From positions 1,484,679 through 1,548,678 of the forward strand of contig NZ_CP041765.1 of assembly GCF_007559025.1 (NCBI RefSeq): a DNA stretch of 64,000 bases, read 5' to 3'. Under the pieces are notes generated by a model. That model was not told the DNA's origin. It worked only from the letters and a program-made list of their open reading frames with translations, and made no database searches. Origin of the DNA: Tomitella fengzijianii. Its GTDB lineage: Bacteria > Actinomycetota > Actinomycetes > Mycobacteriales > Mycobacteriaceae. Shown piece by piece: positions 1-64,000 of this stretch. Numbering within the stretch: position 1 is the first letter of the stretch; the number at the start of each line of letters is the position of its first letter. A program made the translations under genes and the position numbers.

Positions 1-34
1 CCCGCGCTTCAGCGCGGAGGGCAGCGGAAACTGA
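1..34 (+). CDS. eno: enolase, C-terminal end only (partial)
   Basis: Reading from base 2, the frame encodes PRFSAEGSGN and a TGA at 32-34. A Pro-Arg-Phe close to the C-terminus is typical of actinobacterial enolase, and enolase (Rv1023) directly precedes the FtsB-like gene in M. tuberculosis. The TGA overlaps the next gene's ATG by one base, which indicates translational coupling. Only ten residues are visible, so the call rests on synteny plus this tail. Confidence 0.65.
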   Translation, partial: PRFSAEGSGN

Positions 35-756
35 TGGCGGAGCGGGGCAGGCGGCGGCCGGAGGGCAGCCCGGGCGGCAGGGAACCGGGGCGCAGCGCGC
101 GCACCCGGGACCCGCGCTCGCGCTCGTCCGGCCGCGCGCAGGCCCCGCAGTCGTCATCCGCCAGGCGCGCCGCCACAGCTGCGCAGGCGCGCAGGGGCTC
201 GGCGTCGGCCGCGTCCCGGACGGGCGCGGCCGCACGGTCGGGGTCGTCGGCGCGCGCCGGATCGGGGTCGCTGATCACGCGGGCCACACGCTCATGGCAG
301 CGGCTGTCGGAGCGGACCGAAGGCACGGGCACGGGCATGTCGCCGCGCCGGGTCGTCGTCGTCATCGTCATGGTGTGCTTCTTGGCGCTGGCGCTCGCCA
401 ATCCGGTGCGGACGTACTTCACGCAGCGTCAGGACGTGGCGGAAGCGGCGGCCCACCACGACGAGCTGGTGGCGCAGATCGCCGAGCTCGAAAAGAAGGA
501 AAAGCTTCTCGAAGACCCCGACTACCTCCGCGCACAGGCGCGCGACAGGCTGGGCTTCGTCGAGGCCGGCCGCACCCCGTACATCGTCGAGCTTCCCGGC
601 GACCCGGTCGAGGCGCAGGAGCAGCACGACAAGGCCGTGGCGCAGGCCCGCCCGTGGTACGGGTCGGTGTGGGATTCCGTCTCTCATGCCGCCGATGACT
701 CCGATGTGCCGGTGCCCAATGTGATCCCCGCGCCCGCGCCCCCGCCCGGCGGATGA
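34..756 (+). CDS. FtsB/DivIC-like septum formation protein
   Basis: Protein of 240 residues, similar in place and design to Rv1024. Residues 1-100 are Arg/Ser/Ala-rich and probably disordered on the cytoplasmic side. One membrane helix follows (about 108-128, with VVVVIVMVCFLALALA). Next is an extracytoplasmic coiled coil (about 135-165, with ELVAQIAELEKKEKLLED) and the DivIC-type motif LRAQARDRLGFVEAGRTPYI, then a Pro/Ala-rich tail. Family members act in the FtsB-FtsL-FtsQ divisome subcomplex that licenses septal wall synthesis. The ATG overlaps the eno stop. The long N-terminal extension is usual for mycolata. Confidence 0.85.
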   Translation: MAERGRRRPEGSPGGREPGRSARTRDPRSRSSGRAQAPQSSSARRAATAAQARRGSASAASRTGAAARSGSSARAGSGSLITRATRSWQRLSERTEGTGTGMSPRRVVVVIVMVCFLALALANPVRTYFTQRQDVAEAAAHHDELVAQIAELEKKEKLLEDPDYLRAQARDRLGFVEAGRTPYIVELPGDPVEAQEQHDKAVAQARPWYGSVWDSVSHAADDSDVPVPNVIPAPAPPPGG

Positions 757-841
757 CGGATCATCGACCGGCGCCCGGTGCGGCGCCGCAGGCCGGGCGC
801 CCGCAGCTCAGACAACCCGCTCCCGGAGAGGTGATACACCG

Positions 842-1429
842 GTGATCGAACCAGACGACGACCCTGCCCTCGCGGCGGACCTCGCCGTTGTCGCCGAGCA
901 GCTCGGCCGCATTCCGCGCGGCGTGCTGGCGGTCGCGTACCGCTGCCCGGACGGCGTCCCCGCTGTGGTCCGCACCGCGCCGCGACTCCCGGACGGCACG
1001 CCGTTCCCCACGCTGTACTACCTGACCGAGCCGCGGCTCACAGCGGCCGTGGGCAGGCTCGAATCCGGCGGGCTCATGCGGGAGATGAGCGACAGGCTCA
1101 CGCGTGATCCCGCGCTGGCCGCCGCGTACCGGGTCGCGCACCAGGACTACTTGGCCGAGCGGAACGCGCTCGAGGACCTCGGCACCGACTTCACCGGCGG
1201 CGGCATGCCCGAGCGGGTCAAGTGCCTGCACGTGCTCGCCGCGCATGCGCTGGTGCGTGGTCCCGGCACCAATCCGCTGGGCGACGAGGCGGTCGCGATG
1301 ATCGCCGACGGACCGGACGGGGGAGCGGCGCTGCGCGGCGCCGCGGTCCCTGCAGACTGGCCACGGCTGGACGAGCTTCCCTTCCAGGGAAGCGCGGGCG
1401 CCGAAGGCGCGGAAGAGGGGCGGGAATGA
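842..1429 (+). CDS. DUF501 family protein
   Basis: 195 residues starting at GTG 842, with a GGAG-type Shine-Dalgarno about ten bases upstream. The protein carries the conserved DUF501 blocks, including PTLYYLTEPRL, SRLESGGLM-like GRLESGGLMREM, and the C-terminal MPERVKCLHVLAAHAL. It is the ortholog in position of Rv1025. Members lie almost invariably between divIC/ftsB-like and ppx genes in actinobacteria, but no biochemical function is established. It overlaps the downstream phosphatase gene by four bases (ATGA), so the two are probably co-translated. Confidence 0.9.
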   Translation: MIEPDDDPALAADLAVVAEQLGRIPRGVLAVAYRCPDGVPAVVRTAPRLPDGTPFPTLYYLTEPRLTAAVGRLESGGLMREMSDRLTRDPALAAAYRVAHQDYLAERNALEDLGTDFTGGGMPERVKCLHVLAAHALVRGPGTNPLGDEAVAMIADGPDGGAALRGAAVPADWPRLDELPFQGSAGAEGAEEGRE

Positions 1430-2385
1430 GCAGGGTAGCGGCGGTGGACTGCGGCACGAACTCGATCCGGCTCCTCGTGGCGGACGTCGGCGGCGACTCC
1501 GGCGGCGCGGCGGGCCCGCTCGCGGACGTCGCCCGGGAGATGCGGGTGGTGCGGCTCGGCCAGGGCGTCGACGCCACCGGCGCTTTCGTCCCGGAGGCGA
1601 TCGCCCGTACCCGCGTGGCCCTCGAGGAGTACGCGGGGATCATCGCGGACACGGGGGCGACCTCCGTGCGGATGGTGGCGACGTCCGCCACCCGCGACGC
1701 CGCGAACCGCGACGAGTTCTTCGACATGACCGCCGAGGTGCTGGGTGCGGTGATCCCCGGCGCGGTCGCCGAGGTCATCAGCGGGGACGAGGAGGCCGAA
1801 CTGTCGTTCGCGGGCGCCGTCGGCGAGCTCGGCGCGGACGGCGGGCCGTTCGCGGTGGTGGACCTGGGCGGCGGCTCCACGGAGATCGTGCTCGGCGATG
1901 ACGCGGGGGTCCACGCGGCCCGGTCGTCGGACATCGGCTGCGTCCGGCTCACGGAGCGGTGCCTGCCCGGCGATCCGCCCGGCGCCGGCGAGGTGGCCGA
2001 CGCCGAGGAATTCATCGCCGAACGGTTCGCCGCCGCGCTCGACGTGGTGCCGGTGGAGCGGGCGCGGACGTGGGTGGGGGTCGCGGGCACGATGACCACC
2101 ATCGCCGCCATCGCGCTGGGCCTGGACCGCTACGACCCCGAGCGAATCCACCTGGCTCGGATCCCGTTCGACCGGTTGCGGGACGTGTGCGACCGGCTCG
2201 TCGCGATGACCCGCGAGGAGCGTGCCGCGCTCCCGGTGATGCACCCGGGCCGCGTGGACGTGATCGGCGGGGGCGCGCTGATCACGCGCGCGCTGGCGAG
2301 GGTCTTCGAAGAGCGGGCCGGCATCGGCGAACTCGTGGTGAGCGAGCACGACATCCTCGACGGGATCGCGCTGTCGATCGGATAG
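1426..2385 (+). CDS. Ppx/GppA exopolyphosphatase family protein
   Basis: 319 residues, from the ATG that overlaps the DUF501 stop (ATGA). It has the sugar-kinase/Hsp70-like fold signatures of Ppx/GppA: phosphate-1 motif AAVDCGTNSIRLLVAD near the N-terminus, ATSATRDAANRDEF, the SGDEEAELSFAGAV block, and the phosphate-2 motif VVDLGGGSTEIVLG. The C-terminal part has GGGALI. It corresponds to Rv1026 (ppx2-type, short, single two-lobed phosphatase domain without the C-terminal HD domain of E. coli Ppx). The expected role is hydrolysis of polyphosphate or (p)ppGpp-related nucleotides. Substrate cannot be decided from sequence. Confidence 0.9.
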   Translation: MSRVAAVDCGTNSIRLLVADVGGDSGGAAGPLADVAREMRVVRLGQGVDATGAFVPEAIARTRVALEEYAGIIADTGATSVRMVATSATRDAANRDEFFDMTAEVLGAVIPGAVAEVISGDEEAELSFAGAVGELGADGGPFAVVDLGGGSTEIVLGDDAGVHAARSSDIGCVRLTERCLPGDPPGAGEVADAEEFIAERFAAALDVVPVERARTWVGVAGTMTTIAAIALGLDRYDPERIHLARIPFDRLRDVCDRLVAMTREERAALPVMHPGRVDVIGGGALITRALARVFEERAGIGELVVSEHDILDGIALSIG

Positions 2386-2609
2386 AGCACTCCGTCGGGT
2401 TCGCCGGCGTGCGGCGGGGAGTCGGAGCGCCACGATGGGTTGTGCGGTCCCGGCCGCTTCCCTCGACCGGGACCGACCCAATGATAGAACATGCATTCGG
2501 ATGAGCGCTATAGCGGCCGACGTCGGGCTGTATGGATCGAGACCGCATCGGCGCGCGATAGTGTGCAGATGCCAAGGCCTCGGGGACGATCGATGTCCGC
2601 TGCGGCCGC

Positions 2610-2683
2610 GCCCCCATAGCCCAATTGGCAGAGGCAGCCGACTTAAAATCGGCACAGTGTCGGTTCGAGTCCGACTGGGGGCA
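2610..2683 (+). tRNA. tRNA with UAA anticodon (leucine), short variable loop
   Basis: A full cloverleaf can be folded. The acceptor arms are 2610-2616 and 2676-2682 (7 bp, GCCCCCA with TGGGGGC). The D-arm is GCC/GGC with GG in the loop. The anticodon stem is GCCGA/TCGGC around loop CTTAAAA, giving anticodon TAA. The T-arm is GTCGG-TTCGAGT-CCGAC. Discriminator A is at 2683; CC but not the final A is encoded. The variable loop has only five bases (ACAGT), whereas ordinary bacterial tRNA-Leu is class II with a long variable arm. The anticodon identity is clear; the aminoacylation identity is inferred. Confidence 0.9.
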
Positions 2684-2728
2684 CCGAGATCGTCCTGGAA
2701 GCCGGCTCCAGGACGGTTCGGCGTCGCG

Positions 2729-3439
2729 TCACACCGGTGAGAGCAGGTCCGGGCTGTTGTTGCGGGGGCTGTTCACTGCGGTGGAGACCTCGTAGGCGTC
2801 GAGGCGCGGGTCGGGCACCGAGCGGATCAGCGCCTCGACGTCCTCACGCACGTCCAGCCCGCGATCGAGCCACGGCCCGTGGAACTCCGGCGGCAGCACC
2901 AGCGGGCACCGGTCGTGGATGCGGCCCAGCTCGTCGGTGGCCGGCCGGGTGAGGATCGTCGCCGTCCACAGCCAGCGGTCCGGGTCGTCGTCCGACTTGT
3001 CCGGGTCGCGCCACATCTCGTAGAGCCCCGCCATCGCCAGCGCACCGTCGCCGGGGTGCAGGAAGTGCGGCACTTTTCTCCCGTCGCGCTTCTCCCACTC
3101 GTAGTAGCCGTCGGCGGGTATGACCGCACGACGCGAGCGCGCCGCCGACCGGAACGACGGCTTGGTCGTGACGGTCTCCGAACGCGCATTGATGAGCTTG
3201 TTGCCGATGGAGCGGTCCTTGGCCCACGAGGGCACCAGCCCCCAGCGTGCGGTGCGAACCTGCCGGACCGGCTCGCCCTCCTCGTCGGCGGGCGGCCGCT
3301 CGAGGACCATCCGCATTGGCTGGGTGGGCGCGACGTTGTACGAGGCGGGCAGCTCCTCGCCCACGACCTCCGCCTCGTCCACGTCGAACATCGACCGCAT
3401 CTCCCGGTCCGTGATCGTGGTGGCGAACCGTCCGCACAT
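2729..3439 (-). CDS. SOS response-associated peptidase (SRAP/HMCES/YedK family)
   Basis: 236 residues beginning MCGRFA, in which Cys2 becomes the mature N-terminal nucleophile that forms a thiazolidine crosslink with abasic sites in single-stranded DNA. Other family blocks are visible: YNVAPTQPMRMV, RWGLVPSWAKD, NARSETVTTKPSF (conserved Asn), CVIPADGYYEW-like AVIPADGYYEWEK (conserved Glu), and HDRCPLVLPPE near the C-terminus, where the conserved His lies. The role is to shield abasic sites during replication. I looked for an actinobacterial LexA box upstream and did not see one. Confidence 0.93.
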   Translation of the reverse strand: MCGRFATTITDREMRSMFDVDEAEVVGEELPASYNVAPTQPMRMVLERPPADEEGEPVRQVRTARWGLVPSWAKDRSIGNKLINARSETVTTKPSFRSAARSRRAVIPADGYYEWEKRDGRKVPHFLHPGDGALAMAGLYEMWRDPDKSDDDPDRWLWTATILTRPATDELGRIHDRCPLVLPPEFHGPWLDRGLDVREDVEALIRSVPDPRLDAYEVSTAVNSPRNNSPDLLSPV

Positions 3440-3557
3440 CGTGCCCTCCCGCGGTTTTCGATCTTGACGGTCACCTCAATTGAACAGCACATCGGCGCCT
3501 GCGGGGGATTCACCACCGCGCAACCGCCTGCGGCGCGGGCGAGCGCGAGAGTGCGGG

Positions 3558-3585
3558 TTGATCCGGACGTCCGGGTAGGTAGGCT
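3558..3585 (+). promoter_or_regulatory. candidate sigma-A-type promoter for the Bax-inhibitor-like gene
   Basis: TTGATC at 3558-3563 and TAGGCT at 3580-3585, spaced by 16 bases, about 130 bases upstream of the GTG at 3713. The gap 3440-3712 between the divergent SRAP and Bax-inhibitor-like genes holds nothing else gene-like. Judged by eye only. Confidence 0.3.
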
Positions 3586-3712
3586 CACACCACACCTGCC
3601 CGACATCCGGGAACTGTCCGCAGACCGCGCTCGTTGAGCAGGTGAGAGGCCGGAAATCCCCGGCACGGCGCCGCGTGCAGCGCGGTGAACCACCACAGGA
3701 GGGACCAACGCG

Positions 3713-4609
3713 GTGCGTCAAAGCAGCAACCCCGTGTTCAAGGACCTGAACAAGGAGTACGGCCGCTACGCCACGTTCGGAGGCAACGCGGCCGGCGGTG
3801 CGCCCCAGGTAGGCCGCGCGGCAACGGGCCAGTACCCGCAGGGGCAGCACCCGCAGGCCGGTCAGTACCCGGGCCAGCCCGCCCCCGAGCAGTACCGTGC
3901 GGAGCCCAGCGGCCGCGCGATGACCATCGACGACATCGTCACCAAGACCGCGATGACCCTGGGCGTGCTCACCATCGCGGCGGTCATCTCGTTCGTGCTG
4001 GTCAATGGCAACGAATCGCTCGCGATGCCGCTCACGTTCGGCGGCATGATCGTGGGCCTGGGCTTGTCGCTGTTCGCGATCTTCACCCGTCGCACGGACA
4101 AGCCGGCATTGGTGCTGGCCTATGCGGCGGCCGAGGGCGTGTTCCTCGGCGCGATCTCCTATCTGTTCGCCAACATCGCCATCGGTGAGGGCGGCCCGCC
4201 CGGGAACACGATCATCGTCCAGGCGGTCGTCGGCACGTTCGGCGTCTTTTTCGGCATGCTCGTCGTCTACAAGACCGGCGCCATCCGCGTCACGCCCAAG
4301 TTCACCAAGATGATCGTGGGCGCACTGTTCGGCGTCCTCGCGCTGATGGTCGTCAACCTCATCGCGAGCTTCTTCATCGACGGCGGCCTGGGCCTGCGCG
4401 ACGGCGGCCCCATCGCCATCATCTTCAGCCTGGTGTGCATCGGGCTGGCGGCCATGAGCTTCCTCATCGACTTCGACGAGGCCGACAAGCTCATCCGCAT
4501 GGGCGCGCCGGAGAAGACCGCCTGGTCGGTGTCCTTCGGGCTCACGGTCACGCTGGTGTGGCTGTATCTGGAGATCCTGCGTCTGCTCAGCTACTTCAGC
4601 AGCGACTAG
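3713..4609 (+). CDS. Bax inhibitor-1/YccA family membrane protein
   Basis: 298 residues, GTG start preceded by a strong AGGAGGG at 3698-3703. The first 65 residues are soluble and rich in Gln/Gly/Pro/Tyr. Seven hydrophobic segments follow, the layout of the actinobacterial YccA/BI-1 group (Rv-type 'Bax inhibitor-1/YccA family'). Recognisable segments include TLGVLTIAAVISFVLV, FFGMLVVYKTGAI and the C-terminal WLYLEILRLLSYFSS. Eukaryotic and B. subtilis relatives are pH-gated calcium leak channels; the function in actinobacteria is not established. A strong terminator follows. Confidence 0.9.
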   Translation: MRQSSNPVFKDLNKEYGRYATFGGNAAGGAPQVGRAATGQYPQGQHPQAGQYPGQPAPEQYRAEPSGRAMTIDDIVTKTAMTLGVLTIAAVISFVLVNGNESLAMPLTFGGMIVGLGLSLFAIFTRRTDKPALVLAYAAAEGVFLGAISYLFANIAIGEGGPPGNTIIVQAVVGTFGVFFGMLVVYKTGAIRVTPKFTKMIVGALFGVLALMVVNLIASFFIDGGLGLRDGGPIAIIFSLVCIGLAAMSFLIDFDEADKLIRMGAPEKTAWSVSFGLTVTLVWLYLEILRLLSYFSSD

Positions 4610-4674
4610 TACCCGCGCCGGCCGCGTCGGGTCCCGGTGGGGCCGGATGCGTGAGCCGAGTGCGTGCAAGCATG

Positions 4675-4712
4675 GGCCCCGCCCGCGGATACCGCGGGCG
4701 GGGCCTTTGCTG
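4675..4712 (+). terminator. rho-independent-type terminator after the BI-1 gene
   Basis: Perfect 14-bp stem, arms 4675-4688 and 4692-4705 (GGCCCCGCCCGCGG and its complement), with a three-base loop ATA, followed by TTTGCT. It lies 65 bases after the BI-1 stop. Confidence 0.8.
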
Positions 4713-4829
4713 CGTCGGGGCGGTCACGGGATACGTCCGCGCAAGTCCGCGCGCCGCGCGCCGGTTCTCGCGCCGCGCGCGCATCGTCCTCTCGCGCGCC
4801 TGCTCCCCGGCGTGTCGCGGCAACCGGCG

Positions 4830-4913
4830 CGCGGCCCGGCAACAAGCGCGCGGCATGTGGCGCGGCCCGGCAACAAGCGCGCGGCATGTGGCGCGGCCCG
4901 GCAACAGGCGCGC
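4830..4913 (+). repeat. 31-bp direct tandem repeat, about 2.7 copies
   Basis: Copy 1 at 4830-4860 and copy 2 at 4861-4891 are identical. Copy 3 starts at 4892 and holds for about 22 bases with one change before diverging. The unit is cytosine/guanine-rich and contains CGGCCCGGCAACAAGCG; a degenerate relative precedes copy 1. The whole 4610-5047 gap (438 bases) between convergent genes contains this repeat and two terminators, with no convincing gene. Confidence 0.85.
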
Positions 4914-4957
4914 AGCGCGCAAACAGCCGCGCCGAACCCTCCGCCGGGCCACGAAAA

Positions 4958-5001
4958 GGCGGGCGCCGCGCGACAGGTGATCCCATCGCGCGGCGCCCGC
5001 C
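4958..5001 (-). terminator. terminator of the thiolase gene
   Basis: Perfect 16-bp inverted repeat, arms 4958-4973 and 4986-5001, with a 12-base loop. On the minus strand the stem is followed by TTTTCG. It lies 46 bases after the thiolase stop codon. Confidence 0.8.
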
Positions 5002-5047
5002 CATCGAGCTCCGATGCCCGGCAGCACATGGCCGCCCGGGCCGGCAA

Positions 5048-6265
5048 TCAGCTGAGGCGCTCGAGCACCATGGCCATGCCCTGGCCGCCGCCGACGCACA
5101 TCGTCTCGACGCCGAACGTCTTGTCCTGCTCGCGCAGGTTGTTCAGCAGCGTGTTCGTGATGCGGGCGCCGGTCATGCCGAACGGGTGGCCCAGCGCGAT
5201 CGCGCCGCCGGAGATGTTGAGCTTGTCCTCGTCGATGCCGAGCTCACGCTGCGAGCCGATCACCTGCACCGCGAAGGCCTCGTTGATCTCGAACAGGTCG
5301 ATGTCGGAGACGGACATGCCCGTGGTCTTGAGAACCTTGCGGGTCGCCTCGATGGGGCCCAGGCCCATGATCTCCGGCGACAGGCCGGTGGCTGCGGTGC
5401 CCACGACGCGGGCGAGCGGGGTGAGGCCCAGCGCCTTGGCCTTGGTGTCGGACATGATCACCAGCGCCGACGCGCCGTCGTTGAGCGGGCAGGCGTTGCC
5501 GGCGGTGACGGTGCCGTCGGGGCGGAACACCGGCTTGAGCTGGGAGACCTTCTCGTAGCTGGTGCCGGGGCGCGGGCCGTCGTCGGTGGAGACCACGGTG
5601 CCGTCGGGCAGGGTCACCGGGGTGATCTCACGCGCGAAGAAGCCGCGGTTGATGGCCTCCTCGGCGCGGTTCTGGCTGCGCACGCCCCAGCGGTCCTGGT
5701 CCTCGCGGGAGATGCCGGTCAGCGACGCGACGTTCTCGGCGGTCTGGCCCATGGAGACGTAGATGTCGGGCAGCTGGCCCTGCTCGCGGGGATCCGACCA
5801 TGCGATGCCGCCCTCGGCGAGCTTCGCGGTGCGGGCTTCGGCGTCGGCGAACAGCGGGTTGTGGGTGTTCGGCCAGCCGTCGGCGTTGCCGGTGGCGAAG
5901 CTGGAGACCGACTCGACGCCGGCCGAGATGAACACGTCGCCCTCTCCCGCGCGGATCGCGTGCATGGCCATGCGGGTGGTCTGCAGCGACGAGGAGCAGT
6001 AGCGGTTGACGGTGACGCCGGGCAGGTGGTCGAACCCGAGCTCGGTGGCCACCACGCGGGCGATGTTGAAGCCCGACTGGCCGCCGGGCTGGCCGCAGCC
6101 CATGTGCAGGTCTTCGATGTCGGCGGGATCCAGCTCGGGGATCTTGTCCAGGGCGGCGCGCACCATCTGGGTGGCGAGGTCGTCCGGGCGCACGTCCTTG
6201 AGTGAACCCTTGCCGGCGCGGCCGATGGGCGAACGGGTCGCGGAGACGATGACAGCCTCAGGCAT
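5048..6265 (-). CDS. acetyl-CoA acetyltransferase (thiolase)
   Basis: 405 residues, a full-length thiolase-superfamily enzyme. The acylated cysteine is C90 in VNRYCSSSLQ. The C-terminal half has the NEAFAVQ block, the GHPFGMTGAR histidine motif (about residue 361) and the second catalytic cysteine in CVGGGQGMAM. It would cleave 3-oxoacyl-CoA with CoA in beta-oxidation, or condense acetyl-CoA. By position it matches M. tuberculosis fadA3 (Rv1074c), which is next to the esterase Rv1075c as here. AGGAGT lies before the ATG. Confidence 0.93.
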   Translation of the reverse strand: MPEAVIVSATRSPIGRAGKGSLKDVRPDDLATQMVRAALDKIPELDPADIEDLHMGCGQPGGQSGFNIARVVATELGFDHLPGVTVNRYCSSSLQTTRMAMHAIRAGEGDVFISAGVESVSSFATGNADGWPNTHNPLFADAEARTAKLAEGGIAWSDPREQGQLPDIYVSMGQTAENVASLTGISREDQDRWGVRSQNRAEEAINRGFFAREITPVTLPDGTVVSTDDGPRPGTSYEKVSQLKPVFRPDGTVTAGNACPLNDGASALVIMSDTKAKALGLTPLARVVGTAATGLSPEIMGLGPIEATRKVLKTTGMSVSDIDLFEINEAFAVQVIGSQRELGIDEDKLNISGGAIALGHPFGMTGARITNTLLNNLREQDKTFGVETMCVGGGQGMAMVLERLS

Positions 6266-6418
6266 GAGGACTCCTTTGCAGGTGACGGACCCCGATCAGA
6301 CCGGGGCCGGTGTGTGATCGACGCCTAGGTGCCGTCGAGGTGCAACCGCGTAGCCGGCCGGCGGCGACGCGACTCGGCTCCTACATTACGTGGCCGGAAA
6401 TCGGAGCTCATTCCGCGC

Positions 6419-7453
6419 TCATAACGCCGCGGTGCGGCGCCCGAGACGGTCGAGGCCGCGGCGGATCCGGGCCACCGGCCGCCGCGATTCGACGGCCGCG
6501 GACACGGTGGGCAACTCCGCGAGCGGTCCGCCGTGCCATTCGCCCAGCTCCGAGCACAGCGCCGGCAGGAGCTGCTCGGCGGCGAGCGTGTAGCCGGCGG
6601 CGGACGGGTGGAATCGGTCCGGGGACAACAGCTTCTCGGGCGTCGCCAGGAACTCGGGGGCGAGCAGGTCGGCCAGCGGCACCGGCCGGCCCCCGGCGGT
6701 GCGGGTGGCGGAGGCCTGCAGGTGCGCCAGCCGCAGCCCCCATCGGCGGGTGACGGCACGCAATGGCTGGGGGATGGCGGTGATCACCCCCAGGTCGGGG
6801 CAGGTGCCGACGACCACGGCCGCTCCGCTGTCATGCAGACGCTGCACCGCATCGCCGAGCCGCGCGGCCGCCTTGTAGGGGGCCTGCGCCGTGGTGACGT
6901 CGTTCGCTCCGACCAGGATCACCGCGGCGTCCGGCGGCGGGCCGGCGATGAACATGGCGTCGACCTGGCTGGCGAGCCCCCGCGAGGTGGCGCCGACGAT
7001 GGCCTTCGTGCTCAGTCGTACGCGCTTGCCGGTCTCGTCCGCGAGCCCGCGGGCGAGCAGCACCCCCGGAACCTCGTCCGGCACCGTGCACCCCAGGCCG
7101 GCGGCCGTGGAGTCGCCGAAGATCATCAGGCTCAGATCGGACGGGCCGAAGCGCTCCGGAGGCTGGAGTTCCCCGTCGGTGTCGGCCGGCGGGTAGACGC
7201 CGTCGGCGCGCGGCGGGCGCCCCCGGGGGCGCCCGATCACGGTGCGCGCCTCCTGCGCCTGGCCTTGCAGGTAGTTGTAGCTCACCCAGGTGGCGGCTCC
7301 GACGCCGGCGCCGGAGCCGAGGGCCGCGGCCCCGACCTTGGCGCCGGTGATGAGCGTGCCGTGACGCCGTGCGGCGGGCGTCGGGATCCGCGCGGCCACG
7401 ACGGCCGGCCCGGCGAGGCGCAGGTGCGGCAGGGGGATGTCGATGGGGACCAC
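6419..7453 (-). CDS. SGNH/GDSL-type esterase, membrane-anchored
   Basis: 344 residues (GTG start). The N-terminus is not a classical signal peptide but contains a hydrophobic stretch (about 36-58, ITGAKVGAAALGSGAGVGAA). The SGNH motifs are all present: GDST with nucleophile Ser115, a Gly in AIVGATSRG, GANDVT with Asn184, and the catalytic DRFHPS near residue 292. Family members hydrolyse ester bonds in lipids or acylated cell-envelope substrates. Position and design match Rv1075c. It is encoded just upstream of the thiolase on the same strand with a 153-base gap. Confidence 0.88.
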   Translation of the reverse strand: MVPIDIPLPHLRLAGPAVVAARIPTPAARRHGTLITGAKVGAAALGSGAGVGAATWVSYNYLQGQAQEARTVIGRPRGRPPRADGVYPPADTDGELQPPERFGPSDLSLMIFGDSTAAGLGCTVPDEVPGVLLARGLADETGKRVRLSTKAIVGATSRGLASQVDAMFIAGPPPDAAVILVGANDVTTAQAPYKAAARLGDAVQRLHDSGAAVVVGTCPDLGVITAIPQPLRAVTRRWGLRLAHLQASATRTAGGRPVPLADLLAPEFLATPEKLLSPDRFHPSAAGYTLAAEQLLPALCSELGEWHGGPLAELPTVSAAVESRRPVARIRRGLDRLGRRTAAL

Positions 7454-7587
7454 CTCCCTCGGACTGCGCGGCGTTCCGGAACGACGGCTTCAAATCTATC
7501 CTGCGCCTCGGCGGCGCGGCGCTGTACGCGGGCGCCGCGCGTCGCCGGGGGATGGAATCCGCCGGGACAGGGCAGTACTATTTCAAG

Positions 7588-10206
7588 ATGGATAGCGCGT
7601 GGCCGCTGACGGGCCGCGGGGCGGAGATGCGCCGGATCGCGCGGACGGTCCGTGGCGGCAATGGCGGCGCGGTTCTGGTGGGTGAGGTCGGCGCGGGCAA
7701 GACGCGGCTGGCCGCCGAAGCCCTGGACCGCGCCGAGCGCGACGGCCTGCGCACCTGCCGGCTCGTCGCATCGCCGGCGTCCAGGGCCGTGCCGCTCGGA
7801 GTGCTCGACCAGATCGCGGGGGACGCCGGCGGCGACCCGACGCAGCGCATGCACCGGATCTTCGACTGGCTCGCGCGGCCCGGCGCGCCGCCCGCCGTCG
7901 TCGGGATCGACGACGCGCACGACCTCGACGAGGCATCGGCCTTCGTGGTGCAGCAGATCGTGGCCCGCCGCGTCGCCCCCGTGCTCATCACGGTGCGCAC
8001 CGGCGCGCGCACACCGAACTCGATCACCTCGCTCTGGGCCGACGACCGTCTGCGGCGCATCGACGTCACCCCACTGTCGTTCGAGCAGACGCGCGCATTG
8101 CTGGAGGTGGTGCTGCACGCTCCGCTGGAGGCCGGCAGCGCGCGGCGACTGCACACGTTGACCCGCGGGAACGTGCTCTACCTGCGTCAGCTCCTGGACG
8201 ACGAGGTGGCGTGCGGCCGGATGGTGAAGTACGCGGGCGTGTGGGTGTGGAGCGGCGCGCCGACGTTCACGCCCAGGCTGTACGACCTGATCGCGGCGAA
8301 GATGGGCCGTGTCCCCGACGACGTCGCCGACGTGGTGGACCTGCTCGCGGTGGGCGGCCCGCTGCCCGTCTCGGCGCTGGCGCGCATCGCGACGCCCGAG
8401 GCCGTCGAGTCGGCGGAGGAGTCGGGGCTCGTCGCCGTCGACGGCGGGGCGCATCCCGCGGCGCGGCTGGCGCACCCGCTGTTCGGCGAGGTGCGCCGTG
8501 CCCACTGCGGCACGCTCCGGATGCGGAGGATGAGCGGTGTGGTGGCGCGCGAGCTCGCGGCCAAGGGGCGGCGGGACGCGCGCACGGTGGTGCGGCGCGC
8601 CGAGCTGATGCTGGCCTCGGACGGCGAGGCGTCGCCGGGGCTGCTCGCGGTGGCGGCCCGCTGCGCCATGCATCTGGGCGATTTCGAGCTGGCCGACAGG
8701 ATGCTCGCGGAGGTCGAGGCCCGCGACGCGGAGGTCGACGTCCTATTGCCTCGCATCGCCTGCCTGGTGGCGCTCGGCCGAGCCGAGGAGGCGGTCGCCG
8801 TGTGCGAACGGTTCGAGCGCTCCGGCGGCGCGGGGGACCGGCAGGCGGTGGTGCGCACCATCCACGCGTCGATCCTGGTGTGGATCCTCGCCCGGCCCGA
8901 CCGGGCGCGACGGGTGCTCGACGACGCGCGGGCGCTGTGTCGGCGGACCGGGCGGATCGCGGAGCATCACGCGGTCTCTGCGGCGCTGCTCGCCGTGCTG
9001 GGCCACCCGCGCGAGGCCGCAGCGGAGGCGGCGACGGCGATGGCGGCGCCCCGGCTGGCGCGGATCCACGCGCAGATCGCGGCCAGCGCGCAGGTCAGCG
9101 CACTCGGCAGCCTTGGGCTGGGCGACGGGGCCGTGCGCGCGGCACGGAGCCTGGGCGATGCCCGGCCGCGGACCGGTGAGGCCGCGGGGCTCCGGTGCAG
9201 CCTGGGCGTGAACCTCGCGATCGCGCTGCGGCTCGCCGGCGAGCTCGGTGCGGTCCCGGAGATCGCGGGGGAGTTCTTCCCCCACGACGCCGCGCGGCCG
9301 TTGCGCGGGTGGCGGTTCGCCGCGGAGACGGCGCTGCGCGGGGTGATCCGGCTCGACGCCGGCGCGGTGGCCGACGCGGTGCGGCTGCTGCGGGAGGCGG
9401 TGGCCCAGACTGCGGTGTCGGCGGAGTGCACGACGATGCACCGCTACTGCTCGATGCTCCTCGCCGAAGCGCTGGGCAGATCGGGAGCGGCCGGCGACGG
9501 CCGGGTGGCGCTGCAGCGCATCGACGCGGCGCGCCCGGCGGGCTTCGTGTGGGCGGACAGCCAGCTGTCGGTCGCCCGGGCGTGGGTGTTCGCCGCGGAG
9601 GGCGCGGCGACCGAGGCCGTGGCGGCCGCGCGCGCTGCCGCGGCGCGCGCGGCGGACCGCGGCCAGATCGCGGACCAGGTGTTCTGCCTGCAGGCCGCGG
9701 TGCAGTTCGGCGACGCGACGGCGGCCGCGGACCTCGCACCGGTGGCGGGCCGGGTCCACGGACCGCGCGCGGCCGCGGCGCTCTCGCATGCGACCGCTTT
9801 GGCGGGCTCCGACGGCGACGCACTGCTGTCGGCGTCCGCCGCGTACGAGGCGTACGGCGACGTGATCGCCGCGGCCGACGCGGCGGCGCAGGCGGCGGTC
9901 GTGTTCCGTGCGCAGGGCAGGCGCGGCTCCGCCCTGACGGCGCGGGCCGTGGCCGACCGTGTGACGGCCGACTGCCCCGGGGCGGACACGCCCGCGCTGC
10001 GGGCGATGGCGGCGCCGTCGGGGCTCACCCCGCGGCAGCGGGAGATCGCGGGGCTCGTGGCGCGGGGTCTGAGCAACCGCGAGGTGGCCGACCGCCTGCA
10101 CCTGTCGGTGCGCACCGTGGAGGGCCACCTGTACCGGGCCTGCCTTGCCGCGGACGTGGACAGCAGGGACGGGCTCGCGGCGGTTCTGGGCGGCGCCGCC
10201 GAGTGA
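7588..10206 (+). CDS. large AAA-ATPase LuxR-family transcriptional regulator (LAL/MalT-like)
   Basis: 872 residues from ATG 7588 (MDSAWPLTGRG, close to the conserved LxGR motif); an ATG at 7552 would add 12 residues and has the G-run nearer to it. The N-terminal ATPase has Walker A GEVGAGKT (32-39) and Walker B VVGIDDAHD. The middle is Ala-rich helical TPR-like sequence. The C-terminus is a LuxR helix-turn-helix (LTPRQREIAGLVARGLSNRE, then VADRLHLSVRTVEGHLYR). Such regulators are activated by an inducer that binds the TPR region. Divergent from the SGNH esterase, so a shared promoter region of about 130 bp is likely. Confidence 0.9.
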   Translation: MDSAWPLTGRGAEMRRIARTVRGGNGGAVLVGEVGAGKTRLAAEALDRAERDGLRTCRLVASPASRAVPLGVLDQIAGDAGGDPTQRMHRIFDWLARPGAPPAVVGIDDAHDLDEASAFVVQQIVARRVAPVLITVRTGARTPNSITSLWADDRLRRIDVTPLSFEQTRALLEVVLHAPLEAGSARRLHTLTRGNVLYLRQLLDDEVACGRMVKYAGVWVWSGAPTFTPRLYDLIAAKMGRVPDDVADVVDLLAVGGPLPVSALARIATPEAVESAEESGLVAVDGGAHPAARLAHPLFGEVRRAHCGTLRMRRMSGVVARELAAKGRRDARTVVRRAELMLASDGEASPGLLAVAARCAMHLGDFELADRMLAEVEARDAEVDVLLPRIACLVALGRAEEAVAVCERFERSGGAGDRQAVVRTIHASILVWILARPDRARRVLDDARALCRRTGRIAEHHAVSAALLAVLGHPREAAAEAATAMAAPRLARIHAQIAASAQVSALGSLGLGDGAVRAARSLGDARPRTGEAAGLRCSLGVNLAIALRLAGELGAVPEIAGEFFPHDAARPLRGWRFAAETALRGVIRLDAGAVADAVRLLREAVAQTAVSAECTTMHRYCSMLLAEALGRSGAAGDGRVALQRIDAARPAGFVWADSQLSVARAWVFAAEGAATEAVAAARAAAARAADRGQIADQVFCLQAAVQFGDATAAADLAPVAGRVHGPRAAAALSHATALAGSDGDALLSASAAYEAYGDVIAAADAAAQAAVVFRAQGRRGSALTARAVADRVTADCPGADTPALRAMAAPSGLTPRQREIAGLVARGLSNREVADRLHLSVRTVEGHLYRACLAADVDSRDGLAAVLGGAAE

Positions 10207-10245
10207 TCGGCGGCCCCGCCCGACCGGGCGCTCACTTGCGCGCCG

Positions 10246-10704
10246 TCACGGCAACACGAGGCAGACGCTCCCCAGGTTGATGCCGTTGCCCACTTCGACC
10301 GTCTGCGAGGCGCTCTGGAAGCCGTCGTCGGCCACGAGAACGTGCGTGCCGGCGCTGGCGGGCGTCCAGGAGATCGTGATCGGACCGAGGGAACCCGGCG
10401 CCCATGCGGACCCGATGTAGACGCCGTTGTCGTAGAAGTCCACCTCGTTGCCGTGTTCGGCCTGGGCGGTCACGTCGTACGCGCAGCCGGTCCCGTACGG
10501 TCCGGCGCCGAGGCTGCCGAAACCCATACCGGGGGCGACGGAGAGCGATTGGACGTGCGCCGACGCATTGGGCGCGGCGAGCACCAGCGCCGTCGCCGTG
10601 GCGCCGAGGGCCGTGATGCCGACCTGCAGCCCGCGCCGGACGCGGTGTGTAGGCGGGGCGCCGTGGGCGCGGGTGCTGGTGCGGGTCTTCCGGGGCGAGT
10701 TCAT
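10246..10704 (-). CDS. secreted Ig-like domain protein, function unknown
   Basis: 152 residues from the second of two ATGs (10704), which has GAGGAG nine bases upstream; the ATG at 10710 is only three bases from it. A twin-basic N-terminus and hydrophobic core (GITALGATATALVLAAP) ending in NASA gives a signal peptide. The exported part of about 110 residues is Gly/Ser-rich and resembles a bacterial Ig-like domain (VDFYDNGVYIGSA, then WTPASAGTHVLVADD). It has two Cys that could form one disulfide. No catalytic motif. It is probably surface or secreted. Confidence 0.75.
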   Translation of the reverse strand: MNSPRKTRTSTRAHGAPPTHRVRRGLQVGITALGATATALVLAAPNASAHVQSLSVAPGMGFGSLGAGPYGTGCAYDVTAQAEHGNEVDFYDNGVYIGSAWAPGSLGPITISWTPASAGTHVLVADDGFQSASQTVEVGNGINLGSVCLVLP

Positions 10705-10956
10705 GATCATCGGCTCCTCGTTGCGCTGGATGCTGGCACAGCCATCGTCGGACCGGCCCGACGGCAGGGAGCGAGTAGTCGACTACCCGAATCCTCCGGG
10801 GTCGCCCTCCGGCTACTCGTGCGTAGCGTCGTGCGGCGGCCGTGCCCCTGCGGGCGGGGGCGCGCCGGACGCGCCGCGGACCTGCCGCCCGACCGGTCCG
10901 GGCACGGCCGGGGGAGCGGCATCACGGCGCGCGGCGCGATCTGGGACCATGGGGGC

Positions 10957-12339
10957 ATGCGCATTGCTGATCACGTGGTCGATCTCATCGGCGACACCCC
11001 GCTGGTCCGTCTCAACAAGGTGACCGAGGGGACGCCGGGCATCGTCGCCGCGAAGGTGGAGTACTTCAACCCCGGTGCCAGCTCCAAGGACCGGATCGCG
11101 GTGAAGATGATCGACGAGGCGGAGAAGGCGGGGCTGCTGAAGCCCGGCGGCACCATCGTCGAGCCCACCTCAGGAAACACCGGCGTGGGCCTGGCTCTGG
11201 TGGCGCAGCAGCGCGGCTACCGGTGCGTCTTCGTCTGCCCGGACAAGGTCAGCGAGGACAAGCGTGACGTGCTCAAGGCGTACGGCGCCGAGGTCGTGGT
11301 GTGCCCCACGTCGGTCCCGCCGGAGCACCCGGACAGCTACTACAACGTCTCCGACCGGCTGGCCGAGGAGATCCCCGGCGGGTGGAAGCCGGACCAGTAC
11401 TCGAACATGGCCGGGCCGGCCAGCCACTACGAGACCACCGGCCCGGAGATCTGGCGTGACACCGACGGCAAGGTCACGCACTTCGTCGCCGGCGTCGGCA
11501 CCGGCGGCACCATCACCGGAACCGGCCGGTACCTCAAAGAGGTCTCCGACGGCGCGGTGAAGGTCGTCGGGGTGGACCCGGAGGGGTCGGTCTACTCGGG
11601 CGGATCCGGGCGCCCCTACCTGGTGGAGGGCGTGGGCGAGGACTTCTGGCCCAAGGCGTACGACCCGGCGATCCCGGACGAGATCATCGCGGTGTCCGAC
11701 GCGGACTCGTTCGAGATGACGCGCCGCCTGGCCCGCGAGGAGGGCCTGCTGGTCGGCGGCAGCTGCGGCATGGTGATCGTCGCGGCGCTCGAGGTGGCCG
11801 AGCGCGAGGGGCCCGACGCCGTCATCGTCGCCCTGCTTCCCGACGGGGGCCGCGGCTATCTGTCGAAGATCTTCAACGACAAGTGGATGGCCTCCTACGG
11901 TTTCCTGCGCACCCCGCTCGACGGCAAGGAGAAGCAGTCCACCGTGGGCGATGTGCTCCGCGGCAAGTCCGGCGAGCTGCCCGACCTGGTGCACACGCAC
12001 CCCTCGGAGACCGTGCGCGACGCCGTCGAGATCCTGCGCGAGTACGGGGTCTCGCAGATGCCCGTCGTAGGTGCCGAGCCGCCGATCATGGCCGGCGAGG
12101 TGGCGGGCAGCGTGTCGGAGCGCGAACTGCTCAGCGCCGTGTTCGAGGGCCGCGCCCAGCTCGCCGACTCGGTGGCCAAGCACATGGAGCAGGCGCTTCC
12201 GCTGATCGGCTCGGGCGAGCCGGTGGACGCGGCCACCAAGGCGCTCGGCGAGACGGACGCGCTCATGGTGATCGAGGGCGGAAAGCCGGTGGGCGTCATC
12301 ACCCGCCACGACGTGCTCGGATTCATCAGCAAGGCGTGA
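10957..12339 (+). CDS. cbs: cystathionine beta-synthase
   Basis: 460 residues starting MRIADHVVDLIGDTPLVRLN. This is a fold-type II PLP enzyme with Schiff-base lysine K44 (NPGASSKDRIAVK), phosphate-binding loop GTGGTITGTGRY, and TSGNTGVGLA substrate loop. Two CBS repeats occupy about 340-455 (THPSETVRDAVEILREYGVS and the final GVITRHDVLGFIS). It condenses homocysteine and serine to cystathionine, the first reverse-transsulfuration step. metB follows 67 bases downstream, as Rv1077/Rv1079 do in M. tuberculosis. The CBS tandem suggests adenosyl ligand control. Confidence 0.95.
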   Translation: MRIADHVVDLIGDTPLVRLNKVTEGTPGIVAAKVEYFNPGASSKDRIAVKMIDEAEKAGLLKPGGTIVEPTSGNTGVGLALVAQQRGYRCVFVCPDKVSEDKRDVLKAYGAEVVVCPTSVPPEHPDSYYNVSDRLAEEIPGGWKPDQYSNMAGPASHYETTGPEIWRDTDGKVTHFVAGVGTGGTITGTGRYLKEVSDGAVKVVGVDPEGSVYSGGSGRPYLVEGVGEDFWPKAYDPAIPDEIIAVSDADSFEMTRRLAREEGLLVGGSCGMVIVAALEVAEREGPDAVIVALLPDGGRGYLSKIFNDKWMASYGFLRTPLDGKEKQSTVGDVLRGKSGELPDLVHTHPSETVRDAVEILREYGVSQMPVVGAEPPIMAGEVAGSVSERELLSAVFEGRAQLADSVAKHMEQALPLIGSGEPVDAATKALGETDALMVIEGGKPVGVITRHDVLGFISKA

Positions 12340-12406
12340 GGGGCGCCGGCCCCGGGCCCGCCGCCCGGAATGGGAGGCGGCGGTCCCGATCGGTAGTGTG
12401 TGCCGC

Positions 12407-13585
12407 ATGAGCGAGCAGCGCAGCCAGGCCGATGCAGCATCGTGGCAGGGGTTCTCCACCCGGGCCATCCACGCGGGTTACGAGCCGGATCCGCAGACCG
12501 GCGCGGTGAACGTCCCCATTTACGCCTCGTCCACTTTCGCGCAGGACGGCGTGGGCGGGATGCGCGACGGTTTCGAGTACGCGCGCACCGGCAATCCCAC
12601 CCGTCGGCCGCTGGAAGCGAACCTCGCCGCCATCGAGGCGGGCGCCTTCGGCCGGGCGTTCGGCTCGGGCATGGCCGCGACGGACACGATGATCCGGGCG
12701 GCGCTGCGCCCGGGCGATCACCTCGTCATCCCCAACGACGCCTACGGCGGCACGTTCCGGCTGATCGACAAGGTCTTCACGCAGTGGGGGATCGAGTACA
12801 CCCCCGCGGCGGTCAACGACGTCGACGCCATCCGCGCGGCCATGCGCCCCAATACCAAGCTGGTGTGGCTGGAGACGCCCACGAACCCGCTGCTCAACGT
12901 GGGCGACATCGCCGCACTCGCGCAGGTGGCGCACGAGGGTGGGGCGAAGCTGGTGGTGGACAACACCTTCGCGTCGCCGTACCTGCAGAACCCGCTGACG
13001 CTGGGGGCCGACGTCGTCCTGCACTCCACCACCAAGTACATCGGCGGCCACTCGGACGTGGTCGGCGGCGCGCTGGTGACCGACGACGAGGAGCTCGACG
13101 CGGCGTTCGCGTTCCTGCAGAACGGCGCCGGTGCGGTGCCCGGACCGTTCGACGCGTTCCTCACGCTGCGCGGTATCAAGACGCTCGAGGTGCGGATGGA
13201 GCGGCACTGCGACAACGCGGAAAAGCTCGTCCAGTTCTTCACAGGGCATCCGGCCGTGGAGAAGGTCCTCTACCCGGGGCTCGCCGAGCACCCCGGGCAC
13301 CAGGTGGCCGCCACGCAGATGCGGCGTTTCGGCGGAATGGTCTCCGTGCAGCTGGCGGGCGGTAAGCAGGCGGCGCTCGACTTCTGCTCGCGCACCGAGA
13401 TCTTCACGCTGGCCGAGTCGCTGGGCGGCGTCGAGTCGCTCATCGAGCACCCTGGCGCGATGACCCACGCCTCCACGGCCGGGTCGCTGCTGGAGGTGCC
13501 GGAGAACCTGGTGCGCCTGTCCGTGGGCATCGAGGACGGCGGCGACCTGCTCGGCGACGTCGAGCAGGCGCTCGAAGGGCTCTGA
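12407..13585 (+). CDS. metB: cystathionine gamma-synthase/lyase
   Basis: 392 residues, Cys/Met-metabolism PLP family. The PLP lysine is K210 in HSTTKYIGGHSDV; the substrate-binding YARTGNPTR block is at 58-66. It would make cystathionine from O-acyl-homoserine and cysteine, or split cystathionine to cysteine. The pair cbs-metB allows transsulfuration in both directions. No Shine-Dalgarno is visible; instead TAGTGT ends seven bases before the ATG, which predicts its own leaderless transcript besides read-through from cbs. Confidence 0.94.
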   Translation: MSEQRSQADAASWQGFSTRAIHAGYEPDPQTGAVNVPIYASSTFAQDGVGGMRDGFEYARTGNPTRRPLEANLAAIEAGAFGRAFGSGMAATDTMIRAALRPGDHLVIPNDAYGGTFRLIDKVFTQWGIEYTPAAVNDVDAIRAAMRPNTKLVWLETPTNPLLNVGDIAALAQVAHEGGAKLVVDNTFASPYLQNPLTLGADVVLHSTTKYIGGHSDVVGGALVTDDEELDAAFAFLQNGAGAVPGPFDAFLTLRGIKTLEVRMERHCDNAEKLVQFFTGHPAVEKVLYPGLAEHPGHQVAATQMRRFGGMVSVQLAGGKQAALDFCSRTEIFTLAESLGGVESLIEHPGAMTHASTAGSLLEVPENLVRLSVGIEDGGDLLGDVEQALEGL

Positions 13586-13590
13586 CCTTC

Positions 13591-13618
13591 CCGGCCGGCC
13601 CAGGCATGGGCCGGTCGG
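13591..13618. terminator. bidirectional hairpin between convergent genes
   Basis: Arms 13591-13602 and 13607-13618 form 12 pairs with one G-U, loop GGCA. It sits between the metB stop and the convergent gene's stop. There is no T-run, so termination strength is uncertain. Confidence 0.45.
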
Positions 13619-13630
13619 CTGGTGGACCGG

Positions 13631-15490
13631 TCAGTTGGTCGACTGGTTCGGCAGATGCGCGCCGATGTAGCCGACGTAGATGTCGCCGGAGCTCCCGGTG
13701 TCGTCGTAGTAATGCAGGCGCGGGCTGACGGTGCTCCCGCCTCCGACGCGGAAATGCCCGCCCATGAACACCGCGCCGTCGGGGTGCACGGACTCCGGCA
13801 CCGGCAGCACACGCGGTTCCCGGAACGCCGCTGCGCGCGTTGTCGTGTCGCTTTCCACTGCGGCATGGTCGTGGACGGAGAATCCGCGACAGCCTGGCGG
13901 CGTGTGCGTGAGGTAGTTGTGCACTCCCGGCGGCCCGCAGTCGGAGCTGCGTGCCTCCGCGTAGTCGGATAGCGCGAGCAGCGCCTTCCACGTTTTGTGC
14001 ACGTATCCGCGTGAGTTCGACTGCCGGTCCAGGCGCAGTGCGGGCTGCGGGTCGCCGGTGAACTGCACGCGCGGGACCTCTGCGAGGCGGTCCAGGAGTT
14101 CGGCGAAGGTGTCCGGCGCGTGGTCGTGTCCACGCTGAGGCCGGTGCGCCTGCGCGGGCCGGGTGTCCTGAGCAGGGGAGTTCCGCCGGATCGGTGCAGG
14201 ATCGGGTGCTGCCGGATCCTGCTCTGTGCGCAAGGAATCGATGGTGCGGTGCGCGGCGGCGAGCTCGTGGCGCAGCCGCCGGATCTCGCCGCGATCGCGG
14301 CGGTGCTCGCGTGTCCGGCGGTTGCCGCGCCGGGCCACGACGCGCAGGTTCTCCAGCGAGTCCGTGTCGATGGTGCGATCCCCGAGCACGTCCTCGAGGA
14401 TGTCGCCGAGAAGCGACCCGAGCGGTCCGAGCGGTCCGCCGGGCTGTGCGCCGGCCGGGGCGTGCGGGGTCTTTTCGGCGGGCGCCACGTGGGCGCCGGG
14501 TTTCGGAGGGGCGGGGGTGGCGGGTTCGGGCGCGGGCTGCGCCTCCCGGCAGCGGTCGGTGAGCCTGCCCAGACGCGCGTCGGCCTCCTCGACGGCGGTG
14601 GGCAGGGGATTGGCTCGGGCGTAGTGGAGTGCGAGGTGCCACAGTTCGCGGCGCAAGCCGTATTCGTCGGACACCATCCTGTCCGCGCCGATGACGCTGT
14701 GGCGCGCCGGGAACCCGCCCTCGACGGCCTCCGGCGCGGCATGGCCTTCAGACGCAAGGGATTCGGGCGGGGGGAACACCGCACCAGTGCCAGGTCCGAC
14801 CCGCAGCGCGTCCGGCACCGCCTGATTGAACTGCGCGGTGGCCGGCGCGTCGAGGACCCGTGCGACGAGGAGGGCCTCCGCGTCGGCCGCGAGTGCCGCG
14901 ACCAGGTCGGCGAGCTTGCGCACCGGGAACCCGTGATCGGTGCCGACGACCAGCAGGGGCCGCGTACGGCCGGGATCGCACAGCAATCCGATGAGGTCCG
15001 GGACGTCCGGCGTCTGCACGATGGGGGCGCCCTGCGTCAGCGGGTGCGCACCGTCGCGGGCGCCGAGCGCCGAGGCCAGCGCGGCCGCGATGCGGGGCGT
15101 GCGGGTGGGCGGCGCCTCTGTCTCCTCGCGCACCAGCACCCAGCCGCGGCGGCCGAAGCGGTCGACGTCGAGGGTGATCGTCGTCGTACGGGGGCCGCTG
15201 TCGGTGTTGCCGGTACGCGGCCCGCCGCCGGGGGCGGGGCCGGGCTTGCGGTCGGCTTGCCGGTCGCCGCCGCGGCAAGCGAGCGTAAACCGCCTGCTGC
15301 GGCGGCCGGTGCCGCGATCGACGCGTGCAACATGCACAGCGTGCGTGGATGCGTCGAGGGTGATGCGTTCGCCCGGCGCCGGAACGCGGTCTCCCCAGCC
15401 GAGCTCCGTGAACCAGGCGCCGATGGTCCGGTCGACGACGGCGAGGGCGCCGGGGACGTCGAAGCGGAAGAAGATCGGGCACTGGTGCAC
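13631..15490 (-). CDS. orphan paralog of the defence-module protein at 26674-28557; family unknown
   Basis: 619 residues, GTG start with GAGGAG seven bases upstream. I recognise no named family. The N-terminus has IFFRFDV, then a Gly/Arg-rich stretch, TTTITLDVDRFGRRGW, and an alpha/beta segment (RPLLVVGTDHGFPVRKLADL, then LLVARVLDAPATAQF). A Pro/Ala linker and an Arg-rich helical stretch (REHRRDRGEIRRLRHELAAA) follow. The C-terminal domain ends VFMGGHFR ... SPRLHYYDD ... IYVGYIGAHLPN. By hand alignment 39 of its last 61 residues are identical to the protein at 26674-28557. It stands alone, without DUF499 or methylase neighbours. No membrane segments. Confidence 0.8.
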   Translation of the reverse strand: MHQCPIFFRFDVPGALAVVDRTIGAWFTELGWGDRVPAPGERITLDASTHAVHVARVDRGTGRRSRRFTLACRGGDRQADRKPGPAPGGGPRTGNTDSGPRTTTITLDVDRFGRRGWVLVREETEAPPTRTPRIAAALASALGARDGAHPLTQGAPIVQTPDVPDLIGLLCDPGRTRPLLVVGTDHGFPVRKLADLVAALAADAEALLVARVLDAPATAQFNQAVPDALRVGPGTGAVFPPPESLASEGHAAPEAVEGGFPARHSVIGADRMVSDEYGLRRELWHLALHYARANPLPTAVEEADARLGRLTDRCREAQPAPEPATPAPPKPGAHVAPAEKTPHAPAGAQPGGPLGPLGSLLGDILEDVLGDRTIDTDSLENLRVVARRGNRRTREHRRDRGEIRRLRHELAAAHRTIDSLRTEQDPAAPDPAPIRRNSPAQDTRPAQAHRPQRGHDHAPDTFAELLDRLAEVPRVQFTGDPQPALRLDRQSNSRGYVHKTWKALLALSDYAEARSSDCGPPGVHNYLTHTPPGCRGFSVHDHAAVESDTTTRAAAFREPRVLPVPESVHPDGAVFMGGHFRVGGGSTVSPRLHYYDDTGSSGDIYVGYIGAHLPNQSTN

Positions 15491-15693
15491 GGGTCAGCTC
15501 CTCGGTTCTCGGACGTCGCGGTTTTCGGTCGTCACAGATTCTCTGCCGACACGCATTGTCACACGAGGCCGCTGCCCGCGAGCCCGGGTGCGGACCTCCG
15601 TGGTCCGATTGTGATCGGTGGCGGAGCGACTCGTGCGCAGGTGAAGCAGGTGAAAGTCCACGGGGGTGACGGGGGCGGAGCTCTGTGACACAC

Positions 15694-15721
15694 TTAACGG
15701 TGAACGCGAGGTTACAGTTAA
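15694..15721. promoter_or_regulatory. imperfect inverted repeat upstream of the flavin monooxygenase
   Basis: TTAACGGT at 15694-15701 and ACAGTTAA at 15714-15721 match as inverted arms at seven of eight positions, 12-base spacer. It lies in the AT-richest part of the 307-base gap 15491-15797 between two divergent genes, about 76 bases before the monooxygenase ATG. It could be a regulator site or overlap the promoter. Nothing else stands out in this gap. Confidence 0.35.
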
Positions 15722-15797
15722 AACACCGCGCGCCGGCCGCGGCTCCCGCACGCAGGCGGCACGGCGGCGGGGTGCCGAAGGCGAGGGGAGCGGCCTG

Positions 15798-17333
15798 ATG
15801 ACGGATGCGGACACGCCGGGAAGGGCCGATCGGCCGCAATACGAGGCCGTGATCGTCGGCGCCGGCTTCGGGGGCATGGGCGCGGCCATCGCGCTGCAGC
15901 GCCTCGGGATCGACGACGTGCTCATCCTCGAGCGCGAGGACGACCTGGGCGGCACCTGGCACGTCAACCACTACCCGGGCCTGGCGGTGGACATCGCCTC
16001 GGTCACGTACTCGTTCTCGTTCGAGCCCAATCCGTACTGGTCGCGCCTGTTCGCCCCCGGGGCCGAGCTGAAGAAGTACGCCGAGCACGTGGCCGACAAG
16101 TACCACCTGCGCAGTCAGATGCGCTTCGGGCAGGTCGTCGAGGGCGCGCGATGGGACGAGGACGGGCGCTGCTGGTCGGTGGCGATCCGCGGTGGCCAGG
16201 CCGTCACCGCGCGTTACCTGCTCACCGCCACCGGGTTCCTCTCGCAGCCGCAAATGCCCGCCATCGACGGCATCGAGGAGTTCGCCGGGACAGTGCTGCA
16301 CACCACCGCGTGGGACGACGACGTGGATCTGCGCGGCCGGCGCGTCGGGATCATCGGGACCGGCGCCACCGCCGTGCAGCTCGTCCCCGAGCTCGCCGAC
16401 ACCGCATCCGCACTCACCGTCTACCAGCGCACGCCCATCTGGGTGGTGCCCAAGGTCGATTTCCCCATCCCGCGCCCCGTGCAGCGCCTGTTCGCGCGCG
16501 TGCCGCTGACGCAGAAGGCGGCGCGGCTGGCCAACACCGCGCTGCTCGAGGCGATGATGGTCAGCGCGGTGCTGCACTACCGGCAGAGCCGCTTCCTCAA
16601 CGCCGGAGCGGCGCTGCTGGCCAAGGGGCACCTGCGCCGTCAGGTGCGCGACAGCGATCTGCGCCGCAAACTCACCCCCGCCTACGACTTCGGCTGCAAG
16701 AGGCCGACGTTCTCCAACCACTACTTCCGTGCGTTTACCCGTCCGAACGTGGAGTTGGAGACCGAGTCGATCGCGCGCATCGACGCAGACGGCATCGTCA
16801 CCGCGGACGGGCGCCGCACCGACATCGACACCCTCGTGCTGGCCACAGGGTTCAACCTGTGGGACGTGAACTTCCCCGCCATCGAGGTGATCGGCCGCGG
16901 CGGCAGGAACCTGGGCGCATGGTGGCGGGACAACCGGTTCCAGGCATACGAGGGCGTGTCGGTGCCGCGTTTCCCGAACTTCCTCACGCTCTCGAGCCCC
17001 TACTCGTACAGCGGCCTGTCGTACTTCACCACCATCGAGGCGCAGATGAAGCACCTCACCCGCCTGTTCCGAGGCATGCGCGACGCTGGGGCCGACACGT
17101 TCGAGGTCACCGAGCGGGCCAACGCCGAGTTCCTGGACCAGGTCACCCGGCTGCTCGGCGATTCGGTGTTCTACCGCGGCTCCTGCGACGGGTCGCGCAG
17201 TTACTACTTCAACCAGCATGGGGAGGCGGCGATCCTGCGGCCCACCTCGACGGCCAACGCACTGTGGGAGGCGGGGCGGTTCCCGTTGCAGGACTACGCG
17301 TTCCGCGCGTCGCCGGTGCCCGCCGCGTCCTAG
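15798..17333 (+). CDS. Baeyer-Villiger-type flavin monooxygenase
   Basis: 511 residues from ATG 15798 with GAGGGGAG upstream. FAD-binding Rossmann motif VIVGAGFGGMGAA (18-30), the Baeyer-Villiger fingerprint FxGxxxHxxxW/D as FAGTVLHTTAWD (162-173), and the NADPH-binding GIIGTGATAVQ (184 on) are all present. It would insert oxygen next to a carbonyl, giving an ester or lactone, with NADPH and O2. The C-terminal YYFNQHGEAAILRPT is common in the class of actinobacterial monooxygenases near EthA. The substrate cannot be told. Its TAG shares the CTAG tetramer with the stop of the convergent MarR gene. Confidence 0.88.
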   Translation: MTDADTPGRADRPQYEAVIVGAGFGGMGAAIALQRLGIDDVLILEREDDLGGTWHVNHYPGLAVDIASVTYSFSFEPNPYWSRLFAPGAELKKYAEHVADKYHLRSQMRFGQVVEGARWDEDGRCWSVAIRGGQAVTARYLLTATGFLSQPQMPAIDGIEEFAGTVLHTTAWDDDVDLRGRRVGIIGTGATAVQLVPELADTASALTVYQRTPIWVVPKVDFPIPRPVQRLFARVPLTQKAARLANTALLEAMMVSAVLHYRQSRFLNAGAALLAKGHLRRQVRDSDLRRKLTPAYDFGCKRPTFSNHYFRAFTRPNVELETESIARIDADGIVTADGRRTDIDTLVLATGFNLWDVNFPAIEVIGRGGRNLGAWWRDNRFQAYEGVSVPRFPNFLTLSSPYSYSGLSYFTTIEAQMKHLTRLFRGMRDAGADTFEVTERANAEFLDQVTRLLGDSVFYRGSCDGSRSYYFNQHGEAAILRPTSTANALWEAGRFPLQDYAFRASPVPAAS

Positions 17334-17848
17334 CCCGTCCCGTCCCGGCCGGCCCCGTCCCGACCTTCGCGGCGGCGCCGCCGGAGCTCCTGCCACCGAT
17401 CGAGCATCCCCGGCAGCTCGCCCTCGAGGAACTCGAAGAACTCCAGCGCCTCCGCCATGCGCCGCCCGGCCGGCGAGTCGGCACCGAGCGCGGCGACGCC
17501 GTCGCGCAGATCGTTGCGCCACGACCGCAGCGCGCGAATGTCCTGCACCATGAGGTTGACGAACGAGTCCGATTCGGCGATGTAGAGGTCCTGCCGGGTG
17601 CCGGCGACCGTGCTGCGCGTGATGAAGCCGACCTGCGCCAGCCAGCGGACCGCGCCGGAGACCGCGCCCGCACTCACGCCCAACGTGTCTTTGAGCTGCG
17701 CCGCCGTCAGACCCCGTGACGGCGCCGCCATGAGAGTGGCGAAGACCCGCGAGGCCATCCGCGGCAGCCCGGACGCGGCCATCGACGATGCGAAGCGCTC
17801 GACGAACTCGGCGACGGCCGGCTCCGCGGCGGTTCCTCCGTCCAGCAT
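17330..17848 (-). CDS. MarR/GbsR-type transcriptional regulator
   Basis: 172 residues with a winged helix-turn-helix (GLTAAQLKDTLGVSAGAVSG, then AVRWLAQVGFITRSTVAGTR) after a helix AEFVERFASSMAASGLPRMA that is typical of the GbsR-like subgroup. The C-terminal half is a helical dimerisation region (AEALEFFEFLEGELPGMLDR) with a charged tail. It is divergent from the ABC exporter genes, and a nested palindrome sits in between, so it most likely represses itself and the exporter. Its stop overlaps the monooxygenase stop by four bases (CTAG). Confidence 0.85.
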   Translation of the reverse strand: MLDGGTAAEPAVAEFVERFASSMAASGLPRMASRVFATLMAAPSRGLTAAQLKDTLGVSAGAVSGAVRWLAQVGFITRSTVAGTRQDLYIAESDSFVNLMVQDIRALRSWRNDLRDGVAALGADSPAGRRMAEALEFFEFLEGELPGMLDRWQELRRRRREGRDGAGRDGTG

Positions 17849-17916
17849 GGGTGGCTCCAGGGTCGGGCAGTCGGATCTGGTCGTCGGGGAGGGGATCTCG
17901 CGGCCCCACCGGCCTC

Positions 17917-17954
17917 CAGTATTTCATAGCATTCTTAGTGTTCACTAAATACTG
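17917..17954. promoter_or_regulatory. nested palindrome, probable operator of the MarR-type regulator
   Basis: Outer arms CAGTATTT (17917-17924) and AAATACTG (17947-17954) are perfect complements. Inside lies a second perfect palindrome, TTAGTG-TT-CACTAA (17935-17948). The site is in the AT-rich divergent gap, 22 bases before the ABC ATPase ATG and 68 before the regulator start. A binding site that covers both promoters is the simplest reading. Confidence 0.6.
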
Positions 17955-17975
17955 AATTATATGTACGCTGAGGGC

Positions 17976-18944
17976 ATGGACGCGGTGATCGAGGTCCGGG
18001 AGCTCCGCAAGACGTTCGGAGCGGTGCGGGCCCTGGACGGGCTGGAACTGCGGGTACGGCCGGGGGAGGTGCACGGATTCCTCGGGCCCAACGGCGCCGG
18101 GAAGTCCACCACCATCCGGGTGCTGCTGGGACTGCTGCGTGCGGACCCGGGCGGCACCGTCCGGCTGCTCGGCGGCGACCCGTGGGCGGACGCCACCGCG
18201 CTGCACCGGCGGCTGGCCTACGTGCCCGGGGATGTGGCCCTGTGGCCCAACCTCAGCGGCGGCGAGGTCATCGACCTGCTCGGGCGGCTGCGCGGCGGTG
18301 TGGACCCGGGGCGGCGGGCGGAGCTGCTGGCGCGGTTCGACCTGGACCCGCGCAAGAAGGCCCGCACCTACTCCAAGGGCAACCGGCAGAAGGTGGCGCT
18401 GGTCGCCGCGCTGGCTGCGGACGTGGAGTTGCTCATTCTCGACGAGCCCACATCCGGCCTGGACCCCCTGATGGAGGAGGTGTTCCAGGACTGCATCCGC
18501 GAGGCGCGCGCGGCCGGGCGCACCGTGCTGCTGTCCAGCCACATCCTCGCCGAGGTGGAATCTCTGTGCGACACGGTGAGCATCATCCGGGCCGGCCGCA
18601 CCGTGGAGAGCGGCACGTTGGCGGACCTGCGGCACCTCACCCGCACCACGGTGACGGTGGAGACCGCGCGTCCGCTCGGCGCGCTGGCCGGCCATCCGGC
18701 GGTGGTGGGCCTGAAGACCGACGGGCTGCGCGCCGCGTTCGAGGTCGAGTCGGATCGGCTCGACGTGGTGATGCGCACCGTCGCCGAGGCCGGTATCCGC
18801 TCGCTGGTCAGCCACCCGCCCACGCTGGAGGAACTGTTCCTGCGGCATTACAACGATCAAGCCGACGATCGAGCCGACGATCAGGCGGACGGCCGGTCGG
18901 CGGGAACCGGCCGGGCAGCGGCCGGCAGCGCGGTGCGGTCATGA
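17976..18944 (+). CDS. ABC transporter ATP-binding protein (DrrA/CcmA-like exporter)
   Basis: 322 residues from ATG 17976; an ATG at 17961 would add five. Walker [10 protein letters not shown] (37-45), Walker [13 protein letters not shown] (152-163), switch histidine in SSHILAEVE. The signature motif reads YSKGN (132-136) in place of LSGGQ, as in many ABC-2 drug-exporter ATPases. The C-terminus contains a tandem 12-base repeat encoding D-Q/R-A-D units (around 18856-18891). The stop overlaps the permease start (ATGA), so both form one exporter driven by the MarR-controlled promoter. Confidence 0.92.
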
Positions 18945-20602
18945 GCACCGCACCCGCCGCCCGCATGCCGCGCGCTCCCGGCGGGATGCGGGCCGCCCGC
19001 CCTGCCGGGGGAGCCGCGGCCGCCGCCGTGACCGGCACCGCCGCGTTGGTGCGGCTGCACCTGCGGCGCGACCGCCTCCGCCTGGGGGTGTGGATCGCGG
19101 GGCTCATCGCGGTGACGGGTGCGTCGGCCAATGCGGTCCAGGGCGTCTACGGGGACGCCGCCGAGCGTGCCACCTACGCGGCGACGATGGATTCCAGCCC
19201 GGCCACCATCGCGATGGGCGGCCCGCCCGTGGCGCTGGAAACGGCGGGCGGCATCACTGTGTTCGAGACCAACTCGATATCGCTCGTCGGCGTCGCGCTC
19301 ATGGTCGTGTTTCTGACTGTGCGCTACACGCGCGGCGAGGAGGAGACCGGCCGTACGGAACTGCTGCGGGCCGGGGTGCTGGGGCCGCGGGCGCCGCTGA
19401 CGGCGGCAGGTCTGCTGGCCGCGGCGGCGTCGGTGCTGGTGGGCGCGGGTATCGCGGCGGTGTTCCTGGCGCTGGGACTTCCGGCGGCAGGCTCGGTGCT
19501 GTTCGGCGCGGAGGTGGCTGTCACCGGCATCGCGTTCACCGCGGTGTCGCTGGTGTGCGCGCAGGTGCTCTCGCACGCCCGCGCCGCGACGGGGCTGGGC
19601 GCGGCGCTGGTCGGGGCGGCGTTCGCCGTGCGCGCGGTCGGCGACGTCGGCGGTGGCACGCTGTCGTGGTTCTCGCCCATCGGCTGGGCGCAGGCCGCCC
19701 ACCCGTTCGGCGGCGACCGCTGGTGGCCCCTCGCCCTTCCGCTGATCCTCGCGGTGGCGGCGGCGGGCACGGCGTGGCGACTGGACGGCATCCGCGACGT
19801 CGGCGGATCCCTCGTAGCACCGCGCCTGGGCCCGGCGGCCGCACCGCACAGCCTGGCGAGCGCACCTGCGTGGGCCTTCCGGATTCAACGCGCGGCCATC
19901 GCCGGCTGGGCCGCCGGCATGGTGCTCGCGGGCGCGGCGCTCGGTTCGGTGGGCAGCCAGGTCGCGGACATGGTGCGCGGCAACGAGCAGATGGAGAAGG
20001 TGTTCGGCGGGGCAGGCGGGATCGTCGACCAGTACTTCGCCATGGTGGCGCTGCTGCTGGGGCTGCTCACGGCGGGCTTCGCCGCGTCGACGGTCCTGCG
20101 GCTGCGCGGCGAGGAGACGTCCGGGCGGGCGGAGCTGCTCGTGGTCGCGGGGGTGTCGCGGCGACGCTGGATCGGCGGCTGGCTCGCCGTGACGGCCGCC
20201 GCCGCGGTGGTCCTGGCGGTGTGCGGCGCGGCCGGCGCCGCAGTGGCCGACGCGCTGGCCACCGGCGACGCGTCGCAGCTGGCCCGGATCTTCGGCGCGA
20301 TGCTCGTGCCGCTCGCCGCCGTCGCGGTGGTCGGCGGTCTCGCCGCCGCGCTCGTGGGCCTCGCACCGCGGGTGCAGCACGTTACGTGGGTGGTGGTGGC
20401 CTGGGCGTACATCGCCGGCTGGTTCGGCGACCTGCTGGGGCTGCCGGGCTGGGCTGTCGATCTGTCGCCGTTCTCGTGGGCCGCGCAGGCCCCCGCCGAG
20501 ACTATGGGATGGAGCGCGTGGCTGGTCACCCTCGCCGTCGGCGCCGCGTTGGCGTGGGGCGGCGTCGAAGGGCTGCGCCGACGGGACCTGCAGGCGCAGT
20601 GA
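18941..20602 (+). CDS. ABC-2 type permease, polyketide/drug exporter subunit
   Basis: 553 residues, about 12 hydrophobic segments in two halves, the arrangement of the actinobacterial 'exporter of polyketide antibiotics' group. The first 25 residues are Ala/Pro/Arg-rich and cytosolic. Segments include [20 protein letters not shown] and, near the end, [20 protein letters not shown]. It is translationally coupled to the ATPase by a four-base overlap. The pair probably exports a hydrophobic toxic compound; the ligand is unknown. Confidence 0.88.
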
Positions 20603-20662
20603 CGAACCGGCGATTCTCTCCGGTTGTGGGCCGGGGAGCCCGATCCGCTAAGCTCGCGTCCC

Positions 20663-22012
20663 ATGCGTCTGATCCGCCCCGCGGCGAGTCTCGTGACGGC
20701 CGCCGCCATCGCCGTCACCCTGTCCCACGCCCCGGCCTCGGCGGCCGGGCAGGGTGAGTGGACCCAGTACCGTTACGCGCCCACCAAGAACGCGAACGTG
20801 CAAGCGGGGCAGGCGGTCTTCACCGGGGCGATTCCCACGGCCGGTGAGGTGCGCGCGACGCCGGTGGTGGCCGACGGAACGATCTTCGTCGGCAGCCATG
20901 GCTCCGGGGAACTGCAGGCGTTCGACCTCGCCACCGGTGAGCTGCGCTGGCAGTCGCAGGCCCCCAACTGGGTGCATTCGGAGATGATCCACTCCGGAGG
21001 GCGGGTGTTCGTGGGCTTCGGCAATCGGTTCGCCGGCGAGGACGGAAACCGCGGCACCGGCGAGAGCGGCGTGCTCGCCCTGGACGCGGACACGGGGGAG
21101 ACCCTGTGGCGCTTCGACACCCCCGGCGAGGTCATGCCCACGCCGGTGCTGGTGGGCGGCGCGCTGTATGCGGTGACGGGGGACAAGCACCTGTACAAGC
21201 TCGACCCGGCAACCGGTACCGAGGGGAAGAAGGTGCCGCTGGGGCACGTGGTCAGCATGTCCTCGCCCGCTGAGGAATCCGGGATCCTCTACTTCGGCAG
21301 CGGGACGCCGGAGCCGTACACGTTCTTCGCCTACGACACCGCGGCAGACGATTTCGCCTGGACGCGGCACTTCGGCGAGTTCAACCGCGGCCTCGACGAC
21401 GTGCCGCCCGCCGTGGCCGAGGGCATCGTCGTCACCACCGCCAACACCGCGCTGCCGCCGGACGTCTTCGGTACCCCGATGGAGGAGCACACCATCGTCG
21501 CGATGGACGCCGCCACCGGCGAGGTCCTGTGGCGCGACCGGCTCGGTGCGGGCCCGGCGCCGGTGAACAACCGCTCCGGGGCGCCGATGATCCACGACGG
21601 CAAGGTCTTCGTGGGCAGCCCCACCACCGGCACCTCCTACGCTTACGACCTGCACTCCGGCCAGCGGCTGTGGAACAAGTACACCGGGCCGGTCAAGGCG
21701 GCCCCGGCGGCGAGCGGCGGCACGGTCTTCTTCACCACGACCGCCGGCGAGGTCCTCGCGATGGACGCCGGTACCGGCGAGCTCACCGGTCGGCTCAGCC
21801 TCGACGGGGTCCTCGCGCCGGCCGGTCCCGTGATCGTCGACGACACCTACCTGGTGATCCCCAGCCAGAGCCGCGAGGTGGTGATCACGCGGATCGACCA
21901 GATCCCGCCGGCCTCCTGGGGTGCGACGGGAAGCCTGGGGTCGGCCGGGTCGCTCGACAACATCGGCGGCTACCTGGGGTCCGCGGAGGGGCTGGTCGGC
22001 TCCTCGTCGTGA
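20663..22012 (+). CDS. secreted PQQ-like beta-propeller protein
   Basis: 449 residues. A signal peptide (about 1-30, RPAASLVTAAAIAVTLSHAP, then ASA) is followed by repeated beta-propeller blades with the pyrroloquinoline-quinone repeat pattern. Examples are LQAFDLATGELRWQ, VLALDADTGETLWRF, IVAMDAATGEVLWRD and AYDLHSGQRLWNKY. No heme motif and no clear dehydrogenase catalytic pair, so it may be a structural or binding propeller and not a quinoprotein enzyme. TAAGCT ends eight bases before the ATG, which suggests a leaderless message. The 3' end overlaps the convergent MFS gene by 43 bases. Confidence 0.82.
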   Translation: MRLIRPAASLVTAAAIAVTLSHAPASAAGQGEWTQYRYAPTKNANVQAGQAVFTGAIPTAGEVRATPVVADGTIFVGSHGSGELQAFDLATGELRWQSQAPNWVHSEMIHSGGRVFVGFGNRFAGEDGNRGTGESGVLALDADTGETLWRFDTPGEVMPTPVLVGGALYAVTGDKHLYKLDPATGTEGKKVPLGHVVSMSSPAEESGILYFGSGTPEPYTFFAYDTAADDFAWTRHFGEFNRGLDDVPPAVAEGIVVTTANTALPPDVFGTPMEEHTIVAMDAATGEVLWRDRLGAGPAPVNNRSGAPMIHDGKVFVGSPTTGTSYAYDLHSGQRLWNKYTGPVKAAPAASGGTVFFTTTAGEVLAMDAGTGELTGRLSLDGVLAPAGPVIVDDTYLVIPSQSREVVITRIDQIPPASWGATGSLGSAGSLDNIGGYLGSAEGLVGSSS

Positions 22013-23310
22013 CCCCGCCCGCGTGGAGGTGGCGCGGCCGCCTGTCCGTCCACTGCGAACGTGCGGCCCTCGGGGATGTGCTTGCGCGACGAGACCGTCA
22101 GCGCCGCCCAGCTCACCGCGGCCAGGGCGGTGAGCACCAGGAAGATCATGCCCAGCGGGACCGGGCCCGCCACCGCAGAGATCAGCGCCGGGGTGAGGAA
22201 ACCAACGTAGGCGGCGGCGTAGAAGACGCCGGTGAGCCCCGCCAGGTCTTTGTCGCCCGCGATGCACTGCACCTCGATGAGCCCGGAGACCAGGCCGATG
22301 CCGATGCCGGCGCCGACCACCACGTTGGATGCGAGGCCAACGGTCACCGACTGCAGGTCGATCGCCAGCCACACCAGCCCGATGCCGGCGGCCATGATCG
22401 CCAGGGCTGCCGACAGCCCGCGGGCCGACGACATCGAGTGCACGCGCTTGGCGACGGGCTGGATCGCCGAGGACACCCCGAGGGCGATGACGGTGGCCGC
22501 GGTGGCGAACACCAGGCCCTGGTCGCCAGTGGCGTCGCGCAGCTTCGTCGGCAGATAGCCGTAGGCGATGGCGGCCGAGCCGAAGATCCACGGCGCCGCC
22601 ACCAGCACCACGCGCAGGAACCGCGGATGCCGCGCGCTGTCGATGCGCAGTCGGCGCCGCAGCGACGACGAGGTGTCGGGCGCGTGGGTCTCGGGGGTGC
22701 GCAGCACGACGACGGCGAACGGGACCGCGACGACGATGTGCACCAGGAACGGCAGGACGTCGGGGAGCGGCCCCCACTGGGCCAGCACCCCTGCAACCAG
22801 CGCCCCGCCCGCGGAGCCCAGCGTGAACGCCAGCGAGGCGCGGCGGGCACCTGCGGTGAGTCCCGCGCGCGGGTCGTGCGGGGCCTGCGAGAGCTCCTTG
22901 ATCCAGCTGTTGCCCACCGCCATGGCGATGCCGATGGTGAACCCGGAGAACAGTCGTCCCGCGGCGATGAACCCGGGGCCGTAATGGCCCAGCGCCAGCA
23001 GTGCGCTGCCGAGCACCGCGGTGCCCACCCCGGCGAGCATGAGCGGCCTGCGCCCGTGCCGGTCGGACAGCGGCCCGGCCACCAGCAGAGCGGGCGCGAG
23101 GCCCAGGACGTAGACGCCGAGCAACAGGTTCACCAGGAACGACGAATAGTCCTGCCGGTCCTCGTACATCACGAGCAGAGGGCTGAACTGGTTGCCCGCC
23201 CACGAGGCGACGAACACCACGCCCCAGATCGCCAGCCAGTGCGGGACGGCGCCGCGCGGGGAGGAACGCCGGGAGGGCGCGGTGCGGTCGTCGGTGAGCG
23301 CTGTGGTCAC
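21970..23310 (-). CDS. MFS transporter
   Basis: 446 residues from the GTG that overlaps the upstream regulator's stop (GTGA). About 12 membrane segments. The MFS motif between helices 2 and 3 is visible as GPLSDRHGRRPLM. The central cytosolic loop is basic (RRRLRIDSARHPRF). Co-transcribed with a GntR/FCD regulator, a pairing usual for uptake of organic acids or export of metabolites. The substrate is not deducible. The 3' end runs 43 bases into the convergent propeller gene. Confidence 0.9.
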   Translation of the reverse strand: MTTALTDDRTAPSRRSSPRGAVPHWLAIWGVVFVASWAGNQFSPLLVMYEDRQDYSSFLVNLLLGVYVLGLAPALLVAGPLSDRHGRRPLMLAGVGTAVLGSALLALGHYGPGFIAAGRLFSGFTIGIAMAVGNSWIKELSQAPHDPRAGLTAGARRASLAFTLGSAGGALVAGVLAQWGPLPDVLPFLVHIVVAVPFAVVVLRTPETHAPDTSSSLRRRLRIDSARHPRFLRVVLVAAPWIFGSAAIAYGYLPTKLRDATGDQGLVFATAATVIALGVSSAIQPVAKRVHSMSSARGLSAALAIMAAGIGLVWLAIDLQSVTVGLASNVVVGAGIGIGLVSGLIEVQCIAGDKDLAGLTGVFYAAAYVGFLTPALISAVAGPVPLGMIFLVLTALAAVSWAALTVSSRKHIPEGRTFAVDGQAAAPPPRGRGHDEEPTSPSADPR

Positions 23311-24014
23311 AGGATCCCTTGGTGCATGGCGATGTGCTCGGACAGAACGGCGGCGTACACTTCGGCGTCGCCCGCGGCGAGGGCGGAGGCCAGGCGCCGG
23401 TGCTGGTCCAGCGCGGGCCGCAGCTGGTCGGGGTGCACGCGCAGGAGCTGGTGACGCAGGCGCTGCTGGCGGTCGCGCAGCAGCCCGGCGAAGTGCAGCG
23501 CGATCGGGTTGTGCGACGCGGCGACGACGGCCGTGTGGAAGTCGTCGTCGGCGGCGATGAACCGCGCGATCGCGGCGGCATCTGGTAGACCCGCAGAGTG
23601 GGAGAGTTCGGCGGCCAGTGCCTGTTCCTGGCGCCGTAGGGCCTCTTCGAGCGCGGGCGCGGCCTCGGCGGCCCGGCCGTCGGCGATGGCGCGGCGGGCG
23701 GCGGACGCCTCGACGGCCTCGCGCATCTCGAGGACGTCCGCGGCCTCGCTGGGCGGCATGGGGCGGACCAGGGCGCCCTTGCGGGAGGCGAGCGTGAGCA
23801 GGTCCTCGGCGGCCAGGCGCAGGAACGCCTCGTGCACCGGGGTGCGGCTGAGGCCGAGTTCCGTGCACACCGTGACCTCGCTGAGGGCGGTGCCGCCGGG
23901 CAGGTCGCCGCGGATGATCGCGTCCTTGGTGTGCTGGTAGGCGCGGTCGGCGGCGGATTGCGCCGGCGGCTTCGAGAGTGCCGCCGCGGCGTGCTGGGGG
24001 AAGGTCACCCGCAC
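23307..24014 (-). CDS. GntR-family regulator with FCD ligand domain
   Basis: 235 residues (GTG start). N-terminal winged helix: IIRGDLPGGTALSEVTVCTE followed by LGLSRTPVHEAFLRLAAEDL. The C-terminal all-helical FCD domain has the metal-binding pattern with Asp in AADDDFHTAVV and histidines in ASHNP and LSEHIAMHQ. Such proteins bind carboxylic acids. It is the first gene of a two-gene operon with the MFS transporter and has a perfect palindrome just upstream of its start, so auto-repression is likely. Confidence 0.9.
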   Translation of the reverse strand: MRVTFPQHAAAALSKPPAQSAADRAYQHTKDAIIRGDLPGGTALSEVTVCTELGLSRTPVHEAFLRLAAEDLLTLASRKGALVRPMPPSEAADVLEMREAVEASAARRAIADGRAAEAAPALEEALRRQEQALAAELSHSAGLPDAAAIARFIAADDDFHTAVVAASHNPIALHFAGLLRDRQQRLRHQLLRVHPDQLRPALDQHRRLASALAAGDAEVYAAVLSEHIAMHQGIL

Positions 24015-24023
24015 GACGATAGT

Positions 24024-24047
24024 CTTGCATGCATCAATGCATGCAAG
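24024..24047. promoter_or_regulatory. perfect palindrome, probable GntR/FCD operator
   Basis: Arms CTTGCATGCAT (24024-24034) and ATGCATGCAAG (24037-24047) are perfect complements around a two-base spacer. It begins ten bases upstream of the regulator's GTG, so bound protein would block initiation. The TTGnATnCAT-like half sites resemble known FCD-type operators. It may also influence the acyl-CoA ligase that starts at 24209 on the other strand. Confidence 0.7.
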
Positions 24048-24208
24048 TGGGTGATGTCCAGATTCCGCACACCCGTTGGCTGCAAGGTCGGGCGATCATC
24101 GGTGCACGCCGGGCAAGTCTGCGAACATCGCCTCTGTGACCCCGGCCGGCGCCATGCGGGCGGTCCGGGTCCGGCCGGTCTCCATACCGCGGAACACGAG
24201 GAGGGCCC

Positions 24209-25894
24209 ATGCCAACCGAGTCGACGGAGCAGTTCCGCGTCGCGCGGGACTTCCTGCTGGACCACGGCGACGACTACGCGGCCGCCTGCGCGGAGTTCGA
24301 GTGGCCCCGGCCGGCGGAGTTCAACTGGGCGCTCGACTGGTTCGACCGGATCGCCGACGGCAACGAGCGGCCGGCGCTGTGGATCGTCGAGGAGGACGGC
24401 AGCGAGGGCAGATGGTCGTTCGCGGAGATGAAGCGGCGCTCCGACCAGGTGGCCGTCTGGTTGCGCGGGCTCGGCGTGGGCCGCGGCGACCGGATCCTGC
24501 TGATGCTCGCCAATCAGGTGGAGCTGTGGGAGACGATGCTCGCCGCGATGAAGCTGGGGGCGGTCATCATTCCGGCGACCACGCTGCTGGTGGAGGCGGA
24601 TCTGCGGGACCGGATCGAGCGGGGCGGCGCCGGGTTCGTCGTCGCCCGCGCGGGCGACGCGGACAAGTTCGCCGAACTCGCCGGGGTCACCCGCATCGCC
24701 GTCGGGGCCACGCCCGCGCCGGACGGCTGGAGCGACTACGCCGACTCGGCGGCAGCGCCGGACGACTTCGCACCGGACGGGCCCACCCGCGCCGACGACA
24801 CGCTGCTGCTGTATTTCACCTCCGGCACCACCTCCCGGCCCAAGCTGGTCGAGCACACGCACATCTCGTACCCCGTCGGCCACCTGTCGACGATGTACTG
24901 GATCGGCATGCGGCCGGGGGACGTGCACCTCAACATCTCCTCACCTGGCTGGGCCAAGCACGCCTGGAGCAACGTCTTCGCCCCGTGGAATGCCGAGGCC
25001 ACCGTGTTCCTGTTCAACTACGAACGGTTCGACGCCGTGCGGCTGATGCGACAGATGGACCGTTGCGGGGTGACGAGCTTCTGCGCGCCGCCGACGGTGT
25101 GGCGGATGCTCATCCAGGCCGACCTGGGACAGCTGCGCACCCCGCCCCGCACCGTCGTCGGCGCCGGCGAGCCGCTCAACCCCGAGGTCATCGCGCGGGT
25201 GCAGCAGGCGTGGGGCGTGCAGATCCGTGACGGGTACGGGCAGACCGAGACGACGGTGCAGGTGGCGAACACGCCCGGCCAGCCGGTGAAGGCCGGGTCG
25301 ATGGGCAGGCCGTCGCCCGGGTTCCGGATCGTGCTCGTCGACCCCGCGACGGGCGAGCACGGCGACGACGGGGAGATCTGCATCGACCTCGCCGAACGGC
25401 CAGTGGGGCTCATGGCCGGCTATCACGGCGACGAGGAGCGCACCGCGGCGGCGATGGCGGGCGGGGTCTACCACACCGGCGACGTCGGTTCGCGTGACGA
25501 GAACGGCTACATCACCTACGTGGGCCGCACCGACGACGTGTTCAAGTCCTCCGACTACCGGATCTCGCCGTTCGAGCTGGAGAGCGTGCTCATCGAGCAC
25601 GAGGCGGTGGCGGAGGCCGCGGTGATCCCGGCGGCCGACCCGGTGCGGCTCGCGGTGCCGAAGGCGTACGTGGTGCTCGCCGGCGGCTGGGCGGCGGACG
25701 AGGACACCGCCGCAGCGTTGTTCGCGCACTGTCGCGAGCACCTGTCGCCATACAAGAGGATCCGCCGCATCCAGTTCGCGGAGCTGCCGAAGACGATCTC
25801 GGGCAAGATCCGGCGCGTGGAGCTGCGCGCGGCCGAACGCGACGCGCCGCGGCGCGGCGTCGACGAATTCTGGGAGGAGGACCTGCGGGGCTGA
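24209..25894 (+). CDS. acyl-CoA synthetase (AMP-forming; medium-chain/propionyl-type)
   Basis: 561 residues, ATG after GAGGAGG. ANL-family motifs: P-loop-like YFTSGTTSRPK, A5 block DGYGQTETT, A7 VYHTGDVGSRDENGYI, A8 hinge GRTDDVFKSSDYRISPFELE, and the adenylation lysine in LPKTISGKIRR. The N-terminal FNWALDWFD is typical of the acetate/medium-chain acyl-CoA ligases. It activates a carboxylic acid to its CoA thioester through an acyl-adenylate. Divergent from the FCD-regulated transporter, which might bring in the acid; that link is inference. Confidence 0.9.
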   Translation: MPTESTEQFRVARDFLLDHGDDYAAACAEFEWPRPAEFNWALDWFDRIADGNERPALWIVEEDGSEGRWSFAEMKRRSDQVAVWLRGLGVGRGDRILLMLANQVELWETMLAAMKLGAVIIPATTLLVEADLRDRIERGGAGFVVARAGDADKFAELAGVTRIAVGATPAPDGWSDYADSAAAPDDFAPDGPTRADDTLLLYFTSGTTSRPKLVEHTHISYPVGHLSTMYWIGMRPGDVHLNISSPGWAKHAWSNVFAPWNAEATVFLFNYERFDAVRLMRQMDRCGVTSFCAPPTVWRMLIQADLGQLRTPPRTVVGAGEPLNPEVIARVQQAWGVQIRDGYGQTETTVQVANTPGQPVKAGSMGRPSPGFRIVLVDPATGEHGDDGEICIDLAERPVGLMAGYHGDEERTAAAMAGGVYHTGDVGSRDENGYITYVGRTDDVFKSSDYRISPFELESVLIEHEAVAEAAVIPAADPVRLAVPKAYVVLAGGWAADEDTAAALFAHCREHLSPYKRIRRIQFAELPKTISGKIRRVELRAAERDAPRRGVDEFWEEDLRG

Positions 25895-25907
25895 GGGTCC
25901 GCAGAAC

Positions 25908-26342
25908 TCAGCCGATTTCGAGGTTGTGGACGCGGAGGTCTGGGAATCGAGAGAAGTCCCGGTCGAGCGTGATGAGAGCGTCGACGCCTTGTGCAATGCA
26001 TATGGCGGCAATGCGTGCGTCGTGCACCGCGGGGCCGGTGACTGACGATCTGCTGATCACGTCGGCTGTTACGCGCCATCCGCCGATTGGCTCGCCGAGC
26101 AGTACAGCCTTTGGCGAGTCGATCCATGCCTGAAGCTGGTCGAGGGCCTCGGCAGTGGTACTCGGGGGTGAGTAGATGCGGGGATGCGTGACTACCGAGT
26201 AGAACTCAAACACGCACGGCCAGGGGATCGCCCATTGGGCCGGTCCTTCGGTGAGCTTGCGCATCAATGCGTGTGCCGCATCATGAAACGGGGAGTCGCG
26301 ACGATGCGCATATACGAGGACATTTGTATCGACAGCGCGCAT
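25908..26342 (-). CDS. vapC: VapC-type PIN-domain ribonuclease toxin
   Basis: 144 residues. The PIN acidic quartet is present: D5 (AVDTNVLVYA), E46 (VFEFYSV), D108 (VHDARIAA) and D127/D129 (TLDRDFSRF). Such toxins cut tRNA or rRNA when freed from their antitoxin. It starts two bases after the antitoxin stop, the common VapBC order. The convergent acyl-CoA ligase ends 13 bases away. GC content is visibly lower than that of the neighbouring housekeeping genes, which fits a transferred cassette. Confidence 0.9.
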   Translation of the reverse strand: MRAVDTNVLVYAHRRDSPFHDAAHALMRKLTEGPAQWAIPWPCVFEFYSVVTHPRIYSPPSTTAEALDQLQAWIDSPKAVLLGEPIGGWRVTADVISRSSVTGPAVHDARIAAICIAQGVDALITLDRDFSRFPDLRVHNLEIG

Positions 26343-26344
26343 TC

Positions 26345-26584
26345 TCAGGCCGACTGCCCGTACGCCGCATCCCGGATCGAGTCCCAGCCCCGTGAGAACT
26401 CAGGCTGCAGACCGCGTCCGGAAACACTGCAGTCCGGAAGTGTGTACATATCGGCAGAAGTTTGCCTGTCGATCAGGTCCCGTAGTGCTTCCTCCACGAG
26501 GGACTTGGTGGTCGTTCCCCGCAGACGGGCGATCTCCTGGACTCTCCTCAAGACTGGCTCCGGCAGGTCGAAGGTGGTCTTCAT
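26345..26584 (-). CDS. vapB: VapB-type ribbon-helix-helix antitoxin
   Basis: 79 residues. The N-terminal ribbon-helix-helix reads MKTTFDLPEPVLRRVQEIAR followed by LRGTTTKSLVEEALRDLI. The C-terminal tail (about 45-79) is the toxin-wrapping segment, with the charged RGWDSIRDAAYG. The complex with VapC normally represses its own promoter; a short perfect palindrome lies 40 bases upstream of the start. Confidence 0.88.
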   Translation of the reverse strand: MKTTFDLPEPVLRRVQEIARLRGTTTKSLVEEALRDLIDRQTSADMYTLPDCSVSGRGLQPEFSRGWDSIRDAAYGQSA

Positions 26585-26624
26585 GCCCTCACTCTACCCC
26601 TACGACAGTTCGATGGTTTGTAAA

Positions 26625-26640
26625 ATACTGCCAGCAGTAT
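26625..26640. promoter_or_regulatory. palindrome upstream of vapB, probable autoregulatory operator
   Basis: ATACTGC (26625-26631) and GCAGTAT (26634-26640) are perfect inverted arms around CA, in an AT-richer stretch 41-56 bases upstream of the vapB ATG. It is also 34 bases downstream of the preceding gene's stop; without a T-run it is a poor terminator. Confidence 0.5.
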
Positions 26641-26673
26641 CGACATCGACTGTGCGAGTGATACCGAAGAACG

Positions 26674-28557
26674 TCAGTTGGTCCGGGTGTTCGGCAGGTG
26701 GGGTCCGATGTAGCCGACGTAGATCTTCCCGGTGCCGGCCGCGTCGTCGTAGTAGTGCATCCGCGGGCTGATGGTGCCGTAGCGGCTGATCCGGAAGTGA
26801 GCGCCCATGAACACCGTTCCAGACGGGGCGACGCCTGTCGGTACCGGAAGCGTGCGCGGCGCGCTGTATTTGCTGTCGTTCTGAATGGTTCCGCTTTCGA
26901 CGGGCACATGAGCTCCTGCGGGGAACCCGTGACAGGTGCCCGGAGTGTCCATCAGATAGTGGTGGACGCCGCCGGTCGGTTCGCCGTTGCGGGTCAGCCG
27001 GCAGTAGTCGTTCAGAGCCAGCAGAGCGTCCCAGGATTTGCCTGCCCAGGTGCCCAGGGGATCGTGCTTGTCGAGGTCGTGCGTCTTGTCCTCGTCACCG
27101 GTGAACTCGACGTACTCGAGTTCGTCGAATCGCCGCAGAAGGTCGTCGTGGCTTTCGGGGCGGACGTCCAGCGGGTCGTCGTCAGGCTGCGACCATGCGG
27201 CCTCGGCCTCGCCGATTCTCGCGAGCTCGGTCCGCACGTGCCGGAGCTGGCGTTCCGCTTCGGCGCGTTCGTTCTCCGCTTGGACGCGTTCGAGCTGTTC
27301 GTCCTCGAGCAGCAATCGGTGCAACTCGGCCTCGTCGTGCGCTTCCGCGCGTTCCGCCTCGATCCGCAGCATGCGTTCCTGGAGATCCTCGCGTGCCTTG
27401 GCGGTGGTTCGCGCCCGGCCGGCGAGTGCGCCGAGCGACCGGACGGTGGCCGCGTCGACGGTGGTGGTGCCGAAAAGGTCGCGCAGCACGTCGGTGAGTG
27501 CGGAGAGCGCGGACAATGCCGGCCCGTCCGCAAGGCCGGCCGGGTAGGGCGCGTCCGTGGATACCGGAGGTACCTGCACCTCGACGGCAGCCTCCAGGCT
27601 GCCCTCGCCGGTCGTAGCCGCGGTGAGGTTCTGTGGCGGTGTCGCGTCCTCGAGCAGGGCCGTGTCCAGTCGCGAGCGCAGGCGCGTATCGACGTCCGCC
27701 GCATCCCGGGGCAGGGGCGCGCTGGTGGACAGCGCCCGCGCCTGGTGCGCGAGCAGGCCGCGGAGAGCGTGACGGTTGGCGCGGATGATGCGGTCGGTGG
27801 TGAGGTAGCGGTGCCGGACCCCGTCGAGGGGATCGTCGAGGTCCACGCCGGGGCGGAACGTGCGCACGGTGCCGGGGGCGATGCGGTGCGTGGCGGGGAG
27901 CCACGAGTTGACGAGTTCGGTGGTCTCGGCGTCGAGGACGTGGGCGGAGGCCAGACCGACGGTGTCGCGCAGGATGCCGCGGACGTAGTTGGCCCACTTG
28001 TCCAGCGGCAAATTGTCGTTCGTCCCCGCGAGGAACAGTAGGCCGCGCCGCCGCGGGTCCTCGATCGCCTGGAGGATCTCGGTGGCCCGGGTGCGCCGTG
28101 CGATGCGTGCCTGTCCGGTGAGAACGTGGTCGCCGTCGCGCCCGGTGACCGAGCGCAGCAATTCCCCGGCGATGCGCGGCGGCTTGGGTTGTGGTCCGCC
28201 CTCGGGACTGTCGATGTCGAACCACACCCAGCCGGATTCGCCGCCGGCGTCCAGGTGCAGCGTGACCGTGGTGGTCCAGGTGCCGCTGTGCTGGTGCTGA
28301 TCGAAGACGAACCGCGAGCTCCGCGCGCCGTCTCCGCCACCGACACCATCGCGGTCGCCGCCACCATCGTCGCCGCTGTCGCCGCCGACGTGGACGAGGG
28401 TGCCGGTGACGTTTGCCGCGATCTGTTGTGCGCTGCCCTCGACGAGCTTCGTCGCGTCCCACGACTTGCTGCTGAGCCATTGGAACAGCTTGCCGTGCAG
28501 TATCTCCTGGGCGTTCGGCTCGTCGCGGAACCGGAAGAACGAACGGTATCCGAGCAC
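26674..28557 (-). CDS. defence-module protein of unknown family (coiled coil, conserved C-terminal domain)
   Basis: 627 residues, GTG start two bases after the DUF499 stop, with GAGGAGG seven bases before it: clearly the second gene of one operon. No named family recognised. Visible parts: FFRF at 7-10; a beta segment TTTVTLHLDAGGESGWVWF (95-113); an alpha/beta stretch RGLLFLAGTNDNLPLDKWAN ... GLASAHVLDAETTELV (171-216); a charged coiled coil (about 385-450, with ERMLRIEAERAEAHDEAELH); and a C-terminal domain (475-627) ending ISPRMHYYDD ... KIYVGYIGPHLPN. The C-terminus is highly conserved in the orphan paralog at 13631-15490. No membrane segment. A role as a sensor or effector of the DUF499 ATPase is inference. 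Confidence 0.8.
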   Translation of the reverse strand: MLGYRSFFRFRDEPNAQEILHGKLFQWLSSKSWDATKLVEGSAQQIAANVTGTLVHVGGDSGDDGGGDRDGVGGGDGARSSRFVFDQHQHSGTWTTTVTLHLDAGGESGWVWFDIDSPEGGPQPKPPRIAGELLRSVTGRDGDHVLTGQARIARRTRATEILQAIEDPRRRGLLFLAGTNDNLPLDKWANYVRGILRDTVGLASAHVLDAETTELVNSWLPATHRIAPGTVRTFRPGVDLDDPLDGVRHRYLTTDRIIRANRHALRGLLAHQARALSTSAPLPRDAADVDTRLRSRLDTALLEDATPPQNLTAATTGEGSLEAAVEVQVPPVSTDAPYPAGLADGPALSALSALTDVLRDLFGTTTVDAATVRSLGALAGRARTTAKAREDLQERMLRIEAERAEAHDEAELHRLLLEDEQLERVQAENERAEAERQLRHVRTELARIGEAEAAWSQPDDDPLDVRPESHDDLLRRFDELEYVEFTGDEDKTHDLDKHDPLGTWAGKSWDALLALNDYCRLTRNGEPTGGVHHYLMDTPGTCHGFPAGAHVPVESGTIQNDSKYSAPRTLPVPTGVAPSGTVFMGAHFRISRYGTISPRMHYYDDAAGTGKIYVGYIGPHLPNTRTN

Positions 28558-28559
28558 GC

Positions 28560-31500
28560 TCAGTCCTCCTCGAACCCGGACTGGTCGAACTTGAGCGTGT
28601 TCGCGTTCTCGCCGACGGTGCGCACGGTGGACTCGTCGAACCCGCCGGGGGCGGTGGCGGTGATCTCCAGGCGCACCTCCAGGTGCACGCCGTCGACGGC
28701 GGCGAGGTTCTGGATCACCTCGTCGGTGATGGTGGAGAAGTCCTTGCCGTAGAGCGCGCCGAGCGTGGCGGAGCCGAAGAAGCGGGTCTTCGGGCAGGGT
28801 CCGGGCGGCGTGGTCGCCCCGGCGCTCGAACCGCCGGACAGGCCGCCGGCGGCTCCTCCGCTTCCCTGGTCCGTTACGCCGCCGGAGCCGCCGTCGGTCC
28901 AGTCCTTATCGCCTGCTCCTCCCTCGATGCGCTTGCGTTCCTTGTCGCGCTCGATGATCTCCTGGGCGCGCTGTTTCTCTGCGCGGCCCGGCTCGACGAT
29001 GAGCAGCGCATCGGTCACCTGGGGAGGCGTGGGGTCGCCGGGGATGACCAGGCCGACGTAGCGCTGGCCGTCCCATTCCTGCGCCACGGCGAAGCCCGAT
29101 TGCGTCCACACCATCTCGTCGAGCGCGCTGAGCACCCCGGCCTCCAGCACCGTGCGGTCGCGCAGCCGCGGCATGTAGGGGTAGCGGGTGTAATAGTTCC
29201 ACAGGTCGCCGACGCTCATGTGGCCGTCGCGATCCCAGACGGTGCGCAGGAACCGGTCGATGTCCATGCGCACCAGGCTGCCGTTGCGCTGTGTGGACAG
29301 GGCGCTCTGGTTGCGCATGCGCGCGGCCGCCCGGTCGACGAGATTCTGGCCGGTGGTGTCCTTCTCGCTCACGATGGCGAGGGGACGGTCGGCCAGCGGC
29401 TGCTCCGGGTAGAGCACGTGGATGTAGGTCTCCAGCAGGCGCGCGTCCACCGTGGTGTCGAGCTTCTCGCGGCGCTCGCCGGCCTGCTCGCGTTGGGCGG
29501 CGGTGAGGTTGAGCTCCTTGTCGGCATTGACATGCACGTAGGTCCAGGCGAGGTATTCGCGCACCACGTCGGACAGCTCGCTGTAGCGTGCTTCGTCGGC
29601 GGCGAGGAACGCGATCATGTTGCGGCACTGGCGGGCCGCGCTGCCGCGGTGTTCGGTGGCGTCCAGGGCCCAGTCCTTGGCGGTGGAGGCAGTCTTGGAG
29701 TGCGTGTGCGCGGGCGGCACGATGATCAGACGCACCTCGGCCGAGTCGGGGATGTCGGCAGTGGACTCGGGCGCCACGTGCACGGCGGCGAACCCGTCCG
29801 CCGCGATCTTCCGGTGCTTCTCGAGGCGCGCCGTCACCTCGGCCCACACGTCCTCGGGGTGCAGGCGTTCGGCGTAGTCGCGGGCAGTGCGGGTGGTGTT
29901 GGCCTGGGTGTCGTACCAGTACATCGCGCCGGAGCTGTAGAAGTACGTGGCCGTGTTGGCCAGGCGGTTGAGCGCCGAGTGGAAGTTGCCGGGCTGGTCA
30001 CCGGGCAGTGCCGTGCCCAGGAACACGCGCTGCTGGTCGATGCCCTTGTGTGCCGAAGTAAGGGTGGGGGCGGCGCCCATGAACACGGTGCGGGCGAGGC
30101 GCTGGGTGACCCGCCGTTGCCCCAGTGCCTTGTTGGCGGCGTCCACGCGGGCGGGCGCGGCGTGCTCGCCGTCCACGTCGGTGTCGATGAGCGCCTTCCA
30201 CTCGTCGCCCAGGTACTGGGTGAGCTCGGTGAGCACGGCGTCGGCGCGCAGGGGCACCGAGCCGGGCATGATGAGCGGCGCCGCGTCGTCGCTTCGCCAC
30301 AGGTGCCCCACGATAGTGTTCATCAGCCGCAGCACGCCGCGGGTGCGCTGGAACCGCTCGAGGGTGGACCAGTCCTGGTAGAGCCGGTCGAACAGTTCCG
30401 GGTGCACCGGGTAGCTGCGGCGGATGCGCTCCTCGTAGTCGTTCTCGCGCACCTCACGGGGGAAGTCGGCGCTGTTCTTGCGGTAAAACTCCACCATTGC
30501 GTTGGCGGTGGCCCGGATCTGGGCGAGGGCCTGGGCGTCGGGCGTCTCGAACAGGCGCCGGCGCACGATCTCGAACGCCTCCTCGGAGCCTGCGGCCCGC
30601 CACTGGTCCGCGACGCGGCCGATCGCGTTGCGCAGCATGCGCAGTGCGGCGCGGCCGTTCTCGCCGCCGACCTCCTCCTCGTCGCCCACGTATTCGCCGT
30701 CCTTCATCTCCGCGGACGCGGGGATGGAGATGAGCACGAGCACGCCGGGGACCGCCTTGGCGGCCTCGGTGAGGGTCTGGGCGAAGGTGAACTGGGCGTC
30801 GAACGTGCCGTCCACCAGGTCGTCCCGGCCGTGGAGCATGCGGGCGTAGGCCACCCACTCGTCGATGAGGATCACCGCGGGGCCGAACCGCTCGAACAGG
30901 GTGCGCAGCGCCTCGCCGGGGTTGGTGCCGGCGCGGTCGGACTCCTCGACGATGGCGTACCCCTCGGCGCCTCCCAGGTGCCAGGCGAGCAGTCCCCAGA
31001 TAGTGTGCACGCCGGTGCCGTCGGGCATGGGCTTGACCGCCCCGGCCTGGATCTGCGTGCCCACCAATGCGACACGGCGCACCGACTCCGGCAGGGAGAG
31101 CCCCGAGAGCACGTCCTGTACGTCCTGCGGGTAGTCGATGGCGGGGGTGCCGGAGGCCAGGTGCCACACCGCGAGCATCGAGTGCGTCTTGCCGCCGCCA
31201 AAGTTGGTCTGCAGGTTGATGACCGGGGACGCGTTGTCGTCCCCGCCGAGGCGGCGCACCGCGCGCACGATGAGGTCGCGCAGGCCCTCGGTGAGGTAGG
31301 TGCGCTGGAAGAACGGGACGGGATCGGTGTATTCCGGGTCGCCGTCGCCGCGGGCGACCATCGCCAGGTCGGCCGCGAACTCGGCGGCGTGGAAGTTGCC
31401 GCTGGCCACGTCCGCATGCGGGCGCAGCACTTCCCGCCACGGGGTGACGCCCGACGAGCCGACCTCCGCGGTGCCGGAGGAGACCACCTTGCGGTCCGCC

Positions 31501-31958
31501 TGGTCGGCCGAGATGCGCATGATCTCCACGCGCCACTTGCGCACCTCGCCGGCCTGATCGGGCTGAACGGCGGCGGTGAGCAGACGCTCCATCGTGTCCA
31601 GCGCCCGGTAGGCGTCGTCGCCGGTGAACGAGCCGTTGTGCGCCCACGTGTTGCGGGTGTCGATGAGCTCGCTGGCCAGCGACATCTGAGAGCGGGAGAG
31701 GAAGTCGTTGAGCGGGAACCAGCCCTTTTGGATCTGACCGGTGACGTTGGTGGCGATGATCCGCAGGCTGCACTGGGGATCGGTGCGCTGGTAAGTCTTG
31801 CCGGAGATGCCGTTCTGCTTGTCCCGCAGCTGCAGCAGCGCAGTCCAGTCGGCGTCGCCGGTGATCTCGCCGGCGAACACGCGGGTGAGGAACGAGTCCA
31901 GGCCCGTGCCCAATTGCTCGAAGGCGCGCCCCACTCGGTCGCGATTGCTCAAGGCCAT
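28560..31958 (-). CDS. DUF499 P-loop ATPase with N-terminal HEPN-like domain, anti-phage associated
   Basis: 1132 residues. The N-terminus (1-150) resembles the Swt1-type HEPN domain, with the Rx4H motif R102-NTWA-H107 in IDTRNTWAHNGSF. The ATPase follows: Walker A FGGGKTHSM (253-261), Walker B VILIDEWVAY (362-371). A long helical region and a Gly/Ser linker (SGGVTDQGSGGAAGGLSGGS) precede a final domain of about 80 residues. DUF499 ATPases occur in phage-defence clusters with DUF1156 methylases. Start ATG 31958 has AGGGGG seven bases upstream. It is promoter-proximal to the unknown protein, and an ATGCACAAC-type site lies 50 bases upstream. Confidence 0.9.
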   Translation of the reverse strand: MALSNRDRVGRAFEQLGTGLDSFLTRVFAGEITGDADWTALLQLRDKQNGISGKTYQRTDPQCSLRIIATNVTGQIQKGWFPLNDFLSRSQMSLASELIDTRNTWAHNGSFTGDDAYRALDTMERLLTAAVQPDQAGEVRKWRVEIMRISADQADRKVVSSGTAEVGSSGVTPWREVLRPHADVASGNFHAAEFAADLAMVARGDGDPEYTDPVPFFQRTYLTEGLRDLIVRAVRRLGGDDNASPVINLQTNFGGGKTHSMLAVWHLASGTPAIDYPQDVQDVLSGLSLPESVRRVALVGTQIQAGAVKPMPDGTGVHTIWGLLAWHLGGAEGYAIVEESDRAGTNPGEALRTLFERFGPAVILIDEWVAYARMLHGRDDLVDGTFDAQFTFAQTLTEAAKAVPGVLVLISIPASAEMKDGEYVGDEEEVGGENGRAALRMLRNAIGRVADQWRAAGSEEAFEIVRRRLFETPDAQALAQIRATANAMVEFYRKNSADFPREVRENDYEERIRRSYPVHPELFDRLYQDWSTLERFQRTRGVLRLMNTIVGHLWRSDDAAPLIMPGSVPLRADAVLTELTQYLGDEWKALIDTDVDGEHAAPARVDAANKALGQRRVTQRLARTVFMGAAPTLTSAHKGIDQQRVFLGTALPGDQPGNFHSALNRLANTATYFYSSGAMYWYDTQANTTRTARDYAERLHPEDVWAEVTARLEKHRKIAADGFAAVHVAPESTADIPDSAEVRLIIVPPAHTHSKTASTAKDWALDATEHRGSAARQCRNMIAFLAADEARYSELSDVVREYLAWTYVHVNADKELNLTAAQREQAGERREKLDTTVDARLLETYIHVLYPEQPLADRPLAIVSEKDTTGQNLVDRAAARMRNQSALSTQRNGSLVRMDIDRFLRTVWDRDGHMSVGDLWNYYTRYPYMPRLRDRTVLEAGVLSALDEMVWTQSGFAVAQEWDGQRYVGLVIPGDPTPPQVTDALLIVEPGRAEKQRAQEIIERDKERKRIEGGAGDKDWTDGGSGGVTDQGSGGAAGGLSGGSSAGATTPPGPCPKTRFFGSATLGALYGKDFSTITDEVIQNLAAVDGVHLEVRLEITATAPGGFDESTVRTVGENANTLKFDQSGFEED

Positions 31959-32008
31959 GGGTGCGCCCCCTGTTCCCGCATGCGCGCGTCACCGGCGCAC
32001 TGAACGAA

Positions 32009-32026
32009 TACCAACGTGTTGTGCAT
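32009..32026 (-). promoter_or_regulatory. shared defence-module operator, copy 1
   Basis: On the minus strand the site reads ATGCACAACACGTTGGTA. The first nine bases are identical to the copies at the methyltransferase and helicase/XRE promoters. It lies 50 bases upstream of the DUF499 start. Confidence 0.55.
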
Positions 32027-32094
32027 AGCACTCTAGTCGGGCGCTGCGACAGGATTCACCGGCGTGGCGGGATCGGCGCGGGGGCGCGGGTGGC

Positions 32095-32481
32095 TCAGGC
32101 GGTGTCAACTGCCGGGGCGTCGCCCTTCACCACGTACACCTCCCACGGTTCGTCGCCGGGGCCGTGCACCCACACCTTGTCCTGGAGTGCGTAGCAGCAG
32201 GTGGTGTCGTTCTCGTCGACGGTCGCCAGCCCTGCGGCGGCGAGTCGGTCGGCCGCGGCGCGGACCTCGTCGCCGGATTCGACCTCCACGCCCAGGTGGT
32301 CGAGTCGCGTGACCTGCCCGGGCTCGCCCTCGATAAGTACGAGCTTGAGCGGGGGATCGGCGATGGCGAAGTTGGCGTAGCCCGGGCGTCTCTTGGCCGG
32401 CTCCACGCCGAACAACTCGGAGTAGAAGCGGATCGACGCCTCGAGGTCGGTGACGTTGAGGGCGAGCTGGGCACGTGACAT
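32095..32481 (-). CDS. cadI: CadI/ArsI-type VOC dioxygenase
   Basis: 128 residues, glyoxalase/VOC fold. The adjacent cysteine pair in NDTTCCYALQDKVW is the arsenic-binding signature of ArsI C-As lyases and mycobacterial CadI (Rv2641). Metal-ligand candidates are the His in LDHLGVEV and the Glu in PWEVYVV. ArsI removes the methyl group from methylarsenite with O2 and Fe(II). It is divergent from arsR-acr3, the usual context, and probably de-repressed by the same ArsR. Confidence 0.9.
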   Translation of the reverse strand: MSRAQLALNVTDLEASIRFYSELFGVEPAKRRPGYANFAIADPPLKLVLIEGEPGQVTRLDHLGVEVESGDEVRAAADRLAAAGLATVDENDTTCCYALQDKVWVHGPGDEPWEVYVVKGDAPAVDTA

Positions 32482-32560
32482 GGAGAGCCTCCTGTCGTTT
32501 TGGATCGATGAATGTCTATCCAGTGTTGCGCGCTGAATTGAGAGATGTCAATATAGATGC
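32482..32560. promoter_or_regulatory. divergent cadI/arsR promoter region
   Basis: 79-base gap with an AT-rich core (GTCAATATAGATGCATG around 32547-32563), unusual for this GC-rich surrounding. TATAGA at 32552-32557 ends three bases before the arsR ATG, and no clear Shine-Dalgarno is seen. An ArsR operator is expected here but its exact bounds are not resolved. Confidence 0.5.
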
Positions 32561-32929
32561 ATGTCGAAGCAAACGTTGGCGGACTGCTGCCCGGGGCTGC
32601 TCTCCGCGCCCCTGAATGAGCAGGACGCGGGGGAGTTGGCGCGGGTGTTCAAGGCGCTCGGCGATCCGGTCCGCCTGCGGCTGCTGTCGCTGATCGCCTC
32701 GCGCGACGGGGGAGAGGTGTGCGTCTGCGACCTCACCCCGGCGTTCGCGCTGTCCCAGCCGACGATCTCGCACCACCTCAAGCTGCTGCGCGAGGCCGGG
32801 CTCATCGGCTCGGAGCGGCGCGGCACCTGGGTGTACTACTGGCTGCTGCCGGAGACCACCGACCGACTGGCCGCGATCCTCACCCGCCCGGCGGATCTCG
32901 CCGAGACCGCCCCGGCCGCCACTGCATGA
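32561..32929 (+). CDS. arsR: ArsR-family arsenic-responsive repressor
   Basis: 122 residues, winged helix-turn-helix (FALSQPTISHHLKLLREAGL). Two cysteine clusters are seen: C9-C10 at the N-terminus and C54-V-C56 in EVCVCDL. An N-terminal Cys pair plus a Cys near 55 is the As(III) site of the Corynebacterium glutamicum ArsR type, whereas E. coli uses the CVC alone; this protein has both elements. It overlaps acr3 by four bases (ATGA), so the regulator is made with the pump. Confidence 0.92.
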   Translation: MSKQTLADCCPGLLSAPLNEQDAGELARVFKALGDPVRLRLLSLIASRDGGEVCVCDLTPAFALSQPTISHHLKLLREAGLIGSERRGTWVYYWLLPETTDRLAAILTRPADLAETAPAATA

Positions 32930-34038
32930 CCGCGCGCGTGGACACGGGGGAGACCGGACGGGCGGCCGAACCTGCGCGGCTGTCCTTCCTCGACCGGTTC
33001 CTGGCGGTATGGATCCTGCTCGCCATGGCGGTGGGGCTCGGCCTGGGGCGTGCCATCCCGGACCTGGACGTCGCCCTCGACCGGATCCAGGTCGACGGGG
33101 TCTCAGTGCCGATCGCGCTCGGCCTTTTGGTGATGATGTACCCGGTGCTGGCAAAGGTGCGCTACGACCGCATGGGCGCCGTCACCCGCGACCGCCGGCT
33201 GATGGCGATCTCCCTGGTGCTCAACTGGGTGGTGGGCCCCGCGCTCATGTTCACCCTCGCGTGGACGTTCCTGCCGGACCTGCCGGAGTACCGCACCGGG
33301 CTCATCATCGTCGGTCTCGCGCGCTGCATCGCCATGGTGGTGGTGTGGAACGACCTGGCCTGCGGGGACCGCGAGGCCACGGCCGTGCTGGTGACGATCA
33401 ATTCGGTCTTCCAGGTGCTCATGTTCGCCGGCCTCGGCTGGTTCTACCTGTCGGTCCTGCCCGGGTGGCTGGGGCTGGAGCAGACGACTATCGACGTCTC
33501 GCCGTGGCAGATCGCGAAGTCGGTGCTGATCTTCCTCGGCATCCCTCTGGTCGCGGGGTTCGCCACGCGCCGCTGGGGCGAGCGTGCCAAGGGCCGCGAC
33601 TGGTACGAGCAGCGGTTCCTGCCGAAGATCGGCCCGTGGGCGCTGTACGGGCTGCTGTTCACCGTGGTGGTGCTGTTCGCGATGCAGGGCGAGCAGATCA
33701 CCTCGCACCCGGTCGACGTAGTCCGCATCGCGTTGCCGCTGCTGCTGTACTTCGCGATCATGTGGGCCGTCGGCTTCGGCACGGGCGCGGCCGCCGGGCT
33801 CGGGTACCGGCGCACCGTGGCGATGGCGATGACGGCGGCGGGGAACAACTTCGAGCTCGCCATCGCCGTGGCGATCGGCACCTACGGCGTCGCCTCCGGC
33901 CAGGCGCTGGCCGGCGTGGTGGGGCCACTCATCGAGGTGCCGATCCTCGTGGGGCTGGCGTACCTGTCGCTGCGGCTGCGGCGGCGGTTCGCGCCGGCCG
34001 GTGGGGTGACGTCCCGGACGGTGCAATCCGGCGGGTAG
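32926..34038 (+). CDS. acr3: ACR3-type arsenite efflux permease
   Basis: 370 residues, ten hydrophobic segments, BASS superfamily. Characteristic ACR3 motifs: the thiolate cysteine in helix 4 (ARCIAMVVVWNDLACGD) and the helix-9 glutamate in TAAGNNFELAIAVAIG. It exports As(III) with the proton gradient. Start overlaps the arsR stop. Together with cadI it forms a compact three-gene arsenic cassette placed between two parts of the defence module. Confidence 0.93.
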   Translation: MTARVDTGETGRAAEPARLSFLDRFLAVWILLAMAVGLGLGRAIPDLDVALDRIQVDGVSVPIALGLLVMMYPVLAKVRYDRMGAVTRDRRLMAISLVLNWVVGPALMFTLAWTFLPDLPEYRTGLIIVGLARCIAMVVVWNDLACGDREATAVLVTINSVFQVLMFAGLGWFYLSVLPGWLGLEQTTIDVSPWQIAKSVLIFLGIPLVAGFATRRWGERAKGRDWYEQRFLPKIGPWALYGLLFTVVVLFAMQGEQITSHPVDVVRIALPLLLYFAIMWAVGFGTGAAAGLGYRRTVAMAMTAAGNNFELAIAVAIGTYGVASGQALAGVVGPLIEVPILVGLAYLSLRLRRRFAPAGGVTSRTVQSGG

Positions 34039-34177
34039 GGGACGGGAAGCCTCGTAGGCTCCGTAGATCGGCTGCGGCTTGGAACACGAGCTGATCGATC
34101 GGCCGCTGCCGCGAGATTGCGAAGCATTCCGGGAGCCGCTCGGCAGCGTGCGCTGGACCTTCCGTGCTGCTGACCGG

Positions 34178-34263
34178 TATCCTCAGCCGCATGGGCACAT
34201 TGACACAGGCATCCCTGGCGGGGTGCTCCGTTTTCTTCCGGGATCGCCGCCGCTGAGGCGGCG
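34178..34263 (+). promoter_or_regulatory. erm leader region: -10 box, short peptide, hairpin
   Basis: TATCCT at 34178-34183 fits TANNNT and ends seven bases before ATG 34191, so a leaderless message for the short peptide is predicted. A perfect 7-bp hairpin (arms 34245-34251 and 34257-34263) covers the last codons and the stop of that peptide. This arrangement would let a ribosome stalled near the peptide's end change the downstream RNA fold. The rest of the 400-base gap 34039-34438 shows no other convincing gene. Confidence 0.45.
34191..34256 (+). CDS. putative erm leader peptide (21 residues)
   Basis: ATG to TGA, 21 codons, ending VFFRDRRR. Macrolide-dependent ribosome arrest is known at +x+ motifs (Arg/Lys-x-Arg/Lys); the R-D-R-R-R end provides this. 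No Shine-Dalgarno, but a -10-like TATCCT is seven bases upstream. The peptide lies 182 bases before erm on the same strand. Known inducible erm genes have leader peptides of this size. Function is inferred from position and motif. Confidence 0.45.
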   Translation: MGTLTQASLAGCSVFFRDRRR

Positions 34264-34438
34264 CGGTTCCCCTCTTCACCGAGCGATACTCCGCTGAGCG
34301 CTGCACAGCGTGATCGAGCGCGCCGTCATACCCGGGATGCCCTGCACCTCGGGCGGATTCGCGGATCCTCACTCCTGACGTAGTCGTCATGACGGTCCGG
34401 CGCGCCCAGGTGCTCCCTTCTCTTCACGGAGCGCCACC

Positions 34439-35221
34439 ATGCCTCGTTCCCTTTCCGGCGGCCGGCACGAACTCGGCCAGAACTTCCTCATCCACAAGCC
34501 CACCGTGTCCCGCATCGTCGGGCTCGTCGACGCCACCTCCGGCCCGATCCTGGAGATCGGGGCCGGTGACGGCGCGCTGACCCGGCCGCTCTCGCGGCTG
34601 GGCAGGCCGCTGACCGCGGTGGAGATCGACGAGCACCGCGCCGCGCGCCTGGCCCGCAGGCTGCCAGAGGTGTGCGTCGAGAACGCCGACGCACTGCGCC
34701 ACCGGCTCGACGGCCCGGTAGTGGTGGGCAACATCCCCTTCCACGTCACCACGCCGATAATGCGGCGGCTGCTGGAGCGGCCCGCCTGGAGCACTGCGGT
34801 GCTGCTTACCCAGTGGGAGGTGGCGCGCAAGCGTGCGGGCGTGGGCGGCGCGACCATGATGACCGCCCAGGCCGCGCCGTGGTTCCGATTCCAGCTGGAG
34901 ACGCGCGTGCCCGCCACGGCGTTCGCGCCGATGCCCAGTGTCGATGCGGGGCTGCTCGTCATCGAGCGACGGCCGACGCCGCTCGTGCCACCGAGGCAGC
35001 GGCGCGAGTACGAGCGCTTCGTCCGTGCGGTGTTCACCGGACGGGGGCGAGGACTCGCGCAGATCGTCGGCCGCGCAGCCGGTCTGGGACAGCGCCGCGC
35101 GCATCGGACAATCGCGGCAGCCGGCATCCGGGACCGCAGTCTGCCGCGGGACCTCTCGCCTCAACAGTGGGCGCGGCTGTGGACGGAGGTGGGTTGTGCG
35201 AGTTTGCACGAGGGCGCATGA
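34439..35221 (+). CDS. erm: Erm-family 23S rRNA (adenine-N6)-methyltransferase
   Basis: 260 residues, ATG with GGAG seven bases upstream. Motifs: ELGQNFLIHKPTV at the N-terminus, SAM-binding LEIGAGDGALTRPL, acidic loop TAVEIDEHRA, and catalytic motif IV VVVGNIPFHVTTPIM. KsgA is the related housekeeping enzyme; here the NIPF motif, the short length and the R-rich C-terminus (FTGRGRGLAQIVGRAAGL) favour Erm, which dimethylates A2058 and gives macrolide-lincosamide-streptogramin B resistance. Intrinsic erm genes are frequent in rapidly growing mycobacteria. Here it sits among island genes. Confidence 0.88.
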   Translation: MPRSLSGGRHELGQNFLIHKPTVSRIVGLVDATSGPILEIGAGDGALTRPLSRLGRPLTAVEIDEHRAARLARRLPEVCVENADALRHRLDGPVVVGNIPFHVTTPIMRRLLERPAWSTAVLLTQWEVARKRAGVGGATMMTAQAAPWFRFQLETRVPATAFAPMPSVDAGLLVIERRPTPLVPPRQRREYERFVRAVFTGRGRGLAQIVGRAAGLGQRRAHRTIAAAGIRDRSLPRDLSPQQWARLWTEVGCASLHEGA

Positions 35222-35247
35222 GATTCGGTCGGCTTGCGCCCGCCTTC

Positions 35248-36012
35248 TCAACTCGGGAGGGCGAGGCTGCGTCCGCGCCACAGCACACGTTCGTCGGGGT
35301 CCGTCACGCCGCGTCCGGGTGACACGGTGCCGGACAGCCAGTCCTGCGGTAGCCAAAGTTCCTCTGGATTCTCGAATCCAGCCGTCCGGCACACTGCCTG
35401 GATCGTCTGGTCGGCGAGTTGCAGGAACAGGGTGAACGCCATCCTCGCGGTCGTGGTGTTGATGGTCTTGCCGTCGCTCGCGTCGGTCTGCACTTTCCAG
35501 TCCCGGAGTTGAGGAAATGCCTGGTGAGAAACAGAATTGCGGACCTTTATCCAAAAACTGACCAGGTTGACCAACTCGTCAGTCAACCCATTTTCCGGTT
35601 GTCCGAATCTAAGCGACTTTCCACTGCCTGACGTAGCGATTCGTATTCGCCAATCGCCAGGAAGCTGACCGTTGCTGCACTTCGCGAGTGTTGATTCGTC
35701 GGTTGAATATTCGCTCGTTTTATATCGTGAAAGAGAAGCGTGCCCCCTGCTGTGGGCTTTCCCTGGGACTATCGGTGAAGCAGAATCACGTTCTGCGAGG
35801 GACTCAAGATCTGCAACCAGCCTCTCCCACGTCACGACGCTAAGGTTTGCGATTAGCGGGTTCAGTGTTCTTCGGGGTTGATTACCGCTTACGGGTTTCT
35901 CGTTATGGATAATTATCAAGTCGACGATTTCACCGAATCCCGCCCGAGTGTTCGTGCAAACTTTTGCGAAAGATTCCCGCTTTTCTTTCGTGAAGGCTGA
36001 AGTCGGTTCCAT
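35248..36012 (-). CDS. small HEPN-motif protein, probable part of the defence module
   Basis: 254 residues from ATG 36012 with GAAAGG six bases upstream. It follows the DUF1156 gene by 70 bases on the same strand. I do not recognise a named family with certainty, but FWIKVRNSVSHQAF carries a HEPN-type Rx4H motif (R158-NSVS-H163) within a helical C-terminal half (MAFTLFLQLADQTIQAVCRT), similar to pEK499-p136-like HEPN proteins. The gene is strikingly AT-rich: I count 25 G/C in bases 35881-35940. A ribonuclease effector is possible but not shown. Confidence 0.7.
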   Translation of the reverse strand: MEPTSAFTKEKRESFAKVCTNTRAGFGEIVDLIIIHNEKPVSGNQPRRTLNPLIANLSVVTWERLVADLESLAERDSASPIVPGKAHSRGHASLSRYKTSEYSTDESTLAKCSNGQLPGDWRIRIATSGSGKSLRFGQPENGLTDELVNLVSFWIKVRNSVSHQAFPQLRDWKVQTDASDGKTINTTTARMAFTLFLQLADQTIQAVCRTAGFENPEELWLPQDWLSGTVSPGRGVTDPDERVLWRGRSLALPS

Positions 36013-36082
36013 CTTGGGCCTTTCGGTGTCGTTTTCTCGTTTCAGCTGTAACTCAAGCTGTAGATTCTTCGGAAAGTTGGAA

Positions 36083-38869
36083 TTACATCTCCATGGCGAG
36101 CTGGCCGGGCCCGTTCTTGGCCTCGGTGACGATGTCATTCCACGCGGTGCCGAGCGCGTTGAACTCCTGTGCCACCTGGCTGGTCTTGCGGTCCTCGGCG
36201 ATGGCGAACAGCAGGAAGGCGAGCTCCTTGCACAGGTCGCGGTCGATGTGGTCGGGCACGGCGGCGAGCAGCGCGCCAGCGCCGCGGATGCCGTCGGCGG
36301 CGAGCGCGCGGGTGAGGTGCATGACCACTTCCCACTCGCTGATGAGTTCGTCCGCGCTCGGGTCGTAGGTCTTGTCGGCGTAGATTTTGGCGAGTGCGAT
36401 GGGGGAGAGCAGAGTGACCTTGCCGGCGCGGCTGGTGAGGATGCCGGAGCGGTCGAGGTGCTCGATGGAGGCGTTGCGCGCGCGGGCGAGGTTGTCGGCG
36501 TCGCCGAACGCGCCCGCATCGAACCCGTGCTGGCGGAACCAGGCGAGGGAGAAGCGGGTTTCCGAGTCGAAGTCGCCCTCTTGCTCAGCGAGTACCTCGT
36601 CGAGGATCTCGTTGATGCGGGCGAGCGCGGCGCGCACCGTCATCTTCGAGCCGTCGTCGTTGAGCACGCCCGAGTACCGCGAGAACACCGCCATGCCCGG
36701 GCCGATCGCCGCCTGCGGCAGGTCGACCGGGGCAATGGCGCCCTGCTGGAGTTCCTTGAGCTTGGACGGCAGCTCGTCCTTGAGAACGGCGAGGAAGCCG
36801 CGGCGGTCGATAGACGGCGCGGTATCCGGGCGGGGCCGGAGCGACAGGACGATGGAGGAGGCGAGTGAGTTTGTCCCCTGCGAATGAAGTCGTGTGACTC
36901 GCTCGCTCCTAACCGGCCAGGTTGCAGTAATCGACCACCCGGCGCGAATCATGCCTTCAAGCAGGGACTCCCAACCCGTTGACGCTTCACCACCTTCTTT
37001 CGCATTTTGTTGTTTGAATGCATAATAGACGGTGTATGGAAGATCGACGTTAACTAGCTTGCGTGCGTTGCGAAATACTTCGCGGAATCCTTCTTCAAAA
37101 AATCTGTGAGCTCCTTCCTTACCATCATGGCGGTAAGGATTTGCGACGAGCTCATCCGATTTTGGAACCAACATTGTTCCAAACAAACGTGGGTGCACTG
37201 GCCGGAGTGAACTGCGAAGCCAAACATAGAAAAAGTCAGAAAGGTCTGAATAGCCAATATTGTCATAGTAAGGCGGGTCTGTAGATAGCGTGTGACTACC
37301 ATATTGTACGGATTTTGCATCGACGCAACTAGCGAATCCCAAGGTAGATGCTGGTGATTTGTCCAGAGATGTTGTTATTCCGTGTAGGCTAGTGGTGAGC
37401 GATCCCGCGTGAGTGGCGAGTGGGGGTGTCTCGCAGTAATCCCAGATCATTGGTATGGCTTGACCGGTAAATAAGTGGCCGGCCTTGTTCATTGATGGCT
37501 GCCATGCGTTTAGAGAATTATTTATGTTTGCGATTTTGCTAAGCCCAAGTGAGAGGTACGTCGCCACAGCATCGGCGTAGGCGGCAGCGTCGGTCCCGCC
37601 CTGCTCGAGACGGTTCTCCTCGGGCATGCCGGAGGCGATCGCGTCGGCAAGTACGCGCTCGCGAGCCTCACCGACGAGGTCGCTGAACGTGGTGAGTGCG
37701 GTGAGCTGGCGCGCGGTGAAGAGGTCTGAGTACGCCGTCATTCCGTAGGCCTGAACTCGGAAACCGAGAGCCTCGGCAGGCAGATCGCCTGCGGGCGCAT
37801 GGCCAGGTCTCGGAACCTCCGCCGCTGCCTCGTGCTCTGGAGTTGGTGCGAGATAGATCCGCGTCCGCTTGCCCTCGGCCACCGTCGCCATGAGCTGCGC
37901 GCCCATCCGTCCGGCCTGCCCCTCTGCGCGGATGTACTTGAACTCCACCGGAGTTCCGCACCCGATGCACGTGGCTCCCTGACGGTTGACCGTCCCGTCG
38001 GTCTCCTTCGCCGGCGCGAGCGCCGGGTCGCGCCCGATCTCATACCTCACCTTCCCGTCCACCACCGACGGGACGACGTACGCCTCCTTGCCCTTCTTCT
38101 TGCCCAACCACCACTTGCTGGTCAGCGGCATCGCGATCCCGCACGCCGGGTTCGGGCAGGCGACGATGCGCGCCCAGATCCACGCTATGACGGTCGCCTC
38201 GGTGCCGTCGTCGAGCTTCGCCTTCGGGTACAGGTGCCCGATGCGCTTCTCGGCCTCGTCGCGCATCCGCTGCCCGTAGCGGCGCACGTCCTCGGCCAGG
38301 CCGGTCGCCCGCGGCCAGGTCGAGATCTGCTCGTCGGCGGCGCCGGGGAACACGGGCTTGCGGCCGGCGAACTTCGGCGGGATCTCGATCAGCGCCTTGT
38401 TGATGAGCACCGCCACCGGGTTGAGGTCCGACGCGTGCGCCTCGAGCCCCAGCCGCTGCGCCTCGAGGGGGATCGAACCGCCGCCGGCGAACGGGTCGAG
38501 GATCGGCGGCGGATTGCCGTCGGTGGAGTCGAGGATCTCCTGGTGCGCGCGCTGCAGCAGGTCCTCGTTGTTCGAGTTCTCCCACAACACCAGCTGCTCG
38601 ATCAGCTCGTGCAGCCGCCGGCGCTCGGCCGCGACGGCCTCCTCGGTGGGGAAGCGATCGGGGTGTGACGACGGGTCGTCCACCAGCTGTGCGAAGAGCA
38701 CTGCGCGCGCAGTGGCCAGCGGCTTGCGCGACCACCACAGGTGCAGCGTCGACGGGTGCCCGTGCCGGATCGACTTCTCCCGCGCCGACGCCTCGTTGAT
38801 CTTCTCCAGCGGCAGCGCCACCTCGATCAGCTTGCGCGTGGGGACAACGCGTTGTGCATCGCTGGACAT
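36083..38869 (-). CDS. DUF1156 DNA (adenine) methyltransferase, anti-phage associated
   Basis: 928 residues from ATG 38869 (MSSDAQRVVPTRKLIEVALP). The DUF1156 N-terminus (EKSIRHGHPSTLHLWWSRKP) is followed by SAM motif I DPFAGGGSIPLEA (125-137), two Cys pairs of a zinc-ribbon-like insert (CPNPAC 238-243, CIGC 301-304), and motif IV DPPYYDN (531-537). DPPY implies amino-methylation of adenine or cytosine N4. It would mark self DNA for the helicase/nuclease. Bases about 36890-37560 (residues about 435-661, including DPPY) are far AT-richer than both ends, suggesting a replaced centre. Two copies of the shared operator lie at its start. Confidence 0.92.
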   Translation of the reverse strand: MSSDAQRVVPTRKLIEVALPLEKINEASAREKSIRHGHPSTLHLWWSRKPLATARAVLFAQLVDDPSSHPDRFPTEEAVAAERRRLHELIEQLVLWENSNNEDLLQRAHQEILDSTDGNPPPILDPFAGGGSIPLEAQRLGLEAHASDLNPVAVLINKALIEIPPKFAGRKPVFPGAADEQISTWPRATGLAEDVRRYGQRMRDEAEKRIGHLYPKAKLDDGTEATVIAWIWARIVACPNPACGIAMPLTSKWWLGKKKGKEAYVVPSVVDGKVRYEIGRDPALAPAKETDGTVNRQGATCIGCGTPVEFKYIRAEGQAGRMGAQLMATVAEGKRTRIYLAPTPEHEAAAEVPRPGHAPAGDLPAEALGFRVQAYGMTAYSDLFTARQLTALTTFSDLVGEARERVLADAIASGMPEENRLEQGGTDAAAYADAVATYLSLGLSKIANINNSLNAWQPSMNKAGHLFTGQAIPMIWDYCETPPLATHAGSLTTSLHGITTSLDKSPASTLGFASCVDAKSVQYGSHTLSTDPPYYDNIGYSDLSDFFYVWLRSSLRPVHPRLFGTMLVPKSDELVANPYRHDGKEGAHRFFEEGFREVFRNARKLVNVDLPYTVYYAFKQQNAKEGGEASTGWESLLEGMIRAGWSITATWPVRSERVTRLHSQGTNSLASSIVLSLRPRPDTAPSIDRRGFLAVLKDELPSKLKELQQGAIAPVDLPQAAIGPGMAVFSRYSGVLNDDGSKMTVRAALARINEILDEVLAEQEGDFDSETRFSLAWFRQHGFDAGAFGDADNLARARNASIEHLDRSGILTSRAGKVTLLSPIALAKIYADKTYDPSADELISEWEVVMHLTRALAADGIRGAGALLAAVPDHIDRDLCKELAFLLFAIAEDRKTSQVAQEFNALGTAWNDIVTEAKNGPGQLAMEM
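38842..38859 (-). promoter_or_regulatory. shared defence-module operator, copy 2 (inside the first codons of the methyltransferase)
   Basis: Minus strand reads ATGCACAACGCGTTGTCC, with the 12-bp perfect palindrome ACAACGCGTTGT at 38844-38855. It falls within codons 4-10 of the methyltransferase. Confidence 0.5.
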
Positions 38870-38912
38870 GGCTGGGCGGCTCCTTGGGCATGCGGGGCTC
38901 CGCGTTGACGGA

Positions 38913-38930
38913 ATGCACAACGCGTTATGC
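38913..38930 (+). promoter_or_regulatory. shared defence-module operator, copy 3 (upstream of the methyltransferase)
   Basis: Plus strand reads ATGCACAACGCGTTATGC, an almost perfect palindrome (GCAYAACG/CGTTRTGC). It is 43 bases upstream of the methyltransferase ATG, in inverted orientation to copy 2; two such sites could allow cooperative binding or looping. Confidence 0.6.
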
Positions 38931-39014
38931 GGCCAACCTTAAGGCCTGGGCGGCGGTCGGGGACGCGAAGGCGCATGTTCGCGACCTGCCGCGCTCGCCC
39001 GGTACCGTCGCGGC

Positions 39015-40990
39015 GTGACGGAATTCCAGGGCCGCCCGGATGCAGATGACGCCGTCGACCTGCTGCGCGCGCACGAGCCCATCACCGGCGAAGAGTGGAC
39101 CGAGCTCCTCGTGAACGCAGGTTGGGGGCGCGCCGACGCGCAGGCTTTCGTCCGCAACGGGCCGGAGCCGTACATCGTCGAGTTCCCCGACGGTCGCACG
39201 GTCGTGATGGACCGGATCGCGGACGCCACGGTCGTCACCCGCCGCGTCACCGCCGCGGAGATCGCGGCCGACATTCTGGCAGACGGCCCGGACCTGGCGG
39301 TCCTCACGATCCTGCGTCCGAACGCGTCTGTCGAACTGCCGGTGCTAGGCGATTACGCGGTGTTCGAGGAGCGCGGCGCGGAGGAGCTCGCCGAGTCGAT
39401 CGAGGCCGGCCTGATCCTCAAACGGGGAACGCTCGCCCGGTACCGGCCGGGAGACCTCGTCGGAGTGCGCATCGGCGAGGGCGGCGCGGTGTCGGTGGAG
39501 CCGGTGCAGACGCCAGTGGAGGCGGATCTGGGCGTGGTCCTCACTGTCGCCATTGCTGCGGGAGAGTCGGTGTACGTGGACGACATCCTGCACCAGGAGG
39601 CGTGGGACCACGGGCTGCTGTGCACGCCCAGGCTGCCGGTGTCCGAGCTGGTTGAGAATGCGGGATACGGACTGGACAACGGACATGTCGCCCGCTCGCA
39701 CGCGGATCTCGAAACTTCCCGCCGCAAGCTGCGTGAGAGCATGCTTGCAGGCGTGTGTTCGGATGGTGGGGTGGGTCTGCGGCTGATCATGTTCGGCCGT
39801 ATCGACCCCGCGAAGCGGGAGGAGGCGCTGCGGGCCGCGTTGTCGCGCAACCCGCACGCCTTCGACGCCCTCGGCGATTACGACGAGGTCGCCGATTTGC
39901 TCGCGACCATTCGCCCGGATGAGCCAGTTCGGCCTCGTCCTCGACGCGCTCGACGAGGCGCGGGCGACGAGCGTGGCCGAGGAAGTCGTGCCCCAGTTGG
40001 CCGACGATCCGCTTGCCGCCGATGTCGCCCTGGTCGAGGGCCGGCTGCTGGAGGCGTTCCTCGACTACTGCGGGCCGCTGCTGACCGACGAGGACAAGAT
40101 GCTCGCGGCGCAGTGGATGCTGCTCGAACGGTCGGTGTACGAGGTGCTCGAATCGCGTCCCGGCGAGGGCTTCACGCTCCGTGACGCGCGCACCGGCGAC
40201 CGGGTGGAGGTGACGGAACGGATAGGGTCGCGGGAGATCGACACCGGCGGGTTCCTGTGCCTGCGCATCGTCCCCGAGGGCGGCGAGAACATCATCTACG
40301 GGGGCATAGAACCCGTCGACCCGGCACTGCGCGGCGAGCTGATCGACATCCTCGACGAGCCGGTGGACCCGTTCGCGCTCATCGAGCTGCTCAGCCGCCG
40401 CCTCGCCCCGTTGCGGATGCGCACTGCCACCGGCCGAGGAGATGGTCGTCTGCACGGGCACGTTCGTTATCCCCGACGCGACCGGCGTCGCCCGCAAGCT
40501 CAGCCGTCGCTACGGCAAACGCGACGGCGACGAGTGGACCTGGCTGGACGGGACGCGCGTCCTCGGCACGATCGGGCAGATCTTCTCGGACGACGGGGAG
40601 ATGGCGCTGACCGTCGACGCGATGAGCGAGGAACGCTACGAGGCGATGACCGACCACCTGCTGTCCATCGCCCCGGGCGCCGAACTGGTCGTCGAATCCC
40701 GCAGCACCGCCGCCGAGCTGGTGGACCACGCAATGTAAGGCGGCGGTGCCCCGGCGCCCGCACCTGAGATGCCACCCGAAGCGGCGACAGCGCTGGAGGA
40801 GTTCATCCGCGACTACGAACGCAAGTGGATCGACGAGCCGGTGCCCGCGTTGCAGGGCCGCACCCCGCGCGAGGCGGCCGAGGACCCCGCGACGAGGGAC
40901 GATGTGATCCGCCTGATCGACACGTTCCCGGAGGCCACGCAGCCCGGCGCCATGAGCCCCGCCCGGCTCCGGGAGTTGCTGGGGCTGTAG
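39015..40990 (+). pseudogene. decayed gene of a SEC-C-associated protein family, three lesions
   Basis: Starts GTG 39015 with TACCGT six bases upstream. Frame 1 reads well to about 39915 (ADLLATIRPD), then coding sense continues one base shifted (FGLVLDALDEARATSVAEEV) to about 40433, then shifts again (RTATG / EEMVVCTGTFVIPDATG). It then meets an in-frame TAA at 40736-40738 before PPEAATALEEFIRDYERKWI and DEPVPALQGRTPREAAEDP. The concatenated product resembles the long actinobacterial proteins that end in this DEPxPALxGxTPREA domain. Either a pseudogene or an assembly with several errors; high GC and two distinct shifts make decay plausible. Confidence 0.75.
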
Positions 40991-41009
40991 CTGTGCAGGT
41001 TCTCGCTTC

Positions 41010-41071
41010 GTGACCAGTGAACGCATGCCTACGGCTTTGCACTGCGGACCGTAGATTGGCGCTCACTGGTC
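41010..41071. repeat. 62-bp palindromic dispersed repeat, copy 1
   Basis: Ends GTGACCAGTG and CACTGGTC, inner TACGG/CCGTA stem. 49 of 62 positions match the copy at 42768-42829 in my hand alignment. Located between the decayed gene and the convergent SDR gene. Confidence 0.75.
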
Positions 41072-41139
41072 GGGGTGGAAGACGCCGGGGATTCAACGAT
41101 AGCGTTGGCTGGCTGTTGTTGCCCCCGGAGAGCGCCCCG

Positions 41140-41967
41140 CTAGAGTCGCCCGCCCGCGTCGATCACGTGGGTGGTGCCGGTGATGTAACGCCCGGAGTCG
41201 GACACCAGGTAGACGATGGCCTCGGTGACGTCCGACGCCTCGACCATGGACACCGGAAGCTTGTTGAGTTCGCGGGCTGCCTCCTCGAAATCCTCCCGCC
41301 CGGGGTTCTCGAGGTCGGGCCGGAAGAGCCGGTAGGTGGCGTCGTTGAGGATCATCTCTGTGGCCACGGTGGTGGGGTGCACCGAGTTGACGCGGATGCT
41401 CTGCGGCGCGAGCTCCTTGGCCAGCACCTTCATCAGGCCGATCAGCCCCGTCTTGGCCGCGCTGTAGTGCGCGATGTTCTCGTTGACCGACAGCGCGGCC
41501 AACGAACTGGTGAGCACCACCGAGCCGCCCCGGCCGCCTGCGACGATGTGCGGCACCGCGGCGCGCACCGTTTTCCACACGCCGGTGAGGTTGATGTCGA
41601 TCATCGTCTGCCAGGTGTCCTCGCTCATCTCGAGCGTCGGCGCCATGGTGCTGATGCCCGCGTTGGCCAGGACGATGTCGAGGCGACCCAGCTCGGTGGC
41701 GCCCTCCTCGGCGATCTTGGTCAGGCCGGCGAGGTCCCGCACGTCCACGTCGGCGGCCAGGATCCGGCGGTCGAGCGCCTCGACCTGCCGGACCGTCTCC
41801 GTCAGGTCATCCGCACGCGCCGTGTCGTAGGGGACCGTCTCCACCTGCGTGGAGGTGTCGACGGCGATGATGTCCGCTCCCTCCTGCGCCAGACGCACCG
41901 CGTGGCTGCGGCCCTGCCCGCGCGCAGCCCCGGTGATGAACGCGACCTTGCCCTCAAGCGTGCCCAT
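41140..41967 (-). CDS. mycofactocin-coupled short-chain dehydrogenase
   Basis: 275 residues. Rossmann start KVAFITGAARGQGRSHAV, active-site Ser in SSLAAL and YSAAK (Tyr/Lys pair). The insertion after beta-strand 2 (IIAVDTSTQVETVPYDTA, continuing to the next helix) is the hallmark of mycofactocin-coupled SDRs, which carry a non-exchangeable NAD and hand electrons to mycofactocin. It would oxidise an alcohol. The mft biosynthetic genes are not in this window. Divergent from an MftR-like TetR regulator. Confidence 0.9.
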   Translation of the reverse strand: MGTLEGKVAFITGAARGQGRSHAVRLAQEGADIIAVDTSTQVETVPYDTARADDLTETVRQVEALDRRILAADVDVRDLAGLTKIAEEGATELGRLDIVLANAGISTMAPTLEMSEDTWQTMIDINLTGVWKTVRAAVPHIVAGGRGGSVVLTSSLAALSVNENIAHYSAAKTGLIGLMKVLAKELAPQSIRVNSVHPTTVATEMILNDATYRLFRPDLENPGREDFEEAARELNKLPVSMVEASDVTEAIVYLVSDSGRYITGTTHVIDAGGRL

Positions 41968-42140
41968 GTCCGCTGCTTTCCGCGGGCCCGGCGCGCGGCC
42001 GTACCGTGGGGCACCGGGTGCCCGCTGTCTCCACAAAATGTGATGCGTGTCTCTGACGCCGAGAATATGGCATTGTGTGACAAAATTCCAGGGTGCGCAG
42101 ACGGACACCCGGCTCGGATACCGACGAGGTGACGTTCGCC

Positions 42141-42725
42141 GTGACGGATTCACAACGGCCGGTGCGCGTGGGGCGGCCGGCCAGCACCACCGCGCACGCA
42201 CTTGCCGCGCACGCCCAGCGGCTGTTCGTCGAGCGCGGATTCGATCACGTGGGCGTGGACGACATCGCCGCGTCCGCGGGGATCAGCCGTCGCACGTTCT
42301 TCCGCTACTTCGGGTCGAAAGCGGACGTGGTGTGGGTGGAGTCGGACGCCGAGCTGGCGGCTTTCCGGGCGGGACTCGCGGCGGCGGGCGAGAAGGACCC
42401 GGTCGACGCCATCGCCGAGGCCTTCGTCGCCGCACTTGACCACGGCAGCGGTGAGGATGAGTGGGCCCGGCATCGCGCACAACTCATCCTCGCCGCGCCG
42501 GCCGTGCAGGCGCACGCCACCGAGGTGTACGGGCAATGGCGGGCCGTCGTCCGCGACTACGTCACGGCGCGGTGCGGCGCACAACGGGACGGGTCGTATC
42601 CGATCGCCGTGGCGCACGCGGTGATCGCGGCGTCGACCGCGGCGCACGAACTCTGGCTGACGCGGCCGGAGACGAGTCTCGCCGAGTGCATGCGGTTGAT
42701 GTTCGCGCAGATGCTGCCGCGCTGA
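42141..42725 (+). CDS. TetR-family regulator, MftR-like
   Basis: 194 residues from GTG 42141 with GAGGTGA eight bases upstream; longer in-frame starts exist at 42129 and 42093. Helix-turn-helix VGVDDIAASAGISRRTFFRY, followed by FGSKADVVW. The RRTFFRYF-K-DV-W pattern and the GRP start resemble the mycofactocin cluster regulator MftR, which senses long-chain acyl-CoA. Together with the divergent mycofactocin-coupled SDR this points to a locally regulated alcohol-oxidation unit. Confidence 0.85.
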   Translation: MTDSQRPVRVGRPASTTAHALAAHAQRLFVERGFDHVGVDDIAASAGISRRTFFRYFGSKADVVWVESDAELAAFRAGLAAAGEKDPVDAIAEAFVAALDHGSGEDEWARHRAQLILAAPAVQAHATEVYGQWRAVVRDYVTARCGAQRDGSYPIAVAHAVIAASTAAHELWLTRPETSLAECMRLMFAQMLPR

Positions 42726-42767
42726 ACCGCTGCCGGAAGGTGTGGTTGCGCCCTACCGCCCGGCGGG

Positions 42768-42829
42768 GTGACCGGTGTGCGCAAAGCTACGGTTTTGCGC
42801 CTCAGACCGTAGTTTGGCGCACACTGGTC
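42768..42829. repeat. 62-bp palindromic dispersed repeat, copy 2
   Basis: The arms here extend to 17 bp with one mismatch (42766-42782 against 42818-42834: GGGTGACCGGTGTGCGC and GCGCACACTGGTCACCC). It lies between convergent genes, like copy 1, so it may serve as a two-way terminator. Confidence 0.75.
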
Positions 42830-42905
42830 ACCCACACGGCGCGGTCAGAGCGCGCCGTACCCCGCCGGCGCCACCATCCGCCGTTTCGCCCTTGCCTGCC
42901 GGCGG

Positions 42906-43229
42906 TCAAAAGTCGTATCCCGTCTCTGTGGCACCGCCTGAGCCGGTCGCCTGGTAGCGACGCAAGTGCACGCTGCGGGCCAGGCGGATGACCGGGCGGA
43001 TGAGCATTTCGACGCTGCCGATCACGAACAGGCACGTGCCGGCGAAGGTGAGGGTCTCGGAGAAGAAGAAAAAGCTGCCGATGACGAACCAGATGCCGAT
43101 CAGGATGTCGTTGGCGATGCTGAGGACCTCGTACCGGTGGCGGATCACCAGCTCTTCCGGGCCCATGTGAATGATGACGGGGCCCGGCCCGGATTCCATA
43201 CCGGCAGGTTCACGCGGTGTTGCGGGCAT
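42906..43229 (-). CDS. YrhK-like small membrane protein
   Basis: 107 residues from ATG 43229, GGAG six bases upstream. Two hydrophobic helices (ILIGIWFVIGSFFFF and TFAGTCLFVIGSVEMLI) after EELVIRHRYEVLSIANDI, the pattern of the YrhK domain. The C-terminus is basic then Gly/Thr-rich and cytosolic. No function is established. No obvious link to the helicase upstream on the same strand; the gap is 139 bases. Confidence 0.75.
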   Translation of the reverse strand: MPATPREPAGMESGPGPVIIHMGPEELVIRHRYEVLSIANDILIGIWFVIGSFFFFSETLTFAGTCLFVIGSVEMLIRPVIRLARSVHLRRYQATGSGGATETGYDF

Positions 43230-43368
43230 GGGTGTCTCCGTTCGGGTGCTGATCGGGTCTGGCTTCAGAGTCGATCGTTCCCGCCGTGTCCGCGTAGCGC
43301 AGGCCGGGGTCGCTCGACTCCAGCCTGCCGCCGTCACAGCGTCCGGCCCCGTCACGCACGTCCGCGCT

Positions 43369-46300
43369 TCACACCGGCGCGCCGCCGGCCTCCCACACGT
43401 CGCGCCACTTGGCCTCGATGCCGGTGGCGGCGAATGAGCCGAAGTTCCAGTGCCGGAACGCGTCCACCACGTATCGGAGCTGATCGTGCTCGGGCCCATC
43501 CGGGCTCACCGCCACCAGCGCCAGCCGGTGCTGCAAACCTGTGTTCCGCCCGATCGTCACCTCGTTGCGCGTGACGAAGAACGTGTCCGCACCCATCACC
43601 CGGCCCTTCACCTCGATGAGAAGCGTCCGGCCGTCGGCGGTGGTGGAGCGGATGTCGAAGCCCGGATTGTTGTGCGGCATCTCCTCCGGCGTCCGGCCCA
43701 GCGCGCGCTCGGCGGCCAGCACCATGGCCACCGCACGGCGGTCCGAGGTGACCGTGTCGACGGCATGACGCGGCGGCGGTGCAGCGGACTCCGGAACCCG
43801 GCGCGGTTCCGCGGAACCGTCCGGGACTGCGGGCGAGCCCGGTTCCGCGGAACCGTCAGGTGGCGTATCAGTCGGTGAGGGCAGCGCCCCTGCCGTCGGA
43901 GCAGAACTCGCGGATGCCGCCGTCGATGCCGGCGCCAGGATCGCCGCCCCGATGATCTCCGGCGGCCGGGCCGTCAGCCGCCCGCGCGCGTCCAACTGTG
44001 CGCGTCGGGCCTGCATCCGCTGTTCCAGCGCCTCGGCCCGCGAACGCAGCCGCGCCGGCGGCGTCCGCACCGTCCGCGTCGATCCGGCCTCCTCCGCTTG
44101 CTTGACCCGTGTCGCCTCGGCGTGCAGGAAGTTGATCTGCTGGGTGAGCCGCTTCGTCACCGCCGTGCGCGTGCGCTCCACGATCGGCTCCACCCGCCCG
44201 CGCGCCTCGTCGAGCTGGCCCGGCTGGAACTCGCTCGCCGCCCAGTGCAGCGCCATCGATCGGGCCGCGGACGCGCCACCGAGCCGCGCCGCCGCCGCAT
44301 CCACGTCCAACCCGGCAGGCGGCGGCCCCGCGTCCAGGTACGGAGCCATGCCCAGGTCGTGCCCGTGGCCCTGGGAATCCAGAGCGACGAACGCGAAGCG
44401 CTTGTCCACCACGGACCCGTCCCCGTCGACCACTTCGCTGGTCAGCGCCACCAGCAGGCGCACGCCGCCGTCGACGTCGGTGCCACCGTCACCGTGCTCG
44501 GCATCCCCGGCGACGCACAGCACCGCGCCCCGGCGCAGCGCGTCGGCGTTGTGCTCGATCGTCGCGTCGAGCACCGCGTCCACCAGCGGATGACCGGGGG
44601 CGAGCAGCTCGGCACGCGGCGCGCCCGCCCGGTCGATGTCCTCCGGATCGAACGTCACCCGGTGATAGCGGGTGGTCACCGGGCGAGCCCCCGGATCGTC
44701 GGCCCCGGCGCGGCGCAGCGCCGCGGGGACGTGCGTGATCTCGCGGCGCGTGCCCTCGCGCGGCGACATGGCGCCGCCGAGCCGCCGGAACGCCTCGGTG
44801 AACAGCGACTCCACGTAGTGCGGCTGCAGGCGCCGCGCCCGCGCCTCGTCCATGGTGCGGCGCATGCGCTCGAGCTCGACGGGGCCGATGGTCTCGCGCG
44901 CCAGGGCCCGCTCGTGCACCAGCGACGTGAGCCCGTCGGACACCTCCGAATCGACCACAGATTGCAGCTCGCGCATCCGCGCCGGGTCGTCGCCGTAACG
45001 GACGGCGCGCACCAGCAGGTCGCGCAGCGGCTGTTCGGAGAACGCCTCGCCGAGCACGTCGAACAGCCGCCCGCCGTAGGCCTTGCGCTGGGCGTCCATC
45101 TTCTCCAGCAGCCGGTTGAACACCTGGCCCTCGCGGGTGTCGTCGGCCACCAGGTTCCACAACCGGCACACGTGCTCCTGGCCGATACGGTGGATACGCC
45201 CGAACCGCTGCTCGATGCGGTTGGGGTTCCACGGCAGGTCGTAGTTGATCATCAGGTGTGCGGCCTGCAGGTTGAGGCCCTCGCCTGCGGCGTCGGTGGC
45301 GACGAGCACCTGCGCGGTGGGGTCGTGGGTGAACCGCTCACGGATCGCGTGCCGCCGGGCGCGCGGGGTGCCGCCGTGAATGGTGAGCACCGCGTCGGGC
45401 CGCCCCAGCAGCCCCTCGATCTGGGTGGCCAGGTGGTCGAGCGTGTCGCGGTGCTCGGTGAACACGATGAGCTTGCGCGGCGCGCCGTCCGCGGTCCGCA
45501 GCAGCGCCCGGTCCAGCAGCAGCGTGCGCAGCTCGGCCCACTTTCGGTCCTGGCCGCCGTCGCGCACCCAGGTGGCCAGCTCGACGAGCTGGTCGAGGCG
45601 CGCGATCTCCACGCGCAGCTCGGCGGCCGTCTCCGCGGCGGTGGCGGCGTCGGCCACCTGCTCCTCGAGCAGCTCCGCCTCCGCGGCGTCGAGGTCGTCG
45701 AGCTCTGGGATGCGGTGCGGCAGGTGCGCGGGCGGCTGTGCGGCGGCGGTGCGCCCGGCCTCCATGTCGTCCAGCCGGGTGCGGAGCCGGTCGCGGCGGC
45801 GGGTCAGCGACCGCGCGATGGCGTGCGCGCTGGAGGCGAGCCGCCGCTGCAGCACGGTGAGCGCGAAACCCACGGTGCGCGTGCGGGAACCGTCGAGCGC
45901 CTCGGCCCGGTTCATCTCCGTGCGCACGTAGTCTGTGACCGCCTCGTAGAGTTCACGCTCGGCGGGGGAGAGGCTGTAGGGCACGGTCTCGGCGACGCGC
46001 TCGGGGAACAGCGGCGTGCCCTCGAAGGTGAGCAGCTCCTCCTTGACCATCCGCCGCATGATTCCGGTGGTGTCGAGGGTGTGCGCGCCCTCGCGGTACC
46101 GGCCGGCGAAGCGGTCGGGGTCCAGCAGCGCCAGGAACGCCTGGTAGTCCTCCTCGCTGCCGCTGTGCGGGGTGGCGGTCATGAGCAGCAGGTGGCGGGT
46201 GACGGCGTCGAGCGAGCGGCCCAGCTCGTAGCGGCGGGTGGTCTTGAGTTCGCCGCCCCACCAGCGCGCGGACATGCGGTGCGCCTCGTCCACCACGATG

Positions 46301-46875
46301 AGGTCCCATTCGGTGGCGGCCAGGTGCTCCTGCAACTGTTCGTCGCGGGCCAGCTGGTCCATGCGCGCGATCATCAGCGGATGGGCGGGGAACGGGTCGC
46401 CGCCCGGCGAGCGCTCGATGAGCGGACGGTCCAGCGTGCGGGCGTGGATGTCGAAGCGCACGGCCAACTCCTCGCGCCACTGCTCCACCAGCGAACCCGG
46501 CGCGATCACGAGCATCCGGGTGAGGTCGCCGCGCAGCATCAGCTCCTTGGCGTACAGCCCGGCCATGATCGTTTTACCCGCGCCCGGGTCGTCCGCCAGC
46601 AGGAACCGCAGCGGGGTGCGGGGGAGCAGCTCGCCGTAGACGGCGCGGATCTGGTGGGGCAGTGGGCGCACCTCACTGGAGGTCACCGCCACCATAGGGT
46701 CGTGCAGCCCCGCCATGCGGATGCGCAGCGCCTCTGCGGCCAGCCGGAACCGGGCCGGGTCGGCGTCGAACGGCCATGCGTCGGGTCCCGCGGTGCCCGC
46801 GGCGCTCACGGTGCCAACGGTATTCGCGTCGGTCGTACCGGCGTTCAAGGCGGTGCCCGGCCGCTCGTCGTCCAA
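43369..46875 (-). CDS. SNF2/DEAD-type helicase with C-terminal DUF3883 nuclease-like domain
   Basis: 1168 residues from TTG 46875, chosen because GGGGAG lies five bases upstream and the upstream frame crosses the divergent promoter. Helicase motifs: Walker A DPGAGKT (96-102), DEAH (196-199), MTATPHSG, and motif VI QRFGRIHRIGQEH. A long helical region and a Pro/Ser/Ala linker follow. The C-terminal domain has NNPGFDIRSTTADGRTLLIE then VKGR, a PD-(D/E)xK-like pattern typical of DUF3883. Such proteins are frequent in methylase-linked defence systems such as DISARM-like islands. It probably moves on or cuts foreign DNA. Confidence 0.9.
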   Translation of the reverse strand: MDDERPGTALNAGTTDANTVGTVSAAGTAGPDAWPFDADPARFRLAAEALRIRMAGLHDPMVAVTSSEVRPLPHQIRAVYGELLPRTPLRFLLADDPGAGKTIMAGLYAKELMLRGDLTRMLVIAPGSLVEQWREELAVRFDIHARTLDRPLIERSPGGDPFPAHPLMIARMDQLARDEQLQEHLAATEWDLIVVDEAHRMSARWWGGELKTTRRYELGRSLDAVTRHLLLMTATPHSGSEEDYQAFLALLDPDRFAGRYREGAHTLDTTGIMRRMVKEELLTFEGTPLFPERVAETVPYSLSPAERELYEAVTDYVRTEMNRAEALDGSRTRTVGFALTVLQRRLASSAHAIARSLTRRRDRLRTRLDDMEAGRTAAAQPPAHLPHRIPELDDLDAAEAELLEEQVADAATAAETAAELRVEIARLDQLVELATWVRDGGQDRKWAELRTLLLDRALLRTADGAPRKLIVFTEHRDTLDHLATQIEGLLGRPDAVLTIHGGTPRARRHAIRERFTHDPTAQVLVATDAAGEGLNLQAAHLMINYDLPWNPNRIEQRFGRIHRIGQEHVCRLWNLVADDTREGQVFNRLLEKMDAQRKAYGGRLFDVLGEAFSEQPLRDLLVRAVRYGDDPARMRELQSVVDSEVSDGLTSLVHERALARETIGPVELERMRRTMDEARARRLQPHYVESLFTEAFRRLGGAMSPREGTRREITHVPAALRRAGADDPGARPVTTRYHRVTFDPEDIDRAGAPRAELLAPGHPLVDAVLDATIEHNADALRRGAVLCVAGDAEHGDGGTDVDGGVRLLVALTSEVVDGDGSVVDKRFAFVALDSQGHGHDLGMAPYLDAGPPPAGLDVDAAAARLGGASAARSMALHWAASEFQPGQLDEARGRVEPIVERTRTAVTKRLTQQINFLHAEATRVKQAEEAGSTRTVRTPPARLRSRAEALEQRMQARRAQLDARGRLTARPPEIIGAAILAPASTAASASSAPTAGALPSPTDTPPDGSAEPGSPAVPDGSAEPRRVPESAAPPPRHAVDTVTSDRRAVAMVLAAERALGRTPEEMPHNNPGFDIRSTTADGRTLLIEVKGRVMGADTFFVTRNEVTIGRNTGLQHRLALVAVSPDGPEHDQLRYVVDAFRHWNFGSFAATGIEAKWRDVWEAGGAPV
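43805..43854. repeat. two copies of a 14-bp perfect palindrome in the helicase linker
   Basis: GGTTCCGCGGAACC at 43805-43818 and 43841-43854, 36 bases apart, both inside the low-complexity linker coding for repeated D-G-S-A-E-P. The repeat keeps the frame. Confidence 0.8.
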
Positions 46876-46916
46876 CAGTGCTCCCCTCGTCGCTGCGACC
46901 GCAAACGTCACACTCG

Positions 46917-46934
46917 ATGCACAACGTACTGTGC
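46917..46934 (+). promoter_or_regulatory. shared defence-module operator, copy 4 (helicase/XRE divergent promoter)
   Basis: Plus strand reads ATGCACAACGTACTGTGC, with GCACA/TGTGC arms. It lies 41 bases upstream of the helicase TTG and 34 upstream of the XRE GTG, so one protein bound here could control both. Confidence 0.6.
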
Positions 46935-46968
46935 AGACTTTACGGGTGGGCTGCGACACCGTAATCGC

Positions 46969-47370
46969 GTGGCGAGAACCGATGATGAGCTGGAGTGGCC
47001 GAGTTACGGCTTCTCGTTCAGCCGTCGGCTCCGCTACATCCGCCGCCACCGCAATCTCACCCAGGAGCAGCTGGCGCACCTGAGCGGAATGCACCGCAAC
47101 CAGGTGTCCAATCTGGAGCGCAACACCAGCCGCGACGGCGGGTCGGCCGACCCGCACCTGTCCACGGTCTATAGCCTGGCACGCGTGCTGCGCGTGCCGC
47201 CGGAGATGCTCATGCCGGACGCCGCCGTGGCGGTGACGCTGCGCTCGCGGGAGACCGCCGACGACACGGCGTGGGGCGCCGTCGAGGTGGAACTGAGCCG
47301 CCAGCTCATCACCGAGCTGCCGCGCGAAGAGGCGGCACCGCGGTCACTCGGGGCGCGGCCGCGCGACTGA
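46969..47370 (+). CDS. XRE-family transcriptional regulator of the defence module
   Basis: 133 residues, GTG start. Helix-turn-helix RRHRNLTQEQLAHLSGMHRN followed by QVSNLERNTS; LARVLRVPPEMLM completes the Cro/C1 domain. The C-terminal 50 residues are charged and without a known ligand domain. Divergent from the helicase, with the shared motif between them. It is the only regulator directly attached to the module, so it is the obvious candidate to bind the four motif copies. Confidence 0.88.
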   Translation: MARTDDELEWPSYGFSFSRRLRYIRRHRNLTQEQLAHLSGMHRNQVSNLERNTSRDGGSADPHLSTVYSLARVLRVPPEMLMPDAAVAVTLRSRETADDTAWGAVEVELSRQLITELPREEAAPRSLGARPRD

Positions 47371-47394
47371 CCGGGGGCGGGGGGAGAGAAATTG

Positions 47395-47565
47395 ATGCGG
47401 TATCTCCGGGGCGGCGTCGTGATCCCGACGGTCCTGGCCATCGCGATCTTCGCGATGACGAGCGTGGCCGTTATCGAGTTCGATACGGCCGGTGCGGATC
47501 GCCGGGATCCGGACACCGCCTCAGAGGCGCGGTGGGCCGCCTACACCGCCCGCACCACGATGTAG
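47395..47565 (+). CDS. small single-pass membrane protein (56 residues)
   Basis: ATG 47395 with GGGGAGAG six bases upstream, 24 bases after the XRE stop. One membrane helix (VVIPTVLAIAIFAMTSVAVI) then an acidic/basic tail (ADRRDPDTASEARW). Third codon positions are nearly all G or C, which supports coding. Its last 25 bases overlap the convergent small gene. Function unknown. Confidence 0.45.
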   Translation: MRYLRGGVVIPTVLAIAIFAMTSVAVIEFDTAGADRRDPDTASEARWAAYTARTTM

Positions 47566-47744
47566 ATGATGGCGGCCAGGATCAGCAGGTAGCTGATCAC
47601 CATGACCACCCTGGTGGCGAGCTCACTGGTGGGAGGGAACATCCCCTTCATCGGGTGATCCGTCAGGTACTCCGCCATGGTCCGCGTACGCACCCGGTTG
47701 CCTGAACGGGCGTCGAACTCGTCTTCCCGCACTGTCGAATCCAT
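47541..47744 (-). CDS. small C-terminally anchored membrane protein (67 residues)
   Basis: ATG 47744 with AAAGGGTGG seven bases upstream. The first 40 residues are charged (VREDEFDARSGNRVRTRTMA), followed by one membrane helix at the C-terminus (VVMVISYLLILAAIIYIVV). No known family. Convergent overlap with the small gene at 47395-47565. Confidence 0.6.
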   Translation of the reverse strand: MDSTVREDEFDARSGNRVRTRTMAEYLTDHPMKGMFPPTSELATRVVMVISYLLILAAIIYIVVRAV

Positions 47745-48021
47745 GTCGATACCACCCTTTCCATGTGAAGCCGCTGTTCGCGCTGGGCGCTTCCGGGAGC
47801 GGATTTGCACACCGGGGCCCTGCCGAGTGTTGGGCTCACCACGATTGTAACGCCGTCGACGCCGGCAGGTGAGGGCCGTCACAGAGCTGTGACGTGATTG
47901 CCGCCGTGGCGCGACGGCAGCCGCGGCGCTGGGACTCCATCGGGCGGGGCGGGCGCAGGGGTGGAGGCGGGGATCCGACCCGCTTGTGCATCCGTGCCCC
48001 GGATGCTGTGTGATCGGATGT

Positions 48022-48492
48022 ATGGACGGCCGAAACGACGCGACATCGATCCCGCTGCCGGACTGGGCCGGCGGGCTCGGGCTGGAGCAGCACCCGGAGG
48101 GCGGATGGTTCCGCGAAACCTGGCGCAGCGGGACGACGCTGCCCGTCGAGTCGCTCCCGCCCGGATACCCCGGATCACGCTCGGCGGGCACGTCCATCCT
48201 TTTCCTGCTGGCGCCCGGGCAGCGGTCGACGTGGCACCGCGTGCCGGGAGCGGAGCTGTGGCTGCACCACCGGGGCGGAGCCATCGCCCTGGAGCTCGGG
48301 GGTACGGGGGACGCGCCGCGCGATTCCGTCGTCCGCATCGTCGGTACGGACGTGGAATGCGGCGAGTCGCCGCAGGTCGTCGTGCCCGAGTGGTGCTGGC
48401 AGCGCGCGGCGCCGCTCGCCGACGAGGCCGGCCTCGTCGGCTGCGTGGTCGTGCCGGGCTTCGATTTCGCGGACTTCCGCATGCTCGAATGA
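48022..48492 (+). CDS. DUF985 cupin-like protein
   Basis: 156 residues from ATG 48022; an in-frame GTG at 48010 is possible. DUF985 hallmarks: LEQHPEGGWFRETWRS at the start, SILFLLAPGQRSTWHRVPGA in the middle and VPEWCWQRA near the end. The family forms a small cupin barrel; the exact reaction is unknown. It lies at the right edge of the accessory region, convergent with greA. Confidence 0.88.
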   Translation: MDGRNDATSIPLPDWAGGLGLEQHPEGGWFRETWRSGTTLPVESLPPGYPGSRSAGTSILFLLAPGQRSTWHRVPGAELWLHHRGGAIALELGGTGDAPRDSVVRIVGTDVECGESPQVVVPEWCWQRAAPLADEAGLVGCVVVPGFDFADFRMLE

Positions 48493-48554
48493 CCGGTCCC
48501 GTCATTCCGGCGCGAGTGCCGCACTCGCGCCGGAACGCTTGAGGATCGCCGAAA

Positions 48555-48592
48555 CGACGGCCGCCCGCACCACGTGGTGCGGGCGGCCGTCG
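48555..48592. terminator. bidirectional terminator between DUF985 and greA
   Basis: A perfect 38-bp palindrome: 19-bp arms 48555-48573 and 48574-48592 with no fixed loop. GAAA flanks on both sides give TTTC on the minus strand after the stem. Ten bases after it is the greA stop. Confidence 0.8.
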
Positions 48593-48602
48593 GAAACTCG
48601 GG

Positions 48603-49097
48603 TCAGCCCCTGTAGGGCTCCGCGCTCACCAGCGTGACCTTCATCGTCTTCCCGCTGGGTACGAGGTACTCGCGGGTCTCGCCGACCTTGGCGTCGATGA
48701 GGGCGCCGCCCAGCGGGGAGCTGGGGGAGTAGATCTGCATCTCGTCCTCTGCGGAGGCCTCCTCGCGGGTGGCGATGAGGAACTTCTCCGTATCGGAATC
48801 GTCGTCGCCGTAGTAGACCTCGACGACGGAGCCGGGGAGCGCGACACCCGACTTGGTGGGGGCCACCCCCACGTTGGCGTTGCCGAGCAGCTCCTGCAGC
48901 TGGCGGATGCGCGCCTCCTGCTGGCCCTGCTCCTCGCGGGCCGCGTGGTAGCCGCCGTTCTCCTTGAGGTCGCCTTCTTCACGGCGTTCGTTGATCTCGG
49001 CGGCGATCACGGGACGATTCGCGACGAGGCCATCCAGTTCCGCCTTGAGCCGGTCGTACGACTCCTGGGTGAGCCAGGTCTCCTGCGTATCAGTCAT
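48603..49097 (-). CDS. greA: transcription elongation factor GreA
   Basis: 164 residues, ATG with GGAG upstream. The N-terminal coiled coil has the conserved acidic tip ([20 protein letters not shown]) that reaches into the RNA polymerase channel and triggers cleavage of backtracked RNA. The C-terminal FKBP-like domain has [19 protein letters not shown]. The equivalent of Rv1080c. In M. tuberculosis it directly follows metB (convergent); here 35 kb separates them. Confidence 0.96.
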
Positions 49098-49309
49098 GTC
49101 GGTCGCTCCATGGTCGTTCGTGGCCGTGGACGGGGCGGCCGTATCGCCGGTCGCCCGAACGGCCTCGACCCGTGGCGGCCGGAGTCCGCCACGGGGATCG
49201 GTTCGGTGTCGGGGAAGGCGCCGTCTCGTACGGCGCCGCCCCGGCAGCCGCATCGCGTGCAGCTGCCAATGCAGCAGTACACGACTCGCCTGGAGCCGTG
49301 TACGCAATC

Positions 49310-49337
49310 AATGTACCACCGAAACAGGCGGCGTAAA
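49310..49337 (-). promoter_or_regulatory. candidate greA promoter
   Basis: On the minus strand TTTACG (49332-49337) and TACATT (49310-49315) are spaced by 16 bases, about 210 bases upstream of the greA ATG. The 341-base gap 49098-49438 has no gene I can support; a 112-codon open frame there lacks any family signal. Confidence 0.3.
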
Positions 49338-49438
49338 CGAATCCGCCGGTACGCCGGGCCGCCGCGTCGTCGTACGGGCGGTCCGGATAGGGGCCTGGCG
49401 TCCGCACCGGCGCGGACGGCCACGTCATCGCCTGCGCA

Positions 49439-49978
49439 TCAACTCCCCGGCGGCGTGTCCGTGCCCAGGTAGGCGGGCACTTCGTAGGTGCAGCCGTACA
49501 CGTCCACCACGCCTCCCAGCGAGGAGGTGCGCAGCTTGGTGGTGACGACGGTCGAGTCGAACCCGGTGGGAGGGAAGTAGACCTCGCGGCGCGCCACCTC
49601 GAAGCCCTCCCGGTCGCGCGCGCGGATCACGCACATGGCAGCTTCGGAGGGGTCGTCGCGGGTCAGCGAGATGTCGGCGGCCATCTCCGTGTCGTCCAAC
49701 GCCTCGTACCGGATGGCCTGACCTTCCAGGTCGGTGCTGCCGAGCGACTTGTAATAGGAGTACGCGGCACCCGCGCCCAGCAGGACCACGATCGCCACGA
49801 GTATGACTAGTACGGCCTTGCGCCCCTTGGGGGAAAGCCGGTTGGTCTCATAGCGGGCGGAACCCGGCGCAGCGCCGGTCGCGTTCTCGCCGGTCGCGTT
49901 CCCGTGGGTCGCGTTCTCGCCGGTCGCGTTCCCGTGGGTCGAGTTCCCGTGGGTCGAGTTCCCATCGGTCGAGTTCAT
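49439..49978 (-). CDS. DUF4307 membrane protein
   Basis: 179 residues from ATG 49978 (GAGG eight bases upstream); an ATG at 49999 would add seven residues. The N-terminus is a tandem Asn/Gly/Thr/His repeat ([11 protein letters not shown] units), then a basic stretch RLSPKGRK, one membrane helix ([20 protein letters not shown]) and an extracytoplasmic DUF4307 domain with [18 protein letters not shown]. Equivalent to Rv1081c, which is divergent from mca. Function unknown. Confidence 0.88.
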
Positions 49979-50249
49979 GGCCCCGTCCTCAGCATTCATG
50001 TCAGACCGTTCTTACCATGATCCCGGATGGGGGAGCCGCCGCAGGGCGGCCGAGGTAGACGCGGGTCACAGGGGGTGGGCCGGTGGCGGGCGCCCCGGTG
50101 GGGATGGGACCATGGAGAGGGTGCATGTGGTATTCGCGGGAGTGGATGCCGATGCCGCGGGGCCGCCACCGGAAACGGCCCCCGGGCGCGTGCGTGCATT
50201 CCGTCCGACCAACGTTCCGGTCCGCACAGATTTCGAGGTGAAGATTCCA

Positions 50250-51128
50250 GTGAGCTCCTACCGGCTCATGGCGGTGCATGCCCACCCCGACGACGAGTCG
50301 AGCAAAGGCGCGGCGACCATGGCGAAGTACGCCGCCGAGGGCAACGACGTCCTGGTGGTCACCCTGACCGGCGGTGAACGCGGCGACATCCTCAACCCCG
50401 CCATGGACGTGGAGGGGGTCCGCGACCGGATGCCGGAGGTACGGCGCGAGGAGATGGCCGCTGCAGCCGCAACCCTGGGCGTGCGGCAGACGTGGCTGGG
50501 CTTCGTCGACTCGGGGCTGCCGCAGGGCGACCCGCTCCCGCCGCTGCCGGAGGGGTGCTTCGCGGTCGAACCGCTCGAGGTCCCCACCGAGGCCCTGGTC
50601 CGGGAGATCCGCGCCTTCCGGCCGCACGTGATGATCACCTACGACGAGAACGGGGGCTACCCGCATCCGGATCACATCCGGTGCCACGAGGTGTCGATGG
50701 CGGCCTTCGAGGCGGCCGCCGACCCCGAGGCGTTCCCGGACGCCGGTGAGCCCTGGCAGATCAGCAAGGTCTATTACACCCACGGGTTCATCCGCAAACG
50801 CCTGGAGCTGTTCAGCGAGGCCATGGAAGCGGCCGGCAAGACCAACCCGTTCGCGGCGTGGCTGGACCGGTGGAAGACCGAGCAGGGCGATCTGATGGCC
50901 CGCGTCACCACGCAGGTCGAGTGCGCCGAGTACTTCCCGCACCGCGACAAGGCACTGATCGCGCACGCCACCCAGATCGACCCCAACGGCAACTTCTTCG
51001 CTGTGCCGCTGGAGATGCAGCAGCGGGTGTGGCCCACCGAGGAGTTCGAGCTGGCCAAGACCACCGTGCGGACGAAAATCCCCGAGAGCGACCTGTTCGC
51101 CGGGCTGGACGGGGAGGTCGAGCTGTGA
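50250..51128 (+). CDS. mca: mycothiol S-conjugate amidase
   Basis: 292 residues from GTG 50250, chosen because orthologs start a few residues before [21 protein letters not shown] lies upstream. A longer frame to ATG 50112 exists but has no conserved sequence. Zn-binding HAHPDDE (10-16) and the later [11 protein letters not shown] give the LmbE-type site. It cleaves mycothiol-toxin conjugates to a mercapturic acid and GlcN-Ins, a detoxification route limited to mycothiol-making actinobacteria. The stop overlaps the next gene (GTGA). Confidence 0.95.
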
Positions 51129-51478
51129 CCGGCGTGGTCTCCCTGGCCGCGGCGCAGGGCGCCGTCATTCTGGCGGACTGGGGAAACAAGGATCTGACCG
51201 GTGGCCGGGGCGCGGAGTTCGGCAAGGCGTCGCCGCTGGGCCTGCTGCTCATCCTGGCGCTGCTGGTGGGCATCGTCTTTCTCGTCCGGTCGATGAACCG
51301 TCACCTCAAGAAGGTGCCGGAGTCGTTCGACACCGACGACGGGGGCGACGCGGGGAACAGCGACGGCGGCGACTCCGCTGCAGGCGGTCCCGACGACGAC
51401 GGCTCGGTGGGACCGGACGGGAAGCCGGCCGGCGACGGGTCCGTGCCGACCGACGGCCCCGGAAAACAGGGGTCGTAG
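51125..51478 (+). CDS. small membrane protein (Rv1083-like)
   Basis: 117 residues from the GTG that overlaps the mca stop. One membrane helix ([19 protein letters not shown]) followed by [15 protein letters not shown], and an acidic Gly/Asp/Pro-rich disordered tail. Rv1083 has the same place and form. Translational coupling to mca suggests a joint role, but none is known. Confidence 0.85.
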
Positions 51479-51534
51479 CCCGGCGGCGGTCCGATCCCGC
51501 CCCCGCGTCTGGCCACGCGGCCTAGCGTGGAGGC

Positions 51535-53702
<2,168 letters not shown>

Positions 53703-53718
<16 letters not shown>

Positions 53719-54833
53719 CCGGCGGACGGGGCGCCGTCGGCGGTGGCACCGCGGAGCTCCCGCGCGGCGCGCACTGCTGCGGCGAACTCGCGGAGCAGGT
53801 CGGCCGTGTCGCCCCACGCCATGCACTTGTCGGTGACCGACTTGCCGTAGACGAGCGGATCGGCGTCGAGGCCCTGGTTGCCGGCCTCGATGAAACTCTC
53901 GAGCATGACGGCGGCGATCGCGTCCTCGCCGGCCGCGATCCGGCCGGCGATCTCGCGGGCCACCGCCACCTGGCGCACGTCGTCCTTGCCGCTGTTGGCG
54001 TGGCTCGCGTCGATCATGACCCGCTCGGCGAGCCCGGCGGCCCGCAACCGCTCGACCGCCCCCGACACGTCGGCCGGAGCGAAGTTGCTGCCGCCGCGCC
54101 CGCCGCGCAGGATCACGTGGCCCTCGGCGTTGCCGCGGGTGCGGACGATCGCGGTGCGGCCCTCCTCGGTGCTGCCGAAGAACACGTGCGGCGCGCGGGC
54201 GGCGCCGCAGCCGTCGACGGCCACCTGCACGTTGCCGTCGGTGGCGTTCTTGAACCCGATGGGCATCGACAACCCCGACGCGAGCTGGCGGTGCACCTGG
54301 CTCTCGGTGGTCCGGGCGCCGATGGCGCCCCACGAGACGGCGTCGGCGATGTACTGGGGGCTGATGGGCTCGAGGAACTCGCAGCCCACCGGCAGCCCCT
54401 CGTCGAGCACGTCCAGAAGCAGATCGCGTGCCACGCGCAGGCCGCGCGGCACGTCGAACGTCTCGTCCAGGCCGGGGTCGTTGATCAGACCCTTCCACCC
54501 GGTGGTGGTGCGCGGCTTCTCGAAGTACACGCGCATCACCACGAGGACGTCGTCGCGGACCTCGCGGGCCACCGCGGCGAGCCGGGCGGCGTAGTCGCGG
54601 GCCGCGTCGGGGTCGTGCACGGAGCACGGACCGACGACGAGCAGGACGCGGTCGTCGGTGCCGTCGAGCACGCGGGCGATCTCGTCGCGGCTGCGCTCCA
54701 CCAGGCGGGCCCGGTCCGCGCCCAGGGGCTGCGCGCCCACGAGCTCGCGCGGCGTGGGCAGGTGGTCGAAGCCGGCCACGTTGCGGTCGGTGGTGCTCGC
54801 GGCGCCGGCGGGGGTGTCGAGGATCGTGGTCAC
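53703..54833 (-). CDS. 3-deoxy-7-phosphoheptulonate (DAHP) synthase, class I
   Basis: 376 residues (GTG, AAAGG eight bases upstream). Class I-alpha motifs: VVGPCSVHDP, FEKPRTTTGWKGLINDP, CEFLEPISPQYIAD, GARTTESQ, GFKNATDG and MIDASHANS. It makes DAHP from PEP and erythrose 4-phosphate, the first shikimate step. This is the AroF/G/H type; M. tuberculosis relies on an unrelated class II enzyme. A leader peptide with Tyr-Trp-x-Phe and a terminator upstream indicate attenuation by aromatic amino acids. Confidence 0.95.
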
Positions 54834-54923
54834 GGTCAGGGCCTTTCGGTGTGGTGAGGGAACTGCTCTGCGGAGCGGGCCCCGTCCGCGATCCGGTCCG
54901 GAAGCCCGTCTTTCACGACGAAA

Positions 54924-54947
54924 GGCAGAGACCTCGAGGTCTCTGCC
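54924..54947 (-). terminator. attenuator terminator before DAHP synthase
   Basis: A perfect 24-bp palindrome, arms GGCAGAGACCTC and GAGGTCTCTGCC, followed on the minus strand by TTTCG. It lies 90 bases before the DAHP synthase start and 24 bases after the leader peptide stop, so it would end transcription early. Confidence 0.75.
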
Positions 54948-54950
54948 TTG

Positions 54951-55005
54951 GGCTCCGGATGCGGAAGTTGATCAGCGTGCGCGACCAACGGCCCCATCCG
55001 GAGCC
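54951..55005 (-). promoter_or_regulatory. upstream hairpin of the aromatic attenuator
   Basis: Perfect 11-bp arms GGCTCCGGATG (minus strand, 54995-55005, inside the leader peptide codons) and CATCCGGAGCC (54951-54961). The first arm begins six bases after the Phe codon; a ribosome paused at Tyr-Trp-Arg-Phe would cover it and free the second arm. How this affects the terminator is not resolved by eye. Confidence 0.6.
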
Positions 55006-55049
55006 GTGGTAAAGCGCCAATAGGCGCGTGCGCTGAGTCGACTGATCAC
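54972..55049 (-). CDS. aromatic leader peptide (25 residues)
   Basis: GTG start, TGA stop; contains RAYWRFTT, that is, Tyr, Trp and Phe within four residues. TACCGT ends seven bases before the GTG, so it is probably leaderless. All three end products of the pathway are thus sampled by one short peptide in front of the first enzyme. The rest of the gap 54834-55223 holds only this attenuator and the uppS upstream region. Confidence 0.65.
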   Translation of the reverse strand: MISRLSARAYWRFTTAPDGAVGRAR

Positions 55050-55223
55050 GCCGACGACGGTACCAGAAGCGCAGATCGCGGCGTCGGCCCGTGGTGCCGC
55101 CGCGCGGAGAACCCGCGTACGCCGCCCCGTGTCCAGGTACGGCGTCACGCACGGCGGGGCGTAGGCTCAGCGCGGGCGGACCGGGCCCGCGGACAGCCCG
55201 GCCGGTGCATCGACGAATAGGCG

Positions 55224-55991
55224 GTGAACGTGCGCAACCCGCTGTACCGGCTCTATGAGCAGCATCTGCGCCGAGGGCTCGAGGGCAGGCCACGGCCGCG
55301 GCATGTCGGAGTGGTGTGCGACGGCAATCGCCGGTGGGCCCGCGAGAACGGCTTCGACGACATCAGCCACGGGCACCGCATGGGGGCGCGCAAGATCGCC
55401 GAGATGCTCGGCTGGTGCGACCTGGCGGGCATCGACATGGCCACCATCTACCTGCTCTCCACCGAGAACCTCAACCGTGACCCGGCCGAGCTCGAGGTGC
55501 TCTTCGAGATCATCACCGACGTGGTGGACGAGCTCTCCGGTCCGGATCGCAACTGGCGGGTGTGCATCGTCGGGGCCCTCGAGCTGCTGCCGGACGACCG
55601 CGCCAAGCAGCTGCGGGCGGCGTCGGAGCGCACGGAGGGCCGAACGGGCACGCAGGTGAACATCGCCGTGGGATACGGCGGCCGGCAGGAGATCTGCTAT
55701 GCCGTGAAGTCGTTGCTGCGCAAGGAGCTCGCGGACGGCGCGAGCGGCGAGCAGCTGGTGGATTCGATCACCCCGGACGCCATCGGCGCCCACCTCTACA
55801 CCTCCGGCCAGCCGGACCCCGACCTGCTGATCCGCACCTCGGGGGAGCAGCGCCTATCCGGTTTCCTGCTGTGGCAGAGCGCGTATTCGGAGATCTGGTT
55901 CACCGAGGTGTACTGGCCGGAGTTCCGCCGCGTCGACTTCCTGCGCGCCCTGCGCGACTATTCCGCGCGCCACCGCCGGTACGGGGTCTGA
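55224..55991 (+). CDS. short-chain cis-prenyltransferase (UppS family)
   Basis: 255 residues. Catalytic Asp33 in VGVVCDGNRRWARENG, then GHRMGARKIAEMLGWC, YLLSTENLNR and RTSGEQRLSGFLLWQSAYSE. It matches Rv1086 in place and motifs, which makes Z,E-farnesyl diphosphate for later extension to decaprenyl phosphate. A longer-chain UppS is normally encoded elsewhere. GTG 55224 is used; a GTG two codons later is possible. Confidence 0.93.
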   Translation: MNVRNPLYRLYEQHLRRGLEGRPRPRHVGVVCDGNRRWARENGFDDISHGHRMGARKIAEMLGWCDLAGIDMATIYLLSTENLNRDPAELEVLFEIITDVVDELSGPDRNWRVCIVGALELLPDDRAKQLRAASERTEGRTGTQVNIAVGYGGRQEICYAVKSLLRKELADGASGEQLVDSITPDAIGAHLYTSGQPDPDLLIRTSGEQRLSGFLLWQSAYSEIWFTEVYWPEFRRVDFLRALRDYSARHRRYGV

Positions 55992-56019
55992 CGACGGCCG
56001 CCGGGCGGGCGGTGCGTCC

Positions 56020-57111
56020 TCACGGGATCAGTACCGCCCGGCCCAGGATCCCGCCGCGTTCCAGGCGCTCGAACACCGCGGGACCCTCGGCGAGCGGGAA
56101 CGTCTCGACCTCCGCGTGGATGGTGCCCGCCGCGGCGAGCGCCAGCGAGTCGACGAGATCATTGCGGGTCCCGGCGTAGGACTTCTTGATGCTCGCGCCC
56201 CATGGCCAGGCGTCACCGATCGCGCCGTCGGCGGCGATGCCGGGGACGCCGCCGCCGAGCCCCACCATCCGGTAGGCGCCGCCCGGCGCCACCGCACGCA
56301 CCGACAGCTGCGCGGTCGCGTCGACGCCGACGAAGTCGAACACCGCGTCCGCGCCGCGGCCGCCGGTGAGCCGCAGGATCTTCTCCGCCGCGGCGTCGTC
56401 GGCCGTGAGCACGACCTCCGCGCCGAGCCGCGCCGCGGCGTCGAGCTTGTCCCGGGCGACGTCGACGGCGATCACGCGCACCGGGCTGACCGCGCGCAGG
56501 ATCTGCACTGCGATGTGTCCGAGGCCGCCGACGCCGATCACCACCGCGGTGCCGCCCGGGCGCAGGTGCTCGCGGGCGCCGTCGATGGCGTGGTAGCTCG
56601 TCAGGGCCGCGTCGGCCAGCGGAGCGGCCTGCGCGGGCTCGATGTCCGTGGGGACGAACGCCGCCGTCGGCACCACCACGTACTCGGCCATACCGCCGTC
56701 GTGTCCCATCAGCCCCGGGCACGGCGGCATGGCGAAGCGGCCGGCGGCCAGGCACAGGTTCTGCCGGCCGGCGGTGCACTCGCGGCACGTCCCGCACGAC
56801 CAACACAGGTACACGACCCCCGCAGTGCCGACCGGTGCGGTGCCGGGCGCCGCGGAACCGGCCTCGGTATCCGTGCCCACGGCGGCGACGGTGCCGGCGA
56901 TCTCGTGGCCGAGGGTCATCGGCTCCGGTCGTTGCCAATCCGCGTGCAGCACGTGCAGATCCGAGTGGCAGATGCCTGCGGCCGAGACCCGCACCAGCAG
57001 TTCGCCCGGGCCGGGGGCCGGCAGCGGGACCTCGCGCAGCTCGAGCGTGCCCGGCGCCGTCACCTGCAATGCGCGCATCGTCGGGCCGGGCGCCGTGGCG
57101 TTGTTCGTCAT
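56020..57111 (-). CDS. zinc-dependent alcohol dehydrogenase
   Basis: 363 residues, ATG with GGAG five bases upstream. MDR family: catalytic Zn ligands Cys in GICHSDLH and GHE; structural Zn loop CWSCGTCRECTAGRQNLC with four Cys; NAD-binding VIGVGGLGHIAVQ. Last gene of an FMO-esterase-ADH operon. It would oxidise an alcohol released by the esterase, so the three steps can follow each other (ketone to ester to alcohol to aldehyde). Confidence 0.9.
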   Translation of the reverse strand: MTNNATAPGPTMRALQVTAPGTLELREVPLPAPGPGELLVRVSAAGICHSDLHVLHADWQRPEPMTLGHEIAGTVAAVGTDTEAGSAAPGTAPVGTAGVVYLCWSCGTCRECTAGRQNLCLAAGRFAMPPCPGLMGHDGGMAEYVVVPTAAFVPTDIEPAQAAPLADAALTSYHAIDGAREHLRPGGTAVVIGVGGLGHIAVQILRAVSPVRVIAVDVARDKLDAAARLGAEVVLTADDAAAEKILRLTGGRGADAVFDFVGVDATAQLSVRAVAPGGAYRMVGLGGGVPGIAADGAIGDAWPWGASIKKSYAGTRNDLVDSLALAAAGTIHAEVETFPLAEGPAVFERLERGGILGRAVLIP

Positions 57112-57137
57112 GGGTTCTCCGTTCACAGGGGTGCCGT

Positions 57138-58331
57138 TCACAGCGACTCGTAGACGGCGTCGAGGTAGGCGTTGGGGCGCGGCGCGCCGATGAGGCCGGG
57201 GCCCATCCGGTTCATGACGTAGGCGACGGTGATGCCGCGGTCGGCGTCGGCGGAGACGACCGAACCGCCGAAGCCGGTCCACCAGCACACCCGCCCGGGA
57301 CGCACGCCGGGCATCGACGGGCTCGGCAGCCCCCAGCCCAGGCCGAAGCGCACGGGGACGCCCAGGACCCTGTCGGGCCCGTCTGCCTGGACCTCGAAGA
57401 TCCGGTCGAGGGTCTCCGGCGCGAGGAACCGGCGCCCGCGCGTCGTTCCGCCGCAGGCCACGACCGACTGCAGGAGCGCCACCGACCGCGCGTTGCCCTG
57501 ACCGTTTGCGCCGCCGAGCTCGGCGGCCAGGAAGGCGTCGTCGGTGGTCAGTGCCGGACTGAAAGCGGGGTTCGTCAGGGTGCGCCGCAGGATGCTGTCC
57601 GCAGGGAAGGAGGCGTAGTCGAACCCGCTCGGCGGGGGCGCCACCATCGACGCGACGCGTGCGGGGTCGTCGCGGAGCTCGCGGGGCGCGCCGATCCAGT
57701 AGTCGGCGCCGAGAGGGCCGGCGACCTCGGCGGCGAGGAACTCGCCGAGCGACCGGCCGGTGATGCGGCGGACCAGCTCTCCGACGAGAGTGCCGAACGA
57801 CATGGCGTGGTATCCCGACCCGTCGCCCGGCGTCCACCACGGCTCCTGCCTGGCCAGCAGATCGGCGGCGGACGGGCCGTCGTAGAGATCGTCCACCGCC
57901 ATCGCCCGGTCCCAGCCGGACATGCCGCTGGTATGCCCCAGGACGTGGCGGACCAGCACGGTGTCCGGCCCGGACGGGCCTTTGCCGGCGGCGGCGAACT
58001 CCGGCCAGTAATCGGCCACCGGAGCGTCCGGGTCGAGCAGGCCGCGATCGACCAGCAGCAGCGCGCACAGCGCCGTCGCTGTCTTCGTCAGCGAGTAGGT
58101 GTTGACGACGGTGTCCCGCGTCCAGGGCCTGCCGGTCGCGGCGTCGGCGGTGCCGCCCCACAGGTCGACGACCACCTCCTCGCCGCGCATCACGCAGAGC
58201 GAGGCGCCCAGCTCCACGCCCGTCGCCAGGTTGTGCCCCAGCAGCTCGCGCACGCCCTCGAACCCCCGGGCGCACGTCCCCGCCAGCACCGGGCTCCCGG
58301 GCTGCCGGGCGGTCCGCGCGGCGCCGCTCAC
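57138..58331 (-). CDS. beta-lactamase-fold esterase (serine hydrolase)
   Basis: 397 residues from the GTG that overlaps the monooxygenase stop (GTGA). The SxxK motif is S80-LTK83 in NTYSLTKTA, with the Tyr motif in GSGYHAMSFGTLVGEL and a C-terminal WTGFGGS in place of KTG. This is the EstB/LipR-like class C esterase group, not a true beta-lactamase. Placed between an FMO and an alcohol dehydrogenase, it may hydrolyse the ester formed by the monooxygenase. Confidence 0.88.
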   Translation of the reverse strand: MSGAARTARQPGSPVLAGTCARGFEGVRELLGHNLATGVELGASLCVMRGEEVVVDLWGGTADAATGRPWTRDTVVNTYSLTKTATALCALLLVDRGLLDPDAPVADYWPEFAAAGKGPSGPDTVLVRHVLGHTSGMSGWDRAMAVDDLYDGPSAADLLARQEPWWTPGDGSGYHAMSFGTLVGELVRRITGRSLGEFLAAEVAGPLGADYWIGAPRELRDDPARVASMVAPPPSGFDYASFPADSILRRTLTNPAFSPALTTDDAFLAAELGGANGQGNARSVALLQSVVACGGTTRGRRFLAPETLDRIFEVQADGPDRVLGVPVRFGLGWGLPSPSMPGVRPGRVCWWTGFGGSVVSADADRGITVAYVMNRMGPGLIGAPRPNAYLDAVYESL

Positions 58332-59695
58332 CGTGCCTCCGCCAGTGCGCCGGCCCGCTGCTCGCCGGACTCGATCTCGGCGTGCAGGTCGCGCGCGTAC
58401 CGCGCGAAGTCGATCTGGATGGTGTGCCGGGGCGCGTCGTAGTACTGGCCCAGGTGCTTGTGCTCGTCGTGGACGATCAGCTCGTGCATCTTCGCCTCGG
58501 ACGGCAGCCGGTACATGCCCTTGAGGTGTTTGGCGATGAGCTTGCTCTGCTGTTCGGCCAGGTTGACGATCGTGGGCGACGACTGGGCCAGGCCCGCGTA
58601 GTACAGGTCGTCCACGCCCGGCTTCATGATGCGCTTGAACAGCGGATACCGGTGTTCGGAATCCGGCTGCAGGTCCGGCGTGTCGAAGAACGGGAACGTC
58701 ATCTGATAGCCGGTGGCGCAGACGATGACGTCGGCCTCGATGCGCTGACCATCGGTGAGGACCACCGCATCGCCGTCGAGTCGCTCGATGGCGGTTACGC
58801 AGGTGAGGTCGCCCGAGCCGGACTTCTCCAGGAAGTCGATGCTCACGGACGGGTGCGCGGAAAGCGGTTCGTGGTCGGGGGCGGGCAGCCCGTAGTCCTC
58901 CATGTTGCCGACGATCTTGCGAATGGCGCGCCGGGAGATTTTGAGCCCCAGCTTTTTCGGCATCCACGGCGGCATCATCATCTTGTCGGCCGGCTTGCCG
59001 GCGCGGTACTTCGACAGCACCCACACGCCGCGCCGCGCGGAGACCCACACGTGCTCCGCGACGGTGCGGTTGGACAGCTCGGAGGCCACGTCCAGCCCGG
59101 AGTTGCCCATGCCCACCACGATGACGCGCTTGCCGTGCATGTCCACCGGTTCGAACGGGCTGCGGTAGTCGTGGCTGTGGATGATGGTGCCGTCGAAGGT
59201 GCCGGGGTAGTCGGGGAACCGGGGGTTCCAGTGGTGGCCGTTGGCGACCACGAGCGAGTCGTAGGTGCGCGTCTCTCCGGTGCTCAGGCGGACGTCCCAG
59301 CCGCCGCCGGGGCGGCGCGCGGCATGTTCGACGGCCGTGTTGAACGTGATGGTCTCGCGAAGCCCGAAGTGGTCGACGTAGTCGCGGAAGTACTGGTGCA
59401 TCAAGGAGTGGTGCGGGAAGTCCGGCCAGTCCGGGTCGGCGGGGAACTCCTCGAACTCCAGCCGGGTGGTGGAGGTGTCGATGTGCAGCGACTGGTAGCA
59501 GGCCGACTTGCCGTTGGGGTTGTTGTAGTACCAGTTGCCGCCCACGTCGTCGGACATCTCGAAGCAGTCGTAGGCGATGCCGTAGTCCTTGAGCCGCTTG
59601 GCCGTGGTGAACCCGGAGCACCCCGCTCCGATGATGCACACGGTGCGATCCGATGCCGCGTTGCCGGGGAATGCCGGCCGGAAGTCCGTCGTCAC
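58328..59695 (-). CDS. flavin-containing monooxygenase
   Basis: 455 residues (GTG). FAD motif CIIGAGCSGF (20-29), FMO fingerprint FDGTIIHSHDY (167-177) and NADP motif VVGMGNSGLD. The fingerprint ends in Tyr, as in class B FMOs and in part of the Baeyer-Villiger type II group. First gene of the operon; the TetR gene is divergent. In M. tuberculosis the mymA operon (Rv3083 on) also combines an FMO, an esterase and an alcohol dehydrogenase, so a related ketone or lipid function is possible. Confidence 0.9.
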   Translation of the reverse strand: MTTDFRPAFPGNAASDRTVCIIGAGCSGFTTAKRLKDYGIAYDCFEMSDDVGGNWYYNNPNGKSACYQSLHIDTSTTRLEFEEFPADPDWPDFPHHSLMHQYFRDYVDHFGLRETITFNTAVEHAARRPGGGWDVRLSTGETRTYDSLVVANGHHWNPRFPDYPGTFDGTIIHSHDYRSPFEPVDMHGKRVIVVGMGNSGLDVASELSNRTVAEHVWVSARRGVWVLSKYRAGKPADKMMMPPWMPKKLGLKISRRAIRKIVGNMEDYGLPAPDHEPLSAHPSVSIDFLEKSGSGDLTCVTAIERLDGDAVVLTDGQRIEADVIVCATGYQMTFPFFDTPDLQPDSEHRYPLFKRIMKPGVDDLYYAGLAQSSPTIVNLAEQQSKLIAKHLKGMYRLPSEAKMHELIVHDEHKHLGQYYDAPRHTIQIDFARYARDLHAEIESGEQRAGALAEAR

Positions 59696-59864
59696 TGATC
59701 CGTCCTCTCTCGTCGCTCCCGCGGAAGTGCGCGCCGAGCGTCTATGACCCAGTTCACATATACTGCTTCACTGACGCCGTGTCTAGTGACTGGTCGGTTT
59801 GTAGAGTCGGCGCACGGGTGCTCGGTGCCGTGCGGGTCGGGATCGTGCGGCGGTGCGCCCCCGG

Positions 59865-59922
59865 CGTTTGGTGGACTTTTGGCTGGAACTCGGCGGAAAA
59901 TCGACCAAATGTCCACCCAACG
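59865..59922. promoter_or_regulatory. inverted repeat between FMO operon and TetR
   Basis: CGTTTGGTGGAC (59865-59876) and GTCCACCCAACG (59911-59922) are inverted arms with one mismatch in 12. They are spaced by 34 bases, which fits two half sites on the DNA better than a hairpin. Located in the 265-base divergent gap 59696-59960; a TetR operator is likely but not certain. Confidence 0.4.
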
Positions 59923-59960
59923 CGGCGCAAGAACAACGACAGGCGAGCGGAGGTGGTGGC

Positions 59961-60608
59961 GTGCCGGAACAGGCGGGCGCCGTACGACAACACGGGAACG
60001 AGGGCGGCAGGCCGCGCACGCTGCGTGAGGAGCAGAAGCTGCGCACCCGCATGGCCCTGCTCGCGGCGGCGCGGGAGCTGTTCGTGGCGCGCGGCTACAC
60101 CACCGTCACGGTGGACGACATCACCCGCGCGGTCGGGTGCAGCCGTGCCACCTTCTACCTGCACTTCACCAACAAGATGGACGTGCTCGCCAGGATCAGC
60201 GCGGAGACCATGCAGGAGCGCGCGGCCGGCGTCTACCGCGAGCTCGACGCGGTGCTCGAGACCGGCTCGCGCGCCGAATTCGTCGGGTGGGTGGTGCGGG
60301 CGCTCGACTGGTTCGACCGCAACCGTGAGATCTTGCCCGCCTGGGACGAGGCGCTGGCCGCGGAGCCCGGGTTCCAGGCCATCGGGCGCCGGTCCATCGT
60401 GGAACTCACCGCCGCCATGCCGCGCTACCTCGCCCGGTGGCCGGAGGGCAGGCGGGACGAGGCGCGGTTCCGCGTGGAGCTGCTGGTGACCCAGCTCGAG
60501 CGGTACTTCACCCGCTCCGCGGTGCAGGGGACCATCGAGTTCACCGGGCACGCCGCCGCGGAGATCCTCGCGGACATCTGGTTTCCCGCACTTCGGGCCC
60601 CCGGCTGA
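59961..60608 (+). CDS. TetR-family regulator of the FMO operon
   Basis: 215 residues from GTG 59961 with GGAGG seven bases upstream. Helix-turn-helix VTVDDITRAVGCSRATFYLH, then FTNKMDVLA. The ligand domain has ALDWFDRNREILPAWDEA. Divergent from the FMO-esterase-ADH operon, the usual arrangement for local repression. Its stop lies three bases from the convergent coaA stop. Confidence 0.88.
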   Translation: MPEQAGAVRQHGNEGGRPRTLREEQKLRTRMALLAAARELFVARGYTTVTVDDITRAVGCSRATFYLHFTNKMDVLARISAETMQERAAGVYRELDAVLETGSRAEFVGWVVRALDWFDRNREILPAWDEALAAEPGFQAIGRRSIVELTAAMPRYLARWPEGRRDEARFRVELLVTQLERYFTRSAVQGTIEFTGHAAAEILADIWFPALRAPG

Positions 60609-60611
60609 GCG

Positions 60612-61544
60612 TCAGAGCTTGCGCAGGCGCACCCTGTTGATCGAGTGGTCGGCGTCCTTGCGCAGCACCAGCGTGGCGCGTGGGCGGGTCGGCAGGATGT
60701 TCTCCACCAGGTTCGGCCGGTTGGTGGTGTGCCAGATCTCCTGGGCGGCGATCGTCGCGTGCTCGTCGGACAGCTGCGAGTAGTGGTGGAAGTGCGCCTC
60801 CGGGTCGGCGAAGGCGGTGCCGCGCAGTGCCAGGAAGCGCTTGACGTACCAGTTCTCGATGTTCTCGATGCGCGCGTCCACGTAGATCGAGAAGTCGAAC
60901 AGGTCGGAGACCATCAGCCGCGGCCCGGTCTGGAGCACGTTGAGGCCCTCGAGGATCAGGATGTCCGGCTGGCGGACCACCTGCTTCTCGCCGGGGACGA
61001 TGTCGTAGGAGATGTGCGAGTACACGGGCGCCGCAACCTCGCGCGCACCCGACTTGACCTCGGTGACGAACCGCAGCAGCGCCCTGCGGTCGTAGCTTTC
61101 GGGAAAGCCCTTGCGGTGCATGATGCCCCGCCGCACCAGCTCCCTTGTGGAGTGCAGGAACCCGTCCGTGGTCACCAGGTCCACGCGCGGATGGGTGTCC
61201 CAGCGTGCCAGCAGCGCCTGCAGCACGCGGGCGGTGGTGGACTTGCCGACGGCGACGCTGCCGGCGACGCCGATGATGAACGGCACCTGGCGCTCCGGGT
61301 GTTTCTCGCCGAGGAACGTCGCCGTCGCGGCGAACAGTCGCTGGCGCGCCGCCACCTGCAGGTGGATCAGACGCGACAGCGGCAGATAGACCTCCGCGAC
61401 CTCCTTGAGGTCGATCTGCTCGCCCAGGCCGCGCAGCTTGTAGAGGTCGTCCTCGGTGAGCACCTGGGGCGTCGACATTCGCAGCGCGCGCCAGCTGCGG
61501 CGGTCGAACTCGATGTACGGGCTGGGCTCGGTCATCCGCGACAC
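60612..61544 (-). CDS. coaA: pantothenate kinase, type I
   Basis: 310 residues from GTG 61544 ([15 protein letters not shown], as in the mycobacterial CoaA start) with GGGGG seven bases upstream; ATG 61535 is three codons later. P-loop [12 protein letters not shown] (92-103), [23 protein letters not shown] and the [13 protein letters not shown] block. It phosphorylates pantothenate, the committed step to CoA. Corresponds to Rv1092c. Confidence 0.96.
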
Positions 61545-61740
61545 GGGAGCACCCCCAGGGCGCACGCGGCCGCGGCATCCGCGCGCGGTTCCGGCGCGGG
61601 CCCGCCACGGTAGGGGGCCCGGGGCGATGGCAGACGGTGGCTAGTCGAGTCGCCGTACATGCGGGTAAGTCAACACCCTTCGGCGGGGCGTGCGCGATCC
61701 GGGTCGCGCCCGCGGCGGGTGCGACTAGGCTCCAGCGACT

Positions 61741-62952
61741 GTGGACACCTTCGACCTGATCCGCCGGTATCAACTGCTGGGCCTGCGCTTCGACCGCATC
61801 GAAGAGGGCTTCGTCGACGCCTTCACCGGCGACCCCGCACTGCGGGCGGCGGTGGACGACGAGCCGGCGCCGCACCCCGCCGAACTGGCGCGTACCGCGG
61901 CGGCGTTGCGCGCCGAGGTGCTCGCGGCCACCGACCTGGCGGAGCGCCGCCGCGACTTCATCGCCGCGCACCTGCGGGCGCTCGAATGCTCGGCGCGCAA
62001 GTTCGCGGGCGAGGAGATCGGGTTCGTCGACGAGGTCGAGGCGTACTTCGACGTTCGGATCGGGCTGGGCGACCAGGACCGCTACCGGGAGGCGCACCGC
62101 ACGCTCGACGAGGTGCTCGACGGGCACGGCAGCGTCGAACAGCGTTTGCAGGCGTTCCGCGCGGCCGACGAGATCCCGCCGGAGCGCCTGGACGAGTGCG
62201 TCCAGGCGTTCTCGTCCGCGCTGCGCGACAGGGTGCGCAAGGTGTATCCGCTGCCGGAGCAGGAGACCGTCGACTACCGGATCGTCACCGACAAGCCCTG
62301 GTCCGGGTTCAACTACTACCTGGGTGAATTCAAGTCCACAGTCGCCATCAACGCGGACCTCAAGCAGCGCATGGCCAACCTGCCGCATCTCATCGCCCAC
62401 GAGGCCTACCCGGGCCACCACACCGAGCACTGCCGCAAGGAGGGCGGACTGGTGGCGGCGGGCGAGGACGAGCAGACGCTGTTCCTGGTCAACACCCCCC
62501 AATGCCTCATGGCGGAGGGGCTCGCAGACCTGGCCTTGGAGGCGATCGTCGGTCCCGGCTGGGGTGCGTGGGCCCGTGAGATCTTCGCTGACCTGGGGCT
62601 GCGCTTCGCCGGTGAACAGGCCGAGAGGATCGCCGACGCCTCCGCGCAGCTGATCGGGGTGCGCCAGGACGCGGCGCTGATGCTGCACGACCGCGGCCGC
62701 TCCGAGGACGATGTGGCGGCGTTCCTGCAGCGGTGGACCCTGGTGACCCCCGACCGGGCGCGACAGCAGTTGCGATTCCTCACCTCGCCGCTGTGGCGCG
62801 CCTACATCAGCACCTATGTGGAGGGCTACCGACTGCTGGGCGAGTGGCTGGCGGACCGCCCCGAGGGGGTCGGCGGGGCTGAGCGGTTCGGCCGCCTGCT
62901 GGACGAGCCGTTGCTGCCCTCGCACCTGCGCGCCGAGCTCGCCGCCGTGTGA
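61741..62952 (+). CDS. DUF885 zinc-peptidase-like protein
   Basis: 403 residues, GTG start. The zinc-binding signature HEAYPGHHTEH (HExxxHH type) lies near residue 220, with the downstream LMAEGLADLALE providing the third ligand. DUF885 proteins are distant relatives of M32/M3-type carboxypeptidases. The protein has no signal peptide. Substrate unknown. TAGGCT at 61726-61731 ends nine bases upstream and there is no Shine-Dalgarno, so a leaderless message is plausible. Confidence 0.85.
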   Translation: MDTFDLIRRYQLLGLRFDRIEEGFVDAFTGDPALRAAVDDEPAPHPAELARTAAALRAEVLAATDLAERRRDFIAAHLRALECSARKFAGEEIGFVDEVEAYFDVRIGLGDQDRYREAHRTLDEVLDGHGSVEQRLQAFRAADEIPPERLDECVQAFSSALRDRVRKVYPLPEQETVDYRIVTDKPWSGFNYYLGEFKSTVAINADLKQRMANLPHLIAHEAYPGHHTEHCRKEGGLVAAGEDEQTLFLVNTPQCLMAEGLADLALEAIVGPGWGAWAREIFADLGLRFAGEQAERIADASAQLIGVRQDAALMLHDRGRSEDDVAAFLQRWTLVTPDRARQQLRFLTSPLWRAYISTYVEGYRLLGEWLADRPEGVGGAERFGRLLDEPLLPSHLRAELAAV

Positions 62953-63017
62953 CGAGGGCAACCTCGTAGAATGATCGTCGACCCATGCCGCATGACCCAC
63001 ATCAGGGAGCACATTCG

Positions 63018-64000
63018 ATGACGACTGCTGCGTCCAGCTCAGCTTCGCCCGCCACCGCCTCGAGCATGACAGCCCCGCTCGCCGAGCTCGATCCCGAGGT
63101 GGCGCAGGCGATGGGCGGTGAGCTGGCCCGCCAGCGCGACACGCTCGAGATGATCGCGTCGGAGAACTTCGTGCCCCGCGCGGTGCTGCAGGCGCAGGGC
63201 TCCGTGCTCACCAACAAGTACGCGGAGGGCTACCCGGGGCGCCGGTACTACGGCGGCTGCGAGAACGTCGACATCGTCGAGAACCTCGCGCGCGAGCGGG
63301 CAAAGGAGCTGTTCGGCGCCGAGTTCGCGAACGTGCAGCCGCACGCCGGCGCGCAGGCCAACGCGGCCGTGCTCATGGCGCTGATGAACCCGGGCGAGAA
63401 GCTGCTGGGCATGAACCTGGCCCACGGCGGCCACCTCACCCACGGGATGAAGCTCAACTTCTCCGGCAAGCTCTACCAGGTCGCCGCCTACGGGGTGGAC
63501 GAGGCGACGCACCGGGTGGACATGGACCAGGTGCGCAAGGTGGCCCTGGAGGAGCGTCCGCAGGTCATCGTGGCCGGCTGGTCCGCGTACCCGCGCCAGC
63601 TCGATTTCGCCGCGTTCCGCGAGATCGCGAACGAGGTGGGTGCCAAGCTGTGGGTGGACATGGCGCACTTCGCGGGCCTCGTCGCCACGGGGCTGCACCC
63701 GTCGCCGGTGCCGCACGCCGACGTCGTCTCCAGCACAGTGCACAAGACGCTCGGCGGTCCGCGGTCCGGCCTGATCGTGGCCAAGAAGGAGTGGGCGAAG
63801 AAGCTCAACTCGGCCGTGTTCCCCGGCCAGCAGGGCGGGCCGCTGATGCACGCGATCGCCGCCAAGGCCGTGGCGCTGAAAATCGCCGCCACCGAGGAGT
63901 TCGCCGAGCGTCAGCAGCGGGTGCTCGCCGGCTCGAAGATCCTGGCCGAGCGCCTGGGCGCCGCCGACGTGGCCGGCAACGGCATCTCGGTGCTCACCGG
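63018..64000 (+). CDS. glyA: serine hydroxymethyltransferase (5' part, runs off the window)
   Basis: At least 327 residues from ATG 63018 (AGGGAG seven bases upstream); a second ATG at 63066 would start closer to the family consensus. Motifs: [56 protein letters not shown] and the PLP lysine in [14 protein letters not shown]. Makes glycine and methylene-THF from serine. Equivalent to glyA1 (Rv1093), adjacent to coaA as in M. tuberculosis. Confidence 0.97.

Follow-up and report, generated by a model that had tools for sequence, protein, structure and literature searches.

The window, that is the 64-kb stretch of DNA analyzed here, lies on contig 1 of a 4.01 Mb genome comprising 2 contigs. Its minus strand carries, in this order, genes for HmaA (46809-43369, start approximate), a YrhK-like small membrane protein (43199-42906; Pfam YrhK, 6.2e-22), HmaB (~38869-36083), a HEPN-type protein of 254 amino acids (36012-35248), HmaC (31958-28560), and U627, a protein of 627 amino acids (28557-26674). 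HmaA combines an SNF2 helicase (SNF2-rel_dom, Helicase_C) with a C-terminal NOV_C domain of PD-(D/E)XK type (9.3e-15, residues 1140-1222), which we take to be the former DUF3883. HmaB is a DUF1156 DNA methylase (1.7e-30) with DPFAGGG and DPPYYDN motifs, and HmaC is a DUF499 AAA+ ATPase (4.3e-28) with an N-terminal HEPN_Swt1 domain (3e-27); a search of the HmaC sequence against the PDB gave no match at 0.01. The HEPN-type protein carries the R-x4-H motif RNSVSH, and its true frame is 35248-36012, the longer open reading frame at 35248-36519 being another frame that overlaps the end of the methylase gene. Divergent from HmaA, an XRE-type regulator (HTH_3, 1.7e-11) is encoded on the plus strand at ~46969-47370, the 3′ end of an open reading frame spanning 44098-47370. 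A preliminary description of this DNA had listed the helicase, methylase, ATPase, U627, HEPN, and XRE genes, and all six are present where it placed them, including the divergent orientation of the regulator. The HEPN_Swt1 domain of HmaC was absent from that description.

HmaC and U627 are separated by 2 nt, which fits the proposal that the ATPase and the then unnamed protein share one operon, and HmaB and the HEPN gene by 70 nt. Between the core genes, distances amount to 4.5 kb (HmaA-HmaB) and 4.1 kb (HmaB-HmaC). The first gap holds, apart from the YrhK-like gene, a broken SEC-C motif gene (39015-40963, plus strand) that is not part of Hma and whose pieces match an 831-aa protein of a same-genus relative, as well as a short-chain dehydrogenase gene (adh_short, minus strand) and a plus-strand gene that we take to be TetR-like (41140-42725 for both); the second holds, apart from the HEPN gene, a minus-strand glyoxalase and a plus-strand SBF-family transporter gene (32095-34038, both by Pfam). 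As genes on the opposite strand lie in both gaps, joint expression of the core genes is not assured.

A PADLOC profile search run on ten window proteins matched the core nearly end to end: HmaA at 1195.5 bits (profile positions 66-1149 of 1176), HmaB at 1081.2 bits (5-956 of 967), and HmaC at 879.4 bits (3-941 of 941). The next-best profiles scored far lower, with 361 bits for DrmD, 320 for BrxH, 147 for MTase_II, and 114 for general DUF499. The three genes share one locus and strand in the order A-B-C (26674-46809 with U627 included). Hma was named for an operon of three genes that encode a helicase, a methylase, and an ATPase (PMC8565338). The same gene set is termed Type-1 BREX-related in PMC12839542, where HEPN-DUF499 fusions are given for 1370 of 2446 taxa and fusions of helicase and nuclease for 1921 (79%). 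Judged by its sequences, the core trio is thus Hma, alias Type-1 BREX-related, a known candidate anti-phage system. The suggestion of an undescribed system is not borne out for the core, since its three large genes match a named one nearly end to end; the defensive role proposed for the methylase-helicase-ATPase set is supported by these family matches.

Since DrmD and BrxH profiles match the helicase as well, one could argue that Hma is just the nearest profile for what is in reality DISARM, BREX, or another BREX-related type. We give this almost no credence, given the 1195 bits of HmaA and the C-terminal NOV_C nuclease, which fits Type-1 as outlined in PMC12839542. BREX and Type-3 BREX-related systems are further disfavored because both need PglZ, for which the whole genome yielded 0 matches with 2 of 14 control genomes positive. 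DUF3780, indicative of Type-2 BREX-related systems, likewise had 0 matches in the genome, though the controls were silent as well. Methylase_S (HsdS), the specificity subunit of Type I restriction-modification, gave 0 matches in the whole genome with 9 of 14 controls positive, so that the reported lack of pglZ and hsdS holds genome-wide. A 76-residue segment from the N-terminus of HmaA in G134, a genome of another genus, was found in 8 of the 10 relatives with HmaA (G134 included) and had no match in the window, where the start of HmaA is unsure, or in G013 and G031. We interpret the segment as the Tudor domain that Type-1 helicases carry, a sub-feature that is doubtful for the window.

Comparison of HmaB with its counterpart in the same-genus relative G013 revealed a variable region. 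In blocks of 50 residues, positions 1-350 and 701-925 are 84-100% identical, whereas positions 351-700 (925-aa numbering; 36761-37810, minus strand) reach 32-78%, giving overall identities of 94% for the flanks and 60% for the center. GC3 drops to 0.37-0.60 at residues 421-660 (0.43-0.76 in G013) against ~0.9 in the flanks. As a family query, the center found matches in 54 of 401 genomes of the family; its best match outside itself is G134 (64%), and twelve genomes of other genera outscore G013 (60%). The G013 center in turn shares an identity of 0.77 with its counterpart in G155, again from another genus, with flanks at 0.82. Among 28 unbroken HmaB sequences (378 pairs; of 30 sources, G259 and a copy from G367 were excluded because their matches were short or broken), the three closest pairs have flank/center identities of 0.94/0.60, 0.92/0.71, and 0.90/0.62, and the pair of the window and G013 shows the lowest residual of the flank-center regression (z -2.8; with sequences recurring in several pairs, the pairs are not independent). 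The simplest reading is that the center has probably been exchanged by recombination, fast divergence of the center alone being the alternative that we keep in consideration. By analogy, this cassette likely reads the DNA target, as methylases of this kind carry a recognition insert (PMC12839542) and PglX is the specificity factor of BREX (PMC11341690). HmaB was predicted to be an m5C enzyme by Payne et al. (PMC8565338); adenine methylation is given for HmaB-type methylases in PMC12839542 and likewise by PADLOC. The HmaB center could serve as a handle on target choice by Hma: same-genus strains combine near-identical machinery with different centers, and a comparison of their methylomes could assign motifs to cassettes with no need for engineering.

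To place the dispersed arrangement in context, we compared the locus with relatives. In the same-genus genome G041, XRE, HmaA, HmaB, HmaC, and U627 lie together, their matched segments being spaced by ~780, 20, and 10 nt (G013 and G041 are apparently Tomitella cavernea and T. biformata). Hma of G013 occupies the chromosomal site of the window, flanked by the GreA-side genes and by a gene for an AMP-binding enzyme; long stretches are 82-94% identical at the DNA level. This region of G013 contains a homolog of the YrhK-like gene and gave no match to the dehydrogenase, TetR-like, SBF, glyoxalase, or HEPN genes of the window; its A-B gap holds the SEC-C gene and its B-C gap Ltp-type and M78 peptidase genes. 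Relative to the 831-aa SEC-C protein of G013, the window copy lacks residues 300-472 and shows a later frame change. Among the 8 relatives that carry intact A, B, and C genes on one contig, 3 (G057, G107, G134) have both core gaps below 200 nt, and among the 10 that have HmaA, 4 show an XRE gene divergent from it. The spread of the core is, as far as these alignments tell, local rearrangement and not the mark of a new system. The gaps A-B and B-C and the position behind C act as docking slots for toxin and restriction genes, and this accounts for dispersed arrays that resemble new systems.

Hma loci do decay. At the same site, G060 carries an open 831-aa SEC-C frame and, beside XRE, only a 118-aa NOV_C tail of HmaA; as its genome holds no HmaC match, Hma has apparently been lost. 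In G122 and G085, HmaB matches are interrupted by ~1.6 kb. Inteins were considered for these interruptions and rejected, since three-frame translation shows stops; together with a transposase-like frame in G085 (identified by eye), these point to insertions. Such cases, along with the cargo and the broken SEC-C gene that separate the core genes and the missing Tudor-like N-terminus of HmaA, could suggest that the window holds a decaying, non-functional island whose operon was split by insertions. This appears quite unlikely, as neither the core frames nor that of U627 are interrupted anywhere along their length, HmaA and HmaC are ~92% identical to G013 and have the high GC3 expected under selection, and the center of HmaB has apparently been swapped for another open one and not broken.

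Homologs of the HEPN gene behind HmaB were detected in 3 of 401 genomes of the family, and HmaC is missing from the two besides the window's own; in relatives, the same slot is taken by other toxin or restriction genes. A fold model of low confidence (pLDDT 61) resembles AbiV at a sequence identity of 9-10%, and we consider the protein a likely embedded accessory with a predicted AbiV-like fold.

U627 is associated with HmaC. A strong match was found in 13 of 401 family genomes (12 above 500 bits plus a split copy in G215, a cut-off chosen after the scores were known). Every one of these genomes belongs to the 47 in which HmaC scores above 750 bits (Fisher test, 1.5e-13). At E 0.001, U627 matches extend to 28 of 401 genomes, 16 of which contain some HmaC match compared with 56 of 401 overall. 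HmaC is located directly upstream of U627 in 10 of the 13 strong-match genomes and on the same contig at distances of 5.8, 5.8, and 9.6 kb in G389, G383, and G189, respectively. In nine genomes the distance from the HmaC stop to the U627 match is only 2-54 nt, and across these genomes the divergence of U627 parallels that of HmaC (Mantel r 0.965, a value reached in 0 of 5000 permutations; r 0.934 and 0.0008 when the three Tomitella genomes are left out). On a tree of 38 HmaC proteins, nine of them labeled with U627, its distribution takes 6 changes, against 8.2 after shuffling (14 of 500 shuffles gave as few). The tree leaves out G389, G383, G210, and the main copy of G219, each of which has U627, and labels the other G219 copy U627-less even though a distant family member sits in its B-C gap. 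A strong U627 is missing from 34 of the 47 HmaC genomes, and it is therefore dispensable to Hma. According to these comparisons, U627 is a co-inherited, optional fourth gene of the Hma lineage to which the window belongs.

These distributions also bear on whether all six genes form a new anti-phage system that requires the HEPN protein, U627, and XRE. Their location within 21 kb and the co-inheritance of U627 with HmaC would be in line with such a system, yet the core equals Hma, two of the three genomes with HEPN homologs lack HmaC, most HmaC genomes do without strong U627, and XRE accompanies HmaA in just 4 of 10 relatives; we therefore judge it very unlikely. The homologs thus do occur independently of one another, U627 relatives also being found beside other systems. 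What had been said to fall outside any named system divides accordingly: U627 stands as a co-inherited, optional addition to Hma, whereas the HEPN gene also occurs in genomes lacking HmaC and the spread reflects local rearrangement.

In sequence, U627 comprises predicted START-like, thioredoxin-like, and coiled-coil parts and a conserved C-terminal domain, in which H587, R599, and H601 are invariant. It is a distant relative of two PADLOC families: HEC-07 is matched with 29 bits over residues 123-277 only (profile 140-296 of 553), and the C-terminal domain matches NsnC. A HEC-07 profile matches all 12 aligned U627-family proteins (best 1.4e-20). As U627 does not match the HEC-07 profile over its length, we file it as a relative only. 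HEC stands for Hma-embedded candidate (PMC12988326). Literature on Hma, HEC-07, and NsnA/B/C, a search outside of which lies the HEC-defining preprint cited in PMC12988326, contained no 627-aa family of the U627 kind. In Pfam up to E 0.5, no family was found in more than 3 of 12 members, and a sequence search of the PDB returned just coiled-coil-like rows (E 0.04 and worse). For the C-terminal domain (470-627), a Foldseek comparison with PDB entries and viral models produced no hit at E ≤0.001; the viral rows covered mainly residues 133-281 and a few 1-138, so that the domain was barely tested. With residues 346-627 as query, 19 proteins with uninformative names were found, one of them named ATP synthase subunit b, probably a label owed to the coiled coil.

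A second member of the U627 family is encoded in the window at 13631-15490 (minus strand), away from Hma. We surveyed the neighborhoods of U627 homologs at 33 loci (L107 to L139) obtained from a scan of genome contigs, using tblastn, gene calls, and family scans; the resulting numbers are a descriptive count with no control family. HmaC is directly upstream at five loci (L107, L108, L118, L128, and L125, the last retaining only the final 47 HmaC residues), and Hma genes or a remnant lie within 10 kb at four more (L109, L132, L134, L138). At 11 loci, a different DNA-attack gene or operon is found 40-207 nt upstream on the same strand: an HsdR-like gene (L110, in Lentzea), HsdM (L116), a DUF4011/MTES_1575 helicase operon (L112, L114, L115, L117, L135; family-scanned in L112 alone, the other four sharing its BLAST clusters), a Type IIG enzyme behind a DrmD-like helicase (L127, L131; scanned in L127 only), GmrSD (L122), and PLD-DEAD-DUF3427 with Hma on the other side (L124). 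The remaining 13 loci have no visible restriction neighbor or are cut by contig ends; one of these, L111, holds a 188-aa piece in the BLAST cluster of the L110 HsdR. These 13 loci, the second copy away from Hma, and the optional nature of U627 with its 6 changes on the HmaC tree would suit a mere hitchhiker of defense islands that shares no function with Hma or other defense genes. We regard this as unlikely, considering that in nine genomes U627 follows HmaC at 2-54 nt and the two diverge in parallel, and that elsewhere the family follows other DNA-attack genes closely on the same strand. A bolder proposal, which we put forward tentatively and with less than even confidence, is that U627 founds a general-purpose family of restriction partners behind at least six kinds of DNA-attack system (Hma, Type I, Type IIG, two Type IV, and the DUF4011 helicase-nuclease), acting as a common sensor or fallback effector. 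If true, very different restriction enzymes would share one downstream alarm, and mechanistically different systems would have one shared partner that could be tested on one protein.

Collectively, we consider it probable that the Hma locus of the window is complete, though rearranged, and carries a fourth gene inherited along with it; it would likely act in a restriction-modification-like manner, with a second line of defense. The mechanism is likely by analogy, the published model for Type-1 BREX-related systems being restriction-modification-like with HEPN fallback (PMC12839542). HmaB would methylate adenines, its central cassette determining the site, and HmaC would use ATP to assemble or license the attack on unmarked DNA, along which HmaA would translocate for cleavage by NOV_C. 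When this first line fails, the HEPN domain of HmaC, perhaps joined by the AbiV-like protein, may cut RNA. U627, judged by its gene neighborhood, could be an accessory effector or sensor, presumably coupled to the DNA-attack machine since its relatives lie directly behind other DNA-attacking enzymes, and XRE would repress the locus.

The finding is mostly explained by known biology and adds no new system; its specialist interest lies in the portable partner U627 and the HmaB cassette. AbiV (PDB 9bj6, 9bj7), the HEPN RNase of a two-component antiphage system, resembles the HEPN-type protein of the window only in a low-confidence model and at 9-10% identity. HEC-07 shares with U627 the position adjoining Hma and a profile that matches all 12 aligned family members; it differs in that the match of U627 is partial, its C-terminus is NsnC-like, and its relatives follow several non-Hma systems. 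In BREX, the methylase PglX/BrxX also sets the target of the system (PMC11341690), much as the center of HmaB behaves as an exchangeable recognition part, although PglZ is lacking from the genome and we infer the role of HmaB as specificity factor. Compared with the tight operon of PMC8565338, the core genes are spaced by 4.5 and 4.1 kb with cargo, U627 and HEPN genes are added, and the Tudor-like N-terminus of HmaA is not seen. The closest counterpart nevertheless is Hma as described in PMC8565338 and PMC12839542, with which the locus shares a helicase with C-terminal nuclease, a DUF1156 methylase, and a HEPN-DUF499 ATPase in the same order.

The SEC-C motif gene that lies between the helicase gene hmaA and the methylase gene hmaB in the window (39015-40963, + strand) is no longer intact: an internal stretch has been deleted and the reading frame shifts. 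In the same-genus relatives G013 and G060 its frame is open. At the same chromosomal site in G060 (L081 and L082, C1:1751000-1773500), all that is left of HmaA is a 118-aa NOV_C tail adjoining the XRE regulator gene, apparently a footprint of an Hma system lost there. HmaB itself is interrupted by insertions of ~1.6 kb in two relatives (L034 in G122 and L045 in G085). Contig 2 of the window's own genome carries a segment of an HmaB-like methylase (G000:C2:15884-16525, + strand), which is only distantly similar at 32% identity and E 4.4e-7.

Immediately downstream of U627, the 627-aa protein gene behind the ATPase gene hmaC, lies a PIN-domain gene (25908-26342, - strand; Pfam 2.2e-11). Away from Hma, the window harbors a distant second U627-family member of 619 aa (13631-15490, - strand) with NsnC and HEC-07 profile matches, and G013 and G060 each also have a counterpart of this gene. 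In G219, one U627-family gene (L079, C1:2050581-2052263) is placed between HmaB and HmaC and not behind HmaC; an additional Hma copy in this genome carries U627 behind HmaC. At five further loci (L112, L114, L115, L117 and L135), the U627-family gene belongs to a conserved actinobacterial operon, together with a 278-aa gene yielding no family match in the family scan of L112, an AAA/TOPRIM-like gene and a DUF4011/MTES_1575 helicase corresponding to PADLOC PDC-S37.
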